Assembly (NCBI GenBank): GCA_025782395.1 | Contig: JALGZD010000131.1 | Coordinates: forward strand, 16,881-80,880 | Direction of reading: 5' to 3' | DNA length: 64,000 nucleotides | Origin: a bacterium | GTDB taxonomy: Bacteria > Joyebacterota > Joyebacteria > Joyebacterales > Joyebacteraceae | Shown: positions 1 to 64,000 of the stretch, one piece after another | Layout of the letters: every line of letters starts with the position of its first letter | How positions within the stretch are numbered: position 1 is the first letter of the stretch | Notes under the pieces: model-generated | Database searches by the model: none | Told to the model about the DNA's origin: nothing | The model's input: the letters and a program-made list of their open reading frames with translations, nothing else | Translations under genes and position numbers: made by a program

Positions 1-498
1 GCATTCGTCTCTCAGATGTTCCGATGAGGCGATGACCTCGTCCACGGACGATGCCATCATGCGGAACATCTCCTCCGCTTCCTCCCGGCAACACGGATAG
101 AACTGAGGATGGAGATCGTTGCAGTCGTATACGACCGGAACGCCCATCTTCTGGATGTCGGAGATAAATGGCGCTGCCCATATATAGGAACATACAACGA
201 CATCAGGGTTGAACGTCTTCACTGCCCGAAGCACTGTGCGACGTCCGACAGCAGTGAGACACCGGGTGAGGAAGCGGATCGGCGGGATGTGGGAATCAGG
301 CTTCGGAAGCGGAATCGAGACGTAGCGTACGCGAGCAGGAACTCTCTCTTCTCTCTCTCTGAAACTGTTCTCGTTTGCGCTCGAGTTGATCGGTGAGATG
401 AACATGATTTCCCAGTCGCGCGGAAAGCACCGGATCATCTGGTGCTTCCGCGACACCTGCGACAGCCACTGGACCTCTGAGATGTAGAGAACCCGCAC
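1..498 (-). CDS. Glycosyltransferase family 4-like, N-terminal part (gene runs off the window start)
   Basis: The reading frame is open for 166 codons from a GTG at 498 to the window edge, with no stop. An AGGAGGGACGA Shine-Dalgarno lies just upstream of the GTG. The product begins MRVLYISEVQWLS and contains VVVCSYIWAAPFISD and VVYDCNDLHPQF. This is the pattern of the N-terminal Rossmann domain of GT-B glycosyltransferases of the TuaH/GT4 type, where a YD(C)xD segment follows the first half-domain. The acceptor and donor are unknown because the C-terminal nucleotide-sugar domain lies outside the window. The likely role is cytoplasmic synthesis of a surface polysaccharide, by family inference. 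Confidence 0.72.
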   Translation of the reverse strand, partial: MRVLYISEVQWLSQVSRKHQMIRCFPRDWEIMFISPINSSANENSFREREERVPARVRYVSIPLPKPDSHIPPIRFLTRCLTAVGRRTVLRAVKTFNPDVVVCSYIWAAPFISDIQKMGVPVVYDCNDLHPQFYPCCREEAEEMFRMMASSVDEVIASSEHLRDEC

Positions 499-530
499 TC
501 GTCCCTCCTGGGTGAGCCACACGTTGTCAC

Positions 531-560
531 AGTCTAGACGCATCTAACCCCGGCGGTCAA
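531..560 (-). promoter_or_regulatory. Sigma70-type promoter for the glycosyltransferase
   Basis: Reading on the minus strand, TTGACC (560-555) and TAGACT (536-531) are separated by 18 nt, about 33 nt upstream of the GTG start at 498. Confidence 0.5.
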
Positions 561-692
561 CCGCAAGACACTTCACACTCTCTTCGAACCGCAGTATGAT
601 GACGAAGACGTGTGCGACTGTTGACGCATAACCTCATGCGGGACCGCTCATACGCGACGACGCTCTAGAAGACTGGAAACAAGGAGGAGCCT

Positions 693-1175
693 GTGGAGCT
701 CAGGAGCATTCCCATAGAATTCCCCGAGGGGTCGAACATCATCCTTGGGCAGAGTCACTTCATCAAGACTGTAGAAGATCTATACGAGATCATGGTGACC
801 TCTTCTCCGGTCGTGAAGTTCGGCATCGCGTTCGCCGAGGCGTCCGGGCCGTGTCTCATCCGTCACGACGGCAACGACGATCGGCTCGAGAGCGTGGCGG
901 TCGCGATCATGGAGACCATTGGAGCCGGACATGCGTTCGTGATAGTCATGGAGGAAGCGTTTCCCATCAGTGTTCTCAACGCGGTCAAGGTGTGCCATGA
1001 GGTGTGTGGGATCTACTGCGCGACCGCGAATCCTGTCGAGGTGATCGTAGCTGAAAAGGCCGATGGCAAGGGTATTCTAGGGGTTATCGACGGTTCTGGT
1101 CCGAAGGGAGTGGAGGGAGTCGAGGAGACGGGCAAGCGCAGGGAGTTTCTCAGGATGATAGGTCACAAGCGATAG
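693..1175 (+). CDS. Adenosine-specific kinase family protein (DUF355/COG1839)
   Basis: This is a 160-residue single-domain protein starting at a GTG preceded by AAGGAGGAG. Diagnostic blocks of the family are all present: LGQSHFIKTVEDLYE near residue 18, the EASGPCLIR segment near residue 50, GAGHAFVI near 78, ATANPVEVIVAE near 110 and the terminal GILGVIDG. The length matches the family. Archaeal members have been described as adenosine-specific kinases, but the bacterial function is poorly established, so the name should be read as a family label. It stands alone between a minus-strand glycosyltransferase and a minus-strand zinc-ribbon gene, with no obvious operon partner. Confidence 0.88.
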   Translation: MELRSIPIEFPEGSNIILGQSHFIKTVEDLYEIMVTSSPVVKFGIAFAEASGPCLIRHDGNDDRLESVAVAIMETIGAGHAFVIVMEEAFPISVLNAVKVCHEVCGIYCATANPVEVIVAEKADGKGILGVIDGSGPKGVEGVEETGKRREFLRMIGHKR

Positions 1176-1315
1176 CGCCCACCGCGCCCTTGGCCGCCCG
1201 CGCGAGTGTGCACGAACGGACAGCACCTCTCTTTTCGAAACGAAAGAACGAGGCGGCACGTTCGTGATTCGCCTCGTTCCCTGTTTCTTTGAATTGAGCT
1301 TGCGCGCCGCCGCTG

Positions 1316-1654
1316 TCAGGAGAAGTAGTCTCTGATGAGTTTGCGTGCGTCGCTCTCCATCTCGCGCGGGATCATTACCATCTTCTCCGCCGGGATCGGT
1401 TCTTCCGTGAAGAGCTCGTCGCTCAGGAAACAGGGGATGCCGCCATCCTCGAGCAGCTCGCGCAAGAGGCCGATCCTGTCCTCGTCGTCTGTTGACTCAA
1501 TAACGATGAGACCGTCCGACGGGAGGTTGCTGTCATCCTCTGCCGGCGCTGCGTCGGGTTCCTCGACTTTGTCCATCAGTGGCACATCACAGTTTGGGCA
1601 GATCTCGATGCCCGGTTCTTCGTAGACGGTCTCGCACTCGGGACAGATGCGCAC
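1316..1654 (-). CDS. Zinc-ribbon protein with DUF2007-like signal-transducing domain
   Basis: The gene encodes 112 residues. Residues 3-20 hold two CPxC knuckles (CPECETVYEEPG and CPNCDVP) typical of a zinc ribbon. An acidic linker follows, and then a segment (IVIESTDDEDRIGLLRELL, GGIPCFLSDELF) resembling the DUF2007 'putative signal transducing protein' fold. The frame is open as far as 1741, but a good promoter lies at 1735-1708. The GTG at 1654 has a GGAGG about 8 nt upstream, so I take 1654 as the start. It is monocistronic, and the function is not known beyond probable metal binding. Confidence 0.65.
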   Translation of the reverse strand: MRICPECETVYEEPGIEICPNCDVPLMDKVEEPDAAPAEDDSNLPSDGLIVIESTDDEDRIGLLRELLEDGGIPCFLSDELFTEEPIPAEKMVMIPREMESDARKLIRDYFS

Positions 1655-1707
1655 CCTGAAATCCTCCGCGCTGTAGTTGATGGGTGGCTCGAAGGCGAAC
1701 GAGTAAG

Positions 1708-1735
1708 ATACTAGCAACACGTTCGCCGGAGTCAA
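1708..1735 (-). promoter_or_regulatory. Promoter for the zinc-ribbon gene; rest of the 1655-1980 gap looks empty
   Basis: On the minus strand, TTGACT (1735-1730) and TAGTAT (1713-1708) have a 16-nt spacer. The predicted transcription start near 1700 lies downstream of the first possible ATG of the frame and upstream of the GTG at 1654, which supports the shorter protein. I see nothing else in the roughly 325-base gap before the next gene. Confidence 0.5.
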
Positions 1736-1980
1736 ACACAAAGTTGAACTCTGCTTGTCGCGGGCGAATGCCAGGAGTGAGGCGCGGGAATCGGCCGAGA
1801 GTGACGCGCGGGAATTGGCACGGAATCCGCGCGAATCGATTCGGCGTCGGGTGCGGGTTGACAGCCAATGTCCGGCGAACTAGCATCAGTACAAGCAGCA
1901 CCGGACCCTGTCTCAGGCCGGTTGGCAGGTTCCGATAGACTACAACCCGATAAGCTCCTGCGAGCTGGTACTGGAGTAAC

Positions 1981-3141
1981 ATGAGCGGGCGCTTCGATCT
2001 CATAGTGGCGGGTGCGGGGCCTGCAGGCAGCAGCTGCGCTGAGCGCGCCGCCGAGCTGGGTCTTCGCGTCGCAGTGTTTGAGAAAGAGACATTCCCACGC
2101 TCCAAGCCGTGCGCCGGCGGGCTCACGTCGAGAGCTCTTGGGCTTCTCGGTTCATCCGTCGACAGCGTCATTCACCACAGAATCAGAACCAGTGAGTTGT
2201 CGATCGGTCCGCGTGTGACCGTGACCTGGACCGGGCGCGATACCATTATCGCGACGACCACGCGGAAGGAACTCGATCAGTATCTCGCCGAGCGCGCGAT
2301 ATCCGCAGGCGCGCGGGTGGAGTTCGGCACTGCAGTTGATTCGGCGATCGATCTCGGCGGACATGTGGAGATTACGGCCGGTTCGCGCGGCCTGAGCGCG
2401 ACGTATCTTGTCGCCGCAGATGGTGTCCGGGGCCGTCTCAGGGGCATGGTGGGCATTCCATCACTGAGGCTTTCGGGGGCGGCGTACGCGCGGGTATTCC
2501 CCGACACACCTTCCGCTCTCGAGCCGTTCCTCGACAGGGTGATCATCGATGTTGGTGTGGGCCGGAGAGGATACGGCTGGATCTTTCCGAAGAAGGACCA
2601 CCTGAACGTAGGCGTCTGTGGGGAGGCTCCGCTCAGCTCGGACTACATCCGGGACGTCGATCGGTTCATCGAACAGCGCGGACTCAGTTCATGGATGGTG
2701 GAAGGCCACTTCGCGCGGTCCACGCCGGGGGCTGCTGCTCCTGGGAGTCTCGCGAAGGGGCGGATCCTCGTTGTGGGTGACGCGGCCGGTCTGGCGGATC
2801 CGATCACCGGGGAAGGGATCTCCCACTCGATAGCGACCGGTCGCCTGGCGGCGGAGGCGGTGAGACAGGCGCTGGAGGGTGGGGACGAGGCGTCGACGAT
2901 CTACCGTGGGCGTGCCGTCGCGAAGATCCTGCCGGTGATCAACCATTCGAGGCGGTTTGGCGGACTTCTGCATACGCTCGGTCCTGGACCGCTGAGCGCG
3001 GGACTGCGGATCCCGGGGATGGCAGCGCTGCTGGAGTCGTGGCTGCCGCGTTTGGGCTATGCCTCCGAGGGCGGCAGACTGACGATCGACAGATCGGGCC
3101 GCGGGAGGCGCACGGCCCGGCACGCGAAGAGCCCCACCTGA
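1981..3141 (+). CDS. Geranylgeranyl reductase family FAD-dependent oxidoreductase
   Basis: This 386-residue flavoprotein opens with an FAD-binding dinucleotide fold (DLIVAGAGPAGSSCAERAAE, residues 6-25). It continues with KPCAGGLTSRAL near residue 42, a family hallmark, and the second FAD motif VVGDAAGLADPITGEGISH near residue 265. These three blocks define the geranylgeranyl-reductase/digeranylgeranylglycerophospholipid reductase branch of the PHBH fold. Such enzymes saturate isoprenoid chains of lipids or quinones, or act on other lipophilic substrates, so the exact substrate is not predictable. A GGAG sits 9 nt before the ATG. The gene ends in a strong terminator hairpin. A second, divergent member of the same family is encoded at 28263-29684. 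Confidence 0.85.
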   Translation: MSGRFDLIVAGAGPAGSSCAERAAELGLRVAVFEKETFPRSKPCAGGLTSRALGLLGSSVDSVIHHRIRTSELSIGPRVTVTWTGRDTIIATTTRKELDQYLAERAISAGARVEFGTAVDSAIDLGGHVEITAGSRGLSATYLVAADGVRGRLRGMVGIPSLRLSGAAYARVFPDTPSALEPFLDRVIIDVGVGRRGYGWIFPKKDHLNVGVCGEAPLSSDYIRDVDRFIEQRGLSSWMVEGHFARSTPGAAAPGSLAKGRILVVGDAAGLADPITGEGISHSIATGRLAAEAVRQALEGGDEASTIYRGRAVAKILPVINHSRRFGGLLHTLGPGPLSAGLRIPGMAALLESWLPRLGYASEGGRLTIDRSGRGRRTARHAKSPT

Positions 3142-3160
3142 CAGGGTGGGGCTCTTTCGC
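3124..3160 (+). terminator. Rho-independent terminator after the geranylgeranyl reductase gene
   Basis: The inverted repeat GCGAAGAGCCCCACC / GGTGGGGCTCTTTCGC has a short loop containing the stop codon region. The left arm overlaps the last codons of the gene. Confidence 0.7.
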
Positions 3161-3240
3161 AGCACAGACTGGTGCTCGACGCGCGATCGGGCGGGGGGAC
3201 ACCACGAAACGCAGGCCGTACGCTGGATCTACCTCTGGAT

Positions 3241-3894
3241 CTACCTGTAAAGCGCCTTGATCGCGGACCAGGATCGTCCCTCAACGGGTACCGCGTTGTC
3301 GATCCAGATGTACATCCCGAAGTGCCATGTGTGCAGCGTCTCCGGGCAGTTCACGGTGAACGAGCCGTTGTAACTGCCGGTGCCGGCGTAGCCCTCGTAG
3401 ATGCCAGTGCCCTGCCGGATGATGACGATGCATCCGCTGAAGCTCCCAGCGCAGAACTCATCGTCGTCGAGAACGCCGTCGTTGTCGTCGTCCGTCACGA
3501 GCATCTGGATGGTGCAGACGCCCGTCATCGTACCGCCGAACGTGTCGTCGACGATGTGGAGCGAGTTCTGTTCGGGGAGGCCGTGGTTGACGTCGATGTA
3601 CCCGATCCAGTAGCCGGGCGTCCCGGGCGTGTAATTGCCGGCGAAGAACGTGTCCCAGAAGTACTGCGTTCGGGCGGCCGGCATCGAAGTATCCGGCCAG
3701 AGGAGATCCGGGACCGTGATGGTCCAGGAACCCTCGGTGATGTCGCCACCTGGGTCCATGGCACCCGTGAACGTCGGAGGGCTGTCGTTGATAAAGTCGC
3801 CGTAGCCGGTTCCGAAGAACCACACGAAGATCTGGTCGGCGGGGGCCGCTGCGGCCACGAGCAGGATCAGTGCGAGCGTAAGTAGCAGACGCAT
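3241..3894 (-). CDS. Small secreted protein with C-terminal AIKALYR motif
   Basis: The 217-residue product starts with a clear signal peptide (MRLLLTLALILLVAAAAPADQ; cleavage probably after the AxA-like PAD). The start at 3894 has GGAGAG at good spacing and lies about 90 nt downstream of a TTGACA-N17-TATACT promoter. The mature part is aromatic-rich and beta-like, with no family I recognise. It contains two internal Cys residues near residues 145-165 and a segment of alternating D/N (DDDNDGVLDDDEF) resembling a calcium-binding or VCBS-type loop. The last residues read PVEGRSWSAIKALYR, shared with the proteins at 19571-20140 and 20235-21359, and I infer a C-terminal sorting or anchoring signal. 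There is no FlgD-like domain. Confidence 0.75.
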   Translation of the reverse strand: MRLLLTLALILLVAAAAPADQIFVWFFGTGYGDFINDSPPTFTGAMDPGGDITEGSWTITVPDLLWPDTSMPAARTQYFWDTFFAGNYTPGTPGYWIGYIDVNHGLPEQNSLHIVDDTFGGTMTGVCTIQMLVTDDDNDGVLDDDEFCAGSFSGCIVIIRQGTGIYEGYAGTGSYNGSFTVNCPETLHTWHFGMYIWIDNAVPVEGRSWSAIKALYR

Positions 3895-3988
3895 CTGCGA
3901 CTCTCCTCTCTCGCCCGAAGGGCGCGTGAGGGACCTCTGTCTATGGAACACCATAGCTGACGGGGCTCGCAACCTCAGCAGTGGGGTC

Positions 3989-4017
3989 AGTATAGCGTAC
4001 AGCAACTGGCATGTCAA
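3989..4017 (-). promoter_or_regulatory. Strong sigma70-type promoter for the AIKALYR secreted protein
   Basis: On the minus strand, TTGACA (4017-4012) is followed by 17 nt and TATACT (3994-3989). Because the -35 TTG is itself a possible start codon of the open frame, the longer protein start at 4017 is an artefact. Confidence 0.75.
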
Positions 4018-4050
4018 GTGTTTGCGTGGGGAGTGTGTAAGCTAAGCACA

Positions 4051-4138
4051 AATGTCCTCTTTAACTGCAAAGCGAAAATGTCCTCTCTAGCTGCAAAGCT
4101 AGAATGACGTCTCTAACTGCAAAGCAGGAGTGTCGTCT
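4051..4138 (+). repeat. 26-bp tandem repeats, three to four decaying units, at the IS end
   Basis: Units begin at 4051, 4077, 4103 and (degenerate) 4129. The consensus is AATGTCCTCTCTAGCTGCAA followed by AGCTAG. The second unit contains a perfect 6-bp stem around a GCAA tetraloop (CTAGCT-GCAA-AGCTAG). The units abut, with no spacers. They are probably transposase binding sites. Confidence 0.75.
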
Positions 4139-4180
4139 GCAATTGCGCTGGTAGAATACCCTCCTCACGGAGGGGCACGC

Positions 4181-4255
4181 ATGAGAGGGAAGATCATCTT
4201 GAGTCATGAGGAGGCCCACAGAGCCGTTGTCCTGGATGAGCTTCTTGAGCGTCGC
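4181..4255 (+). pseudogene. Truncated transposase, N-terminal 25 codons only
   Basis: ATG at 4181 follows CGGAGGGG at proper spacing. The translation runs MRGKIILSHEEAHRAVVLDE and then LLERR. It resembles the start of ISNCY/integrase-core transposases, where a K(I/L)xLSxxEaxR segment precedes a helix-turn-helix. Homology-like sequence then stops, and the frame soon ends at about 4321 without any DDE domain. Confidence 0.55.
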
Positions 4256-4268
4256 CCTCGCTCCGGCA

Positions 4269-4297
4269 TTGATTCTCTGCGTAAACTGTGGTATCAT
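4269..4297 (+). promoter_or_regulatory. Promoter for the M14 carboxypeptidase, at the edge of the IS relic
   Basis: TTGATT (4269-4274) is followed by 17 nt and TATCAT (4292-4297), giving a leader of about 55 nt before the ATG at 4359. The promoter lies just downstream of the transposase relic. Confidence 0.6.
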
Positions 4298-4358
4298 CGT
4301 AAGTTGAAACCGAAGAGATGATGCATCGGCAGTTTCACCATGAAGGGAGCCGACGAGC

Positions 4359-6995
4359 ATGAGGTGTGTCTCGAAGTCCTTTGTTACAGTTCTGATGGCG
4401 GTCGGTCTTCTGCTTGGTCTTGCGGCGGGAGCTACGGCGACAAGCCCGGATGGACCGTACATTCAGGCCAGAGTTGAGTTCGCGTCCATGGCGGACTGGT
4501 ATCGGTTTGTGAACATCGAGGGTATGGACATCATGAAGTCCAAGCCGGGGGTGATGGTCGAGATCGTCACCAACGACGCCCAGATCGAAGAACTCCGTGC
4601 GCTCGGCTTCGGCGTGGAGGTAGAGATCGAGGATATGGCGGCCTTCTATGCTTCCCGTCTGCGCGGTCGCAACTTCGGTGCGTTCCACACCTTCTCCGAA
4701 ACGATCGATTTCATCGACAATCTGACCGCCACATATCCCTCGATCGTTGGGGAGAAGATAAGCATCGGTACGAGCATCGAGGGCCGCGACATCTGGGCGA
4801 TCAAGATTTCAGACAACCCGGGCGTGGATGAGACCGAGCCCGAGATTCTCCTCGATGGCCTGCATCACGCGCGCGAGCCCATTTCGGTCGACGTCCTTCT
4901 TCACTACATGACCTGGCTGACCTCGAACTATGGAACCAATCCGGAGGCTACGTTCCTCGTAGAGAACCGGGAGATCTGGTTCATCCCGGTCGTGAACCCG
5001 GACGGGTACTGCTACAACGAGCTGACGGATCCTGGTGGTGGGGGGATGTGGCGGAAGAACCGACGCGACAACGCAAGTTCGTCCTGCTACGGAGTGGACC
5101 CAAACCGTAACTACGACTACGAGTGGGGAGGAATCGGAAGCTCCGGTGACCCGTGCAGCGAGACCTATCGTGGCACGGCCCCTCACTCCGAGCCCTGCAT
5201 CCAGGCGTACACGAACTTCGTTGCAGAGCGGGAGTTTATCACCAACATCACGTTCCACTCGGTCGCGGGGATGGTTCTGCTGCCGTGGAGCTACACGAAT
5301 GACCATACGCCCGACGACGCGATGTTCCGCGTGATTGCTAACAACATGGCGCAGTACAACGGCTACCAGGTGGGGCAGGCAGGCGAGATTCTCTACAACT
5401 GCAGCGGGACGACGTGCGACTGGGCATACGGTATTGAGGATGTCTGGTCTCTCTGCGTCGAGGTCTCGGGAACAGGATTCTGGCCGGCTGAGAGTGAGAT
5501 CCCGAGCCTGAATGCCGAGAACCTCTGGCCGCAGCAATATATCTGTCGGATTGCGGGGAGCTACCTTGCAGTAGACGGAACCACGTTTTCCGGCGGCAAC
5601 GGTGACCAGGAACCGGACGCCGGTGAGACTCTCGATCTCGTCGTTGCGATCGAGAACCAGGGAATCATCGCCGGTGCGGCCGACGTGACGGTAGCTATCA
5701 CGACGGACGATCCGTACGTCCAGCTTCATGATGCAAGCACCACACTTGGTGCGATCCCGGCGGGGTCTACGGTGTCCAACTCAGGCGACCCGTTCTCCTT
5801 CACCGTTGATCCAGCCACGCCCGACGGACACGGGCTTGTCCTCACGCTCGAGATAACGGGCGACGGACTCTACATGGAAGAGACGCTCTCCTGGATGGTG
5901 GGTGAGCCGACGGTGGTCTTCTTCGACGACATGGAGAGCGGGACCGGGAACTGGGTTGAGAACGACGGCTACTGGGGGCTTACAGGTACGCAGTCACACT
6001 CGCCCTCGACCTCGTACACCGACAGCCCGAGCGGCGACTACGGTAACTACCGGAACACGTGGATCGAGCTGGCTACCGCGATCGATTTCTCATCGGCGAC
6101 CGCGGCGGATCTGTCGTTCTGGCACAGAGTCGATACGGAAGAGGATTACGACTACTGCTACGTTGAGGTCTCGGATGACAACGGCGCGGCGTGGCATCAG
6201 ATTGGTCCGAAGTACCACGGGAACAACTATGGATGGGAAGAGGTGGAACTGTCTCTGAACGATTTCGTCGGGACGGCGGATTTCCTGCTGAGGTTCCGGT
6301 TCACGTCCGACACGTACGTGCAGGAGGATGGATGGTACGTTGATGACGTGACGATCAGCGGCCCGCCGACCGGTAACGTGAAGCCGTCCGTTCCTATGCT
6401 CTCCGATCCTCCGGACGGCGGAACCGTGAGCAGTTCAACGCCGGAGCTCACTGTTGCCAACTCATCCGATCCGGACCCCGGAGACGTGCTGACATACGGC
6501 TTCCAGGTATACGACGACGCGCTCTGCACGGGTCTCGTCGCTTCCGTTAGCGGCGTGACCGAGGGTGCCGTCACGACGTCATGGACCGTGACATCGTCAT
6601 TGGACAACGGCACATACTACTGGCGCGCCTATGCCGACGACGGCACCGAGCGCAGCGCGCTCATGGCGACGGCATCGTTCATCGTCGAGGACACCGGGGT
6701 TGAGAGCCCGAGCATTGCCGTACTGGTTCTCCACCCGTGCCGGCCGAATCCCTTCGGCAGGCAGGCGTCACTGTCGTTTGAACTCCCGACTCAGTCGGAT
6801 GTGGCTTTCGCCATTTACAGCGTTGACGGTCGTCTGGTGAGGAGGCTCATAGACGCTGAGATGGATCCCGGTACGGTCGATGTGATGTGGGACGGTCGCG
6901 ACGATCGTGGCCGGCGTGTGGGAAACGGTCTCTACTTCATGAAACTGGTGGCCGGAGACGATGTCCGCCGCGGCAAGGTTGTCGTCCTTAGATAG
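4359..6995 (+). CDS. Secreted M14 zinc carboxypeptidase with FlgD-like C-terminal sorting domain
   Basis: This is an 878-residue exported protein. Residues 1-27 form a signal peptide ending GATA. A propeptide-like stretch follows to about residue 100, then a peptidase M14 domain. Its zinc ligands are in HHAREP (H/E near residues 169-172) and FHSVAG (His near 299). The substrate-binding segment is DPNRNYDYEWGG, and the catalytic Glu is in CVEVSG (near 366). Next come an adhesive beta region with a MAM/choice-of-anchor-like block (residues about 520-665), an Ig/Fn3-like domain (about 670-775) and a terminal FlgD/Ig-like domain (PNPF...IYSVDGRLVRRL...GLYFMKL). The last is the type seen on exoproteins of FCB bacteria. 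It probably degrades peptides outside the cell. A terminator follows. Confidence 0.9.
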   Translation: MRCVSKSFVTVLMAVGLLLGLAAGATATSPDGPYIQARVEFASMADWYRFVNIEGMDIMKSKPGVMVEIVTNDAQIEELRALGFGVEVEIEDMAAFYASRLRGRNFGAFHTFSETIDFIDNLTATYPSIVGEKISIGTSIEGRDIWAIKISDNPGVDETEPEILLDGLHHAREPISVDVLLHYMTWLTSNYGTNPEATFLVENREIWFIPVVNPDGYCYNELTDPGGGGMWRKNRRDNASSSCYGVDPNRNYDYEWGGIGSSGDPCSETYRGTAPHSEPCIQAYTNFVAEREFITNITFHSVAGMVLLPWSYTNDHTPDDAMFRVIANNMAQYNGYQVGQAGEILYNCSGTTCDWAYGIEDVWSLCVEVSGTGFWPAESEIPSLNAENLWPQQYICRIAGSYLAVDGTTFSGGNGDQEPDAGETLDLVVAIENQGIIAGAADVTVAITTDDPYVQLHDASTTLGAIPAGSTVSNSGDPFSFTVDPATPDGHGLVLTLEITGDGLYMEETLSWMVGEPTVVFFDDMESGTGNWVENDGYWGLTGTQSHSPSTSYTDSPSGDYGNYRNTWIELATAIDFSSATAADLSFWHRVDTEEDYDYCYVEVSDDNGAAWHQIGPKYHGNNYGWEEVELSLNDFVGTADFLLRFRFTSDTYVQEDGWYVDDVTISGPPTGNVKPSVPMLSDPPDGGTVSSSTPELTVANSSDPDPGDVLTYGFQVYDDALCTGLVASVSGVTEGAVTTSWTVTSSLDNGTYYWRAYADDGTERSALMATASFIVEDTGVESPSIAVLVLHPCRPNPFGRQASLSFELPTQSDVAFAIYSVDGRLVRRLIDAEMDPGTVDVMWDGRDDRGRRVGNGLYFMKLVAGDDVRRGKVVVLR

Positions 6996-7023
6996 CGGCA
7001 GACAACAACTTACGCATTTTATT

Positions 7024-7058
7024 ACCGGCTCTTCCCTAGAGGGGAGAGCCGGTCTTTC
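7024..7058 (+). terminator. Terminator after the M14 carboxypeptidase gene
   Basis: The stem ACCGGCTCTTCCC / GGGGAGAGCCGGT encloses a 4-nt loop (TAGA) and is followed by CTTTCT. Confidence 0.75.
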
Positions 7059-7140
7059 TGGAACACCCCTTGCAACGAAATGCACGTGCAGGCCCCTGCG
7101 GGGGTTCTTTCAGGCATGTGCAGACGTGAGGGGGTGTGTA

Positions 7141-9444
7141 ATGAAGAGTGCTAAGATGTTGACCGCCGTCGTTCTTGGGCTCGTGCTCACCTCATGCTCA
7201 GGCACGGTCGGTCCCTCCGACCCCCAGGACGAGTGGGTCATACCGACCCGTTCCGTGAGCGGAACTGTCGAATTGCCGGAAGGGTCACGACTGGATCTCG
7301 CGGATCTGGGTATTCTGTCGTTCGCCGAGGGCGCGACCGTGTCGGCGGACGGAAGCTTCACCGTTCGCATCCCCGATACCGATGCCCACCAGGTTCTCGT
7401 GGTGACGGATTCAGGCGGGACGCCGTTCGTGCTTGCCTATGTGGGGCCGACCGATGATGCAATCACTGTCGACGCTTCATCGACCGCGACGGCACTCGCG
7501 ATGCTCAACCCGTTCACTGTTCTGTTCTCAGCCGGTGACCGTGCGTCGCTGGCCGGCGCCGTTGTGGAGAAGAGCGACTGGGGTCGCCTTGTCACCTTGA
7601 TAGAAACCGTTCTTGCGAGCTCGTCCGGTGGATCACTGACGAGCGAGCTTGTGCCGGAGATTATGCAGGCGGCGTGTGAAGTTGTCGTGGACGCGCTCGA
7701 TGACGGAACAGTCAATCCGCTTCCGCTATTGGACCCATGGCTCGAGGACGGGACCGGTGACGGCGTTGCATGGGTGAACCGGGATCCGATCTACTACGCA
7801 TCGGTTTTCAGGACCGTCGGGAGCCCGGATTCGCTCCTGGTTCTCGTGGATTCGGCGAGAGAGAAACTGAGAATTTCGACCGGCTGGCCGCCTGTCGTTG
7901 ATGTTACAAGCGTGACGCGAAGCTATCCTGATCTGGGCGACGGTACATACGACGTCACGCTCATCTGGGCGACTTTCAGATCCTTCGATTCACAGACAGC
8001 GGATGGTCTGGCGACAAGGATGAATACGTGCCGGGCGATTGCGGAGATGGTCGCAGTGGGTTCAGGCGTGGCAGTCGACCACGGGCCGGCGGACCTCAAT
8101 CTCTCCGGGTGGGACAACAGACTGGGAGCCTGCGCGGCCGCGCACGATACGTACGGCTTCATAGGAACGCTTCTTGAGAATATTTCCCAGGAGAGCGATG
8201 CGGTCGCATCCTGGTTCTGGGAGGGCGCCAACGCTGATTGCGCCGAGTATGTTGAGGTCATCAGTCGGCTCATCGCCGGCATGTCGTTCTCAACAGAGGT
8301 TATCGCGGCAGGCGAATCGCGCGTGCCGCTCTTCTCTCAGATGGTAGCGCAGTCTCCCCAAGAGCAGCAGCGGATCACCCAGCTCGATGGCGTGATGAGC
8401 CACGTAGATTCACACTCTCCCCCCACGGCCGTCTTCGTGGTGAGCCCACTGTTCGCTACGGCCGGATCCACCTTCTCGTTCAGTGCCGTGGCCTCAACCG
8501 ATCCTGACGATGCGACCATCGATCTTCGGGTCCGCTGGGACTGGGACAACGACGGCGAGTGGGACACCGACTGGGACACTCAGAAGGTGATGCAGCACGT
8601 CTTCGAAGAGGCAGGCGCTCAGGATGTGGCGATGCAGGTGAAGGATCCCCTCAATCTCAATGATACTGTTGTGCACACGGTCAATGTCGGGGGGAGCCAG
8701 GAGAACGCGGTTCACATCATCATTTTCAGGGATGCGGTCCCTTGGGGTTCTGAAGTGCCGGCGGTGCTCGATCAGATGCTTGAGATCATGGAGTTCACCG
8801 AGGGCGTGGGTGCGAATGAATACGAAGTCCTTGGGTCTTCCGAGATGGCAACTGTCACGCTCACGCCGGGAGAGGATCTCGTCATCATCCAGAATGATCA
8901 GCCGCAGACGTTCTATGATGAGTATGCCGACAACCAGGTCCGCTTCCTTCAGTTCGTGTCGGGCGGCGGCACCATCTTCTGGGAGGCGTGCGATCTCGGA
9001 TGGAACGGCGGGTCCATCACGGATGCGGGAATCGTCCTGCCCGGCGCCATAGAACTCGCGGAGTATGAGACCTGGTACAACTACGTCAGTCTTCCTGGTG
9101 CCCCGATCGTTGAGGGGCTTCCGGATGAGCTCTATGGGCAGTACGCAAGTCATGAGGGCATCAGTAATCTCCCCGACGGCGCGACGGTGTATACGGTCGA
9201 CGACGCGGGGCATCCGACGTTGGTAGAGTACGACTACAGAGGTGGATGGGTCATAGTCACTACCCAGCCTCTGGAGCACAGCTTCTACAACAACTGGACG
9301 AGCGGTCATGTGATGCCGCGCGTTATCAGCTACGTGCTTGGGGTTCCCCTCGTTCACGATTTCGGCGACATCATCAAGCCTGAGTTGAGGGGGAGGCCCA
9401 GAGATGGTGGCGGGGTCAAGGGTCTGACCAGCGGGAAGCACTAG
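7141..9444 (+). CDS. Lipoprotein with PKD domain and C-terminal class I amidotransferase-like region
   Basis: The start is the ATG at 7141 (GAGGGGG upstream), not the longer open frame beginning inside the previous gene. The 767-residue product has a lipoprotein signal with lipobox LTSC (Cys near residue 20). Residues about 20-120 look like a carboxypeptidase-regulatory-like beta domain. A helical region of unknown family follows to about residue 420. A PKD domain comes next (PPTAVFVVSP...WDWDNDGEWDTDWD...HVFEEAG, residues about 422-520). The last 240 residues contain VIIQNDQPQTFYDEY, FLQFVSGGGTIFWEA and GGWVIVTTQPLEHSF, which resemble a ThuA/glutamine-amidotransferase-like flavodoxin fold lacking an evident catalytic Cys. 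It is a surface- or periplasm-anchored protein of unknown activity. Confidence 0.7.
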   Translation: MKSAKMLTAVVLGLVLTSCSGTVGPSDPQDEWVIPTRSVSGTVELPEGSRLDLADLGILSFAEGATVSADGSFTVRIPDTDAHQVLVVTDSGGTPFVLAYVGPTDDAITVDASSTATALAMLNPFTVLFSAGDRASLAGAVVEKSDWGRLVTLIETVLASSSGGSLTSELVPEIMQAACEVVVDALDDGTVNPLPLLDPWLEDGTGDGVAWVNRDPIYYASVFRTVGSPDSLLVLVDSAREKLRISTGWPPVVDVTSVTRSYPDLGDGTYDVTLIWATFRSFDSQTADGLATRMNTCRAIAEMVAVGSGVAVDHGPADLNLSGWDNRLGACAAAHDTYGFIGTLLENISQESDAVASWFWEGANADCAEYVEVISRLIAGMSFSTEVIAAGESRVPLFSQMVAQSPQEQQRITQLDGVMSHVDSHSPPTAVFVVSPLFATAGSTFSFSAVASTDPDDATIDLRVRWDWDNDGEWDTDWDTQKVMQHVFEEAGAQDVAMQVKDPLNLNDTVVHTVNVGGSQENAVHIIIFRDAVPWGSEVPAVLDQMLEIMEFTEGVGANEYEVLGSSEMATVTLTPGEDLVIIQNDQPQTFYDEYADNQVRFLQFVSGGGTIFWEACDLGWNGGSITDAGIVLPGAIELAEYETWYNYVSLPGAPIVEGLPDELYGQYASHEGISNLPDGATVYTVDDAGHPTLVEYDYRGGWVIVTTQPLEHSFYNNWTSGHVMPRVISYVLGVPLVHDFGDIIKPELRGRPRDGGGVKGLTSGKH

Positions 9445-9803
9445 CCTGGACGGCGATTCCTCTCCTTTGGCTCGCCGCGCTGCGACCCCTGGCGGGCCCA
9501 CCCCGCCCATTCGGACGGTCGATATCAGGGGCTTCCCCCTGGACAGTGACCGTCGTTCACTTCGGATTAGAACGTACTTGCCCTCGAGAGCGTTCTCATC
9601 TATCCTGTTGTTGAAGGGCATTCACACAGATCGGGTGGAGATCTGCGCACCGGCAGGCGGCCACTGGGGCGTGCGCGACAGACGCGGTGGCTCCGGATCT
9701 ACCGGTCGGGGAAAGCATGTCTTCGCGAAAAGTGAACCGGGAATCAGTCAGTTCTCGACTGAGGCACCGACAGATCGTATCGAAGGTGAGCGGAGGTCAA
9801 GTC
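9445..9803 (+). other. Gap of about 360 bases without a recognisable gene
   Basis: Open frames here are unsupported by ribosome sites or family similarity. I see a GC-rich stretch (9475-9530) with short inverted repeats and no convincing promoter for the downstream TetR gene. Confidence 0.4.
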
Positions 9804-10406
9804 ATGGCAAGGAAGCGGGTCGGAAACAAGAGGGAACGGATCATCAATGCCGCCGCCAAGTTCTTTGGCGAAAAGGGTTACCACGGAACAACGACATCCG
9901 AGATCGCAGATGCGGCGGGCGTCGCTGCAGGGACCATCTACATCTACTTCAAAAGCAAGGAGATGCTGATCGTGGCGGTCTTCGAGGAGTTCCTGGGTTT
10001 TCATATGGAACGCCTCAAGCAGGGAGTCGAGGCCGTTAGCGGGTCAGAGGCCAAGATGCGCCGCCTGCTCACGCTCGGGCTGGAGCTGATGGAGAGCAAC
10101 CCGTCCAGCGCGAGGATATTCCTCTCGCAGCTCAGGCAGAGCCCAGAGATGATTAAGACCGTCGCGAAGAGGAGCAGCCGGGCGTACAAGGAGATCATCG
10201 AAGGTGTGGTCGAGGACGGGATCTCGGCGGGGGATTTTCGGGAGTCCGACCCGGTCGCCACAGCGGTCATGGTATTCGGGGCTTATCAGAACATGGTACT
10301 CGAGTGGGTGGCCGCCGACTGCTCGTATCCGCTCAGCGCGAAAGCATCCGAGCTGTCGGAGTTCATCCTTATAGGTGTGGCGTGCAAGGAGACTGCAGAG
10401 AGCTAG
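9804..10406 (+). CDS. TetR/AcrR family transcriptional regulator
   Basis: The 200-residue protein starts at ATG 9804 with GCGGAGG 7 nt upstream; the frame extends further 5' but without a better start. The N-terminal helix-turn-helix (RERIINAAAKFFGEKGYHGT, then TSEIADAAGVAAGTIYIYF) is a textbook TetR_N domain at residues about 8-55. The C-terminal half is an all-helical ligand/dimer domain (AIVMVFGAYQNMVLEW-like region near residue 150) similar to the FadR/YsiA subgroup with TetR_C_33-type domains, but the ligand cannot be read from sequence. It is monocistronic and followed by a strong terminator. Neighbours are exoprotein genes and an M50 protease, with no obvious target operon. Confidence 0.9.
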   Translation: MARKRVGNKRERIINAAAKFFGEKGYHGTTTSEIADAAGVAAGTIYIYFKSKEMLIVAVFEEFLGFHMERLKQGVEAVSGSEAKMRRLLTLGLELMESNPSSARIFLSQLRQSPEMIKTVAKRSSRAYKEIIEGVVEDGISAGDFRESDPVATAVMVFGAYQNMVLEWVAADCSYPLSAKASELSEFILIGVACKETAES

Positions 10407-10456
10407 GGATGGGGCAGTAGGGAAGAGAGCCATGGCAGACAGCAGCCTGCAGAATC

Positions 10457-10495
10457 GAGAGGGCGCGACCGCGATGGTTGCGCCCTCTCTCTCTT
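10457..10495 (+). terminator. Terminator after the TetR gene
   Basis: GAGAGGGCGCGACC pairs with GGTTGCGCCCTCTC (one wobble), followed by TCTCTTT. It may also serve the convergent M50 protease gene. Confidence 0.8.
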
Positions 10496-10525
10496 TCGGT
10501 GGAAAGCCGGGTGGCCCGTGCCACA

Positions 10526-11695
10526 CTATCTTCCCGGGTTGGCTCTCACCTGCAGGCTGTTCATGATGTCTCCTCGCGTCACGATGCCTACCAGCTCTCC
10601 GTCCTGAACCACCAGCAGTCTTCCGGGTGCGCCGCCCGACATTCTGCTGACTGCGCGAGCGATCGTGTCACTTGGAGAAAGAATGCTCTCAGGCGTGAGC
10701 TGTGTCGCTATCTCTTTGACCGTCGTGCTCATCCAGGCATCCCTGTCGACACGCGTCACATCCTTGATGCTGACAAGTCCCACCAGTCTTCCCATGCTTA
10801 CCACCGGGTAGCAGATGAAGTGATGGTGAAGGAAATAGCGCTCGATGAGGTCTGTGAGCGTCACGTCGTCCGAAACAGTGACGACATCACGCGTCATAAC
10901 GTCACGAACTCTGAGGTCGCGCACGGTCTGGCTGGTGATTGCCTGACGGTAGCTCGCATCGGCGGCCTGCCTGAGGAACATCGCGATCATGATGAGCCAT
11001 AGTCCGTTGATGATCTGACGGGCGGCAAGGATGAGCACGAGTCCAACTGCAATCATGACCGCCGCGAGCGCTTTGCCCGCCATGCTTGCCACGTAGGTCG
11101 CACGACGCATGCTCCCGGTAGCGCGCCAGACGATGGCGCGGAGGATGCGTCCGCCATCGAGCGGGAGTCCGGGCAGGAGATTGAATAGGAGCAGGAACGT
11201 GTTGGCGATGGCGAGGTACAAAAACGAGCACTGCGCAGCAGGCCGTCCGGTCCTGATGCCAAGGAGGAGAACGATACTCCAGAATATCGCCGCGAGAAAG
11301 GCACTCATGATCGGTCCCGCAAGTGCAATCCTGAGTTCCGTCATAGGCTCCGACGGTTCCCTGCTTATCTCGGCAATGCCTCCGAAGAGGAAGAGGGTGA
11401 TCCTTTTGACCGGGATGCCGTGGAGAACGGAGACAACACTGTGGGAAAGCTCATGCGCGAGGACGGAAGCGAAGAAGAAAAAGGCCGTGATGAGACCGAG
11501 CGAGACGTACTGGATAGTAGTGCGGCTCGGGAGGACGCTCGGGAACCAGCCCAGGCTCAGGCTGCCCGCGATCAGGGCCACTATCAGAAACCAGCTGTAG
11601 TCGGCAACCACACGGATTCCCATCACTGAAAAAAGGGAAATTCCGCGGTTCCGCCAGAAGCCGGCGACTGCCGGCCCACCGTTCAATGGTCTCAT
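10526..11695 (-). CDS. Site-2 protease (M50) with tandem CBS domains
   Basis: This is an integral-membrane metalloprotease of 389 residues when started at ATG 11695. The zinc motif is HELSH (in FASVLAHELSHSVV) in the second or third transmembrane helix. The third ligand is in LLPGLPLDGGRIL near residue 180. There are about six hydrophobic helices, and the C-terminal 130 residues form two CBS domains (VRDVMTRDVVTVSDD... and ...PGRLLVVQDGELVGIVTRGDI). This arrangement is the SpoIVFB-like M50B/CBS family, in which adenine nucleotides may gate intramembrane proteolysis of regulators. The start at 11695 is chosen because a TTGACC-N17-CATAAT promoter ends 7 nt upstream, making the mRNA probably leaderless. 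The TTG at 11731 is part of the -35 box. Confidence 0.88.
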   Translation of the reverse strand: MRPLNGGPAVAGFWRNRGISLFSVMGIRVVADYSWFLIVALIAGSLSLGWFPSVLPSRTTIQYVSLGLITAFFFFASVLAHELSHSVVSVLHGIPVKRITLFLFGGIAEISREPSEPMTELRIALAGPIMSAFLAAIFWSIVLLLGIRTGRPAAQCSFLYLAIANTFLLLFNLLPGLPLDGGRILRAIVWRATGSMRRATYVASMAGKALAAVMIAVGLVLILAARQIINGLWLIMIAMFLRQAADASYRQAITSQTVRDLRVRDVMTRDVVTVSDDVTLTDLIERYFLHHHFICYPVVSMGRLVGLVSIKDVTRVDRDAWMSTTVKEIATQLTPESILSPSDTIARAVSRMSGGAPGRLLVVQDGELVGIVTRGDIMNSLQVRANPGR

Positions 11696-11702
11696 GATCC
11701 CC

Positions 11703-11731
11703 ATTATGGGGCCGGGATCGTCGAGGGTCAA
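11703..11731 (-). promoter_or_regulatory. Promoter giving a probable leaderless M50 protease mRNA
   Basis: On the minus strand, TTGACC (11731-11726), 17 nt, then CATAAT (11708-11703). The ATG at 11695 begins 7 nt after the -10 box. Confidence 0.6.
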
Positions 11732-11768
11732 GCAGGGCCAGTGATTACTGGAGAAACGACGGCAGCCG

Positions 11769-11822
11769 GAGAGGACATTCTAGCTTTGCAGCTAGAGAGG
11801 ACATTTACGCCTAGCTTACACA
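11769..11822 (-). mobile_element. Second IS-end remnant, inverted relative to the one at 4034
   Basis: Read on the minus strand from 11822, the sequence is TGTGTAAGCTAGGC followed by two 26-bp units (AATGTCCTCTCTAGCTGCAA...). It matches 4034-4087 at about 46 of 54 positions by eye. Both copies point inward, so they bracket 7.8 kb. No transposase sequence remains on this side. Flanking bases (GGGAG versus GGCGC) show no obvious target duplication. Confidence 0.65.
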
Positions 11823-11838
11823 GGCGCGGCGCGAGTTC

Positions 11839-11867
11839 TTGCCTCACCGCCTATGTTGTGATAGAAT
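11839..11867 (+). promoter_or_regulatory. Promoter for the secreted metalloprotease gene at 11929
   Basis: TTGCCT (11839-11844), 17 nt, TAGAAT (11862-11867). It lies 17 nt outside the IS-end remnant. Confidence 0.6.
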
Positions 11868-11928
11868 AGAAACTTGGCGAGACACATGCATTGAACCCGG
11901 GTGAGCACCCCCAAACGGAGGGAGAACT

Positions 11929-13719
11929 ATGCGCAGGCTGACTGCAGTGTTGGCGCTGGCAATCCTGGTCATCTTCGCCGCAGCAAGCTTCGCCAAGCTC
12001 GATGTGGAGCAGGTGACGACAGGCAAGGTGATCGAGGACGCTTTCGAGCGCGGTGTGATCGATCGTGGCGAGATGTACCTTCTGAAAGCCTACTCTGTCT
12101 ACGAGCCGGAACTCGTTCCCGACGAGTACGTCGGCGGCGTGATAGAGAAGTGTGGTCTGCCCACGATCGAGGAGCTGGAGAGCGTTCTCTCCACGCTGCC
12201 GGAAGCGGTCGCTGAGGAGATCCGGGGGCTGAGAACGAGGCCGACGTGCATGACGTATGTCGAGACCACGCACTTCCGTATCCACTACGATACATCGGGA
12301 ACGCACAAGATCTACGGCTGGCCGGACACGACCTTCCGTGACGACATCATGACAGCCGCAGAGTACTCGTGGACTCAGGAGGTCGACGTTGCCGGCTTCC
12401 GTCCACCTCCGCCAGACGGCAGCGATCCCGACGGTGGTGGTGGCAACGATCTCTACGACATCTACGTCCAGGATCTTGGCACGGGTCTTTTTGGCTACTG
12501 CCAGGCAACCTACTACCAGCCGGGCGGTCCGGCGAACGATGCCTCAAGCTTTGTCGTCATCAACCACGATTTCAGCGGATTCGGGCACACGCAGACAGAG
12601 TGCATCCAGATCACGGTGGCTCACGAGTTCTGCCACGGGTTGCAGGCGGCGCACGATGTCAACGAGCCTACTTGGTACAAGGAGTGCACATCGATGTGGG
12701 CTGAGGACTATGTGTACGATGACGTCAACGACTACAGGGGCTACATAAACTACTACTTCAACAGCCCGTATCAGTCGCTCGACTACAATCCTTCGGGTGG
12801 CATGCGCTGGTACGGAACAAGCGTTTGGAATTTCTTCCTCTGCGAGCACGTCGACCCGGATGTCGTCGTCGAGAACTGGTGGGAGATGGAGACGTCGGGC
12901 GAGTACAACGCTATGAACAACGTGCTCATGGCGCGTGGGACAACCCTCGAGGACCAATTCCACGAGTTCGCTATCTGGAATTTCTTCACGAACGCGCGGT
13001 ATGACGGCGGTCACTACGAAGAGGGGCAGTTCTTCCCGCTCAACGCGACCTCCAGGACGTTCAGCATGTACCCGATCACGGACGTCGGTCCTTACACGGC
13101 AATGCGCCCGGACGCCATGGCGTATAATCTCATCAGGTTCAACAACCCGGCTAACGGCTGGACCGGTCTCCACCTCTCGTTCAACGGTCCGTCGCTTGCC
13201 ATGCTCGACTACTGGGCCGACATCTGCACGCGGGACGACATCATCGGCGTCGGCGGAACGCACCATCTCGGCGAGATCAGCCTGAACCCGTGGGGTAACG
13301 GTGATACTACGATCGCGGGCTGGGACACGCTCGACTATGTCATGATGATCGTTGTCAATGGCAGCACGAACTACGATGACATGAATTACCTCTTCAGCGC
13401 CGAGCAGGTGGACACGGGTGTCGATGACATCGACGCTCATGTCTTTGCACTAAGGCCCGCGAGTCCGAACCCATTCGCTGCCGGGACGTCGATCTCCTAC
13501 TCGATCCAGAACGGTGGCGGAGCCGTTGAGATGACCATCTACGATATCAACGGTCGCGAAGTGAGAACGCTCGTGAACGAACAGATGTCAGCGGGCGACA
13601 AGCTGGCCTACTGGGACGGCATGGACAGCAACGGGGAGAGGGTCGCGTCCGGCGTCTACTTTGCCAGACTGAATGTCGATGGCCTCACTGCCTTCGGCAA
13701 GCTCGTCGTACTGAAGTAG
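11929..13719 (+). CDS. Putative secreted zinc metalloprotease (MXAN_6640-like) with FlgD-like C-terminal domain
   Basis: The 596-residue exported protein begins MRRLTAVLALAILVIFAAAS, a signal peptide, after GGAGGGAG. A region with the opening ETTHFRIHYDTSG (near residue 105) leads to the HEXXH-type motif VAHEFCHGLQ (His near 235 and 239) and a downstream WAEDYVYDD block. In MXAN_6640-like peptidases this block supplies the third ligand and a W-E signature. The last 90 residues are a FlgD/Ig-like sorting domain (SPNPF...IYDINGREVRTL...GVYFARL...LVVLK). The mature region is acidic and aromatic, as expected of an extracellular enzyme. The catalytic assignment rests on the HEFCH motif and the overall order; no substrate is predictable. 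A terminator at 13770 ends the unit. Confidence 0.78.
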   Translation: MRRLTAVLALAILVIFAAASFAKLDVEQVTTGKVIEDAFERGVIDRGEMYLLKAYSVYEPELVPDEYVGGVIEKCGLPTIEELESVLSTLPEAVAEEIRGLRTRPTCMTYVETTHFRIHYDTSGTHKIYGWPDTTFRDDIMTAAEYSWTQEVDVAGFRPPPPDGSDPDGGGGNDLYDIYVQDLGTGLFGYCQATYYQPGGPANDASSFVVINHDFSGFGHTQTECIQITVAHEFCHGLQAAHDVNEPTWYKECTSMWAEDYVYDDVNDYRGYINYYFNSPYQSLDYNPSGGMRWYGTSVWNFFLCEHVDPDVVVENWWEMETSGEYNAMNNVLMARGTTLEDQFHEFAIWNFFTNARYDGGHYEEGQFFPLNATSRTFSMYPITDVGPYTAMRPDAMAYNLIRFNNPANGWTGLHLSFNGPSLAMLDYWADICTRDDIIGVGGTHHLGEISLNPWGNGDTTIAGWDTLDYVMMIVVNGSTNYDDMNYLFSAEQVDTGVDDIDAHVFALRPASPNPFAAGTSISYSIQNGGGAVEMTIYDINGREVRTLVNEQMSAGDKLAYWDGMDSNGERVASGVYFARLNVDGLTAFGKLVVLK

Positions 13720-13769
13720 CTGATTCTGCAGGTCTTCCAGAGGAGACACGGTGTCTCCCCGGATCGAGA

Positions 13770-13808
13770 AAGAAGGGGGGTGGCGCACCTGCGCTGCCCC
13801 TCTTTTCT
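13770..13808 (+). terminator. Terminator after the secreted metalloprotease gene
   Basis: AGAAGGGGGGTGGCGCA pairs with TGCGCTGCCCCTCTT (one mismatch), followed by TTCTAT. Confidence 0.7.
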
Positions 13809-13855
13809 ATTCCTGGCGGCGATCTGTGCTATGCTCCCCTTGAGGAGGTGTGAAG

Positions 13856-14338
13856 TTGAGCCAAAGGCTGAGGAACGAGATAGAGTGGGTCCGGCGGGTG
13901 CGGTCGGGATTCCGATACGTGGCGACGGTTCACAGCCAGGTCGGGACACTGGTCTACAAGGCCCTGAAGATCCGGGACAGCTACTCCTCGCGTTCGCTCA
14001 GGCTGCGTCACTGGGATACGACCGGCGGGCAGGTTACTCTGACCGACGACGAGTACAAGGCCGTCATCCCGGTCTACGACTTCGGTTTCATTCACAATCT
14101 CTACCACATGACCGGCACGGATCCGGAGACCGTCGTGCTGGCGGCCTGGCACCTCGTGGCGCACGAGTGGGGTCACTACTATCTCGCGAAGGCGGAGAAG
14201 CGGAACCAGGAGCGCGATGCCGATGCCTTTGCCGAGCGGGTGATGATACGAGTGGGTTTTGACGAAGACGAGGCCGGGACGGCTGAGGAGCACTACTGGA
14301 CTGTTTTCAATGCCGACAAGAAGGTGAGAGCAGCGTAG
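13856..14338 (+). CDS. Small HEXXH protein, possible minimal metallopeptidase
   Basis: The product is about 160 residues. I place the start at TTG 13856 because AGGAGG (13843-13848) is 7 nt upstream; a GTG at 13850 is too close to that site. There is no signal peptide. The central motif VAHEWGHYYLAK (His near residues 103 and 107) is followed after about 15 residues by QERDADAFAERV, which is arranged like the third-ligand segment of ImmA/IrrE-type and related short gluzincins. The N-terminus is basic (RLRNEIEWVRRVRSG). I do not recognise a named family. It sits between convergent genes with no operon partner, and peptidase activity is inference only. Confidence 0.68.
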   Translation: MSQRLRNEIEWVRRVRSGFRYVATVHSQVGTLVYKALKIRDSYSSRSLRLRHWDTTGGQVTLTDDEYKAVIPVYDFGFIHNLYHMTGTDPETVVLAAWHLVAHEWGHYYLAKAEKRNQERDADAFAERVMIRVGFDEDEAGTAEEHYWTVFNADKKVRAA

Positions 14339-14374
14339 CGGACAGACCTTCGGCACGGAGCGACCACGTCGGCG

Positions 14375-16189
14375 TCAGCGGTCGAGGAGGAGTTCGGAGG
14401 AAACAACCAGCACCCTCCCGCAGCGGTCGGTTCTCCGGCCACCGTTCTTGTCCACACCGTCGGAACCGGCGCTTCCATCAAGTCTCTCCACCAGCACATC
14501 CGGGGCCCCTATGATGAGCGCTGGGTGCCCGGATCCCGTCAGGTCGGCGGCCAGAAGCGCTCCACCGATCGAGTCGAGTGCAGATGCTCCGACAACGGTC
14601 ACGTCAGCGTGTTCTGCACTGCCCGCCTTCGCCGTCATCACCGATCTGAGACTGCCGAAGTAGATGTAGATCTCACCACATCGTTTGCGGTTGGAACCGC
14701 GCCCGGCAAGCTGCGCCGCGACGATGAGATCCTGTGGGCCGTCTCCGTTCATGTCCGCCATGAACACGGGAAGGCCGAAGAGATTCCATCTGGATCGGGC
14801 GACGTATCGCGGCCAGTCATCGACCGTCAAGCCGTCCGTTTCCAAGTCCACAAGGTCGATCGCTCCTGTGAGGGTGTCGTCACCCCCGAAGATCAGATAC
14901 GCCTCACCTGCTGCGGTCTCTTTGTCGCTCTCTCCCTGAGCGCCGTACGCGGACACGAATACGTCATCGTTGCCATCAAGATCGACGTCTCCGGCAGCGA
15001 TAGAGCGGCCGAGGAAACCCCGTGGCACGGCGCCCGTGATGACCACGGTGGCGTGGTCGGGAAGCACGATCTCGGTCGCAGCCGGACCGGTCGTACCCGC
15101 GTCTGCAGACTCGGGTGAATCGAGCGAGTCCGAAGCAGGAGATTCCATTGAACTGAGCGAGTCCGAAGCCGGGGACTCGGGGGGAGCGAGGAGCTCGGCA
15201 GCCTCAACCACATAGAGTTTGCCGACATCGTAACGGTTCCGGCCTGGTCCATCGGCCAGGTATGCGCCGACAAGGAGTTCCACCACGCCATCGCCGTCGG
15301 TGTCAGCAACGGCGAGCCCGCGGACTCCGTCCTCCGCATTCTCGCCTGTTATCCTCACGCTGGTCAGTGTGTCAATTGAGACCTCGCCAGTCGCTGTGCT
15401 GAGCGCTGCGCTGTCGAGCACATAGACACGCCCGGAGTCCACCCCGCGAGGTCCGGGAGCTCTGAATGCCGACACGACGAGTTCGTCCCGTCCGTCGCCG
15501 TCCAGGTCCGCTGTCAGAAGCGAGCTTCCGAGACGCCCGCCGCGTGCGGTTCCTCTGATCACAAGACGGGCATCCGTCGGCGAGAGGCGGAGAGCGCTGG
15601 AACCATCAGGGATGTCGAAGAGGTAAAGCGCTCCGTTGAGCACGACGTTTGGAAGGCCATCATCAGGTGCGCCGACCACCAACTCATCAGAACCGTCTCC
15701 GTCCCAATCCCCGGCGGCGACGGTTGCGCCGAACCGCGAACCGCCTGCCGGGCCGACGATGGTGACCATTGCTGATCCAGGCGTATCGACGAGCTCTGTA
15801 CCTCCCGCCGGCGGTAGCGTATCGACCAGCTCATTGCCGGCAGCAAGATCCACGTATGAGAATATGTAGACGCCGCCTGCGCTGGGGTCGCCGTCGTCGG
15901 AGTCGCGTCCTGGTGCACCCACAATGATCATCTTGTGTCCGTTGCCGCCCAGATCGCCGCTGGCCAGACTGTAGCCGAACTGCTCACCGGGGATAGTTCC
16001 TGACAGTACGGTGATGCCGGTCTCCGCGAGATCGATGATCCGTTCTGCAAGCGCGTCAGTGGGGGGAGAGACAGCCGAAAGGAGCACCGTGAGCCAGATC
16101 CGCCAGTGAACCGGCAATGGCAGGCATAGGGCTGTTCGACCCTGTGGCGCTCGTCTGTGCATAGGGGAGTATGATCGACCCGGTCTCAT
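14375..16189 (-). CDS. Exported FG-GAP/integrin-alpha-like beta-propeller protein
   Basis: The 604-residue product (start 16189; ATG 16162 is an alternative) has a hydrophobic N-terminal segment (WRIWLTVLLSAVS) consistent with export. At least six FG-GAP repeats follow. Each has a GDxxGDGxDEL/DVF-like loop and an FGxxVAxGD strand, for example FGYSLASGDLGGNGHK, FGATVAAGDWDGDGSDELV and LGSSLLTADLDGDGRDELV. This is the seven-bladed propeller of integrin alpha/VCBS proteins, which binds calcium through the DxDxDG loops. A low-complexity Ser/Pro/Asp/Glu linker (residues about 335-365) interrupts the repeats. It ends in SSELLLDR with no FlgD-like domain and no AIKALYR tail, so its surface retention is unclear. 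Confidence 0.8.
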   Translation of the reverse strand: MRPGRSYSPMHRRAPQGRTALCLPLPVHWRIWLTVLLSAVSPPTDALAERIIDLAETGITVLSGTIPGEQFGYSLASGDLGGNGHKMIIVGAPGRDSDDGDPSAGGVYIFSYVDLAAGNELVDTLPPAGGTELVDTPGSAMVTIVGPAGGSRFGATVAAGDWDGDGSDELVVGAPDDGLPNVVLNGALYLFDIPDGSSALRLSPTDARLVIRGTARGGRLGSSLLTADLDGDGRDELVVSAFRAPGPRGVDSGRVYVLDSAALSTATGEVSIDTLTSVRITGENAEDGVRGLAVADTDGDGVVELLVGAYLADGPGRNRYDVGKLYVVEAAELLAPPESPASDSLSSMESPASDSLDSPESADAGTTGPAATEIVLPDHATVVITGAVPRGFLGRSIAAGDVDLDGNDDVFVSAYGAQGESDKETAAGEAYLIFGGDDTLTGAIDLVDLETDGLTVDDWPRYVARSRWNLFGLPVFMADMNGDGPQDLIVAAQLAGRGSNRKRCGEIYIYFGSLRSVMTAKAGSAEHADVTVVGASALDSIGGALLAADLTGSGHPALIIGAPDVLVERLDGSAGSDGVDKNGGRRTDRCGRVLVVSSELLLDR

Positions 16190-16257
16190 TATGCATCCAT
16201 CCCGAAGGCGTTCTTGCGCACATTCACCAGTCGGAAGCAGCGGGTCGCCTGGAACAT

Positions 16258-16332
16258 CAGTGCGAGTATGGTCCCGCTCCCTTTGTCAGACGCGGCAGGC
16301 TGCCTGAATCTTCAGCGCGAGTATGGTCCCGC
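16258..16332 (+). repeat. 21-bp direct repeat in the divergent intergenic region
   Basis: TCAG(T/C)GCGAGTATGGTCCCGC occurs at 16257-16277 and 16312-16332, 55 bp apart, with one mismatch. It lies between the divergent genes at 16189 and 16423 and just upstream of the plus-strand promoter, so it could be an operator. Confidence 0.55.
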
Positions 16333-16362
16333 GCACCAGGGCCGTCAAGGAAGGAGCACGGC

Positions 16363-16391
16363 TTGACACGTTCGGGCGCACTGATTAGAGT
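16363..16391 (+). promoter_or_regulatory. Promoter for the LolA-like gene
   Basis: TTGACA (16363-16368), 17 nt, TAGAGT (16386-16391). The leader is about 25 nt. Confidence 0.7.
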
Positions 16392-16422
16392 GCCAGGAGT
16401 CGCATCTTGATGGAGGTTCCCG

Positions 16423-17121
16423 TTGTCAGAGCGAGGATGGAAGTGGATCAGTGGAGTGCTTGTCGTCGCCTGTCTCGTGCCGTTGGGTTCCGCCGCGGCG
16501 GAGGCTGACTCCCTGCTGCAGATCGAGGCACTTGTCGAGCGGTACGACGCAGGCATTCTGCGCACGCGCTCACTCATAGAGAGCCTGAATGTGAACCAGG
16601 TCATGGTCGAGCCGCAGAAGAGCGGCGCCGGCAAGCGGGCTACCGCTGTGCTCAAGTATGTGGCAGGGGAGGGCATGACAAGGCAGGAGCTCTCCTCCGA
16701 GCTCTCCCATCCGGTCGGCGAATACACGCTGGAAAGCCTGACGGGACCAGAGCTTGGAGTTGGTGAGTATTCGCTGACGCTCAGTGGTATAGAGGAGATG
16801 GAAGAGACTCTGTGCTACCGCGTCGACGTGGAGGCCATCTCGCGGGACATGCGTCACTTCGACGGGACTATCTGGATATCCGTCGCAGACTGCGGCCCGG
16901 TCCGTATAGTCGGTGAAGTGGCCGATCCTCCCTTTCCAATCACGGAGATCACGCTCGACAAGTCCTTCGCTCCGTGTGGCGATGGGATGCGCTTGCTCAC
17001 AAGGCACTCGGGAGAGGTTGAGGCGAACCTGATCCTCGGTCGGAAGCGGGGCCTCAGACACATCTTCTATGAGAATTACTCGATCAGACATAATACTGGG
17101 GTTTCCTGTATCTCTGCATGA
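16423..17121 (+). CDS. Exported outer-membrane-lipoprotein-sorting-like protein (LolA/LolB fold)
   Basis: The 232-residue protein starts at TTG 16423 with GGAGG 6 nt upstream. Residues 1-27 form a signal peptide (WKWISGVLVVACLVPLGSAAA). The mature part shows the pattern of 'outer membrane lipoprotein-sorting protein' domains: a helical start (LLQIEALVERYDAGILRTRS), a strand with conserved sugar- or lipid-facing residues (CYRVDVEA), a W-I strand (GTIWISVADCGPVRIVGE) and the final LRHIFYENYSI strand. These periplasmic half-barrels carry lipid-modified proteins or glycolipids. The similarity is by fold pattern only, and the specific partner is unknown. It stands alone, under its own promoter. 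Confidence 0.6.
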   Translation: MSERGWKWISGVLVVACLVPLGSAAAEADSLLQIEALVERYDAGILRTRSLIESLNVNQVMVEPQKSGAGKRATAVLKYVAGEGMTRQELSSELSHPVGEYTLESLTGPELGVGEYSLTLSGIEEMEETLCYRVDVEAISRDMRHFDGTIWISVADCGPVRIVGEVADPPFPITEITLDKSFAPCGDGMRLLTRHSGEVEANLILGRKRGLRHIFYENYSIRHNTGVSCISA

Positions 17122-17208
17122 AAGATGTTCAGGAAGGTTGCGGCTGACCATTCTTGGAGGCCTCGCGAGGGGCTGGGAGCTGCTGGAAGGCGATTCCCCA
17201 TCGTGAAG

Positions 17209-17259
17209 CAGGAGGGATGCGCGGGGCCCGGAGAGGCTTCCGTCTCCCTCCTGTTCTTG
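17209..17259 (+). terminator. Possible terminator after the LolA-like gene
   Basis: CAGGAGGGA (17209-17217) pairs with TCCCTCCTG (17245-17253), with additional inner pairing, then TTCTTG. Confidence 0.5.
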
Positions 17260-17287
17260 ACTGTCCCCGTTATCAGTGCTTCACTCT

Positions 17288-17323
17288 ACAATGGCTTCAT
17301 GAATCACAATGGCTTCATGAACC
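17288..17323 (+). repeat. 18-bp tandem duplication in the gap 17122-17454
   Basis: ACAATGGCTTCATGAA(T/C)C is present twice in tandem. The rest of the 333-base gap shows only the hairpin at 17209 and the strong ribosome site (AAGGAGGAAG) of the next gene. Open frames across it lack any support. Confidence 0.6.
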
Positions 17324-17454
17324 ACGCAGCCGTTGCCATGACGGCTCGCAACAAGAGCTTCGCCCTCAGGGTCGTTGCCCCCACCTCCTCCGTTCGCCCG
17401 GACGGGGCTTGTCTCTCAGGACGGGCGTGACCACTGCGCCATAAGGAGGAAGCC

Positions 17455-19419
17455 ATGTCCAGATTCGAGAATGTCGTTGTTCTGGCCATCGCCGTTGTGG
17501 CGGTCTCTTCAGCCGCCGCCAGTCCGGTAACGCTCATATGGGACTACACAGCCGGCGACCATATTCGCTGCGTCTCGCCGATCGAGGACATGAACGGCGA
17601 CAACATGCCGGACGTGCTGATCGAGATCGACCACACGGGTCTTGCGAGCGGCCATCTCAAGCTTATGAGCGGCAGCGACGGCGCTGAGATCTGGGGCGTC
17701 TCCCCGGTCGGAGGCGTGAGTGGTGGCTGCGGCTACGGCGACATGTGCCTGAACACATCGCCCGACCTGAACGGTGACGGGAAGTTCGAGGCGCTCCTCG
17801 GGACCTCCTGGGGTGGTCGAACGGCCTACGCCATCCTGGCGGATGAGGATGGCGCCGTGATGTGGGATTTCGACACGTACACCGACGATCCCCCGTCCGG
17901 GTGGATCTACTCCATCGACTGGATCCCGGACGTGACTGGAGACGGGGTTCCGGACATCATCTTCGGCTGCGGCAGTGACAACAACAACGCCTACTGTGTC
18001 GACGGAACGGACGGGAGCATGATCTGGAAGCTCCAGACTCCCGATGCGGTCTACGCGGTGGCTCGGATCGGTGACGTCAACGGGAACGGGACGACCGATG
18101 TACTCGTGGCGACCGGGGACACGTACGGCGAGTACACGTACTGCGTGGATGGTGGAAGCAGTGGTATTGCAGGTTACATATGGCGCTATCACGTGGATGA
18201 CTCGAGCTACTGTGTCACCGGCATAGAGGACGTGAATGGCGACCTCATCCCCGATGCCATCATCGGAGTATGGGACTCCGCCAGGAGTGTCATCTGCGCC
18301 AGCGGCGCTGATGGCAGCCAGATATGGACTCATGCAATCGGAACCTACGTGATGCGGGTTGTTCCAATCCAGGACCTTAACGATGATGGGAAGATGGAGG
18401 TGCTCGTCGCTTCCTGGGACAACGCCATCATCTGTCTCGATGGCCGAACGGGAAACGAGTACTGGAATGTCCCGACCGGGTCCACAAACGGTGGCGACGT
18501 ATGGACGCTATGGACGCTCGACGACGTCGACTACGACGGCTACGATGACGTGATTGCCGGTTCATTCGATCTTAGGGCCTACTGCGTGAGCGGACGAACG
18601 GGCACCGTTCTCTGGGACTACACTGTAGGAAACCGCGTCTACTCAGTGCGTGGGATTCCCGACGTGAATGGCGACGGAATAGGCGATGCTATCGTTGGGA
18701 CACAGTACTACGGAGGAACCGGCGGCAAAGTCTTCTGCCTCGACGCCGATGGAGACGGGACTGTTGTTCCCGAGATCGATGAGTTCGCCTGTCTGATGGA
18801 TGGTCGCGCCGTCTCGCTCTCGTGGAGGGCATCGGCGATTGCGATAGAGGGATTCAATGTCTATCGTGCGGAGGTGGAATCATCTGTGCCCGCAGATGAG
18901 TTTCGTTCCGCACTGATGGAGGATGGCATCGAACGCATCCCTGAGATCCTCGCCGCCAGGGCCGGAGGTGATGAACGAGGAGGGTTTTCGCGGCTGAACG
19001 GGGTGCTTGTCACCGAACTCACATACCGGGATATGATGGTTGTGAACGGCACGCGGTATGCTTACCTCATCGGCGCTGTTCACGCTGATGGCTCAGAGAC
19101 CCTGGCGGGGCCGATGGAGATACTGGTGGACTTCGTAGTACCGAAACTTCTGCTCTCGCCCACGATGCCGAACCCGGCTGTCTCGGGTCTGACTCTTGAG
19201 TTCACGGCTCCTGCCGGAGCGAGTATCGCGGCTCAAGTCTACGACCTCTCCGGGCGGCTCGTGGCTCAGATCCCTGTGTGTGTCGATCTGGAGGGGAGTG
19301 GGAAGGTCGCGTGGGACGGCCGCGCTGACGATGGCACCGATGTGGCTGCCGGTGTCTATATGCTCAGAGTTCAGGCCGGAGGCGAATCGTCGGGCAGGAA
19401 GGTCGTGCTCGTGCGCTGA
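17455..19419 (+). CDS. Secreted PQQ/FG-GAP-type beta-propeller protein with FlgD-like C-terminal domain
   Basis: The 654-residue exported protein has a signal peptide (VVVLAIAVVAVSSAAASP) and an AAGGAGGAAG ribosome site. About seven repeats of 40-50 residues follow. They alternate a calcium-type loop (DMNGDNMPDVLI, DLNGDGKFEALL, DVTGDGVPDIIF, DVNGNGTTDVLV, DVNGDLIPDAII) with a W-rich strand such as GSDGAEIWGVSP or GTDGSMIWKLQT. The W-strand is characteristic of PQQ-like blades, so the whole is a closed propeller of mixed FG-GAP/PQQ character. Residues about 440-560 form a fibronectin-III-like domain (VSLSWRASAIAIEGFNVYRA). The end (PNPAVSGLTLEF...VYDLSGRLVAQI...GVYMLRVQ) is a FlgD/Ig-like sorting domain. 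Likely cell-surface or secreted, of unknown ligand. Confidence 0.85.
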   Translation: MSRFENVVVLAIAVVAVSSAAASPVTLIWDYTAGDHIRCVSPIEDMNGDNMPDVLIEIDHTGLASGHLKLMSGSDGAEIWGVSPVGGVSGGCGYGDMCLNTSPDLNGDGKFEALLGTSWGGRTAYAILADEDGAVMWDFDTYTDDPPSGWIYSIDWIPDVTGDGVPDIIFGCGSDNNNAYCVDGTDGSMIWKLQTPDAVYAVARIGDVNGNGTTDVLVATGDTYGEYTYCVDGGSSGIAGYIWRYHVDDSSYCVTGIEDVNGDLIPDAIIGVWDSARSVICASGADGSQIWTHAIGTYVMRVVPIQDLNDDGKMEVLVASWDNAIICLDGRTGNEYWNVPTGSTNGGDVWTLWTLDDVDYDGYDDVIAGSFDLRAYCVSGRTGTVLWDYTVGNRVYSVRGIPDVNGDGIGDAIVGTQYYGGTGGKVFCLDADGDGTVVPEIDEFACLMDGRAVSLSWRASAIAIEGFNVYRAEVESSVPADEFRSALMEDGIERIPEILAARAGGDERGGFSRLNGVLVTELTYRDMMVVNGTRYAYLIGAVHADGSETLAGPMEILVDFVVPKLLLSPTMPNPAVSGLTLEFTAPAGASIAAQVYDLSGRLVAQIPVCVDLEGSGKVAWDGRADDGTDVAAGVYMLRVQAGGESSGRKVVLVR

Positions 19420-19502
19420 TACCATGCCGTCGGTGTCCTGCGAGCACAGTCTGACCAAGTGGCGCCGTACCGAGTACGTGCCGCTGTTCCGTGGCAGAAA
19501 GA

Positions 19503-19530
19503 GCCGCCCCATCCAGATGGATGGGGCGGC
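19503..19530. terminator. Bidirectional terminator between convergent genes
   Basis: A perfect 12-bp stem GCCGCCCCATCC / GGATGGGGCGGC encloses a 4-nt loop. Pyrimidine-rich tracts follow on either strand (CGTTTA; CTCTTTCT on the minus strand). Confidence 0.75.
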
Positions 19531-19570
19531 CGTTTATGCGTGATCCGGCAGCTCACACCGCTCACCGCGT

Positions 19571-20140
19571 TTATCTGTACAAGGCCTTGATAGCGCCCCA
19601 GGAGACATCCTCCACCGGATTACCTCCGCAGTCTCCGGCGAGAGGTTGCTTGCCCACACCGCCGTGGGAAAGGACGCAAAAAATCTGCACGCTGTCATCG
19701 CAGAACACGATCCAGCCCGGGAACTCCGGATGATAGGTGATCTCGATATCACCCGGTGTGCCCTGGTAGAAGCAATGCAGCACAGCGATAGCTATCGGTT
19801 GCATGTCGGGTGTTATGCATTCCGTCGAAGTCAGTGTGATGCCCGTCTCATAGTCACCGACTACCACATAGCCAGGCAGGAGGATCTCGAAACTCGTAGC
19901 AGAACTCATCCCCGGCGTTACCGCCAGCCCGAAGGATATGGCTGTGAATCCCGGCCCGCCGAGGAATGTCTCGACCATGACATAGGCATCAAAGGGCGTA
20001 TACGGCTCCGGGTCAATTCGGTGATCGTACTGGGGCGGATCGAAGTCGATGTAGATGTTGTCCGCAATGATCGGGTTCGCAAGCGCCGTGCCGAAACCCA
20101 GCACCGCGACCAGTATCGAAACAATCACAGTACGCATCAT
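19571..20140 (-). CDS. Small secreted protein with C-terminal AIKALYR motif
   Basis: The start at 20140 (ATG ATG) has an excellent AAGGAGGTGCGA ribosome site. The 189-residue product has a signal peptide (MRTVIVSILVAVLGFGTALA) followed by a mature, cysteine-poor beta-type domain that begins NPIIADNIYIDFDPPQ. I do not recognise the family; a cohesin-like or transthyretin-like fold is possible. Two Cys near residues 115 and 130 and CGG near 172 precede the last residues, NPVEDVSWGAIKALYR. The identical tail on two other exported proteins here, with different codons, suggests a sorting signal. It is adjacent to and co-oriented with the beta-helix gene at 20235-21359, which carries the same tail. 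Confidence 0.78.
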   Translation of the reverse strand: MMRTVIVSILVAVLGFGTALANPIIADNIYIDFDPPQYDHRIDPEPYTPFDAYVMVETFLGGPGFTAISFGLAVTPGMSSATSFEILLPGYVVVGDYETGITLTSTECITPDMQPIAIAVLHCFYQGTPGDIEITYHPEFPGWIVFCDDSVQIFCVLSHGGVGKQPLAGDCGGNPVEDVSWGAIKALYR

Positions 20141-20234
20141 TCGCACCTCCTTGTGAGCCTGATCCCAAACCACGCACTATCATTGTACCATAGAATACCC
20201 TGATTCTCCAGTCCGCGTTCGTCGGCCTCACCTG

Positions 20235-21359
20235 TTACCGTGGATTGGCCCGATAGAGGGCCTTTATCGCGCCCCAGGAGGCGTTCTCGACCGGACTGCC
20301 GCATGCGTCGCAGCCCATACCGTGAGCGCCTATCGATTCCTCCCAGTCATTGATGGCTGGAAGAGCCGGCGAGTCGGCACAAAGAGTGAAATCCAGGGCT
20401 CCGGAGTCGCAGAAGAGAGGAGGCTCCGACAGATTGTCGTAGTGATTGCCGCAGAGCACGTCGACGGGCAGGTTGCCGTAGAAGATACAGTGAGTGATCT
20501 CGGGCTCGCTGCTGAGGCAGTAGACCCCCCTGCCGCGCAGTCCGTAGGCCACGATCGTGTTCGTAATGAGCGGATTGGCGATCTGGCAGTAGATACCGCC
20601 TCCGTTGAAGGCATCGCCCCCATAGATCGTGCAGTAGGTGATCGTGGGATTGCCACCCTGGCAGTGGATGCTCCCCCCGACCATGTCGGCGGAGCAGTTC
20701 GAGATCGTGCATCCTGTGATCGTTGACTCCGAGTTCGAGCACCAGATGGCGCCGCCGGAGAAGCCCGCTTGGCCTCCTTCAAACATGCAGTCCTCTATGA
20801 CAGAGTCTGCGAACCCGGCGCTGATGCCGGCGCCGTAGTCGGCGGTGCAGCCGGTGAACGTGCAGCCAAGAATATGGGCCGATGCCGAGGCTATGGCCAC
20901 GGCTCCGCCGGTGCTCGCGTGACTGTTCTCAAAGATGCAGTTTCTGATGGTGATGCCGGAGCCTGCGGCACAGTAGATCGAACCACCGTTTCCGCCCGCG
21001 TAGCCGTTTCTGATCGTGAGGCCTTCGATGATGCTGGTCTGGTTCTCACCCGAGTGGAAGTAAAATGCGCGGTCGTAACCTTCGCAATCGATGATCACAT
21101 CTCCGGCTCGGGGCATGAACGCGGAGATACACAGGTTTCTTCCTGCGAAATCGAGACCACGGTTGTTTTCGCCGGTGTAGATGCCCGGGGCGACCAGAAT
21201 CGTGTCGGCTTGGCTGACATTGGTATCGGCTATGGCCTCGGCGATGGTCAGCCAGTCCCCGTTGCCTTCAAGATCCACCAGGAAAGTGTCTGCTACCGCG
21301 GGCAGAGCGATGATCGCGAACGCCAGTGTGGCTGCAAGCAGGCAAGCGCTGTTTTTCAT
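20235..21359 (-). CDS. Secreted right-handed parallel beta-helix protein with AIKALYR motif
   Basis: The 374-residue exported protein has a signal peptide (CLLAATLAFAIIALPAVA). The sequence then reads LVDLEGNGDWLTIAEAIAD and ILVAPGIYTGENN. This is the usual entry to right-handed beta-helix proteins that also appears in the C1 peptidase at 29916. About ten coils follow with the repeat N/S-C-x-F/I-x-x-S/C-x-A-x-x-G-G, for example ITIRNCIFENSHASTGGA, HILGCTFTGCTADYGAG and ITGCTISNCSADMVGG, a pattern of the Pmp/NosD-like families. The tail is SPVENASWGAIKALYR followed by four more residues (ANPR). It is probably a surface adhesin or polysaccharide-binding or -lyase-like protein, but no catalytic residues are recognisable. 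Confidence 0.82.
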   Translation of the reverse strand: MKNSACLLAATLAFAIIALPAVADTFLVDLEGNGDWLTIAEAIADTNVSQADTILVAPGIYTGENNRGLDFAGRNLCISAFMPRAGDVIIDCEGYDRAFYFHSGENQTSIIEGLTIRNGYAGGNGGSIYCAAGSGITIRNCIFENSHASTGGAVAIASASAHILGCTFTGCTADYGAGISAGFADSVIEDCMFEGGQAGFSGGAIWCSNSESTITGCTISNCSADMVGGSIHCQGGNPTITYCTIYGGDAFNGGGIYCQIANPLITNTIVAYGLRGRGVYCLSSEPEITHCIFYGNLPVDVLCGNHYDNLSEPPLFCDSGALDFTLCADSPALPAINDWEESIGAHGMGCDACGSPVENASWGAIKALYRANPR

Positions 21360-21430
21360 GATATGTCCTCTCTGTTGACCGACATCAGTCTGTCTATGTC
21401 TTGGAACGTCAGCTTACGGTCGAGCGGTGG

Positions 21431-21492
21431 CGCTGTCAACGGGTGTTGCGGTCCCCCTGCGCGCCGTCAACGGGTCTCGCGGCCCCCTGCGC
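21431..21492 (+). repeat. 31-bp tandem duplication upstream of the ABC exporter genes
   Basis: CGCTGTCAACGGGTGTTGCG and GTCCCCCTGCG (copy 1) are followed directly by a copy with four to five differences; a third copy starts CGCTGTGC. It lies between the divergent beta-helix and ABC exporter genes, just upstream of a TATGCT -10-like box at 21500. Confidence 0.6.
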
Positions 21493-21564
21493 GCTGTGCT
21501 ATGCTGGCGCAACTTGGCGGACTCAAGGTCCGCGTTTGCGTATTCAGTCGTGGAGAGGCTTCGC

Positions 21565-23325
21565 GTGGGTAATCTCAGGAGCATTCTCAAGCACTTCGCC
21601 CCGTACCGCCGGGCCGTCATCATCGGTCTCGCGAGCCTGCTCGTCGTCGACGGTCTCCAGCTTCTTATCCCACGCATCATCAAGCAGGCCGTGGATGGCC
21701 TCACGGCGGGCACGGCGACGGGCGGCGACCTCGCAGGGTACGGCATGATGATAGCGGCGCTCGCGGCCGTGATCGCCGCCTTGCGCTTCGTGTGGCGCTG
21801 CCTGATCATCGGTACATCGCGGCACATTGAGGAAGACATCAGGAACAGGATCTTCGAGCATCTGCTGAGGCTCTCGTCCCGCTATTTCGCCCTCACGAAG
21901 ACCGGTGACCTGATGGCGCACGCTACGAACGATCTGAACGCCGTCCGCATGGCGTGCGGGTTTGGACTGGTGGCTACGACAGACGCCATCATTCTTGGCG
22001 TTGCGTCAATCGGGTTCATGCTTGTTTTGAACGTCAAGCTGACTCTCCTGGCGCTGATTCCGATGCCCATCATCGCCTTCTTCACCCTCAGGGCCGGGAA
22101 GCTTCTCCACCAGCGCTTCGAACGGGTCCAGGAGACGTTTTCCCATCTGATGGAGGGTGTGCGCGAGAGCATCGCGGGCATCCGTGTCGTGAAGGCCTAC
22201 GTTCAGGAGGACCATCAGCAGGAACGACTGTCCGATCTCGGGCGACGCTACATTCGCCGGAACGTCGAACTCGTCCGGATCTGGGGCGTGTTCTTCCCGT
22301 TCGTGATATTGATGTCGAGCCTGAGCGTCGTGATCGTCCTCTTCGTCGGTGGGCGGCAGGTGATGCTCGGGACGATCTCGACCGGGGATCTGGTCGCGTT
22401 CGTGAGCTATCTCGGCATACTGACCTGGCCGATGATGGCCATGGGGTGGGTCGTCAACGTACTGCAGCGCGGTTCGGCCTCGATGGGGAGGATCAACAGG
22501 ATTCTCGAGTCCGTTCCCGAGATCGTTGATTCCGAGAGGGCCGTGGACCTGGACGTGGTCCGCGGTGAGGTCGAGTTCAGGGATGTCACGTTTCAGTACG
22601 ATGACGATGCCGCGCCTGCGCTCTCGGACGTGAGCTTCGTTGTTCCTGCAGGGAGCAGCCTGGGTGTGCTGGGAAGAACCGGATCCGGAAAGAGTACCAT
22701 CTGTAATCTTCTCCTGAGGATCTTCGAGACCGGGGAGGGGCAAGTGCTCCTGGATGGTCACAATGTCAAGGGGCTCAGCCTTAGAAGCGTGAGGAGAGCG
22801 TTTGGGTACGTTCCACAGGACACGTTCCTCTTCTCCGACACGGTCGCTGAGAACATCCGGTTCGGATCGCCCGATGCCACCGACGATGACGTACGGCGGG
22901 CCGCGGAGGTTGCAAGCATTCTCGGCGAAATCGAGGAGTTGGCCGATGGCATGGACACGCTTGTGGGGGAGAGGGGCGTTACTCTCTCCGGAGGGCAGAA
23001 GCAGCGGATCGCCATTGCCAGGGCGATCGTCGCGTTGCCATCGGTGATCATCTTGGACGACGCTCTCTCGTCGGTTGATACGGCGACCGAGGAAAAGATC
23101 CAGAGGGGTCTCGCGACAGTGCTCCAGGGAAGGACGAGCATCATCGTGTCCCACAGAATCTCGTCTATCAGCGGCGCCGACGATATCATCGTGTTCGATG
23201 GCGGCCGCATCACAGAGCGCGGCACACACCAGGAGCTGCTGGCCGAAGGCGGCCTGTACGCCGACATCCATCAGAGACAGCTTCTGGAAGAAGAGATGGA
23301 CGAATCGAATGCCGACCAGGCGTAG
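21565..23325 (+). CDS. ABC exporter subunit 1 (permease-ATPase half-transporter, degenerate-site partner)
   Basis: The start is GTG 21565 with GGAGAGG 5 nt upstream, giving 586 residues, the normal half-transporter length; the frame is open further upstream without a ribosome site. There are six transmembrane helices in residues about 15-300, then an ATPase domain with Walker A GRTGSGKST (near 370), signature LSGGQKQR (near 474) and Walker B VIILDDALS (near 495). The position after the Walker B Asp is Asp instead of the usual catalytic Glu. In heterodimeric exporters such as TM287/288 this marks the subunit carrying the degenerate nucleotide site. The next gene supplies the complementary subunit, so the substrate is probably a drug or lipid, unproven. 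Confidence 0.92.
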   Translation: MGNLRSILKHFAPYRRAVIIGLASLLVVDGLQLLIPRIIKQAVDGLTAGTATGGDLAGYGMMIAALAAVIAALRFVWRCLIIGTSRHIEEDIRNRIFEHLLRLSSRYFALTKTGDLMAHATNDLNAVRMACGFGLVATTDAIILGVASIGFMLVLNVKLTLLALIPMPIIAFFTLRAGKLLHQRFERVQETFSHLMEGVRESIAGIRVVKAYVQEDHQQERLSDLGRRYIRRNVELVRIWGVFFPFVILMSSLSVVIVLFVGGRQVMLGTISTGDLVAFVSYLGILTWPMMAMGWVVNVLQRGSASMGRINRILESVPEIVDSERAVDLDVVRGEVEFRDVTFQYDDDAAPALSDVSFVVPAGSSLGVLGRTGSGKSTICNLLLRIFETGEGQVLLDGHNVKGLSLRSVRRAFGYVPQDTFLFSDTVAENIRFGSPDATDDDVRRAAEVASILGEIEELADGMDTLVGERGVTLSGGQKQRIAIARAIVALPSVIILDDALSSVDTATEEKIQRGLATVLQGRTSIIVSHRISSISGADDIIVFDGGRITERGTHQELLAEGGLYADIHQRQLLEEEMDESNADQA

Positions 23326-23415
23326 CGGGGAGCAGACGACCGTCGAGTCCAGCGGGACTCGGTCGGATCAGCGCAGCGCGGCGAGCAAGGCGCGTGGGGA
23401 CACCCGGAGAAGCAG

Positions 23416-25596
23416 ATGACGCCCGACTACCACGATGAGACTACCGGCAAACCGTACGATGCGCGGCTGGTGAAGCGGCTCCTCGTCTTCATCCGTCCAT
23501 ACCGGCGCACTGTGGCGGCGGCTGTGGCCATTCTGATACTCGTGGCCGGCTTCGAGCTGGCGTTTCCCTTTCTCATGCGATCAGCAATAGACGACTACAT
23601 TGTCGCCACAACGCGGATTCTGCTCGCAGACGATTCGTCCGCGCCCGTCGAGGGCGCGGTCTCCGCTGTCACGCGGGGAGGTCCCGGGAGCGAGGCTGCC
23701 GCCCTCGTGGCGGGCTTCGTGTCAGAGCATCGGGACGATCTCCTGCCGGTCGACGATTTCGGCTCAAGGTGGGAAGGCACCCGCCCGGCGAAGGCGTATC
23801 TCGTCACTACGAAGGATCTCTCCGGATACGACCCGAGAGAGGTGGCGAGGGCGTCGGAGCTCGGCATCATTCTGGAGGACTCGTACTACTCCGCTGCGCG
23901 CGAGAGGACCGAACGTGCGGGACTTGCGCCGGATGAGTTCGTCGTGGCAGGCGACCGGATAGCACTCCCGGGAGACGTTCTCGCGGCGTTGTCGCCGGAG
24001 CAGATCCGCATCCTGCGCGAGGACGACTTCAGAGGTGTGGGACGGATAACGCTCATCATCCTGGTGATACTCGCCGTCTCCTTCGGATTCACCCTGCTTG
24101 AGATCAACATGATGGAGCTCACGTCTCAACGGGTGATGTATGACATCCGGATGAAAGTGCTCAAGCACATGATGAAGCTCTCGCTCTCGTTCTTTGACAA
24201 GAACCCCGTCGGGAGACTCGTGACACGCGCTACAAACGACGTTCAGGTTCTCCACGAGATGTTCACGTCCATTGTCACCACGTTGCTCCGGGATCTCTTC
24301 GTGCTTGTGGGAGTAGTGATCGTTCTTCTCAGGCTCAACTGGAGATTGGCGCTCGTGAGCCTGACGGTACTTCCCTTCATGGCCTGGGCGACCGCGGCCT
24401 TCAGCGTCAGGATACGCGACGCCTTCCGGGAGGTTCGCGTCAAGGTGGCGAAGATCAACGCCATGCTTCAGGAGAGCATCGGGGGGATGCGTGTCACCCA
24501 GATATTCGCCCACGAGGAGGAGAGTCTCAGGCGATTCTCGGGAATCAACCATGAGAATTTCCTCGCGGCGATGAAGCAGATACGGGCGTTCGCGATGTTC
24601 ATGCCGCTCATGGATCTGGCCGGCTCGACGGCCATAGGGTTGGTCATCTGGTACGGAGGCGGGAGCGTCATCAGGAACACGCTATCGCTCGGAACCGTCG
24701 TTGCGTTCCTTGCGTACGTGCAGATGTTCTTTCGTCCCCTGCGAAACCTCGCTCAGCAATACGGTACGATGCAACAGGCCATGGCGTCGTCCGAACGCAT
24801 CTTCATGCTTCTAGATAACGACCAGGTGATCCTCGATCCCGAGAAACCTGTCCGGCCGGACACTATCGAGGGGCGCATCTGCTTCGAGAATGTGAGCTTC
24901 TCGTATGTCGAGGGAGAGCAGGTTCTGAGAGACGTTTCGTTCACCGTCGAACCGGGGGAGACCGTCGCTATCGTAGGCGCCACCGGCGCAGGCAAGACCT
25001 CGATCATCAGTCTGATCGAGAGGTTCTACGATGTTGAGGAGGGGAGGATCAGTCTTGACGGGATCGATCTTCGTCGAATGGATCGGTCGTTCGTGCGCTC
25101 GCACATCGGCCTGGTCATGCAGGACGTCTTTCTCTTCGCGGGCGACATTGGGGGGAACATCCGGCTCGGCAACCAGGCGATCGACGACGATCGTCTGCGG
25201 GAGATGGCTCAGTACGTCAACGCAGACGCTTTCATTGAGAGACTCCCCGGCGGCTACGATGAGGAAGTTCACGAGAGGGGAGTGACCCTTTCGACAGGGC
25301 AGCGCCAGCTCCTTGCGTTCGCGAGAGCGCTCGCGTTCGATCCTACGATCCTGATTCTCGATGAGGCCACGTCCAACATCGACACGGAGACCGAGCACCT
25401 CATACAAGAGGCGCTGGTCAGACTGATGGAGGGCAGAACATCGATCGTCATCGCGCACCGACTATCTACCATTCAGCACGCCGACAAGATACTGGTCATG
25501 CATCACGGCAAGATTCGGGAGGTCGGTACGCACCACGACCTTCTCTCGCGGAGAGGGTACTACTACCGCCTCTACCAGCTTCAGTATGCGCAGTGA
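23416..25596 (+). CDS. ABC exporter subunit 2 with a large extracytoplasmic insertion
   Basis: The 726-residue half-transporter begins 90 nt after its partner. TM1 lies at about residues 28-60 and TM2 starts near 208; between them is an insertion of about 145 residues. It contains DDSSAPVEGAVSAVTRGGPG and YYSAARERTERAGLA and is rare in this family. The ATPase domain has Walker A GATGAGKTS (near 521), signature LSTGQRQLL (near 625; canonical LSGGQ has S changed to T in the third position) and Walker B ILILDEATSNID with the catalytic Glu. The mutated signature here faces the partner's Asp-Asp Walker B to form the degenerate site. The insert could sense or bind an external ligand. The downstream FHA-phosphatase starts 12 nt later. 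Confidence 0.92.
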   Translation: MTPDYHDETTGKPYDARLVKRLLVFIRPYRRTVAAAVAILILVAGFELAFPFLMRSAIDDYIVATTRILLADDSSAPVEGAVSAVTRGGPGSEAAALVAGFVSEHRDDLLPVDDFGSRWEGTRPAKAYLVTTKDLSGYDPREVARASELGIILEDSYYSAARERTERAGLAPDEFVVAGDRIALPGDVLAALSPEQIRILREDDFRGVGRITLIILVILAVSFGFTLLEINMMELTSQRVMYDIRMKVLKHMMKLSLSFFDKNPVGRLVTRATNDVQVLHEMFTSIVTTLLRDLFVLVGVVIVLLRLNWRLALVSLTVLPFMAWATAAFSVRIRDAFREVRVKVAKINAMLQESIGGMRVTQIFAHEEESLRRFSGINHENFLAAMKQIRAFAMFMPLMDLAGSTAIGLVIWYGGGSVIRNTLSLGTVVAFLAYVQMFFRPLRNLAQQYGTMQQAMASSERIFMLLDNDQVILDPEKPVRPDTIEGRICFENVSFSYVEGEQVLRDVSFTVEPGETVAIVGATGAGKTSIISLIERFYDVEEGRISLDGIDLRRMDRSFVRSHIGLVMQDVFLFAGDIGGNIRLGNQAIDDDRLREMAQYVNADAFIERLPGGYDEEVHERGVTLSTGQRQLLAFARALAFDPTILILDEATSNIDTETEHLIQEALVRLMEGRTSIVIAHRLSTIQHADKILVMHHGKIREVGTHHDLLSRRGYYYRLYQLQYAQ

Positions 25597-25608
25597 GGAG
25601 TTGTCGAA

Positions 25609-27294
25609 ATGCCGTACGTCCTGGTCGGCACCATTGGAGACAAGCCGTTCCGGCACCTGCTGAAGGAAGGTGAGCAGTCCGTAGGCCGCACTGAGGGCGT
25701 CGATGTTCGCCTCGAGCACGACACTGTCTCGCGCAGTCACGCCCGGATCACGGTCGAAGGTTCCAGGATTGCACTTACCGATCTGGACAGCCGGAACGGC
25801 ACCAGAGTGGACGGGCGTCCAGTGAGTGGTACAGTGGAACTCACGCACGGCTGCAGAATAGAGTTCGCCGGTCTGGTCCTGTCGCTGGTGGAAGAGGGAC
25901 GAGAAGACGAACCGAAGCGCGAGGACAGAGTGTGTACCGGAGGTGGATCGAGCACGGACGGCAGACACGAGTATCGGCTGGACGATTCATCCATAGAATG
26001 CTCATCCATTTCCATCGGCGACATGTCGGCGACGGGCGTCCACATCGGGTCGGACACAAGCTACAATCTGTTCCGCGTTCTCGCGGATGCGGGTGAGTTC
26101 CTGACTACAGACCACCCGCTTGAGGAGATCTGTGAGCTGGTGCTGGATCTCGTCGGGCGAATGGTCAGTACGGATCGGACGCTGCTGCTTCTGATCGAGG
26201 ACGACGGAGCAGAGCCGGTCGTCACGGCGTCGCGTTTCCGCGACGCCGGCGAGAGCGACGGAATAGTCCTCAGCAAAACGATGCTTCAGAAGGTCCTGAA
26301 CGACGGCGAGGCGCTCCTGACCACGGACGCTCAGCAGGATTCCCGCTTCGGGGGCGCGAACAGCATCGTCCGACAGGCCATCAGGTCTGCAATGGTGGCT
26401 CCTCTCTTCGACAACGAGAATGTGATCGGAGTGCTCTATGCCGACACGAAAGACCCCGCGTCGCGGTACCGAGAGGACGAGCTCAGAACTTTCACCGCGC
26501 TCGCCAACATCATAGCAGTCAAGATCACACAGACACGACTCGCCGCTTTGGAAGAAGAGAGAAAGCGTCTCGAGCGGGAGCTGTCGACGGCAAGGGACAT
26601 CATCAGCAACATCCTCCCCTCGGAGATTGAGTCGGTGCCCGGGTACGAGATGGCCGTCTACCACGAGCCGTGTATGGAGGTCGGCGGCGATCTGTATGAC
26701 GTCCGGCCGCTCGAGGACGGGCGATGGGTGGTTCTCCTTGGTGATGTCGCGGGCAAGGGGCTGGGTGCAGCACTCCTGGTCTCCTGCATCGTACCCGTTG
26801 CCCAGGTGCTGATGAGTCTCCCCGGCGACCTTGCGGAGACGGCGGCACTCATCAACAGACAAGTCTGGCAATCGACCGATGCGGTGAAATACGCAACACT
26901 GTTCATCGGTGTTCTCGATCCGTCGACCGGGCGGCTCGACTACGTCAACGCCGGTCACAACCCGCCTTATCTTGCGGCGCCGGACGGGACATTGAGCGAA
27001 CTTGCTTCCACGGGAATGCCGGTGGGAATGGTGGAGAGCGTCACGTACGGTGTCGAGTCGGTGATGCTCAACCCGGGTGCAGTGCTCGCGATCTTCAGCG
27101 ACGGCATCACTGAAGCCGGGAACGAGAGCGATCAGTTCTATGGGAAGCAGCGCTTGATGGACGTCCTCGTTCGGGAGCATGCGGAAAAGGCCGATGCCAT
27201 TCTCGAGCGTGTGTGCTCCGACGTAACCGCGTTCGCCGGCGAAAGACCGCAGTCGGACGACATAACCCTGCTCATCTTGCGCCGATCGCCATGA
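25609..27294 (+). CDS. FHA-GAF-PP2C (SpoIIE-type) serine/threonine phosphatase
   Basis: This 561-residue signalling protein starts 12 nt after the ABC exporter gene with GAGGAG upstream. Residues about 10-95 are an FHA domain (VGRTEGVDVRLEHDTVSRSH, DLDSRNGTRVDGRPV) for phosphothreonine binding. After an acidic linker, residues about 140-305 form a GAF-like domain (GEFLTTDHPLEEICELVLDL ... APLFDNENVIGVLYADTK). A short coiled coil (LAALEEERKRLERELSTARD) precedes a SpoIIE/PP2C phosphatase, residues about 335-561. Its metal-binding motifs are present: EVGGDLYDV, LLGDVAGKGLGAALL, YVNAGHNPPYL and FSDGITEAGN. The combination is common in bacteria for anti-sigma or kinase control. The neighbour suggests a link to exporter regulation, which is inference. 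Confidence 0.92.
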   Translation: MPYVLVGTIGDKPFRHLLKEGEQSVGRTEGVDVRLEHDTVSRSHARITVEGSRIALTDLDSRNGTRVDGRPVSGTVELTHGCRIEFAGLVLSLVEEGREDEPKREDRVCTGGGSSTDGRHEYRLDDSSIECSSISIGDMSATGVHIGSDTSYNLFRVLADAGEFLTTDHPLEEICELVLDLVGRMVSTDRTLLLLIEDDGAEPVVTASRFRDAGESDGIVLSKTMLQKVLNDGEALLTTDAQQDSRFGGANSIVRQAIRSAMVAPLFDNENVIGVLYADTKDPASRYREDELRTFTALANIIAVKITQTRLAALEEERKRLERELSTARDIISNILPSEIESVPGYEMAVYHEPCMEVGGDLYDVRPLEDGRWVVLLGDVAGKGLGAALLVSCIVPVAQVLMSLPGDLAETAALINRQVWQSTDAVKYATLFIGVLDPSTGRLDYVNAGHNPPYLAAPDGTLSELASTGMPVGMVESVTYGVESVMLNPGAVLAIFSDGITEAGNESDQFYGKQRLMDVLVREHAEKADAILERVCSDVTAFAGERPQSDDITLLILRRSP

Positions 27295-27333
27295 CCGACG
27301 CCACGTGCGTGGCAGGAGCGCTGGGACCGTGAG

Positions 27334-28266
27334 CTATGTGGGCGGCGGCGTTCCACGATCGCGCAGCGCCCGCAGGTGATGGTGTATCGCCGCTGCGATG
27401 ATCAGGGATCCCCCCACAAGACTAAGCCAGTCCGGCATCTCGCCCCAGAACACAAGACCGATGACAAGAGCGAAGATGACGTGGGCATAATTGTAGATGG
27501 ACAGCCTCGACGCCGGTGACTGGTGATACCCGTACGTCAACGAGAACTGGCCAACGGTTGCGAATACTCCCGCGGCGATGAGGCATCCGAGCTGCTCGAC
27601 CGTCGGCTGGACGTACCGGGCCAGCGTCAGTGGCGCGGTCACCGCTACGGCGACGAGTGCAAAGTAGAAGACGATTCTGTACGGTGGTTCCTTGCCTCTG
27701 AGGGAACGGACTATCGTGTACGCGGCTCCTGAGCAAGCTGCGGAGACGAGCCCGGCGACGGCAGGAACGGCCCGGAAATCGAGTTGCGGTTTGATCACAA
27801 AGGCGGCGCCGACGAAGGCGATGAACAGCGAGGGAACGATGTAGCGCAGCAATTTCTCCTTCAGGAATACGACCGCGAACACGGTGACGAAGAACGGCGA
27901 CAGCTTGTTGAGAAGAGTAGCGTCCGCCAGAGTCAGGTGGTCGATGGCGTAGAAATACAGAATCATCGCGCCGGTTCCGAATGCGCCTCGCACGATGAGA
28001 GTGGGAATGTGAGGGTTCGCTCGAAACGGATTGTCGCGGTGCCGGAACGCTACCGCACCCGTTATCCCGAGTGAAACCAGACTCCTGATCAGCGCCTTCT
28101 CGTAGACCGGCAGTGATCCCGAGAGTTTCACCATCGTGCCGACGAGGGCGAACGAGAGCGCGGAGAGAAGAATGGCGAGCACCGCTCGCGTATGGTTGTC
28201 GTGAGTGACGGGATCACGGCCTCTGTGGAATCGGCGATCCGCGCCGGCTCCGCGCGCGCCCGTCAT
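27334..28266 (-). CDS. EamA/DMT-family transporter
   Basis: The 310-residue membrane protein has about ten hydrophobic helices in two EamA halves: AVLAILLSALSFALVGTMVK, then ADATLLNKLSPFFVTVFAVV in the first repeat, and ASRLSIYNYAHVIFALVIGL in the second. The ATG at 28266 overlaps the TGA of the upstream flavoprotein gene (ATGA), and a GGAGGAAGAGG ribosome site lies inside that gene, so translation is probably coupled. Such drug/metabolite transporters move small metabolites, but the direction and substrate are not readable here. The last gene of its unit, it is convergent with the FHA-phosphatase gene. Confidence 0.87.
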   Translation of the reverse strand: MTGARGAGADRRFHRGRDPVTHDNHTRAVLAILLSALSFALVGTMVKLSGSLPVYEKALIRSLVSLGITGAVAFRHRDNPFRANPHIPTLIVRGAFGTGAMILYFYAIDHLTLADATLLNKLSPFFVTVFAVVFLKEKLLRYIVPSLFIAFVGAAFVIKPQLDFRAVPAVAGLVSAACSGAAYTIVRSLRGKEPPYRIVFYFALVAVAVTAPLTLARYVQPTVEQLGCLIAAGVFATVGQFSLTYGYHQSPASRLSIYNYAHVIFALVIGLVFWGEMPDWLSLVGGSLIIAAAIHHHLRALRDRGTPPPT

Positions 28267-29684
28267 CCTCTTCCTCCCTGAACAAGTCTATCGAAAGAGC
28301 GAACAGCGAATTCAACCCTTCCGAACCACGTCCCCAGTCTGTCCGGCGATTCCGGGTAGTTGCGGTAGAGCCTGTGGATGGCCGAGACGTGGTGCCCGGA
28401 CTCGAACAGGAGCTTCAGAAGCGCCGGCCTTCTTGCGGCCCTTCCTATTGTTCCGAGTATCTCACGGGCGCGAAGTCCGGGCGAAGAGCTGTAGAGCGAC
28501 CGGAACGCGCGGCCGGCACTGGCCATCTCTCCTGCTACGAACGCCATGTCATCGGGTGTGAGGCCGCTCAAGAGGCGACGAATGAGATCCTGCGAAGCGT
28601 GTGGCGCGCCGAGCACGCGCATCGTCTCGACACCGTACTCCCATAGTCCGGCTGCCGAGCAGTCGCCCCTCCGCACGGCCGCTGCGGCTACCCGCCCGGC
28701 GACCGATCCGGCGATGATCGAGGGTGCGATCCCGCCGCCGTGGAGCGGGTTGGCTTGGCATGCGGCATCGCCTGCGGAGAGAAAGCCGTCGCCGACCAGG
28801 CCGGCGAGAGGACGCCTGAGCGGAATCATCCCGGAGCCGGACGAGAGTGAGCCTGCCCTGTGTCTGTTCTCAACCGCGGTCGTGACGTCTCCTCCGCCAG
28901 TCTGAGGAGCGTGGGCAACGATGAGATCTGAGCCGTCCAGATATGAGCGCAGGTGCTTCTTGAGGGATCGGTCCTCGGCGGCAAGCGATGCTCCGATGCC
29001 TGCGTTCACGAGGCGGCTTCCCATGGGAAATACCCAGGCGTAGCCATCGCAAGCGCCTTCAGGAGCGATCTGAACGACAGCTCTGTCGGGTCTGTCAAGG
29101 TCCTTGGCCAAGGGCAGTACCTCGAAGTAGCCGATGCCGATCTCCGAGCGTTTTGGAGCATCCGGGTGTGTAGGGCCGGCGGCCTTTGTCAGAACTGACC
29201 GGAAGCCTGTGGCATCCACGATGACGAGTCCGGTGGCGTCGGTCTCCGTTCCGTCCGGACGCCGGATGTGCACGGTGCAGTTGTGGCGATCGCTCCAGCC
29301 CACGCACGTGTGCCCGGTCATGAGCGTAGCCCCGCTCTCCAGAGCATCGGAGAAAAGACGCTGTCCGAGGACCGGACGATTGAGGATAACACCGGGCTCG
29401 TCGAGTTCAACCGCCGGTGAATCACCGGGGAGCCCAAGCAATCCGGACGTAATCGTGCCGGCGATCTCCGCGCCTGTCAACGGCCCGACGATCTCCGAGA
29501 CCACCTGTACAGCGTCCGCCGAGAGGGCGCCTCCGCAAGCCTTGCGTCCGACGTCCTCGGCCGTTCTGCTCTCTATCAGCAGCACGGAGACCCCGGCGCG
29601 GGCAGCGACCGTCGCGGCCACGCACCCCGCGGTTCCACCGCCGACCACGATCACATCAGCATTACTTGAGTTCTGTCGGACCAT
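28263..29684 (-). CDS. Geranylgeranyl reductase-like FAD-dependent oxidoreductase
   Basis: I start the 473-residue protein at ATG 29684 (MVRQNSSNADVIVVGGGTAG): a TTGACC-N17-TATCCT promoter ends 10 nt upstream, so the mRNA is probably nearly leaderless. The frame stays open much further but upstream of the promoter. FAD motifs are VIVVGGGTAGCVAATVAARA (near residue 10) and LSAGDAACQANPLHGGG (near 310), with RKACGGALSADAV near 50, all as in the geranylgeranyl-reductase family. It is a paralogue of the protein at 1981-3141 but with a longer C-terminus. The overlapping EamA gene downstream may export or import its product or substrate; this is an inference. Confidence 0.85.
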   Translation of the reverse strand: MVRQNSSNADVIVVGGGTAGCVAATVAARAGVSVLLIESRTAEDVGRKACGGALSADAVQVVSEIVGPLTGAEIAGTITSGLLGLPGDSPAVELDEPGVILNRPVLGQRLFSDALESGATLMTGHTCVGWSDRHNCTVHIRRPDGTETDATGLVIVDATGFRSVLTKAAGPTHPDAPKRSEIGIGYFEVLPLAKDLDRPDRAVVQIAPEGACDGYAWVFPMGSRLVNAGIGASLAAEDRSLKKHLRSYLDGSDLIVAHAPQTGGGDVTTAVENRHRAGSLSSGSGMIPLRRPLAGLVGDGFLSAGDAACQANPLHGGGIAPSIIAGSVAGRVAAAAVRRGDCSAAGLWEYGVETMRVLGAPHASQDLIRRLLSGLTPDDMAFVAGEMASAGRAFRSLYSSSPGLRAREILGTIGRAARRPALLKLLFESGHHVSAIHRLYRNYPESPDRLGTWFGRVEFAVRSFDRLVQGGRG

Positions 29685-29694
29685 AGTGGGGAAG

Positions 29695-29723
29695 AGGATA
29701 CCAGCAGCTGTTATGAGGGTCAA
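29695..29723 (-). promoter_or_regulatory. Promoter for a probable near-leaderless flavoprotein mRNA
   Basis: On the minus strand, TTGACC (29723-29718), 17 nt, TATCCT (29700-29695). The ATG at 29684 begins 10 nt after the -10 box, leaving room for about a 3-nt leader. Confidence 0.6.
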
Positions 29724-29781
29724 ATGCGGGAACCTCAGAGGAGTGCGTCGCGTGGGATCTGAGGACGCATGGACTGACCTG

Positions 29782-29810
29782 TTGAAATGCGGTACGAATC
29801 GTGCTATCAT
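29782..29810 (+). promoter_or_regulatory. Promoter for the C1 peptidase mosaic
   Basis: TTGAAA (29782-29787), 17 nt, TATCAT (29805-29810). A start codon near 29787 would fall inside this promoter. Confidence 0.7.
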
Positions 29811-29841
29811 ATTGTTTGTCAAGGATTTAGAGACCGGTTGC

Positions 29842-29869
29842 CCCCCTGCGAGCGGCAGCGGGGTTTCTT
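29842..29869 (+). promoter_or_regulatory. Leader hairpin with T-tract (possible attenuator)
   Basis: CCCCCTGC pairs with GCAGCGGGG (one bulge), followed by TTTCTT, about 25 nt after the predicted transcription start and 46 nt before the ATG at 29916. Confidence 0.35.
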
Positions 29870-29915
29870 ACCCATTTTGTGCTTCCACACGTGCGTCAGC
29901 AAGGAGCGGAAACAA

Positions 29916-32900
29916 ATGCATTCTGGAATGCGGAGACCTTCACGCTTTCTCGTCGGCCTCTTGCTCGTGTCGGTCGCAGTTCTCGTCATGGCGAGCCTGC
30001 CTGCCGTCGCGAGCGTCGACCGGGAGGTTTCGATAGAGGAACAGGCAAGGATCGATGAGATCAACGCGCGAATCGCCGAGATGGGATACGACTGGATTGC
30101 GGGACCGACCGGCGTGTCGAACCTGTCGCCCGAAGAGATGGCCAAAAGGCTCGGTGGCGAGATCCCGGCGGACATCGCTGCGATCTTCGACACGTTGCAG
30201 CCACCACCCGAGGTCCGGGGGATGACATTTCGCAGCAGCTTTGACTGGCGTGACTACGATGGCGTGACCCCGGCCAAGGACCAGGCCGGCTGTGGGTCGT
30301 GCTGGGCGTTCGGCGCGTGCGGCGCCACTGAGGCTCATGTCAGGATCTACGAGGGCGTGCTGCTGGATGTCTCGGAGCAGCAGACGATCGACTGCAATGA
30401 TCAGGGCGCCGGCTGTGATGGTGGGTGGGCAGGCGCCGCCTACGCCGTTCATCATAACCCGGGCGCGGTGAGCGAAGACGATATTCCCTATCTGGCTACC
30501 GACGGCAACTCCTGTCGCCAGAAGGCCTACGACAAGATCGCCATCATTGACGGAACCGGCAACGTCTCAAACTCGGTGGCGAGTCTGAAGTATGCCGTCG
30601 AGACCTACGGTCCTCTCTCGGTCGGCATGTGTGTGTACGACGACTTCTACAGCTACACAGGTGGGTGCTACGAGCACGCAGGCACCGACTGGACCAACCA
30701 CGTAGTACTGATGCTGGGGTGGGACGACGACATGTGCGGCGGCGAGGGCGCATGGATATGTAAGAACAGCTGGGGCAGTGACTTCGGTGAGGGTGGGTTC
30801 TTCTACATCAAGTACGGGACATGCCGCATCGGCTCAGGCGCGATGCGACCCGTGAACGCGCACATCCCGAAGACCATACTCGTTCCCGACCAGTACGCAT
30901 CGATCCAGACGGCGATCGATAATTCCAACAGAGGTGACGTTATCAAGGTCGCCGAAGGCACCTACGCCGAGAACATCGTAATAGGAGACTACAGGTCGCT
31001 TATCGGTGGCTACGATGCAACTTTCACATACCGGGATCCGGATGCCCATCCCGTGATCATCAACGCCGGAGGATCTGGTCACGGCATCTACGTGGAGAAT
31101 GAAGAGAAGATCGTCATCGACGGAGTCAAGGTGACGAATTCAGGGTCGGGCTACACGGGCATCTACCTCAAGGACGTCGATGCGATCGTCAGGAATGTCG
31201 AGGTCTACGGCTGCTGGAAGGGTCTGGTAGCGACCTACGGAAGCGCGGGCACCGATGGGGATCTCTACATAGAGATGTCGAGCTTCCACGACAACGAGAT
31301 GACCGGTATTGTCCTCAACGATCCTCCAAACACCAACATCAGCCTTGCCTATGTCGCGAGCTACGACAACGCCGGCGCCGGTATCTACTTATACTCGACG
31401 GATGCTGAGATCGTGAACTGCACGCTTGCAGGGAATGGCCTGGAGGGCGGCATAGATCTGCGTGTGTCATCGGGCAACGTCATCAAGAACAATATCATTG
31501 CATCGAACACCGGCTATGGGATTACGTGCACGAGCGCGACTCCGGACTTGAGCTACAACGATGTCTGGGACAACTCGAGCGGCAACTACAACGGCTGCAG
31601 CGCAGGCGTGGGCGACACATCCGTCGATCCCGTCTTCTGCGACGCGGCTGCCGGGTTCTACGCGGTGCACGCGACCTCACCGACCGTGACCGGAGGTGAG
31701 GGAGGCACAGCGCAGGGCGCTCTTGGCATCGGTTGCCCGGAGGGTCCGCAGGATCTCCTGCTGGCACAGGACGGTGCTTCGATGCTTCTTTCGTGGAGTC
31801 GGCCGCCGTGGCGGCGAGCCACGGTCGATTACTACATCGTATACCGTGATACGACGGCGCTTCCAGGCACGCAGATAGCGACCGTTGCTGCGCCGGACAC
31901 GAGCTTCGTGGATATCACGATCCCGGCGTGCGAGCTTAACTACTACCGCGTGTCCGCTGTTGACGACAGCGGTCTTGAGGGCGCGCCGTCCAACAAGGTA
32001 TTCGGGAGTCTCTGCTACGATGCACCTTCAGATCTCGACGTGCAGTTCACGGAGGGTGCGAACGAGATGTCGTGGGGGCCGGCAGAAGGCCCGATCGACT
32101 ACTATGTCATCAATCGTGGCAACGTCATCGCTGAGCCGGAATCGCTGGCGTGGGTTTCGGGCGCAGACACCTCTTTTGTGGATATCTGGACGTCCCACTG
32201 CCCGAGGGACAATTTCTCATACGAGATCATCCCGGTCTACGATACCGGCTGGCACGGGCAGGCGTCTGACCTGATCTTCGTGGACCCCGCGCCATCTCCG
32301 CCGTCAGGCATAGTCGCGGAGTGGGTCGGAGACGACATCGTGCTCACATGGGATGAGAACTGCGAGAGCGATTTCAGACGATACTGGGTCTACCGCGACA
32401 GCATCCCGTTCTCTGATCCCATTGACTCGGAGCTGCTCGTCGGGTTCACCGCCGAACTCACGCACACTGACGAGGGCATGCTCCCGCACACCACGTGGTT
32501 CTACCGACTGGCGGGGAGCGATGCCAGCTCCCAGAAGAGCGTCTATTCCGAGATGCTCTGGCTCGGCACCGGCCAGAAGCTCGAAGTGCCGTCGCCGTAC
32601 GCCACGATCCAGGCGGCTATCGATGCGGCATCGGCCATCGACACCGTCTGGGTGAGCCCTGGAACGTACGATGAGAACATCACTCTCAAGAACGGGGTTC
32701 TGGTGATGAGCTCGGACGGCGCGGCATCGACGACGATACGCTCATCAAGCGGAGCGGTCGTGTCCGAGACCGGTCTCGGTGATCTTACGCTTCTCGATGG
32801 CTTCACGGTTGACGGGCAAGGGACGGCTGTGAGTGGTCTGGATGCGACATCGGGTACAGTACGCGTTGCCGATTGTGTCTTCCAGAACTGCGACAACGGT

Positions 32901-33572
32901 GCGAGCTTTGACTTCGGGGCTCTGTTGACGATGACGGGAAACACGTTCACTCTCTGTTCGAACGGCGTGACAGTTGCTGATTCCGCAGCCCCCTTCTTCT
33001 CGGGCTGCACGTTCTCCGACAACTCGTTCACCGGCATCTACAACAACGGTGACCCCGGTCCTGAGGTTGGACGCTCACTGGCGGAGGCCAACGACTTTAC
33101 GAACAACGCGTACTTCCAGGTGTTCAATCTGAACGCCGCGACCGTGGATGCGGACTACAACTACTGGGGCAATGTGTGCGTGGAGGCGAGCTGGTTCTAC
33201 GGTCCTGTCGACTACATCCCATGGACTGACGCCGCGCACGAGAACACCTACACCGAGTGCCCGAACTCAGTGCCGGATGACGGAGTGCCCGAGAGAGCAT
33301 TCTCGAGCTACAATTTCCCGAACCCGTTCAATCCGACTACCGCGATCAGGTACGCGATCCCGGCGCCGGGCGGGCGCGTTGTCCTCTCGATCTACGATCT
33401 TTCCGGGCGCAGGGTGAAGACACTTGTGAACGCCGATGTTGCGCCGGGCACGTACACGGCGACCTGGCGAGGTCTTGACGACAACGGTCGACAGCTCGGA
33501 TCCGGCGTCTATTTCTACAAGCTTGAGGCGCCGGGGTTCAGCGAGCAGAGGAAAATGGTGATGTTGAAATAA
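29916..33572 (+). CDS. Secreted C1 (papain-like) peptidase fused to beta-helix and Fn3 modules with FlgD-like C-terminal domain
   Basis: The start at 29916 has AAGGAGCGG upstream and gives 1,218 residues with a signal peptide (RFLVGLLLVSVAVLVMASLP). A propeptide follows. The C1A catalytic domain (about residues 100-310) has the nucleophile in QAGCGSCWAFG (near 129), the His in NHVVLMLGW (near 263) and the Asn in CKNSWGSDFGEGGF (near 284). Residues about 320-600 form a right-handed beta-helix (entry LVPDQYASIQTAIDNSNRG). Two to three fibronectin-III-like domains follow (about 610-870), then a second beta-helix (entry VPSPYATIQAAIDAASAID). The end is a FlgD/Ig-like sorting domain (FPNPFNPTTAIRY...IYDLSGRRVKTLV...GVYFYKLE). 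The domain order suggests a surface protease with two polysaccharide- or matrix-binding solenoids. Confidence 0.92.
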   Translation: MHSGMRRPSRFLVGLLLVSVAVLVMASLPAVASVDREVSIEEQARIDEINARIAEMGYDWIAGPTGVSNLSPEEMAKRLGGEIPADIAAIFDTLQPPPEVRGMTFRSSFDWRDYDGVTPAKDQAGCGSCWAFGACGATEAHVRIYEGVLLDVSEQQTIDCNDQGAGCDGGWAGAAYAVHHNPGAVSEDDIPYLATDGNSCRQKAYDKIAIIDGTGNVSNSVASLKYAVETYGPLSVGMCVYDDFYSYTGGCYEHAGTDWTNHVVLMLGWDDDMCGGEGAWICKNSWGSDFGEGGFFYIKYGTCRIGSGAMRPVNAHIPKTILVPDQYASIQTAIDNSNRGDVIKVAEGTYAENIVIGDYRSLIGGYDATFTYRDPDAHPVIINAGGSGHGIYVENEEKIVIDGVKVTNSGSGYTGIYLKDVDAIVRNVEVYGCWKGLVATYGSAGTDGDLYIEMSSFHDNEMTGIVLNDPPNTNISLAYVASYDNAGAGIYLYSTDAEIVNCTLAGNGLEGGIDLRVSSGNVIKNNIIASNTGYGITCTSATPDLSYNDVWDNSSGNYNGCSAGVGDTSVDPVFCDAAAGFYAVHATSPTVTGGEGGTAQGALGIGCPEGPQDLLLAQDGASMLLSWSRPPWRRATVDYYIVYRDTTALPGTQIATVAAPDTSFVDITIPACELNYYRVSAVDDSGLEGAPSNKVFGSLCYDAPSDLDVQFTEGANEMSWGPAEGPIDYYVINRGNVIAEPESLAWVSGADTSFVDIWTSHCPRDNFSYEIIPVYDTGWHGQASDLIFVDPAPSPPSGIVAEWVGDDIVLTWDENCESDFRRYWVYRDSIPFSDPIDSELLVGFTAELTHTDEGMLPHTTWFYRLAGSDASSQKSVYSEMLWLGTGQKLEVPSPYATIQAAIDAASAIDTVWVSPGTYDENITLKNGVLVMSSDGAASTTIRSSSGAVVSETGLGDLTLLDGFTVDGQGTAVSGLDATSGTVRVADCVFQNCDNGASFDFGALLTMTGNTFTLCSNGVTVADSAAPFFSGCTFSDNSFTGIYNNGDPGPEVGRSLAEANDFTNNAYFQVFNLNAATVDADYNYWGNVCVEASWFYGPVDYIPWTDAAHENTYTECPNSVPDDGVPERAFSSYNFPNPFNPTTAIRYAIPAPGGRVVLSIYDLSGRRVKTLVNADVAPGTYTATWRGLDDNGRQLGSGVYFYKLEAPGFSEQRKMVMLK

Positions 33573-33670
33573 GGGCGTATGTCCTCCCACTTTGGGTTGA
33601 GGGCAGGCGATGGCGGTTCTGGAGTGGTTGTCATCGCGCTGTTCGAAGGGCGAAGGAGAAGGAGAACAGG

Positions 33671-33823
33671 ATGGTTCGACGGGAGGTGGAGTTCTGACGC
33701 AGGAGGATCGAGAACGGCCACTTCGCCTGGGAGCGCGACGAGGCATTCATACGGCGGGAAGAGGCACTGGACGGGATCTACGTGATCCGCACCGCCCGCT
33801 CACGTACTTCGCGTGAATACCTG
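33671..33823 (+). pseudogene. IS1634/IS4-like transposase remnant
   Basis: In the frame starting at 33671 the translation passes a TGA at 33695 and then reads GHFAWERDEAFIRREEALDG followed by IYVIRTARSR (about 33716-33802). The block E(A)ALDGIYVIRT is characteristic of the catalytic region of IS1634-family DDE transposases. No flanking domain or complete terminal repeat is left. This relic occupies part of the roughly 390-base gap 33573-33964. Apart from it and the promoter at 33929, I see nothing else there. Confidence 0.6.
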
Positions 33824-33928
33824 TTTGGCTTTCCCATGATCCCATCCTCTCATGAAATGGAGCCTCCGGGAAACCCGGAACGGTTCAGTTCTTGATGGTC
33901 TCGGTTCGGAGCAGCATCTCCTCCGACG

Positions 33929-33957
33929 TTGCCCGCGGCCGGCCCGCGTGCTACGCT
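33929..33957 (+). promoter_or_regulatory. Promoter for a probable leaderless glycosyltransferase mRNA
   Basis: TTGCCC (33929-33934), 17 nt, TACGCT (33952-33957); the ATG at 33965 follows after 7 nt and has no Shine-Dalgarno. The TTG at 33929 should not be taken as the start codon. Confidence 0.55.
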
Positions 33958-33964
33958 ACGCGCC

Positions 33965-35194
33965 ATGAAGGTTCTTGCCACATACCCGTGGCCCGAGTTC
34001 TGGTCGATGGGGGAAGGTCGCGGCGCGCCGTCGTTCTTCCTGTCGATCACGAGCTTTCCGAAGCATGGGCATGAACTCCACGTCCTGATGCCGGGGCCTC
34101 CCGGTAGTCCGCTCGAAGAGGACTATCACGGGGTCCATCTCCATCGCTTCCACACAACCGTCGACTACATGCCCGAGGTCGGGAGCAGCAAGCTCCTCCA
34201 GCACATCAGGCTTTTCACCTCCTACCGGCACTGGTTCTCCCACGCGACACCGCTCGCGCGCGAGCTCGCGGACAACCTTGAGCCCGACGCCATGTTCGGG
34301 ATGGGAGCGCTTGGAGCACCAGTGGCCCGCATCATCGCTGAGGAGCGAGGAGTGCCGAATGTCACCCGCCTCTTCGGGACCTCGATCGGCGAAGTGATAA
34401 ATCATCCCATCAAGTTCCGGCTTCGCTACCGTGAGATCCGCGCGTTTCAGACGCCCGCTGACTACATCATTCTTCACAACGACGGCTCAGGCGGTGACGA
34501 GATCGCCAGACGGCTTGGCGTCGACATGGACAGATTCCTCTTCTGGTCGAACGGTCTCGACAGGGCGCCGTACATGAAGAAACCGAACGCCGCCGACGTG
34601 CGGCGGCGGGTCGGCGTCTCCGACTCCGGCCCCGTGGTTCTCACCGTCACGCGCCTGCATCCCGAGAAACATGTTGAGAGACTTCTGAATGCGGCGCCGG
34701 GCGTGCTGGCCGAGCGGGGCGACGTCTCGTTTCTCGTCGTGGGGGACGGGGAGGAGCGCTCCGCCCTTGAGAGGCTGAGCGTGAAGCTGGGGCTCACGCC
34801 AAGCGTCGTATTCGCAGGTGCAATCGACAAGGACGAGCTGCCGAGCATCTATGGTATTGCCGACATCTTCGTCGCCCTCTCGGACAGGACAAACATGGGG
34901 AACCCAACAGACGAAGCGATGATGTCGGGGCTGGCCGTGGTCGCCCTTGATACCGGAAGCACGGCAGACATCGTGCGCGATGGAGAGAACGGGATCCTGC
35001 TGCCGGCCGATGGGCTCCCGAGACTTCCCGGCGTTCTGCTTGAGCTTCTGGCGGACGATGACGGGCGCCGACGGTTGGGCGAGGCCGCGCGCGTGGATGT
35101 GGACAGGTGGTTGCCCACGGTCGAGGAGCGTCAGGCGATGGAGGTCGAAGCTGTGGAGCGCGCCGTCTCAGAACGCATGGGGGAGAGGTCATGA
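33965..35194 (+). CDS. Glycosyltransferase family 4 (GT-B fold)
   Basis: The 409-residue protein starts MKVLATYPWPEFWSMGEGRG. The N-terminal acceptor domain ends near residue 180, and the C-terminal domain has the family-4 features VLTVTRLHPEKHVERLLNA (near 220), FLVVGDGEERSALE and the donor-binding segment NPTDEAMMSGLAVVALDTGS (near 315). It is a cytoplasmic retaining glycosyltransferase for a surface glycan; the sugar is unknown. The gene stops at TGA overlapping the ATG of the flippase gene (35191), so the two are translationally coupled and likely act on one polysaccharide. It is preceded by an IS1634 relic and a leaderless-type promoter. Confidence 0.88.
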   Translation: MKVLATYPWPEFWSMGEGRGAPSFFLSITSFPKHGHELHVLMPGPPGSPLEEDYHGVHLHRFHTTVDYMPEVGSSKLLQHIRLFTSYRHWFSHATPLARELADNLEPDAMFGMGALGAPVARIIAEERGVPNVTRLFGTSIGEVINHPIKFRLRYREIRAFQTPADYIILHNDGSGGDEIARRLGVDMDRFLFWSNGLDRAPYMKKPNAADVRRRVGVSDSGPVVLTVTRLHPEKHVERLLNAAPGVLAERGDVSFLVVGDGEERSALERLSVKLGLTPSVVFAGAIDKDELPSIYGIADIFVALSDRTNMGNPTDEAMMSGLAVVALDTGSTADIVRDGENGILLPADGLPRLPGVLLELLADDDGRRRLGEAARVDVDRWLPTVEERQAMEVEAVERAVSERMGERS

Positions 35195-36576
35195 GCGCGG
35201 ACGGTCGGAACGTGGAGAGCCACGGCCGGATGGTGTTTCGCCACAGCCTGATGACGTTCGGAACGAGGATGAGCATCGTCCTCGTCAATATCCCCACGTC
35301 GATTCTCATCGCGCGTCTCCTGGGCACCGACGGCCAGGGCACATACGCGTCGGCCGTGATATTCCCCACGATGTTCGCGTTCATCGGGCTCCTGGGGATA
35401 GATTCGGCGCACACGTACCTGCTCTCGAGACGGCGCTACCCACTCTCCCAGATCAACAGCCAGAGCCTCATCCTCACGCTCGTCTTCTCCGCCATCATCG
35501 CGCCTATCTACCTCGTATTTCTCAAGTACTACGACGGCGCGTCCGACCCATCACTCCACGCCATTCTTGCGATGGGCGTTTTCCTCATACCGATTCTGCT
35601 GGCGAAGTATTTCGCGATCGCTCTCTTCCTTGGGCTTCAGCGCATCCGCTGGTTCAATGCGGCGAACTTCATCCAGGCAGCCGCGCTCCTCGGCTTCATG
35701 TGTGTGAATCTCTTCGTCGTCAAGGGAGGGGCCATGGGAGCCCTCACCGCCTACATGGGAAGCGAGGTGCTCGTGGTCGCCATAGGGGTAGGGGCGGTGG
35801 TGAGAAGTTCGCGGGGAGGGCATCTTGACGGCGAGGCAGGCAACGGCGAATTGCCTGGAGCGATCCTGTCGATGCCGTCACTCGGCCTCCTCAGGAAGTC
35901 GCTCATCTACGGCATCCAGGGGCATGTCGGCAACATCCTCACGCAGTTCACATATCGTTTCGACATGTTCCTCGTGCTTTCCATGGTCGGCCTCAAGGGC
36001 CAGGGGCTCTACTCCATCTCTGTACTCATGGCCGAGAAGCTGTCGCACATCCCCCAGTCGGTTCAGGTTGTCCTCTTCCCCAAGCTCTCATCGATGGAGG
36101 TTGAGGAAGCCAACGAGCTGACGCCGCGCGTCATGAGAAGCTCGCTTCTTCTCACTGCCCTGGCGGGCGTGATTCTGTATCTTCTCAGCAGGCCGTTGCT
36201 CGTTCTCTTCTACTCGACGGAGTTCGTCCCCGCTCTGAATGCCTTCAGAATCCTCATCCCCGGCATCGTGACCCTCTCCATCGCCAAGATCCTGTCCAGC
36301 GACTTCTCCGGCCGCGACAGGCGCATCTTCCAGACCATAGCGACCGCGATCGCCTTCGCAGTGAACGTGGTGCTGTGCTTCGTCTGGATTCCGAGATACG
36401 GGATTGAAGGGGCGGCGTGGGCATCGACGGCCGCGTACACGCTACAGAGCGGTATCATGATCGTCTTTTTCAGGAAGCTGTCGGGTCGCGGTGTGTTCGA
36501 GAGCCTGGTAGTCAGGGGTGAGGACTTCGCGCTCTACGGCAGGACGCTCCGGAGACTAGTGACGCGAGGCGATTGA
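35191..36576 (+). CDS. Oligosaccharide flippase (Wzx-like, MOP superfamily)
   Basis: The 461-residue product has about 12-14 hydrophobic helices and the N-terminal pattern of the polysaccharide-transport subfamily (SLMTFGTRMSIVLVNIPTSI, followed by a LARLLGTDGQGTYA-type loop). Its ATG at 35191 overlaps the stop of the glycosyltransferase gene (ATGA), and GGGGAGAGG serves as ribosome site. It is expected to flip lipid-linked oligosaccharides across the inner membrane. Three flippases of this type occur in the window (also 51432-53033 and 57427-58944), each with a different partner gene. The gene is convergent with the Cache histidine kinase gene. Confidence 0.87.
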   Translation: MSADGRNVESHGRMVFRHSLMTFGTRMSIVLVNIPTSILIARLLGTDGQGTYASAVIFPTMFAFIGLLGIDSAHTYLLSRRRYPLSQINSQSLILTLVFSAIIAPIYLVFLKYYDGASDPSLHAILAMGVFLIPILLAKYFAIALFLGLQRIRWFNAANFIQAAALLGFMCVNLFVVKGGAMGALTAYMGSEVLVVAIGVGAVVRSSRGGHLDGEAGNGELPGAILSMPSLGLLRKSLIYGIQGHVGNILTQFTYRFDMFLVLSMVGLKGQGLYSISVLMAEKLSHIPQSVQVVLFPKLSSMEVEEANELTPRVMRSSLLLTALAGVILYLLSRPLLVLFYSTEFVPALNAFRILIPGIVTLSIAKILSSDFSGRDRRIFQTIATAIAFAVNVVLCFVWIPRYGIEGAAWASTAAYTLQSGIMIVFFRKLSGRGVFESLVVRGEDFALYGRTLRRLVTRGD

Positions 36577-36648
36577 CGGTCTGGGAATCGATGGGGCGTG
36601 GGGCGACTGACGCTCTTGTGAATCCCTGCGGTGCCAGACGACTGGTGG

Positions 36649-38574
36649 CTACATCGGAGGCACATCTCCTCCTATTGGCAGTCTCACGGAAAATAGCGTC
36701 CCCTCCCCGAGTTTGCTCTCTACCCATATCTTTCCGTGGTGCCGCTCGATGATTCCGTATGCGATCGCCAGTCCGAGTCCGGTGCCGCGTCCTATCTCCT
36801 TTGTCGTGAAGAACGGCTCGAAGATCTTGTCTATGTTGTCGGGAGAGATGCCTGGCCCGGTATCGCGGATCTCGACCAGGATCGAGCCGTCGTCATCCAT
36901 GAGCTGCGCCACGATCGTGAGCGTTCCCCTTCCGTCCATCGCCTGTGCAGCGTTCAGGATGAGGTTCATGAAGACCTCCTGTATCTGCGTGACGTCGAAG
37001 TCAAACAGAGGAATGCTGGGGTCGAAGTCCTTCACGATCTCGATGTTGTGGAAGATGGCCTGATGCTCCAGGAGAGCAATGACCTCGTTGATGACGAGGC
37101 TGATATTGGAAACCGTCCGCTCCGGCTTCGTCTGGCGCGCGAAGTCCAGCAGACCCTTCACGATCTTCTTGCAGCGATCGGCCTCACGACCGATCTTCTC
37201 TACGTTCTCCCTGTTTTCCTCCTTCTGGAGATCCTCGCGGAGCATGTGGCTGTACATGACGATGCCACCCAGAGGGTTGTTGATCTCATGAGCGATTCCG
37301 GCCGCGAGTTGTCCGAGCGTAGCGAGCTTCTTGCTCTCAGTCATCTTGCGTGCGTTCTCCTGTAACTGTGCGTCCCTCTCGGCGATCGACTCGGCCATCG
37401 TATTGAAGGCCTCGGCCACCTCCAGGAATTCATCGGCGGCGTTCGGACCCATGTCCACCCGCGTGTCGAGCTTGCCGTCAGCGATCTCTTGCGATGCCAA
37501 CCTCAGACTTCTCAGCGGACGCAGGATGCCTGTGGCGAGCACGCTGGCGATGATGAGAGCCAGCACCATCCCGCCGATGCTCACTCCGGCGAACGTGAGA
37601 ACCGTGCGTTCCCTGAGAGCGTCGAATTTCGCAGCCAGGACTCCGACGTAGATGATTCCGACTCTCTTCCCGTCAAGGTCGCAAATCGGTCCATACCCTG
37701 TAATGCACGAGTTGTTCACGACGAAGGCCCTGGCGATCCAGCGATCGCCGGCCTCGATCACTGTATCGTAGACCTCGGACGAGACACGCGTCCCGATCGC
37801 GCGGTTGCCGTCCTCGTCCATGACATTCGTGGCTATGCGCACGTCGTCCTGGAAAATGGTGGCCGTGCCGACATCTTTGCCGCGCCATGTCTCGCCCGCG
37901 TGTGCCGTCTCCTTGATGCGGTCGACCATCTCCTCTTGGCGATTCAGGAGGATGCCCCCGTAGAGAACACCAACGAACCTCCCTTGCGCGAGAATGGGCG
38001 CACCTGCGTTGAGGACCATTCCCTCATCGAGAATCGTCCGCTGTGATGGCCGCGCTCTTTCAGTTTTGCGAAGAGGAATGTGCGCTCTGGCTGCGAGCTC
38101 CGGCGATTCCGATGCGAGCCGGGCGGCGTCCAGAATCGATGTTCCGGAGACGTGGTCGTGGGATGCAAGGACTCTTGCGACTACCTGATCGGCGCTGATG
38201 TCGTCGCCCAAGGCGCCGGTCTTTGTGCCGCGCGCCAGAGCAACTCCGTCGGCATCCGTAACCGTCAGCATGTCGATGTTCCACTCGACCAACCGATTCC
38301 TGAGTATCTCGGAGAGGGATGCCGGGTTACCGGAGACGGTGTTCCGGATCAGAGAAGTCTCACCGGCCATCAGCTCGACGACCGACTCGAGGTCCCCGAT
38401 GCGATCGTTGTACACGAGGTAGGCGGCGGAAAGATCCTGCTCTACGCCGCTCTGAGCCTGCTCGACGAGGCTGTCGCCGAAAAGGCGAGTCCCAACGATC
38501 GTGGAAACGATGCCCATCGCGAGGACGACAATGACGACACTTGCAGCGAGGCGGACCTTGAGGGAAAAGACCAT
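36649..38574 (-). CDS. Sensor histidine kinase with extracytoplasmic Cache domain and HAMP
   Basis: The 641-residue protein is the last gene of the minus-strand redox-signalling operon. TM1 lies at residues about 8-30. A long periplasmic region (about 35-300) has the features of a double Cache sensor: YNDRIGDLESVVELMAGE, ILTVTDADGVALARG-type motif, and VGVLYGGILLNRQEEMVD. TM2 is at about 308-335, a HAMP domain follows, then HisKA with the phosphoacceptor in GIAHEINNPLGGIVMYSH (near residue 428) and a HATPase domain with N-box LNAAQAMDG, G1 DTGPGISPDNIDKIFEPF and G2 TGLGLAI. It is expected to autophosphorylate in response to an external small ligand. The CheY-like proteins upstream in the operon are candidate partners, by proximity. 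Confidence 0.92.
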   Translation of the reverse strand: MVFSLKVRLAASVVIVVLAMGIVSTIVGTRLFGDSLVEQAQSGVEQDLSAAYLVYNDRIGDLESVVELMAGETSLIRNTVSGNPASLSEILRNRLVEWNIDMLTVTDADGVALARGTKTGALGDDISADQVVARVLASHDHVSGTSILDAARLASESPELAARAHIPLRKTERARPSQRTILDEGMVLNAGAPILAQGRFVGVLYGGILLNRQEEMVDRIKETAHAGETWRGKDVGTATIFQDDVRIATNVMDEDGNRAIGTRVSSEVYDTVIEAGDRWIARAFVVNNSCITGYGPICDLDGKRVGIIYVGVLAAKFDALRERTVLTFAGVSIGGMVLALIIASVLATGILRPLRSLRLASQEIADGKLDTRVDMGPNAADEFLEVAEAFNTMAESIAERDAQLQENARKMTESKKLATLGQLAAGIAHEINNPLGGIVMYSHMLREDLQKEENRENVEKIGREADRCKKIVKGLLDFARQTKPERTVSNISLVINEVIALLEHQAIFHNIEIVKDFDPSIPLFDFDVTQIQEVFMNLILNAAQAMDGRGTLTIVAQLMDDDGSILVEIRDTGPGISPDNIDKIFEPFFTTKEIGRGTGLGLAIAYGIIERHHGKIWVESKLGEGTLFSVRLPIGGDVPPM

Positions 38575-38660
38575 AAGTCAGCTCCGGACCGAGGACGAGC
38601 CGAGACGAACACACGTTTACGTGCTCGAACAGACCGCGATTCACATGAGCCGGCCGACTA

Positions 38661-40925
38661 CTACTCGCCGGTCTCGAGATACTCCTCGATCGCGCGCGCG
38701 GCCAGCTTGCCTGCGCCCATGGCGAGGATGACGGTGGCGGCGCCGGTCACGATGTCCCCACCGGCAAACACGCCCCTCTTGCTTGTCTTCCCGGTTTCCG
38801 CATCGGCCACGATGTTGCCCCACTTGTTCAGCTTGAGGTCCGGTGTCGTGTTCGTGAGAAGCGGGTTAGCACCTTGGCCGATAGCGACGATCACGACGTC
38901 AACGTCGATCGTGTGCTCCGAGCCCTCTATGGGAATCGGTCTGCGGCGTCCGGAATCATCGGGTTCACCGAGCTTCATTTCGAGGAGTTCCATCTTCTCG
39001 ATCCAGCCATCGTTGTTGCCGATGAGACGTGTCGGATTGCGCAGGTTCTTGAAGATGACGCCTTCTTCGATGGCATTTTCTATCTCTTCATCCCTGGCAG
39101 GCATCTCCTTCAGGGATCGTCGGTAGATGATGTAGACGTTCTCGGACCCAAGCCTTAGCGCGCAGCGCGCCGCGTCCATCGCGACGTTGCCGCCGCCGAT
39201 GACGGCTACATTCGTCCCGACCCTGACCGGGGTATCGTACTCCGGGAAGAGATAGGCCTTCATGAGGTTCGTTCTTGTGAGGAACTCGTTTGCCGAGTAG
39301 ACGCCGTTCAGGTTCTCACCAGGTATGTTCATGAAGTAGGGGAGGCCGGCCCCGGTCGCGACGAAGATGGCCTCGTAACCCTGCTCGAGCAGCTCGTCAA
39401 GAGTGACCGTCCGTCCGACGACACAGCTTACTCTGAAATCGACGCCGAGCTTCATCACATAGTCGCACTCGGTCTGGACGATCGCCTTCGGGAGCCGGAA
39501 CTCGGGGATGCCGTAGATCAGGACGCCGCCGGGCTTATGAAGCGCCTCGAAAATGGTGACCTTGTGTCCCCTGAGAGCGAGATCGCCGGCGACGGAGAGG
39601 CCTGCGGGCCCGGCACCGACAACGGCGATCCTGTGGCCGGTCGATCTGGGTATGGCCGGTGCCCTTATCTCACCCTGCTTGATCTCGTAGTCCGCGGCGA
39701 AACGTTCGAGCCTGCCGATCGCAATCGGCTGGCCTTTGTTCGCAAGAACACAGACGATCTCGCACTGCTCCTCCTGCGGACAGACGCGTCCGCAGATGCC
39801 GGGAAGACTGTTCTTCTCCTTGATCTTGCGGACCGATCCCAGGAAGTCGCCCTGCTGTATGAGCTTGATGAATGCGGGGATGTCGATCTCGACCGGGCAT
39901 CCGGCGATGCAGGGGGCCTTCTTGCACTGCAGACACCTCATGGCCTCCTGCTGCGCCATCTTGCGCGTGTAACCGAGGGCCACTTCGTCGAAATTGTTGG
40001 CCCGGGCTCTGAAGTCCTGCTTCGGCATTTCGATGCGTTGCTTGACCTTCTCGAGTTCCTCGGCCGCCGCGGCCAGAAGACACTCGTGATGCCAGAGCGC
40101 GCGGTACTCCTCACGCCGGTACATCGTCTGCCGGCGAGTGAGTTCCTCGAAATCGACGAGGTGCGCGTCGAACTCGGGGCCATCCACGCAGGCGAACTTG
40201 GTCTCATCGCCGACCGTGACCCGGCAGCATCCACACATGCCGGTCGCATCGATCATGATCGAATTCAGGCTGGCTATGGTCGGTATCTTCCTCTCTCTCG
40301 TCGCATCTGCTACAGCCTTCATCATGATCACCGGGCCGATGGTGACGACGCGGTCTATTCTTTCACCTCGGTCGTACAGCTCCTGGAGTGCGTCGGTGAC
40401 GAACCCCTTCTTCCCGTAGCTGCCATCGTCCGTTGTGACCAGAAGCTCGTCGGATGTGGCCGCCATCTCATTCTCGAGAATGAGCAGCTCCTTCGATCGG
40501 GCGCCGATGATGGAGATCACCCTGTTGCCGGCGTTCTTGAGTGCGCAGGCGATAGGATAGACGGGAGCTGCGCCGATGCCGCCGCCGATGCAGACGACCG
40601 TGCCGAAATTCCGGATATCGCTCTTCTCACCAAGCGGACCAACGATGTCCGCAACTCTGTCCGCGAGTCCGAGCTTCGCCATCTTCTTGGTTGATGCGCC
40701 GACGATCTGGAATATGAGGGTGATGAAGCCAGTGTCGGTGTCGAAGTCAGCCACGGTGAGGGGGATGCGTTCCGCGTAATCATCGGCTCTGAAGACGACG
40801 AACTGACCCGGCGAGACCGACGTGGCGATTTCCGGACAGTAGGCCTTGAAGAGCTTGACGTCCGGTGACAGGTTACGGACTTCGACGATCATGTTTTCGA
40901 CCAGCGCAGTCTTTTCTACTGCCAC
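38661..40925 (-). CDS. Fused NfnAB-type NAD(P)H oxidoreductase (ferredoxin:NADP reductase/glutamate synthase beta-like)
   Basis: The 754-residue protein joins two halves that are usually separate genes. Residues 1-285 match NfnA/sulfide dehydrogenase beta. They contain an FAD and NAD(H) domain (PGQFVVFRADDYAERIPLTV, VVCIGGGIGAAPVYPIACAL) and a 2Fe-2S-like Cys set (MCGCCRVTVGDETKFACVDG). Residues 310-754 match NfnB/GltB-like: N-terminal 4Fe-4S Cys (CLQCKKAPCIAGCPVEID, GICGRVCPQEEQCEIVC), an FAD Rossmann fold (VVGAGPAGLSVAGDLALRG) and an NADPH fold (VIGGGNVAMDAARCALRLG). Nfn enzymes bifurcate electrons between NADH, NADPH and ferredoxin. Fusion and the divergent hydrogenase operon suggest a diaphorase role for that hydrogenase, which is inference. 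Confidence 0.88.
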   Translation of the reverse strand: MAVEKTALVENMIVEVRNLSPDVKLFKAYCPEIATSVSPGQFVVFRADDYAERIPLTVADFDTDTGFITLIFQIVGASTKKMAKLGLADRVADIVGPLGEKSDIRNFGTVVCIGGGIGAAPVYPIACALKNAGNRVISIIGARSKELLILENEMAATSDELLVTTDDGSYGKKGFVTDALQELYDRGERIDRVVTIGPVIMMKAVADATRERKIPTIASLNSIMIDATGMCGCCRVTVGDETKFACVDGPEFDAHLVDFEELTRRQTMYRREEYRALWHHECLLAAAAEELEKVKQRIEMPKQDFRARANNFDEVALGYTRKMAQQEAMRCLQCKKAPCIAGCPVEIDIPAFIKLIQQGDFLGSVRKIKEKNSLPGICGRVCPQEEQCEIVCVLANKGQPIAIGRLERFAADYEIKQGEIRAPAIPRSTGHRIAVVGAGPAGLSVAGDLALRGHKVTIFEALHKPGGVLIYGIPEFRLPKAIVQTECDYVMKLGVDFRVSCVVGRTVTLDELLEQGYEAIFVATGAGLPYFMNIPGENLNGVYSANEFLTRTNLMKAYLFPEYDTPVRVGTNVAVIGGGNVAMDAARCALRLGSENVYIIYRRSLKEMPARDEEIENAIEEGVIFKNLRNPTRLIGNNDGWIEKMELLEMKLGEPDDSGRRRPIPIEGSEHTIDVDVVIVAIGQGANPLLTNTTPDLKLNKWGNIVADAETGKTSKRGVFAGGDIVTGAATVILAMGAGKLAARAIEEYLETGE

Positions 40926-41027
40926 GGTATCACCTTTCGTCTCAGGGGTGGCTTGGAACGGAGCCTCTAACGCAGGGGTGGGATCCCGCTCCTCTTGAGG
41001 AAGCGTCCTGGAACACCGGGAATTCCC

Positions 41028-41426
41028 CTATTCCGATCTGCTGATGAGTTCACCGATGCGCGTCACCAGGTCGTCGGCCTCGATCGGCTTGTCGGCGAAG
41101 TCGTCGGTGTTCATCCAGTAACCGTCTTTCTCCATGGAAAAACGGAAGCCGGTTGCGTCTCCCACGGCTGTCAGCATGAGAATAGGGATGCGCTTGTAGA
41201 TCGGATGTGTCTTGATCCTCTTGGCGAGGGTGAAGCCGGAGTCGTGTCTCTCCATCATCAGGTCGAGGATGATGGCGTCGGGCTGACCGTACTCCACCTT
41301 GGTGAAACCCTCCTCCGAGTTGTACGCGACCTCCACCTCGTAGCCGGCCGCCTCCAGCGCGATCGTGTTCATCTTCACGAAGTGAATGTTGTCGTCAATG
41401 ATGAGGACTTTTTTCTTTTCGGCCAA
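41028..41426 (-). CDS. CheY-like receiver protein with a DSGF loop
   Basis: The 132-residue single-domain receiver has VLIIDDN (acidic pair), the phospho-acceptor in AIILDLMMERHDSGF (near residue 55), the switch Thr in LMLTAVGDATG and the Lys in FADKPIEADDL. The loop between Thr and Lys is longer than in typical CheY (about 28 residues) and carries MEKDGYWMNTDDFADKP. The neighbouring receiver (41444-41830) shares the same MME(R/H)xDSGF signature after the acceptor Asp and the same extended loop, indicating tandem duplication. With no output domain it must act by protein contact, perhaps with the Nfn protein or the histidine kinases of the operon; this is inferred from gene order only. Confidence 0.88.
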   Translation of the reverse strand: MAEKKKVLIIDDNIHFVKMNTIALEAAGYEVEVAYNSEEGFTKVEYGQPDAIILDLMMERHDSGFTLAKRIKTHPIYKRIPILMLTAVGDATGFRFSMEKDGYWMNTDDFADKPIEADDLVTRIGELISRSE

Positions 41427-41443
41427 GGCTGATCCTCCCGTAC

Positions 41444-41830
41444 CTAGGCGAGTATCTCGTTGATCTTCTTCAGCAGTTCCTCAGGACTGGATGCCTTGTC
41501 CAGGAAAGCGTCAGCGTGCATGAGATCGCGTTCCTCGTCGTTCTTCGGTCTGAAGTCCATCCCGGTCTCTTCCCCGATCGCCGTCATGAGAATGATCGGG
41601 AGTTCCGGGTGCTTCTCCTTGATGGTCTTGCTGACGTTGAAACCGGAGTCGAAATGCTCCATCATCACGTCGAGCACAACGATATCGGGAGATATCCTCT
41701 CGAGCGCCTCCAGCCCCTCGGCCGCGCTGTAGGCTGCCGAGATCTCCATACCTTTGTTCTTCAGGAAGAGGGAGTAAAGTTTCACAAATGCCATGTCGTC
41801 GTCGATAATCAGGACGTGTTTCCCAGCCAC
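41444..41830 (-). CDS. CheY-like receiver protein, paralogue of the 41028 gene
   Basis: The 128-residue receiver reads LIIDDDMAFVKLYSLFLK, then the acceptor in IVVLDVMMEHFDSGFNVSK, the switch MTAIGEETG and the Lys in AFLDKASSPEEL. The DSGF motif and the long loop (MDFRPKNDEERDLMHADAFL) are shared with the paralogue 18 nt downstream. It starts 10 nt after the upstream zinc-ribbon gene and overlaps no gene, in a compact operon order. The two receivers could distinguish phosphorylation by the REC-kinase and the Cache kinase at the ends of the operon. No output domain is present. Confidence 0.88.
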   Translation of the reverse strand: MAGKHVLIIDDDMAFVKLYSLFLKNKGMEISAAYSAAEGLEALERISPDIVVLDVMMEHFDSGFNVSKTIKEKHPELPIILMTAIGEETGMDFRPKNDEERDLMHADAFLDKASSPEELLKKINEILA

Positions 41831-41839
41831 CGGACCCTC

Positions 41840-42127
41840 CTACTCGTGCTCCATGATCTTCTCGAGTATCTTCCTCAACATGTATTCATTCTCAACAGGC
41901 TGGATCGTTGTCGTGACTCGCTCGCCGTTCCTGTAGTAGTAGTACTGGATCGTGGTCCCACACTTCACATGGCATGTAAAGAGCTGCTTGAACACGGCCT
42001 CCGCGTCCGAGAGATCCAGCGCTCCACCTTCGAAATACGGGCACATCGCATACTCTCCGGGAGATATCATCTTCTGACACTCCGGACAGAAGACCTGCAC
42101 ATGCTTGAACCTTTCGCCTTCCGTCAT
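41840..42127 (-). CDS. Small zinc-ribbon protein of unknown function
   Basis: The 95-residue product starts at ATG 42127 with AGGAGGAGACAC upstream; longer starts lack a ribosome site. A CPECQKM knuckle near residue 13 and a second pair (MCPYFEGG, CHVKCGTT) suggest one or two zinc sites. The sequence between reads LDLSDAEAVFKQLFTCHVKC, and the C-terminal third is helical (NEYMLRKILEKIMEHE). I recognise no family name. It lies between the REC-histidine kinase gene and two CheY-like genes, so it is probably part of the same signalling system, perhaps as a redox- or metal-sensing adaptor (inference). Confidence 0.6.
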   Translation of the reverse strand: MTEGERFKHVQVFCPECQKMISPGEYAMCPYFEGGALDLSDAEAVFKQLFTCHVKCGTTIQYYYYRNGERVTTTIQPVENEYMLRKILEKIMEHE

Positions 42128-42143
42128 ATCAGTGTCTCCTCCT

Positions 42144-43268
42144 CTAGTTCTCTTCCTCTCCGGTGTGCAGCTCACACACGAGCGGGAGGAAAACGCTGAA
42201 CTTGGTTCCCTCGTCGACCTTGGATTCTACCTCAACCGTACCGTGATGCCCTTCCAGAATCTTCTTGACGATCGAGAGTCCCAGACCGGTTCCGGGAATC
42301 GAGGCCATCTTCGAGTTCTTCACGCGGAAGAAGTCCTCGAAGATGAAAGGGATCTCGTGCTCCGGGATGCCCATTCCGGTGTCGATGATGTCGATTTGAA
42401 GCCTGCCGTCCGCGACCTCACCTCTCACCGTAACGGTTCCGCCCTTTCTGTTGTACTTGATAGCATTTGACATGATGTTCTTGAGCACGACTTCGAGCGA
42501 TTCCGCATGCGCGCAGAGGGGACAGGGCTCACTCGGGCACGCGAGGATGAGCCGGACGTCCTTGCTCTCGGCGTACGACGTGAGGTCCCCGGTGGCTTTC
42601 TCGAGGATCGGTCGGGCGTCCGCGTCTACCATACCCCCGGCGATGTCGCCCGCGTTGATGCGTGCCAGCTTCAGCCAGTCGGCAATCAGCTGCAGAAGAC
42701 CGGTAAGAGTGCTATGTGCTCCTTCGAGCATCTCGCTGGCCGTCTCATCCACCTTGCCCATCTTGCCGCCCACGATGAGATCGAGGTACTGCTTGACCAA
42801 CAGGAGCGGTGAGCGGAGCTCGTGCGCGACGATCGTGATGAAGTACTGCTGCATCCGCTCCTTCTCTTCGCGGAGCGAGACCGTCTCCGCGAGCAGGCGA
42901 TGCTGCTCAAGCCCGCGGACTACTTTCAGTCGGAGTTCCTCCGGCGTGAACGGTTTTGGAAGGAAATCGAACGCGCCGTGCTTCATTGCGTCGACGGCGG
43001 ACTCGATCGTCGCGTATCCGGTGATGACGATACAAACGGTTTGCGGGTGGGTCTTGCGTATTTGAGTGAGCACCTCGAGCCCATCGATGCCGGGCATCAT
43101 CAGATCGAGGAGAACAAGGTGCGGCTCTATCTGATGGGCGATATGCAGCCCCTCAATACCATCGGTGGCGGTGTGGCAGTCGTACCCCGCCTTGCTGAGC
43201 ACCTGCTTGCAGGAGTCCCGGATCGGCTCCTCATCGTCAACGACGAGGATGGTCTTGGAATCGCTCAT
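42144..43268 (-). CDS. Receiver-histidine kinase (REC-HisKA-HATPase), first gene of the operon
   Basis: The 374-residue cytosolic protein starts at ATG 43268 (GGGAGG upstream). Residues about 5-120 are a receiver (ILVVDDEEPIRDSCKQ, acceptor in LVLLDLMMPGIDGLEV, Lys in FLPKPFTPEEL). A short linker leads to HisKA (VAHELRSPLLLVKQYLDL, His near 149) and HATPase (NAIKYNRKGGTV, DTGMGIPEHEIPFIFEDF, TGLGLSIVKKIL). A receiver at the N-terminus makes the kinase a phospho-input kinase, switched by another kinase. No transmembrane segment is present. It is the first gene of the minus-strand operon, under a promoter at 43365-43336 that diverges from the hydrogenase promoter. Confidence 0.92.
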   Translation of the reverse strand: MSDSKTILVVDDEEPIRDSCKQVLSKAGYDCHTATDGIEGLHIAHQIEPHLVLLDLMMPGIDGLEVLTQIRKTHPQTVCIVITGYATIESAVDAMKHGAFDFLPKPFTPEELRLKVVRGLEQHRLLAETVSLREEKERMQQYFITIVAHELRSPLLLVKQYLDLIVGGKMGKVDETASEMLEGAHSTLTGLLQLIADWLKLARINAGDIAGGMVDADARPILEKATGDLTSYAESKDVRLILACPSEPCPLCAHAESLEVVLKNIMSNAIKYNRKGGTVTVRGEVADGRLQIDIIDTGMGIPEHEIPFIFEDFFRVKNSKMASIPGTGLGLSIVKKILEGHHGTVEVESKVDEGTKFSVFLPLVCELHTGEEEN

Positions 43269-43335
43269 GCATCCTCCCAATGGTCGTTGTCCAGGAGGCA
43301 GACAAGGCTGACCTTGAATGGAAGCCAGATACCGA

Positions 43336-43365
43336 ATCATACACCATTCAGGCCATCTGCTTCAA
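43336..43365 (-). promoter_or_regulatory. Promoter of the signalling/Nfn operon
   Basis: On the minus strand, TTGAAG (43365-43360), 18 nt, TATGAT (43341-43336). The leader is about 60 nt. Confidence 0.5.
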
Positions 43366-43478
43366 GCTGCAAGCGAGCGACGGACCTGACCGGTACTCAC
43401 CGTCCTCCGGCCCGAGGTTGGGGGTGGAGCTTCCCCGTTTCCGGTGAGCGCGGTCGCGACTTGTGGAGCCGCTTTGCC

Positions 43479-43508
43479 TTGTTCCGCTGCCCCGCGTGGT
43501 GATAAACT
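43479..43508 (+). promoter_or_regulatory. Candidate promoter of the hydrogenase operon
   Basis: TTGTTC (43479-43484), 18 nt, TAAACT (43503-43508). The match is weaker than elsewhere. The 363-base divergent gap 43269-43631 otherwise holds only the opposing promoter and a long hydrogenase leader. Confidence 0.35.
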
Positions 43509-43631
43509 CAAAGCTCGGTCTTGATCGGGTGTGTTCCACGCATCGGTATCGGTAGGATTGGGAACCCTCTTGTTCATCAAGAGCAGAGAACCGGCCGTTC
43601 ACCTTGAACCGGCTGGAGCGGAGGGCATCAA

Positions 43632-44621
43632 GTGGCAAAGCCGAAGGTAGCTTTCTACTGGAACGCATCGTGCGGTGGCTGCGAGGAGGCCGTGATCGAC
43701 CTTGCCGAGGATATTCTCAAGGTTGTCGATGCAGTAGATATCGTTCTCTGGCCCGTTGCCATGGACTTCAAGAAGAAGGACATTCTGGCTCTTGAGGATG
43801 GAGAGCTTGCTGTTGCCTTTCTGAACGGCGCCGTCAGGACGTCGGAGCAGGAAGAGTGGTCCCGGCTTCTCAGAAAGAAGGCCGGACTGATCGTCGCGTT
43901 CGGCGCGTGCGCGGGTCTTGGCGGTATTCCCGGGCTTGCGAACTTCTTCGACCGTGATTCGATCGTTGACTGGGTCTACAGAAAGCAGTGGGGAGTCGAT
44001 AATCCGGAGGGCACTGAACCTCAGACTGCGACGAAGGTGCCCGAGGGAGAGCTCGAGCTTCCGACGCTCTACGACACTGTCTACCCGCTGGATCAGATCA
44101 TCGATGTTGACTACTATCTTCCGGGATGCGCACCGCCTCCGGACCTCATCATGGACGCCGTGACGGCGATTCTCTCCGGTGACCCACCTCCGAAGGGCTC
44201 GGTGCTCGCGCCGTCGAAGTCGCTCTGTGACGAGTGCGCGAGGAACGACAGCAAGCCGGACAAGATCACGGATCTTAAGCGTCCGCACGAGGTGATCGCC
44301 GATCCTGAGAAGTGCTTTCTCGCGGAAGGCATCATCTGCATGGGTCCGGCGACGCGGGCCGGCTGCGGCGAACGCTGCATCAACGCGAACATGCCGTGCC
44401 GCGGCTGCTTCGGACCGACCGAGGAGGTCGGGGACCAGGGGGCCAAATTCCTTTCAGCACTCGGGTCGATCATAGATACCAAAGATCCTGATGAAATGGA
44501 GCGGATAACCGAGTCGCTTCCCGACCCGGCCGGCCTCTTCTACATGTACAGTCTGGCCGGCTCGCTTCTTAGGAGAAAGAAACTTGACAGCGAGGAGGGA
44601 TCGCGAGGCTGTGCTGTCTGA
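43632..44621 (+). CDS. [NiFe] hydrogenase small subunit (group 3-like, MvhG/HydD type)
   Basis: The 329-residue protein starts at GTG 43632 after GGAGCGGAGGG. It has no signal peptide, so it is cytosolic. The proximal-cluster cysteines lie in NASCGGCEEAV (near residue 14), GACAGLGGIPG (near 98) and LPGCAPPPD (near 165). A C-terminal Cys block (CDECARNDS, ATRAGCGERC, NMPCRGCFGP) matches the additional 4Fe-4S clusters of group 3 hydrogenases. These pass electrons to a diaphorase. No separate diaphorase gene adjoins; the divergent fused Nfn protein is the obvious candidate, by inference. The gene is followed after 28 nt by the large-subunit gene. Confidence 0.9.
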   Translation: MAKPKVAFYWNASCGGCEEAVIDLAEDILKVVDAVDIVLWPVAMDFKKKDILALEDGELAVAFLNGAVRTSEQEEWSRLLRKKAGLIVAFGACAGLGGIPGLANFFDRDSIVDWVYRKQWGVDNPEGTEPQTATKVPEGELELPTLYDTVYPLDQIIDVDYYLPGCAPPPDLIMDAVTAILSGDPPPKGSVLAPSKSLCDECARNDSKPDKITDLKRPHEVIADPEKCFLAEGIICMGPATRAGCGERCINANMPCRGCFGPTEEVGDQGAKFLSALGSIIDTKDPDEMERITESLPDPAGLFYMYSLAGSLLRRKKLDSEEGSRGCAV

Positions 44622-44649
44622 ACAGCCCGATACGCAGCACGGGGGCATC

Positions 44650-45944
44650 ATGAAGAGAAGAGTAACGATCGATCCGATCACACGTCTTGAGGGGCACGGG
44701 AAGATCGAGATCTTTCTGGATGAGAACGGTGACGTCGAGAACGCGTATTTCCAGGTTCCCGAGCTTCGCGGTTTTGAGAAGTTCTCCGAGGGGCGGATGT
44801 GTGAGGAGATGCCCCGGATCACGCCCAAGATCTGCGGTGTCTGCCCGATGGCCCACCACATGGCGGCCACGAAGACGCTGGACGATCTGTACAAGGTCGA
44901 GCCGACATACACCGCCCGCCTGATCCGTGAACTCACGTACAACGCGTTCATGTTCGAAGATCACGCCCTCCATTTCTACTTCCTGGGCGGCCCCGACTTC
45001 GTCGTGGGCCCTGACGCACCAGCGGCCGAGCGGAATATCCTCGGCGTGATCGCCAAGGTCGGTGTCGAGATCGGCGGCCAGGTGATCGACATCAGGAAAC
45101 GCGTGAGGAACATCATTGCGACCTTGGGGGGTCGCGTGATCCATCCCGTGAGTGGTCTTCCCGGTGGCGTCTCCCGAGGGCTCACGAAAGAGAACTACGA
45201 TGAATTCGTGAAGACGACGGCGGACGCGGTAGAGTTTGTGAAGTTCAAGGCCCGGGACTACCTGAAGCACATATCGGAGCGCGTGGAGCCGTGGAGCTAC
45301 ATCAAGTTCCCGTTCCTCAAGAAGATAGGCTGGAAGGGGTCCGTCGATGGTGCGGACAGTGGCATCTACCGTGTCGCGCCTCTCGCTCGCCTGAATGCGT
45401 CGGAACGCATGCGGACTCCGGAGGCACAGGTGGCTCGCGAGGCCATGTTTGAGACACTGGGTTGGCCCGCACACAACACGCTCGCCTTCCATTGGGCTCG
45501 CCTTGTGGAAATCCTCCAGGCTGCGGAGCGCATGGTCGAGATCATGGCCGATCCGGAGATCATGGGCGACGACCTGAGGAACCTTCCGACGGAGACCCCG
45601 ACCGAAGGTGTGGGAGTTGTCGAGGCGCCCCGCGGGACCCTGTTCCACCACTACAAGACCGACGAGCGCGGCGTCATTACACAGGCGAAGCTGACGGTAG
45701 CGACGGTTCACAACGCCGCTCCGATCTGCATGTCTGTGGAGCGCGCTGCCCGCGGTCTCATCAAGGGTGGAGTGGTGAACGACGGACTTCTCAACATGGT
45801 GGAGATGGCCTTCAGGGCATACGATCCATGCTTCGCTTCGGTTGCGCGACGCACTCACTTCCGGGCCGGATGCCGCTCGAGGTCCTCGTGAACGACAAGG
45901 ACGGCAACGTCGTGAAGAGGCTCTCGCAGTTCATCCGTGAATAG
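44650..45944 (+). pseudogene. [NiFe] hydrogenase large subunit, frameshifted at the C-terminal active-site motif
   Basis: The frame from ATG 44650 (GGGGG upstream) encodes a group 3 large subunit: RVTIDPITRLEGHG at the start and ICGVCPMAHH (the first Cys pair that ligates Ni-Fe) near residue 62. At 45831-45840 the sequence is CTTCG CTTCG. Read as found, it gives YDPCFASVARRTHFRAGC and ends at 45891. Removing one CTTCG restores DPCFGCATHSLPGRMPLEVL and NDKDGNVVKRLSQFIRE, ending at 45944, the expected C-terminus with the second nickel-binding Cys pair and the maturation-protease site. Without it no active enzyme can form. The alternatives are an assembly or read error, a recent inactivation or a reversible slippage state. 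Confidence 0.85.
45831..45840 (+). repeat. 5-bp tandem duplication CTTCG x2 causing the hydrogenase frameshift
   Basis: CTTCG at 45831-45835 is immediately repeated at 45836-45840. One copy is expected from conserved family sequence. Confidence 0.8.
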
Positions 45945-45957
45945 TCGGAGCGCCTGA

Positions 45958-46014
45958 TACACCACACCCGCACTCCGGCGTTGCTCGTGCGCGGCGCCGG
46001 GGTGTTTCTCTGAT
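45958..46014 (+). terminator. Weak inverted repeat, possible terminator after the hydrogenase large subunit
   Basis: ACACCACACCCGCACTCCGGCG can pair imperfectly with CGCCGGGGTGT, followed by TTTCTCT. Confidence 0.35.
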
Positions 46015-46033
46015 CTCCGAGGGAACCGGAGCT

Positions 46034-46492
46034 ATGAAGACACTCATACTTGGACTGGGCAGCTCGATTCTCTCCGACGATTCGATCGGGCTCTTCGTGG
46101 CGAGGGCTCTGGTCAGTCGTCTCGGGGACCGAGACGATGTGGACGTGGCGGAGAACGAGGAGGGAGGTTTTTCCCTGCTCGAAGAATCCCTGGGATACGA
46201 TCGGCTCGTCGTCATAGACTCGATAATGATCGGGGACAATCTCGGCACGATGACCCGGTTCGAACTCAAGGAGCTCGCGTGGACTATTCATGCATGCTCG
46301 CCACACGGCATGAACCTGGCCACGGTCATGGAGTTCGGGCGCAGACAGGGGCTCGACGTTCCCCAGGAGACGGTCATCTACGCCATCGAGGTGAGGGACG
46401 TGCTGACCTTCGGCGAGCGGCCGTGCCCGGAGCTTGAATTGAAGGTAGATGATTTCGCAGAGACGATAGCGAGCGAGATCTTCCCCGACTAG
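46034..46492 (+). CDS. [NiFe] hydrogenase maturation endopeptidase (HyaD/HycI family)
   Basis: The 152-residue protein begins LILGLGSSILSDDSIGLFVA, the nickel-sensing start motif (conserved G-N/S-x-L-x-x-D-D), followed by a Glu-containing segment near residue 40 and DRLVVIDSIMIG near residue 60. The family cleaves the C-terminal extension of the large subunit once nickel is inserted at the DPCxxC motif. That motif is disrupted in the upstream gene here, so the protease has no proper substrate unless the frameshift is not real. It lies about 90 nt after the end of the intact reading of the large subunit gene. Confidence 0.88.
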   Translation: MKTLILGLGSSILSDDSIGLFVARALVSRLGDRDDVDVAENEEGGFSLLEESLGYDRLVVIDSIMIGDNLGTMTRFELKELAWTIHACSPHGMNLATVMEFGRRQGLDVPQETVIYAIEVRDVLTFGERPCPELELKVDDFAETIASEIFPD

Positions 46493-46505
46493 GCGCAGGT
46501 CAGCT

Positions 46506-47369
46506 ATGAGCGAAGAACTCTACAGTCTTCCCCTCTACTACGACATCGCATTCACTTGGGACTTGAGTCCCGAGCTGGACTTCTTCGAGCGGCTCTACGA
46601 GAGACACGTGCCGTTCGACGTTCAGAGAATACTTGAGCCGGCGTGCGGGACCGGTCGCTTCCTGCGGGTGTTCCCGACGCGTGGGTATGTGATTACGGGC
46701 TACGACAGAAGCCCCGACATGCTGGCGTTCGCCTGCGAGAGAATCGCAGAAGCCGGCCTCGGGGAGATGGCGGAAGCGGTTCGGGGAGAGATGACGGGCG
46801 CAAGGTATGATCGCGAGTTCGATATGGCCTTGAATTCGATCAACAGCCTGGGCTACCTTCTGACCGACGAAGAGATCGTCTCGCACTTCAGGCTGACCGG
46901 GGAGGCACTGAGGCGGGGAGGCATCTACGTCGTCCACATCGCTTGCGCCCTTGACTGTGAGCCGGATCCTGCGGGCGACACGTGGACGATGGAACGCGAT
47001 GGCATCTCCGTGACGACGACGTGGGGTGTCGTGCGCGAGGACAGGGATACGCGCCTGAGCCACCAACTCTGCCGGATGGAGATATGCGACCACGGGCGGG
47101 CGGTGACTCTGGTCGAGCCGCATGTGCTGAGGCTGTGGTTCTACGAGGAGTTCCGCGATCTCGTGGCCCGGTCGGGCACGCTTGAGCTAAAGGCCATCTA
47201 CTCGGAGAAGTTCGACGAGATCCCCCTGGATTCACATATCACGGGCGAGATGGGGAACCTCTACTACGTACTCAAGGCTATCCAGCATTCTGACGACCGC
47301 CTGAGTGAGGATTCCGCACCCGGGCGGCAACAGACCAGGACGGATGGAGATTGGGGAGGACGGACATGA
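46506..47369 (+). CDS. Class I SAM-dependent methyltransferase
   Basis: The 287-residue protein starts MSEELYSLPLYYDIAFTWDL 13 nt after the maturation protease. Motif I is ILEPACGTGRFLRVFP (near residue 45), followed by the acidic residue in TGYDRSPDML (motif II) and FDMALNSINSLGYLL (near residue 105, motif IV). The pattern is typical of the Methyltransf_25/UbiE-like Rossmann fold that methylates small metabolites; the substrate is unknown. The gene overlaps the next by 4 nt (ATGA), so the pair is translationally coupled. The link to hydrogenase biology is not evident. Confidence 0.83.
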   Translation: MSEELYSLPLYYDIAFTWDLSPELDFFERLYERHVPFDVQRILEPACGTGRFLRVFPTRGYVITGYDRSPDMLAFACERIAEAGLGEMAEAVRGEMTGARYDREFDMALNSINSLGYLLTDEEIVSHFRLTGEALRRGGIYVVHIACALDCEPDPAGDTWTMERDGISVTTTWGVVREDRDTRLSHQLCRMEICDHGRAVTLVEPHVLRLWFYEEFRDLVARSGTLELKAIYSEKFDEIPLDSHITGEMGNLYYVLKAIQHSDDRLSEDSAPGRQQTRTDGDWGGRT

Positions 47370-48592
47370 AGCGTGACGTGGACAGACTGATGAAAGAGCG
47401 TGGGATCGATGTCGCAATCATCGAGGGAGAGGTCAAGGGCAACGCGACCCTGTTCTACATGATTAACGGCGCGAAGCTCTCTCACGCCACCCTCATCAAG
47501 AAGTGCTGTGAGGAGCCGGTCCTTCTCTGTGGAACGATGGAGCGGGAGGAAGCCGAGGAGAGCGGGCTCAGAGTCGTCGATACATCGAAGTACGACTTCA
47601 TGAAGATCCTCAAGGGGGTCGACGGTGACCGACTGAAGGCATCGGTCGAGTACTACCGGATCCTCTTCGATGAATTCGGCGTATCCGGGAACGTGGCCTT
47701 CTATGGCAAGGGCGACATCGGGGCCAACCTTGTGCGCTTGAGGACCCTCGACGAGGCTCTCCCGAACGTCAACGTGATGGGTGAGTACAGTGACAACATC
47801 TTCATCACGGCCCGAGCCACCAAGGAACCGTACGAGAGCGACAGAATCCGCGAAGTCGGCAGGCTGACGTGCGAGACCGTTCAGCACATCGTCGACTTCT
47901 GGAAATCGCACCGGCTTGATGGTGACACCCTGATGAAGTCGAACGGCACGCCGCTCACCGTCGGTGACTGCAAGACCGAGATACGAACCGCGCTGGCTGC
48001 GAGATCACTCGTGGAAGAGGTCGACACCATCTTCGCGATCGGCAGAGACGCCGGCATACCCCACAGCAGGGGCAACGACACGGATGCGATCGCGACGGGC
48101 AAGACGATCGTCTTCGATATCTTCCCGCAGGAGCAGGGTGCGGGCTACTTCTTCGACATGACGCGGACGTTTGTACTGGGGAAGGCCCCTTCTGAGATCC
48201 TCGACGCCTACGCTCAGCTTTCAGAGATCCACGAGCTGGTCCTCGGCGCCCTCAAGATCGGTGAGCGCGCGGGTCTGTACCAGGGAATGGTGTGCGACTT
48301 CTTCGAGAAGCACGGACACGAGACACCGAAGACCAATCCGCAGGTAAGAAACGGCTACGTGCACAGTCTAGGTCATGGAGTCGGACTCAACGTTCACGAG
48401 AACCCGCGCCTGTCGGATGCGCCCGGGATGGTGGACGTGCTCGAGCCGGGGCACGTCTTCACGGTCGAGCCGGGTCTCTACTACCCCGACAAGGGGTGGG
48501 GGATGCGGATAGAGGATGTGGTATACGTGCACGAGGACGGCACGATGGAGAATCTGACGAAGTTCCCGAAGGAACTCGTCGTCGAACTCTAG
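47366..48592 (+). CDS. M24 family peptidase (Xaa-Pro aminopeptidase-like)
   Basis: The 408-residue product starts at ATG 47366, overlapping the methyltransferase stop, with GGGGAGGAC upstream. The N-terminal creatinase-like domain (residues 1-150) is followed by the M24 pita-bread fold. Metal ligands can be placed in VFDIFPQ (Asp near 250), FFDMTRTFV (Asp near 263), HSLGHGVGLN (His near 336), FTVEPGLYYP (Glu near 367) and RIEDVVYV (Glu near 383). It is probably a cytosolic aminopeptidase P or prolidase that releases N-terminal residues before proline; the substrate is not known. It is followed after 88 nt by a GlcD-type flavoprotein. Confidence 0.9.
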   Translation: MKRDVDRLMKERGIDVAIIEGEVKGNATLFYMINGAKLSHATLIKKCCEEPVLLCGTMEREEAEESGLRVVDTSKYDFMKILKGVDGDRLKASVEYYRILFDEFGVSGNVAFYGKGDIGANLVRLRTLDEALPNVNVMGEYSDNIFITARATKEPYESDRIREVGRLTCETVQHIVDFWKSHRLDGDTLMKSNGTPLTVGDCKTEIRTALAARSLVEEVDTIFAIGRDAGIPHSRGNDTDAIATGKTIVFDIFPQEQGAGYFFDMTRTFVLGKAPSEILDAYAQLSEIHELVLGALKIGERAGLYQGMVCDFFEKHGHETPKTNPQVRNGYVHSLGHGVGLNVHENPRLSDAPGMVDVLEPGHVFTVEPGLYYPDKGWGMRIEDVVYVHEDGTMENLTKFPKELVVEL

Positions 48593-48680
48593 GAGCGCCG
48601 GTGGACTGCACGCAGCTGTCTGCCGGGGAACGTGAAGTCCCCGCTGACGCGTTGCGGTACGGCAAGGAGCGAGAGACAGA

Positions 48681-50351
48681 ATGAGCACGGTAGTGAGAAC
48701 CGTACAGCCGAAGGGCGAAGGACTTGCCGGTTGCACCATCATCGATTCAGCTTCGAAGATCATCGAGTCCTACGCCGATTACCTGACCGACGAATCAGGC
48801 TTCGGTCCGTCGTCGGCCGAGCGTCTGGTGTTCGCGAGAAGCGAGAAACAGATAGCCCTTGTGCTCAAGGACGTGTACGACCGCAGAGAGCCTGTGACGG
48901 TGTCTGCCGGGAGAACGGGCATCGTCGGCGGGGCAGTGCCGATGGGGGGGACGCTTCTCTCTCTTGCGGAAATGAACAGCATCATCGGTATTCGCAGACT
49001 GCCGGACGGAAGACTCGGCCTGACGGCCGAGCCCGGCATCACGATAGCGGAGCTCAACGAGCGCCTGGCGCGGAAGGAGCTCGGCATCGCGGCCGACCTC
49101 GTGACGCAGGAGCTGCGCTCAGAGCTTGAGGCCTTCGTGGCGGACGACCACGCCTACTTCTATCCTCCTGATCCGACGGAGGACACGGCGCATCTCGGAG
49201 CCACGGTGGCCACCAACGCATCGGGAGCCAGGAGCTTCTACTACGGTGCAACGCGCAAACACGTGCGCCGTCTGCGCGTCTGTCTGTCCGGCGGTGAGGT
49301 GATCGACGTCGAGCGCGGGGTTCACACAGCGGCTGACGGGAAGTTCGAGATCGTGCTCGGTGACGGGAGAAGCGTCACCGTCAAGGTCCCCAACTACTCG
49401 ATGCCCGAGACCAAGAACGCCGCCGGCTATTTTGTCCATCCCGACGTAGACCTCATCGATCTTTTCATAGCTTCCGAGGGAACGCTGGGCGTGATCACGG
49501 AGGTTGAGATCATCCTCCGCAGGCGGCCGGCGGGGGTACTGAGCGCACTGGCTTTCTTCGGAAGCGACAGCGACGCGATCGAGTTTGTGCGGCAGGCACG
49601 CGGTGACCTGGATGAGCGGCCGCGACCGGGAGCCGTGGTTCCGATGGCGCTTGAGTTCTTCGATTCGAGGAGTTTTGACTTCCTTCGCCGGCAGAAAGAG
49701 GAAAAGGGTGCATCGTCGGAAATACCCGAGCTTCCCGAGGACGCATGCGCCGGCGTTCTCTTTGAGCAGGGGTTCGAGGACGAGAGTTCACTGATGGCGG
49801 CATACGAAGGGTGGGAGGAACTCCTGGATAGCCACGGCTCGTCCATGGAACAGACGTGGGGCGGAATGGAGGAGAGCGACATCACAAAGCTGAGGGCGCT
49901 CAGGCACAGCATCGCCGAGGAGGTCAACGGAGTCATCGCTCGGGCGAAGGCGAGATATCCTGAGATCCACAAGATCGGAACCGATATCGCCGTTCCGTGC
50001 GACAGGCTCGAGGAGATGTTTGCCTGCTACCGCGACGCGCTTGCCGGGACGGATCTTGAGTACGTCGTCTTCGGTCATATCGGCGACAGTCACCTCCACC
50101 TCAACATTATGCCTGCCGATCCTGATCAACTGAGAGTGGCCGAAGGTCTGGCGCTTCAGTTCGCGCGGCAGGCCGTCAAGATGGGTGGCACGGTCTCTGC
50201 AGAACACGGCATAGGCAAGCTCAAACACGAGTTTCTCGAGGCGCTCTATGGCGAGGACGCACTCAGGGAAATGGCCGCGCTCAAGAAGGCCTTCGACCCG
50301 AGCGGGATGCTCAACAGGGGCGTGATGTTCCCCGCCGATCTGCTCACATAG
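48681..50351 (+). CDS. FAD-linked oxidase (GlcD/D-lactate dehydrogenase-like)
   Basis: The 556-residue protein begins after AAGGAGCGAG. The FAD-binding PCMH domain occupies residues about 50-245 and includes SAGRTGIVGGAVPMGG (near 75), GLTAEPGITIAEL (near 113) and HLGATVATNASGARS (near 172). The C-terminal FAD-oxidase domain has the substrate/flavin motifs YVVFGHIGDSHLHLN (near 460) and GGTVSAEHGIGKLKHEFL (near 505). No Cys-rich or membrane segment is present. The family oxidises 2-hydroxy acids such as glycolate or D-lactate and passes electrons to a separate acceptor that is not encoded next door; which acid is used is unknown. Confidence 0.87.
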   Translation: MSTVVRTVQPKGEGLAGCTIIDSASKIIESYADYLTDESGFGPSSAERLVFARSEKQIALVLKDVYDRREPVTVSAGRTGIVGGAVPMGGTLLSLAEMNSIIGIRRLPDGRLGLTAEPGITIAELNERLARKELGIAADLVTQELRSELEAFVADDHAYFYPPDPTEDTAHLGATVATNASGARSFYYGATRKHVRRLRVCLSGGEVIDVERGVHTAADGKFEIVLGDGRSVTVKVPNYSMPETKNAAGYFVHPDVDLIDLFIASEGTLGVITEVEIILRRRPAGVLSALAFFGSDSDAIEFVRQARGDLDERPRPGAVVPMALEFFDSRSFDFLRRQKEEKGASSEIPELPEDACAGVLFEQGFEDESSLMAAYEGWEELLDSHGSSMEQTWGGMEESDITKLRALRHSIAEEVNGVIARAKARYPEIHKIGTDIAVPCDRLEEMFACYRDALAGTDLEYVVFGHIGDSHLHLNIMPADPDQLRVAEGLALQFARQAVKMGGTVSAEHGIGKLKHEFLEALYGEDALREMAALKKAFDPSGMLNRGVMFPADLLT

Positions 50352-50367
50352 CTGGGACCGTGCACTC

Positions 50368-51435
50368 ATGATCGAACTCCGGGAATACGATCGGTTTGAT
50401 GACCAAGAACTGGTCGAGGCGTGGATAACGCTGGAGTCGTCCCGAGCCTGTCCGAATCTGTTTCTGAGCCGGGCCTGGATGGAGCCATGGGCAAAGCAAT
50501 TCGGGGCTGAGTTCAGACCGTCGGTCCTCGTCGGATACGATGGCACTGGTCCGGTCGGGATCGCGCCGCTCTTCGCGACATCTCGCGAGACGTTCGAGCT
50601 GCCCGTCAACTTCCTTGCTCACAGGAGTGGGCTGATCGCGTTGGACGACGCGATGTGTGAATTCGCGACGGCCGTCGTCAGGCGATTGGATGAGTGGGGA
50701 AAGGGGGCCCTTCTGAGGGGGTTGCCAACGGACCGCCCCTCCTATGCCGCCATCACCGACGCGGCGAAGGCGACCGGTGTTCCCGTGCGCGAACGCCGGG
50801 GTCGCGTGTCGCCGCACGTCGACATCTCCTCGAGCTGGGACGAGTTCCTGAAGTCGAGACCGAGCAAGGTGAGCCACGAGTGGAGACGGAAGATGCGGAA
50901 GCTCGGGCGCGAGGGCTCGGTAGAAGTCAAGCGCATGACTCCCGGGAGCAGCCCACGCGATCTCATCGACGCGTTTGTGGAGATCGAGAGCAGGAGCTGG
51001 AAGGAAGAGACGGGCACTTCGATCTCCGCCCGGGGCGTAGAGGAGTTCTACTACGAGCTAGCCGAGAGCCTCACGCGGGCCGGGGCGTTCCGTCCTTTCT
51101 GGATCGAGCTCGACGGCCGGATGATCGGATTCCTGCTGGGGGCCGTCTACGGCGGGACTTACTACGCTCTCAAAACGTCTTTCGATGAGGCCTTCGGAAA
51201 GCTGTCGCCGGGTGTGACGCTTTTCGATCACGCCATAGGCGACGCCTTCAGTGAGGGACTCGACCGGTTCGATTTCACAGGCCGGCGCGCGCGATGGAAG
51301 GACGAGTGGGCGACCGGCCACACCGAACACGTGCATGTAAGGCTCTACCCGCGAGGGCCCCGGGGCGCGTTCGCGTGCTTCCTCGATTCACGCGCGAAGC
51401 CGGTGATCAAACGTCTTCTCAGGAGAAGCTCATGA
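50368..51435 (+). CDS. GNAT/FemAB-like acyltransferase (BioF2-like domain)
   Basis: The 355-residue protein shows the FemAB/BioF2-like duplicated GNAT fold. One block is near residue 165 (SKVSHEWRRKMRKLGREG), with the Arg/Lys-rich helix and downstream ELDGRMIGFLLGAVYGGTYY (near 250). The segment FGKLSPGVTLFDHAIGDAF (near 273) completes the acyl-acceptor fold. Such proteins aminoacylate or acylate surface sugars or exopolysaccharide subunits. Its stop overlaps the flippase start (51432) by 4 nt, so the two probably modify and export the same glycan. It follows the GlcD-type gene after 16 nt, probably by operon packing rather than a functional link. Confidence 0.78.
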   Translation: MIELREYDRFDDQELVEAWITLESSRACPNLFLSRAWMEPWAKQFGAEFRPSVLVGYDGTGPVGIAPLFATSRETFELPVNFLAHRSGLIALDDAMCEFATAVVRRLDEWGKGALLRGLPTDRPSYAAITDAAKATGVPVRERRGRVSPHVDISSSWDEFLKSRPSKVSHEWRRKMRKLGREGSVEVKRMTPGSSPRDLIDAFVEIESRSWKEETGTSISARGVEEFYYELAESLTRAGAFRPFWIELDGRMIGFLLGAVYGGTYYALKTSFDEAFGKLSPGVTLFDHAIGDAFSEGLDRFDFTGRRARWKDEWATGHTEHVHVRLYPRGPRGAFACFLDSRAKPVIKRLLRRSS

Positions 51436-53033
51436 GTGGCGCGCGTAAGACAGGTCCGAAGCTAGAAGCAGGCGAGCGGGGTCACCGCCGGTCGGCGGAG
51501 ACGCGCGGCGAATACGAGGGCTACCTCTCCAAGCTGACGAAGGAAGCAGGCTTCACGTTCTTCGGTCGTATCTTCGCGCTCCTCTTTGGTTTCATCGCAT
51601 CCGCCATCATCGCCCGCGTTCTCGGGCCGGACGTTCTCGGTGTCTATGTTCTCGCTTGGGCAGTCGTTCTGGCTGCCACCATCCTCACGACGTTCGGCTT
51701 CGAGGGGAGCTTCGTCAAGTACATCTCGATATACGTTGCACAGGGAAAGAGCCGTGAGGCACGGGCGGTCTACATGCGTGGAATCCACTTCGGAGTGATC
51801 GCGGCCCTAATCGCCACAGCCGCGATCGTGTTTCTCCGTAGACCGATCGCGTACACGTTTTTCAAGGAGCCCCGTCTTGAGCGCGCCCTCCTCTTCATGG
51901 CGCTTGCGATGGTTCCGTACACCCTGACAAGGCTTCAGGCCGCCGGCCTGAGGGCACTCAAGGATATGAAGCGCAGCATCATAGGTGCTGAGTTCGGGTT
52001 CCGGATCCCTCGGCTGACCGTGTTCCTCGTCCTCTACTACGTCGGTCTCAAGTACCACCGCCCAGACCTGGGGCTTCTCGGTGTTGTGCTCGCGAGCGTC
52101 GCGGCCTCCATCACCTCCGCTCTCGTGACGTTCGTCTACCTGAAGAAGAGCGGACCGTATCTCTTCGACCACAGCCGCAAGGCGGAGATCCCGACGGGCG
52201 AACTGGTCCGATACTCCGCGTCAATGCTCGCAGAGACGGCCACGGCGTTTGCACTCCTGGAGGGAAGCCGCCTGATCCTCGGTTTCTTCCTCGAGTCGAC
52301 TGAGGTCGGTATCTACAACATCGTCGTTCTTCTCGCGATGATCGCCACGCTGTTCACGTTTTCCTTCAACGCCATATTCTCCCCGATAATCGCCGACATC
52401 TATCACAGGGGCCGTATTGAACTCATGAAATCGCTCCTGACGGCCATCACAAGGTGGATCGTGCTTCTCACGCTACCGGTCTACGGCTGGATTATCCTGT
52501 CGGGTGAGGCGGTGCTGGGGATCTTTGGAAATGAGTTTGTGAGAGGTTATCCGGCGCTTGTGATCCTGGCGACCGCACAGCTTCTCAACAGCACAGCGGG
52601 CTCGATCGCGAGCTGCCTCGCGATGACGAAGTATCAGCGCTACAACGTCTATAACACCATGATCATGGCCGTCGTGAGCGTAGGTCTCAATATCTGGCTG
52701 ATCCCCCGCATGGGGATAGTCGGGGCAGCCATCGCTACGGCATGCTCGATCGTGCTCATCAACATCGCTCGCCTGGTCGAGGGTAGACTCCTGCTCGAGG
52801 TGATGCCGTACGATCGCTCGACGCTGAAGGTCGTCGCAACGGGCGCACTACTCGTCGCCGCGGCCCTTCTGCTCCGGGGAACCCCGCTCGCCCCGACGAC
52901 CTGGTACTGGGCCGGTGCAGCGCTCGCAGCATCGTACGCGGTGGCGTTCGGCCTCACGGCAGTCATGGGGATAAGAGAAGAGGACCGCATGGTTATCCGC
53001 GCGGTCCTCCAGAAGGTGTTACATACTCGCTAG
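51432..53033 (+). CDS. Oligosaccharide flippase (MOP superfamily)
   Basis: The 533-residue protein is an integral membrane flippase with about 12-14 helices. The ATG at 51432 (AGGAGAAG upstream) overlaps the acyltransferase stop by 4 nt. The N-terminus is a charged cytosolic extension of about 45 residues (KTGPKLEAGERGHRRSAETR), then GRIFALLFGFIASAIIARVL begins the first helix. A conserved NSTAGSIASCLAM loop near residue 380 and helix pair near 420 resemble other flippases. It likely exports a lipid-linked glycan modified by the upstream acyltransferase. It is related to but clearly different from the proteins at 35191 and 57427. Confidence 0.87.
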   Translation: MSGARKTGPKLEAGERGHRRSAETRGEYEGYLSKLTKEAGFTFFGRIFALLFGFIASAIIARVLGPDVLGVYVLAWAVVLAATILTTFGFEGSFVKYISIYVAQGKSREARAVYMRGIHFGVIAALIATAAIVFLRRPIAYTFFKEPRLERALLFMALAMVPYTLTRLQAAGLRALKDMKRSIIGAEFGFRIPRLTVFLVLYYVGLKYHRPDLGLLGVVLASVAASITSALVTFVYLKKSGPYLFDHSRKAEIPTGELVRYSASMLAETATAFALLEGSRLILGFFLESTEVGIYNIVVLLAMIATLFTFSFNAIFSPIIADIYHRGRIELMKSLLTAITRWIVLLTLPVYGWIILSGEAVLGIFGNEFVRGYPALVILATAQLLNSTAGSIASCLAMTKYQRYNVYNTMIMAVVSVGLNIWLIPRMGIVGAAIATACSIVLINIARLVEGRLLLEVMPYDRSTLKVVATGALLVAAALLLRGTPLAPTTWYWAGAALAASYAVAFGLTAVMGIREEDRMVIRAVLQKVLHTR

Positions 53034-53121
53034 CCAAGTGCCACATGCTCGCCGGCTGCTGCCTCGTTCGCGGCACTTCCACTCTGTCGTTTCGATCACA
53101 CCGGGGCGGCAGACATTCCCA

Positions 53122-53787
53122 CTAGCTTTCGTCGAAGTAGTCGAGCTTGTGGAGAGGCATGACGACGCTCGACACGATGTTCGACAGGTGCAGGCAGATC
53201 CGCTTCAGATATCTCGCCGTCAGCGCGTAGAGTACAGCCTCCTTGCAGACCAGACTCTCTTCGATGAGATTGTTGATCAAGGCGTCGCACTCCTGTGCGA
53301 GATCGCGCCCCTTTCGCAGGGCATCGTGCCCCAGGTCCTGGTCGGACATCCGGACCGCCTCGACCGTGGGCTAAAAAAGCGACTCGGTCTCGACGAGAAG
53401 CTCGCGGAACCGACGGTCGTACTTGCCTTCTCTGAACGCCCCGCCCTGCGCCTCGGCCACTTCCAGAAGGTTCTTGGTGATGTCTCCCACGCGCTCGGCA
53501 TCCTTGATGATGCTCATGAGAACGAGGCTTATCGGAACGTCCGTGCCGGGTGAGACGATGAGGTGCTGCACGAGCTGCTTGCGTATCTTCCGCTGAAGAT
53601 GGTTGATACCTCTGTCTATCTCGTAGACCCGGTCGTGAGTCTCCTCGGTGAGCTTCTCCTTGCCGGTGAGCACCGCCGAGATCATGCGATACATCTCGAC
53701 ACCGGAGTCCAGCATCTGTTCCATTTCATCGAACATCTGCGTGAGGAGCGGTCGTTTTCTGAGCGCGTCTATGAATTCCCTGAACAT
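53122..53787 (-). pseudogene. PhoU-like (DUF47-type) phosphate-transport regulator, interrupted by an in-frame TAG
   Basis: The frame from ATG 53787 encodes residues 1-138 of a PhoU-type helical bundle (MFDEMEQMLDSGVEMYRMIS, VGDITKNLLEVAEA, YDRRFRELLVETESLF) and meets a TAG at 53373-53371. The same frame continues after the stop with PTVEAVRMSDQDLGHDALRK and ends CLHLSNIVSSVVMPLHKLDY, giving 221 residues in all, the normal length. Both halves match the family, so a single nonsense codon splits it. TAG ends several clearly intact genes here, so a genome-wide recoding is unlikely. The ATG at 53349 could restart translation of the second half. It lies 9 nt downstream of the Na/Pi symporter gene. 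Confidence 0.82.
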
Positions 53788-53796
53788 CCGTGTCTC

Positions 53797-54879
53797 CTAG
53801 TGGAATAGCTTGCCTATCAGTATAAGCGCACCCGGCACTATATAGAAGAGCCCAATCACAAAGATGGCGACGTACAGTTTCGACCGAACGGCCGCATCCG
53901 CAAGCTTCCGCGCAAGAATCATTGGGATGTTCCGGATCGGGCGATAGGGATAGATGAGGAGGATGCCCGCGATGTTGAAGAGCAGATGAACGAGCGCGAT
54001 CGTGAGGCCGCGCGAGTCACCGGCGAGTGAAGCAAGGAGCGCCGTGACCGTCGTACCGATGTTGGCGCCCAGCGCTATCGGGAAGATCTGCTCGAGCCTG
54101 ACGATGCCGGCGCCCGCCAGCGGGACGAGAAGCGAAGTGGTGACCGAACTGCTCTGGATGACGGCCGTGACGCCCGCTCCCACTACGATGCCGGTCGCTC
54201 CGCTCCTACCCATCAGCCGGTCTATCACGATCTCGGCGCGGCCCAGCGCAAGGGCCTTCGTCTGACGGACCAACAGATAAAGCGACACGACCAGGAGCGC
54301 GAAAGCGACGATCACGATTAGGAGAGCCGCGTGTTCCCCAAGGAGTCTCTCAACGAAATCGACGATGATGTGAACGGCCGGAGCGACTGCGCGCTTGACC
54401 GGGCTCGCGAACGCCACGTTCTCGCTTCCCGTCAGGAATCGAGAGAGCGCTGTTGCCGTGTGTCGGAGGAACCCGGTTGCTACCTCAAGTGGAAACAGTA
54501 TGATCACGGTGAGGACGTTGAAAAAATCGTGAACGCTGGCTGCTGCAAACGCTCTTCTGAACTCCTCACGACGACCGGCGTGTCCGAGCGACACGATGGC
54601 ACACGTTACCGTCGTCCCGATGTTCGCGCCCATAATGATAGGAACGGCGTTCTCGATCGACAGCATACCCATCGCCACGAAGCCGACGACGGTCGACGTC
54701 GTCGTCGATGAGCTCTGGACTATGCTGGTTGCGAGTATGCCGATGAAGAGACCGACGAATGGATTCGATGTCGATGCGATGAGGCGTTCGGAGAAATCGC
54801 TTCCGAACATCTTGAAACCGGTGCCGAGTAGCTTGATACTGACAAGAAATACGTAGAGAATCACCGCGACGGCGAGCAC
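53797..54879 (-). CDS. Na/Pi cotransporter family protein (NptA-like)
   Basis: The membrane protein has the two duplicated halves of the family, each with an QSSS signature: ATSIVQSSSTTTSTVVGF and GVTAVIQSSSVTTSLLVPL. GANIGTTVTCAIVSLG and GANIGTTVTALLASLAG form matching pore loops. The frame is open to 55248, but a strong promoter lies at 55122-55095 inside that extension. The GTG at 54879 follows AGGGGA and begins just before the first helix (VLAVAVILYVFLVSIKLL), giving 360 residues. The N-terminus between 54880 and about 55088 remains uncertain. It would co-transport phosphate with sodium. The PhoU-like gene follows 9 nt downstream. Confidence 0.8.
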   Translation of the reverse strand: MLAVAVILYVFLVSIKLLGTGFKMFGSDFSERLIASTSNPFVGLFIGILATSIVQSSSTTTSTVVGFVAMGMLSIENAVPIIMGANIGTTVTCAIVSLGHAGRREEFRRAFAAASVHDFFNVLTVIILFPLEVATGFLRHTATALSRFLTGSENVAFASPVKRAVAPAVHIIVDFVERLLGEHAALLIVIVAFALLVVSLYLLVRQTKALALGRAEIVIDRLMGRSGATGIVVGAGVTAVIQSSSVTTSLLVPLAGAGIVRLEQIFPIALGANIGTTVTALLASLAGDSRGLTIALVHLLFNIAGILLIYPYRPIRNIPMILARKLADAAVRSKLYVAIFVIGLFYIVPGALILIGKLFH

Positions 54880-55094
54880 GCGGATAATCCCCTGGAGGAG
54901 GGGCGGGATTGCTGAACCGGCGGGCGTCAGTTCGCCGGTGGCATCTCTGCGGCTGACCTCGTCGATCGTCGCTCTCCGGGTCGGTCGTCGTTCTCCGGTT
55001 GGGGGAGGCCCACTCTCGCGCGGCCCCGCTCTAGAGGGGGCCTTCGCCCGTTGTCGATCGGCTGTCCGGGAAGTGAACCGGGATTTCTGACGCG

Positions 55095-55122
55095 ATTCTA
55101 GCACGGTCCGGAATCGTGTCAA
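55095..55122 (-). promoter_or_regulatory. Promoter for the Na/Pi symporter/PhoU-like unit
   Basis: On the minus strand, TTGACA (55122-55117), 16 nt, TAGAAT (55100-55095). It argues against protein starts upstream of about 55088. Confidence 0.65.
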
Positions 55123-55205
55123 GCAGCCATGAGAGGTGCGGTCATACGGCCGGTCGTGTCCCGATGAGAACCGAGAGGCTGGGGTTGTGAGACGGGTGAT
55201 AGGCT

Positions 55206-55234
55206 TTGACGGCCGCGGCGGCCGGGAGTAAAAT
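55206..55234 (+). promoter_or_regulatory. Promoter for the fumarase operon
   Basis: TTGACG (55206-55211), 17 nt, TAAAAT (55229-55234). The leader is about 57 nt long and includes a hairpin. Confidence 0.65.
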
Positions 55235-55254
55235 CCCAAGTGAGCCATCTTGGT

Positions 55255-55280
55255 GCCCGAAGCAGCTTCGGGCTGTCTTT
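55255..55280 (+). promoter_or_regulatory. Leader hairpin of the fumarase operon
   Basis: A perfect 8-bp stem GCCCGAAG / CTTCGGGC with a 3-nt loop is followed by TGTCTTT, between promoter and start. It may be an attenuator or an RNA-stability element. Confidence 0.4.
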
Positions 55281-55297
55281 ACGTAGGAGGGGGACAG

Positions 55298-56179
55298 ATG
55301 GAGCACGAGAAGCTCACTGCGCACTTCCTCGAACTCATCAGGCGGGCGTCCACATCGCTTCCGCCGGATGTTGTGGAGGCTCTTCGCAGGGGCATCGAGA
55401 ATGAGGAGCCCGGCTCGACGGCGGCGTCCACGCTTGGCCTGCTTCTGGAGAATTCCCAGAAGGCCAAGGAGGCGGAGACGCCGATCTGTCAGGATACGGG
55501 TGCCCTCTACTTCTTCATTGAGTATGGTCCGGACTACCGCCAGAGCCAGCTCATTGAGGCGATAGAGGCCGCGACAGCGGAGGCGACGGCACGGTACTAT
55601 CTGAGGCCGAACGCAGTCGATTCGATCACCGGGAAGAACTCCGGCAACAATCTGGGGGCCGGGGCGCCGAACTTCCAGTTCACAGAGAGAGACGAGAACG
55701 GACTTCGTGTCAAGCTTCTCCTCAAGGGCGGCGGTTCGGAGAATGTGTGCGCGCAGTACAAGCTCCCGGACGGACGGCTCAAAGCCGGGCGCGATCTCGA
55801 CGGTGTGAGAAAATGCGTGGTGGATGCTGTCTTCCAGGCACAGGGCAAAGGTTGCTCGCCCGGAATCATGGGGGTCGGCATAGGTGGGAATCGCGATTCA
55901 TCGTACGGTGTGGCCAAGAAGCAGCTTCTGCGCGATCTTGGCGACGTCAACGTTGATCCCGAACTCGCCGACCTGGAGAAGCGCCTCATGAGCGAGCTGA
56001 ACTTGTTGGGGATCGGTCCTATGGGCCTGGGCGGCAAGACCACTGTGATCGGTGTGAAGGCAGGCCAGCTCCACAGGTTGCCTGCCTGCTTCTTCGTTTC
56101 CATTGCCTACCTGTGTTGGGCGGCCCGCAAGGCCTTCATGACGCTCGATGGAGAGGAGGTCGCGTATGATTGGGATTAA
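55298..56179 (+). CDS. Class I fumarate hydratase, alpha (N-terminal) subunit
   Basis: The 293-residue protein starts at ATG 55298 with AGGAGGGGG upstream. It shows the Fe-S hydratase pattern: TPICQDTGALYFFIEYG (the first cluster Cys near residue 68), GGGSENVCAQYKLPDG (near 150) and CSPGIMGVGIGGNRDSS (near 190), the three Cys regions that hold the 4Fe-4S cluster. Two-subunit class I enzymes hydrate fumarate in the citric acid cycle; tartrate dehydratases have the same architecture, so the substrate is not certain. It overlaps the beta-subunit gene by 14 nt. Confidence 0.88.
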   Translation: MEHEKLTAHFLELIRRASTSLPPDVVEALRRGIENEEPGSTAASTLGLLLENSQKAKEAETPICQDTGALYFFIEYGPDYRQSQLIEAIEAATAEATARYYLRPNAVDSITGKNSGNNLGAGAPNFQFTERDENGLRVKLLLKGGGSENVCAQYKLPDGRLKAGRDLDGVRKCVVDAVFQAQGKGCSPGIMGVGIGGNRDSSYGVAKKQLLRDLGDVNVDPELADLEKRLMSELNLLGIGPMGLGGKTTVIGVKAGQLHRLPACFFVSIAYLCWAARKAFMTLDGEEVAYDWD

Positions 56180-56744
56180 GCTACCAGTCTCCGCCGACGA
56201 AATTCGCAAACTCAAAGTGGGCGACGAGGTCTCGATTACGGGCGTCATGGTCACGGCCCGCGACGCGGCCCACAAGTACCTCGTGGAAACCAATGGCGAG
56301 GACGTCAGGGATCTGCTCAAGGGCAGCATGATCTACCACTGCGGTCCAGTCGTGAAGAAGGGCGATAATGGCAAGTACTCGTTCGTCGCCGCCGGTCCGA
56401 CGACCAGTATTCGTGAGGAGCCATACGAGGCCAAGGTTTTCGAGAAGTACGATGTGAGAGCGGCAATCGGCAAGGGTGGTATGGGTGCCGACACGCTGGC
56501 TGCGTGCGGCAAGTTCGGGAGTGTCTATCTCTCCGCCATCGGCGGAATCGCCACGACGCTCGCGCAGTCGGTTGTGGAAGTCCTCGATGTCAAGAAGCTC
56601 GAGGAATTCGGCGTGCCCGAGGCCTTCTGGGTCATCCGGGTCGAGGATTTCCCGGCCATCGTGACAATGGATTCGCACGGGAATTCGCTCCATGACGAGA
56701 TTCTGGAGAAATCGAGGGGCGAGTACGAGAAGCTGGTGGGGTAG
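56166..56744 (+). CDS. Class I fumarate hydratase, beta (C-terminal) subunit
   Basis: The 192-residue partner starts at ATG 56166 after GAGGAGG. Typical motifs are LKVGDEVSITGVMVTARDAA (near residue 15), YHCGPVVKKGD (near 58), GPTTSIREEPYE (near 78), IGKGGMGADTLAACGK (near 100) and FPAIVTMDSHGNSLHDE (near 165). These form the swivel domain that completes the active site with the alpha subunit. It overlaps the alpha gene by 14 nt, so expression is coupled, and a terminator at 56791 ends the unit. Confidence 0.9.
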   Translation: MIGIKLPVSADEIRKLKVGDEVSITGVMVTARDAAHKYLVETNGEDVRDLLKGSMIYHCGPVVKKGDNGKYSFVAAGPTTSIREEPYEAKVFEKYDVRAAIGKGGMGADTLAACGKFGSVYLSAIGGIATTLAQSVVEVLDVKKLEEFGVPEAFWVIRVEDFPAIVTMDSHGNSLHDEILEKSRGEYEKLVG

Positions 56745-56790
56745 GAACGGCCGGTGGATGTTCGAGGGCGAGCAGGGCCGCATTGTCGCT

Positions 56791-56815
56791 GGAAGCCCCA
56801 GCGGCTGGGGCTTCC
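56791..56815 (+). terminator. Stem-loop after the fumarase operon
   Basis: A perfect 11-bp stem GGAAGCCCCAG / CTGGGGCTTCC encloses CGG. The T-tract is weak. Confidence 0.55.
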
Positions 56816-56920
56816 CTGGTGCCTGGGGGTTCGTGGAACCACCTCGATGGCGGCAGGGAGAATGCTACACCGGCAATGCCCGCAGTCTCGTGTGGATTCA
56901 GCGATGCTGCATTCTTATGC

Positions 56921-56949
56921 TTGACACGTCTGACATGAGTCACTATAAT
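56921..56949 (+). promoter_or_regulatory. Consensus sigma70 promoter of the cold-shock gene
   Basis: TTGACA (56921-56926), 17 nt, TATAAT (56944-56949). This is the best promoter match in the window. Confidence 0.88.
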
Positions 56950-56955
56950 ACTAAG

Positions 56956-57086
56956 CGACGGAGGCGATGAGGCCTCCGCGTTGTAGAAGTCGCTGGGACG
57001 GGTGCAAGCCATCCGGTCTTCGGCAGGGCATAGTCGGTAAGAATGGCAATGCTGTTCCCCGGCTGGATCGAAAGAGGTAGGAAGCT
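56956..57086 (+). promoter_or_regulatory. Long 5' leader of the cold-shock gene, possible RNA thermosensor
   Basis: About 130 nt separate the predicted transcript start from the GTG at 57087. In cspA-type mRNAs a leader of this length refolds with temperature. This leader contains short GC inverted repeats (GGAGGCGATGAGGCCTCC), but I cannot fold it reliably by eye. Confidence 0.4.
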
Positions 57087-57302
57087 GTGAGTACGACAGG
57101 CAGAGTGAAGTGGTTCAACGACAGTAAAGGCTTTGGATTCATCACACCTGACGACGGATCGAAGGATGTGTTCGTGCACTTCTCCGCCATCAAGGGTGAT
57201 ACGAGCTTCAAGAGCCTGAACGAAGGGGATCACGTGGAGTTCGACATCGTCGATGGTGAGAAGGGCCCGGCGGCAGAGAACGTCGTCATGGTCGAAGAAT
57301 AG
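57087..57302 (+). CDS. Cold-shock domain protein (CspA family)
   Basis: The 71-residue protein starts at GTG 57087 after GGTAGGAAG. It contains both RNA-binding motifs, [11 protein letters not shown] (RNP1, near residue 15) and [10 protein letters not shown] (RNP2, near 28). Length and sequence are standard for a cytosolic single-stranded RNA/DNA chaperone. Expression probably depends on the consensus promoter and long leader upstream. It is monocistronic between the fumarase operon and the minus-strand flippase gene. Confidence 0.96.
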
Positions 57303-57426
57303 CTTCGGACGGATCTACAGGTAGTGCTTCAGAATGCGGGGTCGACCAGGTGAGCGGGCGGCCCTGCTTTCTTGTGGGGTATCGAAATCCCATTGCATCA
57401 ATTTCCAAACTCGCCGCCGATAGAAA

Positions 57427-58944
57427 CTAACCCCTCTTTCTCTGCCGGATCCTTCCCATCATCCGCCCTATCAGTATCCGATCGTCTTCCTCTATCCCCA
57501 TAAGAGCAAGCACTCCCAGGAAGACCACGGATGTCGCGACAAGCAGAAGAACTGCAGGAACGAGCGGAAGTTCCGGCGTGTGCGCGCGCAGGTAGAGGTT
57601 GCCCCCCAGCGTGACGGCGGTGGCCGCCACAAGCTTGAGGTATGAGAGCCTGTAAGGCCAGATCCCGATCAGCAGTCTCACCTCAATGAGCCCGACCACA
57701 TTGATCACCGCAAGCGAGATGGCTGTGGCAATCGCCGCGCCGAGCACGCCGTAGCGGGGGATCAGAAACAGGTTCAGTGCGATGTTTCCTGCCGTCACGG
57801 CGGCGATGTTGACGGCGTTGTAGACCTGGTGACCCGACAGCATGAGGAGTGTTCCGACCGAGCCCACTGCACAGCGTGTAAGAACGCCCACCCCGAGGAT
57901 CACCATCGCAAGATAGCCGGCCCGGAAGTCCCTTCCGAAGAACAGAAGCAGGTCATCTCCGAATCCCACTATCCATATCAGCGCCGGGAGGACGATGATG
58001 AGAACCGTGCGCGTGAGAGAGGAATAGAGGTCGTGCAGCTCCTCTTTGCGGTCGTTGTGGTGGAGTTCCGAGATGAGTGGCGAGAACGCGTTGTTGAACC
58101 CCATGAACACGAGACTGAGCATGTTCGAGATGAGAAAGGCGATATTGTAGATGCCGACGTCTTCCGATGTGCTCAGGATTCCGAGCATCATCCGGTCTGT
58201 AATGCTCAGGCTGTAGTTCATGAACGCGACAAACGTCATCGCGACGCTGAACGTGAAGATCTGTCTGGTTGAGACCGTCGTCACGCGTGGCCCACGGGTC
58301 AGATAGCGGGCGTGGCGATCGATGATGAAGGCCATGACTGTTGTCGCCGCTGCGTACGAGGCCGCGAGCGCCCAGGCAAGTCCTGTCAGCCTGAGTCCCG
58401 CTGAGAGGAGGATGAGGAAGACCAGGAGTTTCACGCTCTTGGCCACGATCTCCACGCAGAACGTCTCACGGGCGGTCTGTTTGATCGCTCTGAGCGCGAA
58501 GCCGAGCAGCTTTATGAAGGCCGCCGGCAGAACCGCGATGGCGATGATGGGAGTCAGATCGAGAAGTCGGGGTTCATGAAAGATGCGGTCCGCCAGAACG
58601 TTGCGTCCCAGAAGCGTGATGGCTATCGTGATCGCGCTCGTGATAAGCACGATGCGTGCACCGACGGCGAAGACGGCTGCAGCGCCCTCTCGGTCTCCGT
58701 GGCTCAGCGCGACAGGCATGAACCGGAGCAGCATCGGACCGACACCGAATGAAGCAGCGAGCGAGAGAACCAGGAGTGTCGTCTGTGCCAGCACAAAGAC
58801 ACCCAGGAGTTCCGCTCCGAGGACACGAGCGAAGATGAGGTTCGATCCGAACCCGAGCGCGAGGCCTATGAACTGGTAGGTCATCACGCCCGTCGCCTGC
58901 TTCGCGACGTGGATCAGGTGGCCGTCGGAGTCGCTCTTGCTCAC
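57427..58944 (-). CDS. Oligosaccharide flippase, last gene of a three-gene operon
   Basis: The 505-residue membrane protein has about 12-14 helices. Its ATG at 58944 overlaps the stop of the phosphatase-like gene by 4 nt (ATGA). The N-terminal cytosolic stretch (SKSDSDGHLIHVAKQATGVM) leads into LGFGSNLIFARVLGAELLGV, the usual first helices. A conserved block SITDRMMLGILSTSEDVGIY near residue 250 fits MOP-family flippases. Upstream partners are a nucleotidyltransferase-fold protein and an alkaline-phosphatase-superfamily protein, so the exported molecule may be a phosphate-bearing glycan or lipid (inference). Confidence 0.86.
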   Translation of the reverse strand: MSKSDSDGHLIHVAKQATGVMTYQFIGLALGFGSNLIFARVLGAELLGVFVLAQTTLLVLSLAASFGVGPMLLRFMPVALSHGDREGAAAVFAVGARIVLITSAITIAITLLGRNVLADRIFHEPRLLDLTPIIAIAVLPAAFIKLLGFALRAIKQTARETFCVEIVAKSVKLLVFLILLSAGLRLTGLAWALAASYAAATTVMAFIIDRHARYLTRGPRVTTVSTRQIFTFSVAMTFVAFMNYSLSITDRMMLGILSTSEDVGIYNIAFLISNMLSLVFMGFNNAFSPLISELHHNDRKEELHDLYSSLTRTVLIIVLPALIWIVGFGDDLLLFFGRDFRAGYLAMVILGVGVLTRCAVGSVGTLLMLSGHQVYNAVNIAAVTAGNIALNLFLIPRYGVLGAAIATAISLAVINVVGLIEVRLLIGIWPYRLSYLKLVAATAVTLGGNLYLRAHTPELPLVPAVLLLVATSVVFLGVLALMGIEEDDRILIGRMMGRIRQRKRG

Positions 58945-60176
58945 GCCGAGGCCTCCCGGTTGCCGTCAGAGACAATCTCACCCGAGTCAGCCGAATCGGC
59001 GCCTCCCTCAGCCGGCGCTGCTGCCGTCTGGAGCCCGGCCGCCTGCATCATCACGCGGAACGAGTCTCTGATGTGGGTCGGTTCAGGGTCTATCTTGAAG
59101 CTCGCCGCGAGCATCGCGTACGAGTCCTTGTGCTCGGGGCTGAAGCCGTGCATTCCTCGCGGGGCTTTTCCTCCCATGTAGCTCGGGACAATGAGCTTTG
59201 TCGGGTCCATCAGGAAGACGACTTCTCCGAAGCGCCTGTCGTCGAAGAAGACGCCCTCACGCTTAAGGTCGTCGTCCGAGAGGATGGTTCCGCAATCGAG
59301 TTCCCCCAGTGCGTCTGTGATCGTCTCGCGTGCACGGGAAGACCCGAACCAGAACCTTGCCATCGTCGAATCGTAGAACACCTGGTAGTCACTGCCCTGT
59401 CTGAGGTCGAGTCCCGCCACGGTCTTGATGACGTCGTGCTCACCCGTCGTCTCCGCCATGCCGTGATCGGAGAAGATGACGAGGTCCACATCGCCGCGGG
59501 TTCCGCGTGCGAGTTCGACCGTGTGCGCTATTTTCTTCTCGATGAGCGCGACAGCACCAGCCACAGCCTTGTCATCGCCGATGTGGCCATGGAGAAAGGC
59601 GTCTATGTAGGGAGTGTAGTGAAGAGCGAAGCGCATTTTGTGGTCGTCGCGAATCGCCGCCTCGAGTTCGGCGAAGCCCTCATGGAGTTCGTCCTTCCAG
59701 GTCCAGACCCGGTACGGAACACCACCATCAGCAAGGTGATCGAAGATCGACTTCGCGCCCGAATCGAACGCGCCGGGGGCGTAGATGTCCCTCTTTTCGA
59801 TGAGGTCGAACTCGCTGAAGAGATGGAACGGGATCCGATAGAGGTTGTAATAACCAGTGAAGCCGGTGCGCTTCCGATGGTAGTTGAGTAGCGGTCTGCG
59901 GAATCTGCGGTGGCTCGAGACGGCCTTCGGAAGGAACCTGAGGCAGCGAAGCGCGCCGAGTTGAGAGTGCTCGGTGCGATAGAACATGCCCCAGTGTCCG
60001 TGCTCGTCCGGCATGAGTCCCGTGAGTATCGTTGGCTGCGCGGCACAGCTGTAGCCAAGGACCGTACGCTGGCGATAGGAGTACGGTGCAACGTCGCGGA
60101 AGCAGTCAAGCTCCCGCGCGATCTCCCATCCTAAGGCGTCCACGAAGAACACCAGCGTCAGCTTGTCGCCTGCCAT
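58941..60176 (-). CDS. Alkaline-phosphatase-superfamily hydrolase
   Basis: The 411-residue protein starts at 60176 after AAGGAGGACTG; its ATG overlaps the TGA of the upstream gene (TGATG). Motifs of the superfamily are present: FFVDALGWEIARE (first metal Asp near residue 12), CAAQPTILTGLMPDEHGHWG (Thr nucleophile region near 50) and VIFSDHGMAETTGEHDV (Asp/His metal ligands near 240). There is no signal peptide, so the enzyme may be cytosolic, unlike classic alkaline phosphatases. It could hydrolyse a phosphodiester or nucleotide-sugar intermediate of the exported molecule. The placement between nucleotidyltransferase and flippase genes is unusual. Confidence 0.78.
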   Translation of the reverse strand: MAGDKLTLVFFVDALGWEIARELDCFRDVAPYSYRQRTVLGYSCAAQPTILTGLMPDEHGHWGMFYRTEHSQLGALRCLRFLPKAVSSHRRFRRPLLNYHRKRTGFTGYYNLYRIPFHLFSEFDLIEKRDIYAPGAFDSGAKSIFDHLADGGVPYRVWTWKDELHEGFAELEAAIRDDHKMRFALHYTPYIDAFLHGHIGDDKAVAGAVALIEKKIAHTVELARGTRGDVDLVIFSDHGMAETTGEHDVIKTVAGLDLRQGSDYQVFYDSTMARFWFGSSRARETITDALGELDCGTILSDDDLKREGVFFDDRRFGEVVFLMDPTKLIVPSYMGGKAPRGMHGFSPEHKDSYAMLAASFKIDPEPTHIRDSFRVMMQAAGLQTAAAPAEGGADSADSGEIVSDGNREASA

Positions 60177-61447
60177 CAGTCCTCCTTCACGTGCCTGCCG
60201 AGGAGCATCGCCTGGTGGAACAAGATAAGTTTCTGCATGAGAGCGTCTTCACGCTCTTGCTCATTCATAGCTCTGAACCTGGCCGGGAGCGAAAATGGAG
60301 CATACCGCACGATGGCGCGGCGCGTCCACTCGTGATCCGCGTTCTCCGAGTAGCCAAAGAACATGATGAGAGCCGTCAGATAAGCAAGTGCGAGGGGAGA
60401 GGCGAAGAACGAACGCCGCACGATCCCCACCGGCGAGAGCAGTCCCTTTGGAGCGGCGGCCGGCTTGAGCATCCTCAGGGTCCGCACGATGCTCTTTGGC
60501 AGACTCTCCAGTTGTCCGAAGCGCTTGGCGATAGCCGGCAGGGCCAGCCGTGAGGTGTCCGTGTCCAGGGTCGATCCGAGGACGCTCTTCCAGAGAGTCT
60601 CCGCGTACGGGACGTACTTGTACCATAGATCGACCGCGAGGACGTGAAGCGCCTCAGCGTCGGCGGACGTCCCGAAGTGTGACACCAGGCGTTCCAGATC
60701 GCCGGATGTCTTGAAGGCGGCCCAGACAGGCAGATCATCGAGGAACGGCTCGAGCGACGCCGCGAGCGGCGCGAACTCGTCGCGTTTGAGGTAGTCGTCG
60801 GTGAAGAGCCTGACTCTGGCCTCGTAGCCCAGCGGTGTGTTGCGCCTCGCGAAGAGGAAGGCGGTCACCAGATCGAGCGCGAGCTTGGTTGTCTTGTAGA
60901 GCAAGGACAGAGCAGCTGAGAAGTCCGCTGGAACCGCTTCAGGCAGCGGTCGTGCGAGCAGCTGTTCGAAGCAGCGGTTGTGAACGAATCTCAGCGCATC
61001 TGCGATCAGGATCTCATCGGCCGCGACCGTCGCGATGGATGAGAGAATGCTGTCGTCTCCGTACAGACAGACCGGTGAACGTGCAAGCTCGTAGTTCGAG
61101 ATGAGAGGATAGGGAGAGGTGAGATGGACGTGTGTCTTGAACGACATGTCGACGCCGGCGCAATCGGCGGCGAGCTCCTCATTCAATCTCGCCATGAGGG
61201 GTCCCACACGGAGGCGTAGCTCCGAGCGATCCGTCGATGGTTTGGCGACACAGATGAGATCGATATCGCTCAGGCTATGGAAACCGGTTGGGGTTTCCAC
61301 GATCGTGGCTTCGCCGCGAGCGGGAGCGCCAATCATGAGCAACGCCTCAATGTCGTCCCGGCAGACGGCATGTACGATCTCGCTCACACACCGCTCAAGG
61401 AGCTTGGCGAAGAACTCGTGTTTCTCTGGGATCGAAGAGTAGAGCAT
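60176..61447 (-). CDS. Nucleotidyltransferase-fold protein (DxD-type), first gene of the operon
   Basis: The start is ATG 61447 (CAGGACG upstream), giving 423 residues; the frame is open further upstream. The N-terminal 120 residues contain LLMIGAPARGEATIVETPTG, then HSLSDIDLICVAK, the G-(S/A)-x-x-R-G and DxD signature of the polymerase-beta/MNT-like nucleotidyltransferases. The remaining 300 residues are mainly helical, with no family I recognise; hydrophobic segments such as LALAYLTALIMFFGY near residue 360 suggest membrane association. The following gene overlaps it by the TGATG arrangement. Probably it activates or transfers a nucleotide-linked group to a precursor, inferred from the operon. 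Confidence 0.7.
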   Translation of the reverse strand: MLYSSIPEKHEFFAKLLERCVSEIVHAVCRDDIEALLMIGAPARGEATIVETPTGFHSLSDIDLICVAKPSTDRSELRLRVGPLMARLNEELAADCAGVDMSFKTHVHLTSPYPLISNYELARSPVCLYGDDSILSSIATVAADEILIADALRFVHNRCFEQLLARPLPEAVPADFSAALSLLYKTTKLALDLVTAFLFARRNTPLGYEARVRLFTDDYLKRDEFAPLAASLEPFLDDLPVWAAFKTSGDLERLVSHFGTSADAEALHVLAVDLWYKYVPYAETLWKSVLGSTLDTDTSRLALPAIAKRFGQLESLPKSIVRTLRMLKPAAAPKGLLSPVGIVRRSFFASPLALAYLTALIMFFGYSENADHEWTRRAIVRYAPFSLPARFRAMNEQEREDALMQKLILFHQAMLLGRHVKED

Positions 61448-61554
61448 GTGTCGTCCTGATTTCGGTCGATCTGTGAATCTGACCTGAACTACCCTCGGTG
61501 CGCGGTCGGCCGCTCGCCCACGAGGCCGCGGGACGCAACTCACCACTTGTACTA

Positions 61555-61583
61555 GTGATAGCACTTCACGTTCCGAACCCCAA
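61555..61583 (-). promoter_or_regulatory. Candidate promoter of the nucleotidyltransferase operon
   Basis: On the minus strand, TTGGGG (61583-61578), 17 nt, TATCAC (61560-61555). The match is moderate. Confidence 0.4.
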
Positions 61584-61670
61584 GCCTAGCGCATATTCTC
61601 TGCTACGCAACCCCCTGAATACCCGCGCCCCTGAATCGGGAGATGCCCGGAAGCCCAGAACACAGGGCTA

Positions 61671-61700
61671 TTGCGAACCAACATGCCTATATGCTATAAT
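61671..61700 (+). promoter_or_regulatory. Promoter of the C25 peptidase gene
   Basis: TTGCGA (61671-61676), 18 nt, TATAAT (61695-61700). The leader is about 135 nt long. The 393-base gap 61448-61840 otherwise holds only the divergent promoter and the hairpin at 61712. Confidence 0.65.
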
Positions 61701-61711
61701 CTATGTATGCT

Positions 61712-61739
61712 CTCCCAGAGATGCAATGTGTCTTGGGAG
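61712..61739 (+). promoter_or_regulatory. Leader hairpin of the C25 peptidase gene
   Basis: CTCCCAGAG pairs with CTTGGGAG (one bulge) around a 10-nt loop, near the 5' end of the predicted transcript. Confidence 0.35.
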
Positions 61740-61840
61740 GGCCGGATTGTGTTGCCGGACGATAACGGGCGATTGGTTTACAAATCAGCCGCGTGGTGGG
61801 GTATATCTCCGCCATGCCCAGCCAAGAAGGAGGACACGCA

Positions 61841-64000
61841 TGAGGTCCATGCGCGTACTTATCGTTCTTGCCCTCCTTGCTCTAGTGATGATACCAACAT
61901 CGCTGTCAGCGAGGTGGATTGAATTCGGGACGGCAGAACCCTATGGAGCGCCGGAGGTGACGCTTCTTGCGTCGGATCTCTCAGGTGCGGCGCTTTCCAT
62001 CGAGATCCCGGGCGTTGAGGTGGCCGATATGGCCACAGACCTCGGTCTCTTCACGCGACTGACCATTCCAGGCAGCGCGCATACGATCGACATCGGCGCA
62101 CCGATGCTCCCAGTGATTCGCGAGTTCCTGGAGATACCTCAGGGTGCTATGCCCAGGCTCTCTATCGTGAGCGCGGACTATGTGGAGATGTCACTCGCGG
62201 ATCTCGGTGTGGCGCACCGACTCGTTCCTGTGCAGCCGTCGATTGAGAAACTCCCGGGTGCCCGCGAAGCGGCCCGCTTCGTGATGGATGATGCCGCGTA
62301 CGCCGCTCGCGGATTCTCACCCGACGTGGCAGCTGCGCTCGGTGAGATCGGCCAGTTGAGGGCTCACCGCTTTGTCGAGCTCGAGATCTTCCCCGTGCAG
62401 TACGACGCTTCGACCGGCACCGTTCGCTACCTTCAGAGCATAGAGCTCTCCGTGGAGTTCGAGGGAGGGGACTGGGCTGAGACGAGCAGGGTGCTGGAGC
62501 GCTTCGCATCGCAGGACTTCGACACCTTCGCGACGAAGCACTTCGTGAACGCCGACGCGTTCGCAGGCCGCGGTTTCCCAGCTCTTCCGATCGGCTACCT
62601 CATCATCACCTATGATGACTATTACGAGGAGATCGAGACGTTCGCCGGGCTGAGGCATCGCCTTGGCTATGAGACGACCGTGACGAAGATGTCGGAGATC
62701 CCGGGCGGCGCGACGACGACGAACATCCAGAACTACATCATCGATGCCTACAATACGTGGGACGTCCCGCCGACCTTCGTTCTTCTGGTCGGCGACACGC
62801 CGCAGCTCCCCGCGTTCACTGGTGTCGCGTCATCGTGCGCGACCGACCTCTACTACGTCTGCATGGATGGGGCGAGCGACTGGCTGCCCGACATGTACGT
62901 CGGCCGTTTCTCGTGCGACAGCGAAGCCGACGTGACGCTTCTCGCCGACAAGTCGATGAGCTACATGCGCTTTGCGCTCTCGAGTGGGACGGACTGGGTC
63001 AACAACGCTACGTTCATGGCGTCGAGCGACAACTACACGGTGTCAGAGGGCACGCACAACTACTGCATCGACACGTGGGTTGAGCCTGCCGGCTATACTG
63101 TCAACAAGCGCTACTCGGTCACGTACAGCGCGACGACCCAGCAGTGTCTCGATGACATCAACGGCGGCATCTCGATGCTGACCTACTCTGGGCACGGTGG
63201 GGTCAATAGCTGGGCCGACGGTCCGCCGATCTCAGCTTCGCAGGTGCAGGCGCTCACCAACGTCGACATGCTCCCGATGGTGCAGTCGTATGCGTGTGCC
63301 ACGGGCTCGTTCGGCAGCGCCTGCTTCGGCGAAACCTGGACGCTTGCCCCGAACGGTGGCGTTCTCTTCCTGGGCGCTTCGAACAGCTCGTATTGGGACG
63401 AGGACGACATCATGGAGAAGGCCGTGTACGACGCGTGGTTCGGAAACGACATCACGTGGGTGCGCGGCATGTTCAACGATGGTCTCTGGGCGGTCTACGA
63501 GGCGTACTCGGGTGGTGGTCGCTCGCGGTACTACTACGAGGTATACACCGTCTTCGGCGATCCGGCGCTCGATCCGTGGGTGGCGGGTGGACCTCTGGAA
63601 CTCGAGGCGACGTACAACGACATTCTGCCGCTCGGGCAGAACACGTTTGCCGTCGACGTCGGGACGCTTGCCGGACGCGACCCGATCGAGGGCGCGCTCG
63701 TCTGTCTCTACATGGACGGTGAGTTCTACGCGACCGGTCTGACCGATCTCAACGGCCACGTCGACATCATGATCGATACGCCGCCAACCGACGTAGGCTC
63801 GATGGACGTCTGGGTAAGCAAGCACAACTACAAGCCTGTCTCGGGGAGTGTGGACGTTATCGTTCCGGTGACGTACACGATCGTTCCGTCGACGATTCCG
63901 GTCAACGCGGCGACGGATCTGACGGTAACGGTGTGGGACAGTGCAGGAGTTGAGCTACCGGACGTTGAGATCACGATCGACGGCTGGGGCATTGACCCGG
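61841..64000 (+). CDS. Secreted C25 (gingipain-like) cysteine peptidase, C-terminus beyond the window
   Basis: The frame from ATG 61841 (AAGGAGGACAC upstream) stays open for 720 codons to the window end. The signal peptide is MRVLIVLALLALVMIPTSLS. A propeptide-like region (residues about 25-220, with TIPGSAHTIDIGAPMLPVIR) is followed by the catalytic domain: IGYLIITYDDYYEEIETFAG (near 250), VPPTFVLLVGDTPQLP (near 310), the catalytic His in LTYSGHGGVNSW (near 450) and the Cys in MVQSYACATGSF (near 485). The layout matches peptidase family C25. After YEVYTVFGDPALDPWV, Ig-like beta domains begin. By analogy with the other exoproteins here, a FlgD-like sorting domain is expected downstream. Confidence 0.88.

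What the first reader, a model, noticed from the sequence alone, without database searches (positions are those of the whole stretch)
3241..21359. Shared C-terminal motif PVExxSWxAIKALYR on three otherwise unrelated exported proteins
The proteins at 3241-3894, 19571-20140 and 20235-21359 all have signal peptides, unrelated bodies and tails reading PVE[GDN]xSW[SG]AIKALYR; one has four extra residues (ANPR). Codons differ at most synonymous positions: Ala GCG/GCT/GCG, Leu CTT/TTG/CTC, Arg AGG/AGA/CGG. Selection therefore acts on the protein, not on a DNA repeat. None of the three carries the FlgD-like domain found on four other exoproteins here. The tail is short, ends in basic residues and lacks a hydrophobic helix, so it does not look like PEP-CTERM or an LPXTG signal. 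I infer an undescribed C-terminal sorting, anchoring or processing tag.
Basis: partly seen in the sequence, partly recalled or inferred. Interest (0 to 1): 0.85.

Follow-up and report, generated by a model that had tools for sequence, protein, structure and literature searches.

The report
New C-terminal tag for exported proteins
Up to dozens of exported proteins per genome in little-studied bacteria (labelled Eisenbacteria, Krumholzibacteriota and Coatesbacteria) end in the same 15-residue tail around W-G-x-I-K-x-L-Y-R, which appears in no family library or paper searched here and is likely an address label that would send them across the outer membrane, possibly through the type IX secretion system.

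Summary
All three genes lie on the minus strand and end in PVExxSW[SG]AIKALYR. A DNA pattern for the tail plus stop occurs in 20 of 20 genomes of the window's phylum (10-52 per genome, 0 in reversed controls) and in 69 of 80 of the Krumholzibacteriota; a profile also finds it in Coatesbacteria and in 10 of 270 genomes of other phyla. It marks exported proteins: 149 of 163 tagged ORFs have a signal peptide by my rule (untagged 299 of 872), 188 of 190 profile hits lie within 20 residues of the C-terminus, bodies fall into 70 clusters, and none of 185 tagged proteins carries the FlgD-like type IX tail. Like bodies, including adjacent cohesin genes, occur with either tail; three tagged bodies are NCBI choice-of-anchor domains. 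Exosortase does not follow it (absent from 15 genomes with at least 10 tags). SprA and PorV, the type IX translocon and shuttle, match in 80 of 80 genomes tested, tag-poor ones included. I read the tag as a short third class of type IX signal; that step is inferred and the receptor unknown.

The parts
3241..3894 (-). tagged exported protein 1 (217 aa), signal peptide MRLLLTLALILLVAAAAPA; of 24 database proteins incl. itself 20 end in the tag, 4 end just before it
3244..3288 (-). tag PVEGRSWSAIKALYR
19571..20140 (-). tagged exported protein 2 (189 aa from the ATG at 20140), predicted cohesin-fold body; predicted separate C-terminal helix over the tag (low confidence)
19574..19618 (-). tag PVEDVSWGAIKALYR
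20235..21359 (-). tagged exported protein 3 (374 aa), beta-helix-like repeats (NosD 19.8 bits, below cut-off; clusters with other beta-helix proteins); single-sequence model has a low-confidence helix over the tag
20250..20294 (-). tag PVENASWGAIKALYR, followed by ANPR (20238-20249) before the stop
4359..6995 (+). M14 carboxypeptidase with FlgD_ig tail (the alternative tail, for comparison)
11929..13719 (+). protein with FlgD_ig tail (Por_Secre_tail below cut-off)
17455..19419 (+). beta-propeller protein with FlgD_ig tail (Por_Secre_tail below cut-off), next to the tagged pair
29787..33572 (+). papain-type peptidase with beta-helix and FlgD_ig tail; its beta-helix is similar to tagged beta-helix proteins

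Best explanation
[quoted passage not shown] Shown: nearly all tagged proteins have a Sec signal peptide by rule, their bodies belong to many families, and the 15-residue module PV-E-x-x-[ST]-W-G-x-[IV]-K-[AS]-L-[YF]-R sits at the C-terminus (188 of 190 hits) and was on none of the FlgD-tailed proteins examined. Predicted: the tag is a detached amphipathic helix on a flexible linker. Inferred: in the periplasm this helix, with its near-invariant Trp and Lys, is bound by one of the many PorV-family shuttles and passed with SprA to the surface. Unknown: whether the tag is then cut off, and whether the protein is released or anchored.
For: Signal peptide in 149 of 163 full-length tagged ORFs, 299 of 872 untagged. 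Of 190 profile hits of 14 bits or more, 188 within 20 residues of the C-terminus; 0 in reversed proteins. Tag columns far more conserved than bodies. 0 of 185 tagged proteins have a FlgD-type tail, 72 other ORFs do. Alternative tails on like bodies: adjacent cohesin-like genes in G073, one with each tail (28% identity over 127 residues; the FlgD-tailed one below the Pfam cohesin cut-off); among 82 cohesin relatives 61 have the tag form, 18 more read as variants and 1 has PF13860; beta-helix, MAM-like and FG-GAP bodies shared. Tagged choice-of-anchor J (51 and 41.6 bits, cut-off 30) and V (91, cut-off 42) domains end about 20 residues before the C-terminus. SprA matches in 80 of 80 (74 over cut-off) and 14 of 14 (12 over) genomes, PorV family over cut-off in 80 of 80 with 2-19 matches, 18 in the window's genome. 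FlgD tails here end K at -6 and R/K at -1 (51 and 61 of 72), the tag K at -5 and R at -1. In P. gingivalis the HBP35 signal was mapped to the last 22 residues, the CTD end tolerates extension and a Lys is conserved in the last strand (PMC11285876, section 2.2 read); a CTD Lys contacts PorV (PMC10994853, passages). 14 of 185 tags are followed by 1-12 more residues.
Against: T9SS was found in every genome tested of these groups, so its presence does not discriminate; in the Coatesbacteria phylum SprA matches in 14 of 14 genomes but the exact pattern is in 2 and a confident profile match in 9. Known CTDs are beta-sandwiches; the tag is 15 residues, predicted helical at low confidence, and shows no profile similarity to the FlgD tail. 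Its helical moment is above shuffles, but the strand-angle moment is nearly as high (0.45 against 0.48), so this does not tell helix from strand. PorV number follows tag number over 79 genomes (rho 0.44) but not clearly within 53 Krumholzibacteriota (rho 0.24, p 0.08). Only one PorV-like ORF was seen beside tagged genes (L107). Two paralogues of the window's genome carry the motif more than 320 residues from the C-terminus. 14 of 163 tagged ORFs have no signal peptide by my rule.
Confidence: 0.45

Rival explanations
1. A T9SS-independent sorting or anchoring system: the tail is recognised by an unknown, lineage-specific periplasmic or outer-membrane enzyme or receptor that anchors or processes the proteins.
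For: Distribution is sharply split: 20 of 20 in the own phylum at the cap, then 10 of 270 other genomes with 15 or more matches and 238 with none, as for a dedicated system; T9SS is not sufficient for the tag.
Against: No candidate enzyme found; exosortase does not follow the tag; no hydrophobic segment to hold the protein in a membrane (1 of 185).
Confidence: 0.27
2. A docking motif used after secretion: the tail binds a common surface scaffold, S-layer or filament, like dockerin-cohesin pairing, and does not itself drive export.
For: Cohesin-like and other binding domains occur among tagged bodies; dockerin-like small proteins lie beside tagged genes in three genomes.
Against: A docking motif need not be C-terminal, yet 188 of 190 hits are; does not explain mutual exclusion with the FlgD tail.
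Confidence: 0.13
3. A periplasmic retention, chaperone-binding or degradation tag.
For: Short, soluble, mostly ends in a basic residue; SsrA-like tags are also short and C-terminal (recalled).
Against: Fixed gene-encoded tail on bodies of which some are choice-of-anchor domains (that such domains are surface proteins elsewhere is recalled); conservation over several phyla.
Confidence: 0.07
4. A classical membrane-anchored sorting signal (PEP-CTERM/exosortase, GlyGly-CTERM/rhombosortase, LPXTG/sortase).
For: Some bodies match NCBIfam families named after such signals, weakly or below cut-off; exosortase matches in 49 of 80 genomes, 47 over cut-off.
Against: No exosortase match in 15 genomes with 10 or more tags; a match in all 11 genomes without exact tag (10 over cut-off, G116 weak); within Krumholzibacteriota genomes without it have MORE tags (p 5e-5). 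No transmembrane segment. Sortase and rhombosortase genes were not searched.
Confidence: 0.03
5. A DNA repeat or recent gene conversion that happens to be coding.
For: Some tagged genes are neighbours (28 of 152 loci hold two or more).
Against: All synonymous codons are used at conserved positions, e.g. six Leu and six Arg codons; 70 body clusters.
Confidence: 0.01

Closest known systems
T9SS type A CTD (PF18962 Por_Secre_tail, TIGR04183; FlgD_ig PF13860-like tails in these genomes)
   Same: C-terminal, on Sec-exported proteins of many unrelated families, soluble, conserved Lys shortly before a basic last residue, C-terminal extensions tolerated, SprA and PorV in the same genomes
   Different: 15 residues instead of a seven-stranded beta-sandwich, predicted helix, invariant Trp, no profile similarity, not seen on the same protein
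T9SS type B CTD with PorP/SprF shuttles
   Same: shows that one T9SS can read several signal classes through different shuttles (PMC12618676, passages seen)
   Different: motifs spread over the last 100 residues, often next to its shuttle gene; PorP/SprF genes were not searched here
PEP-CTERM/exosortase, MYXO-CTERM/myxosortase, GlyGly-CTERM/rhombosortase
   Same: short C-terminal homology domain on many exported proteins per genome, found by comparison of genomes (abstract beginnings)
   Different: those hold a transmembrane helix (recalled); this tag has none, and exosortase does not follow it
Dockerin-type docking modules
   Same: C-terminal module shared by secreted proteins; cohesin-like bodies occur among tagged proteins
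   Different: no calcium-loop repeat (recalled feature), 15 residues only

Membership tests
T9SS type A/B CTD | Match to a CTD profile (PF18962, TIGR04183, PF13860) | tested here: not met
   none among the families listed for 67 tagged representatives (Pfam: 25 of 28 shown; NCBIfam: all 18 shown); own FlgD-tail profile hits 0 of 185 tagged; hhalign probability 0.1
T9SS type A/B CTD | Beta-sandwich fold | tested here: not met
   tail is 15 residues; predicted helix 174-187 with pLDDT about 51-54 and 362-371 with pLDDT 30-39
T9SS cargo (function) | Sec signal peptide | tested here: met
   149 of 163 tagged ORFs by own rule
T9SS cargo (function) | SprA translocon and PorV shuttle in the genome | tested here: met
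   matches in 80 of 80 genomes each (SprA 74, PorV 80 over cut-off), one probable duplicate genome (G017/G024)
T9SS cargo (function) | SprA/PorV-dependent export | not testable with these tools
   needs an experiment
PEP-CTERM/exosortase | Transmembrane segment before the basic end | tested here: not met
   1 of 185 tagged proteins has a TM-like segment in the last 60 residues by own rule
PEP-CTERM/exosortase | Exosortase in every genome with targets | tested here: not met
   no match in 31 of 80 genomes, 15 of them with 10 or more tags; assemblies may be incomplete
LPXTG/sortase, GlyGly-CTERM/rhombosortase | Sortase or rhombosortase gene | not tested
   no search left; lack of a transmembrane segment speaks against both
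Choice-of-anchor proteins | Choice-of-anchor domain directly before a C-terminal sorting signal | tested here: met
   3 of 40 individually scanned representatives (of 67) over the curated cut-off, domain ending about 20 residues before the end; meaning of the name recalled
Lipoproteins | Lipobox cysteine at the signal peptide end | tested here: not met
   8 of 154 tagged proteins with a signal peptide by own rule

The most novel reading that the evidence does not exclude
A self-standing Trp-Lys helix tag is a previously undescribed class of C-terminal outer-membrane export or anchoring signal, used by up to dozens of proteins per genome in at least three phyla, read by a dedicated receptor (perhaps one of the expanded PorV-family proteins) and exchangeable with the Ig-like type IX tail.
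Probability: 0.55. Interest if true: 0.85.

Novelty: new variant of a known kind. Interest (0 to 1): 0.78.

Why it matters
Sorting tags such as PEP-CTERM were first seen as shared C-termini and then led to their machinery (abstract beginning). This tag marks the likely surface and secreted proteome of several uncultured phyla whose proteins are mostly 'hypothetical'. If a 15-residue tail can serve the type IX system, it would separate what that machine recognises from the Ig-like fold, and give a short portable export tag. If it uses another machine, that machine is unknown.

Tried and rejected
Exosortase as partner: rejected. PorV copy number as a sign of a tag-specific shuttle: weak and confounded. 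PorV genes beside tagged genes: one case only (L107; the neighbour test used wrong reading frames and is void). Recurrent untagged neighbours of tagged genes: no shared partner family recognised; the largest mixed cluster was held together by FlgD tails. Sequence homology between tag and FlgD tail: none. Absence of the tag from 11 Krumholzibacteriota genomes: an effect of the strict pattern; the profile finds 6-26 matches at E<=1 there, with ends such as WGAIKSMMD. Regions around SprA in two genomes: no tagged ORF among those listed. Structure of protein 3 from a single sequence: mean pLDDT 55, last blocks 28-39, of little use beyond a low-confidence helix over the tag.

Limits: many loci were fetched with patterns that fix W, K, L, Y/F, R and often the stop, so those columns of the logo are partly by selection; P, V, E, [ST] before W and G were not fixed in the patterns (G was, PVE and S/T-like letters). 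Signal-peptide, lipobox and transmembrane calls use simple rules of my own. Untagged ORFs include spurious ORFs, which lowers their signal-peptide share. One search scored at most 32 candidates per genome, so high counts are floors.
Full report
What is there. The three genes are on the minus strand and end in PVEGRSWSAIKALYR, PVEDVSWGAIKALYR and PVENASWGAIKALYR+ANPR. The window's genome (2.91 Mb, 231 contigs) has 29 cores TGGNNNNNNRTNAARNNNYTNTWYMR against 0 for the reversed pattern. With a stop codon added, the pattern is found in 20 of 20 genomes of the phylum held, 8 genera, 10-52 per genome, control 0 in all; in 69 of 80 genomes of the phylum of a 'Candidatus Krumholzibacteriia' record, control 1 in total; and in 2 of 14 of the phylum of a 'Candidatus Coatesbacteria' record, control 0. 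G024, reached from the Effluviviaceae record, has the same counts as G017, and G030, from a Candidatus Eisenbacteria record, the same as G008, both of the own family; so the own phylum is probably one labelled with these names.

The exact pattern is too strict. A 16-position profile (A4) at E<=1 per genome finds 64 matches in the own genome and 6-26 in each of the 11 Krumholzibacteriota genomes that lacked the exact pattern; in the 14 Coatesbacteria-phylum genomes it finds 2-64, of which nine have a best E of about 2e-4 or better and five (G118-G121, G123) none better than 0.009, so those five are doubtful. The variants lose the last residues, as WGAIKSMMD and WGAVKALY. Sampled stretches of seven of the ten (338 kb) hold five tags, three in G324 and two in G250, all C-terminal on proteins with a signal peptide by my rule, and none in the samples of the other five; 233 kb from seven tag-free genomes and the reversed proteins hold none.

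What the tagged proteins are. From all loci fetched by then (1.47 Mb, 1,367 unique ORFs) 185 end in the tag. A signal peptide is found by my rule in 149 of 163 full-length tagged and 299 of 872 untagged ORFs; 8 of 154 look like lipoproteins. The logo is P.55 V.65 E.70 x x [ST].96 W G.90 x I.88 K A.69 L.87 Y.89 R.92; 171 of 185 end right after the 9-residue core, 14 have 1-12 more residues (W, K, L, Y/F, R and stop were partly fixed by the searches). All synonymous codons are used. Of 190 profile hits of at least 14 bits, 188 lie within 20 residues of the C-terminus, none in reversed proteins; two tandem paralogues (L013, L014) have it some 330 residues from the end. Bodies form 70 clusters at E 1e-6, 46 of them single proteins. 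Of 67 representatives, Pfam matches are scattered: LTD, beta-helix, NHL, Cleaved_Adhesin, FG-GAP, cohesin, MAM and others, none of the 25 shown a tail model; NCBIfam lists 18 families, none a tail model. Among 40 of the 67 scanned singly, two choice-of-anchor J (51.0 and 41.6 bits, cut-off 30), one choice-of-anchor V (91, cut-off 42) and one DNRLRE domain (64.4, cut-off 34) pass the curated cut-off. NCBI uses 'choice-of-anchor' for domains that precede different sorting signals in different lineages (recalled).

Two alternative tails. FlgD-type tails were found on 72 of the 1,367 ORFs and on none of the 185 tagged. The six such proteins scanned match PF13860 over its cut-off; three also match PF18962, the T9SS sorting domain, one of them over its cut-off. 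Tagged proteins are shorter (median 266 against 715 residues). Bodies are shared: in G073 two adjacent genes encode cohesin-like domains (28% identity over 127 residues), one ending in a variant tag (SWGRLKSSYIK), the next in a FlgD tail, in a run that also holds another tagged gene and a 1,442-residue FlgD-tailed protein. Among 82 database relatives of two tagged cohesins, 61 end in the tag form, 1 (P0090) has PF13860, and of 20 'other' 18 read by eye as variants such as SWGIIKSRFR, one is partial and one unlike. Of 24 proteins similar to window protein 1, itself included, 20 carry the tag and 4 end just before it; whether those ends are true stops could not be checked. Further body matches between the two classes are listed.

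Structure. With 21 sequences, AlphaFold2 gives protein 2 a confident beta-sandwich (block means 89-96 over residues 31-170) and a separate C-terminal helix 174-187 with pLDDT about 51-54 after a linker; Foldseek's 30 matches at E<=0.001 are all from cohesin or scaffoldin entries (TM-score by target up to 0.71). Protein 3, folded alone, also gets a helix over the tag, at pLDDT 30-39. The ten-residue tag has a higher helical moment than shuffled tags (0.48 against mean 0.35, maximum 0.38 of 200 shuffles), but its moment at the strand angle is 0.45, so amphipathy does not settle helix or strand. The helix is a prediction of low confidence.

Which machine. SprA (TIGR04189) matches in 80 of 80 genomes, 74 over the cut-off, controls 0 of 14, and in 14 of 14 Coatesbacteria-phylum genomes, 12 over the cut-off. 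PorV (NF033709) is over the cut-off in 80 of 80, with 2-19 matches, 18 in the own genome; of 14 controls one Bacteroides matches, below cut-off. G017 and G024 are probably one genome counted twice. Exosortase (PF09721) matches in 49 of 80, 47 over cut-off; it has no match in 15 genomes with at least 10 tags and a match in all 11 without an exact tag (G116 below cut-off); in Krumholzibacteriota genomes without it have more tags (p 5e-5), the reverse of a partner. Of the two kinds of C-terminal sorting machine that I searched, only T9SS is always there. The FlgD tails here end with Lys/Arg at -6 (65 of 72) and Arg/Lys at -1 (61 of 72); the tag ends with Lys at -5 and mostly Arg at -1. In P. gingivalis the end of the CTD is essential but may be extended, and the HBP35 signal was mapped to the last 22 residues (PMC11285876, section 2.2 read whole). 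A conserved CTD Lys contacts PorV (PMC10994853, passages). Different signal classes use different shuttles (PMC12618676, passages). These parallels are why I commit to T9SS, at 0.45. Against it: T9SS presence does not separate tag-rich from tag-poor genomes, the tag has no detectable homology to a CTD, and PorV number is only loosely related (rho 0.44 over 79 genomes, 0.24 with p 0.08 within 53 Krumholzibacteriota).

Literature. No paper in the held library contains IKALYR as a sequence: the only hit is, by its listing, a health-care paper. None joins Krumholzibacteria or Eisenbacteria with 'type IX secretion'; four papers hold Krumholzibacteri and 'secretion system', of which passages of PMC11495043 were seen and do not treat this, the other three seen as listing only. 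Further listings. Preprints and most subscription journals are not held.

Verdict. A real, widespread, apparently undescribed C-terminal tag of exported proteins (undescribed as far as Pfam, NCBIfam and the paper searches named here go); sorting, export or docking is the likely role (0.85 together), T9SS the likely route (0.45).

Noticed in passing
L013:691-2514 and L014:1144-2520 (own genome, contig C13): Two tandem paralogues carry the tag motif inside the protein, followed by some 330 further residues with similar third-position GC; fusion, recent stop loss or another use of the motif is open.
   Followed up: partly
window 19571-20140, minus strand: The body of protein 2 has a predicted cohesin fold although no Pfam model matches it.
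   Followed up: partly
L217:9948-10595 minus; L219:8132-8800 plus; L222:3294-4214 minus: Proteins with a dockerin-like end (as DGDQVVNLSDFGFFGEHY) sit beside tagged genes in three genomes of the Krumholzibacteriota phylum; possible cohesin-dockerin partners (read by eye).
   Followed up: no
own genome: PorV-family proteins are expanded: 18 matches in this genome and 9-19 in the 15 genomes of its family tested.
   Followed up: partly
L218:9167-15848: A run of minus-strand genes mixes tag-ended and FlgD-tailed proteins, one with 1,442 residues.
   Followed up: partly
L217:4201-8271 minus: A 1,356-residue protein that looks to me like a C25-type (gingipain/PorU-like) peptidase with a FlgD-like end lies beside two tagged genes; family not tested.
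   Followed up: no
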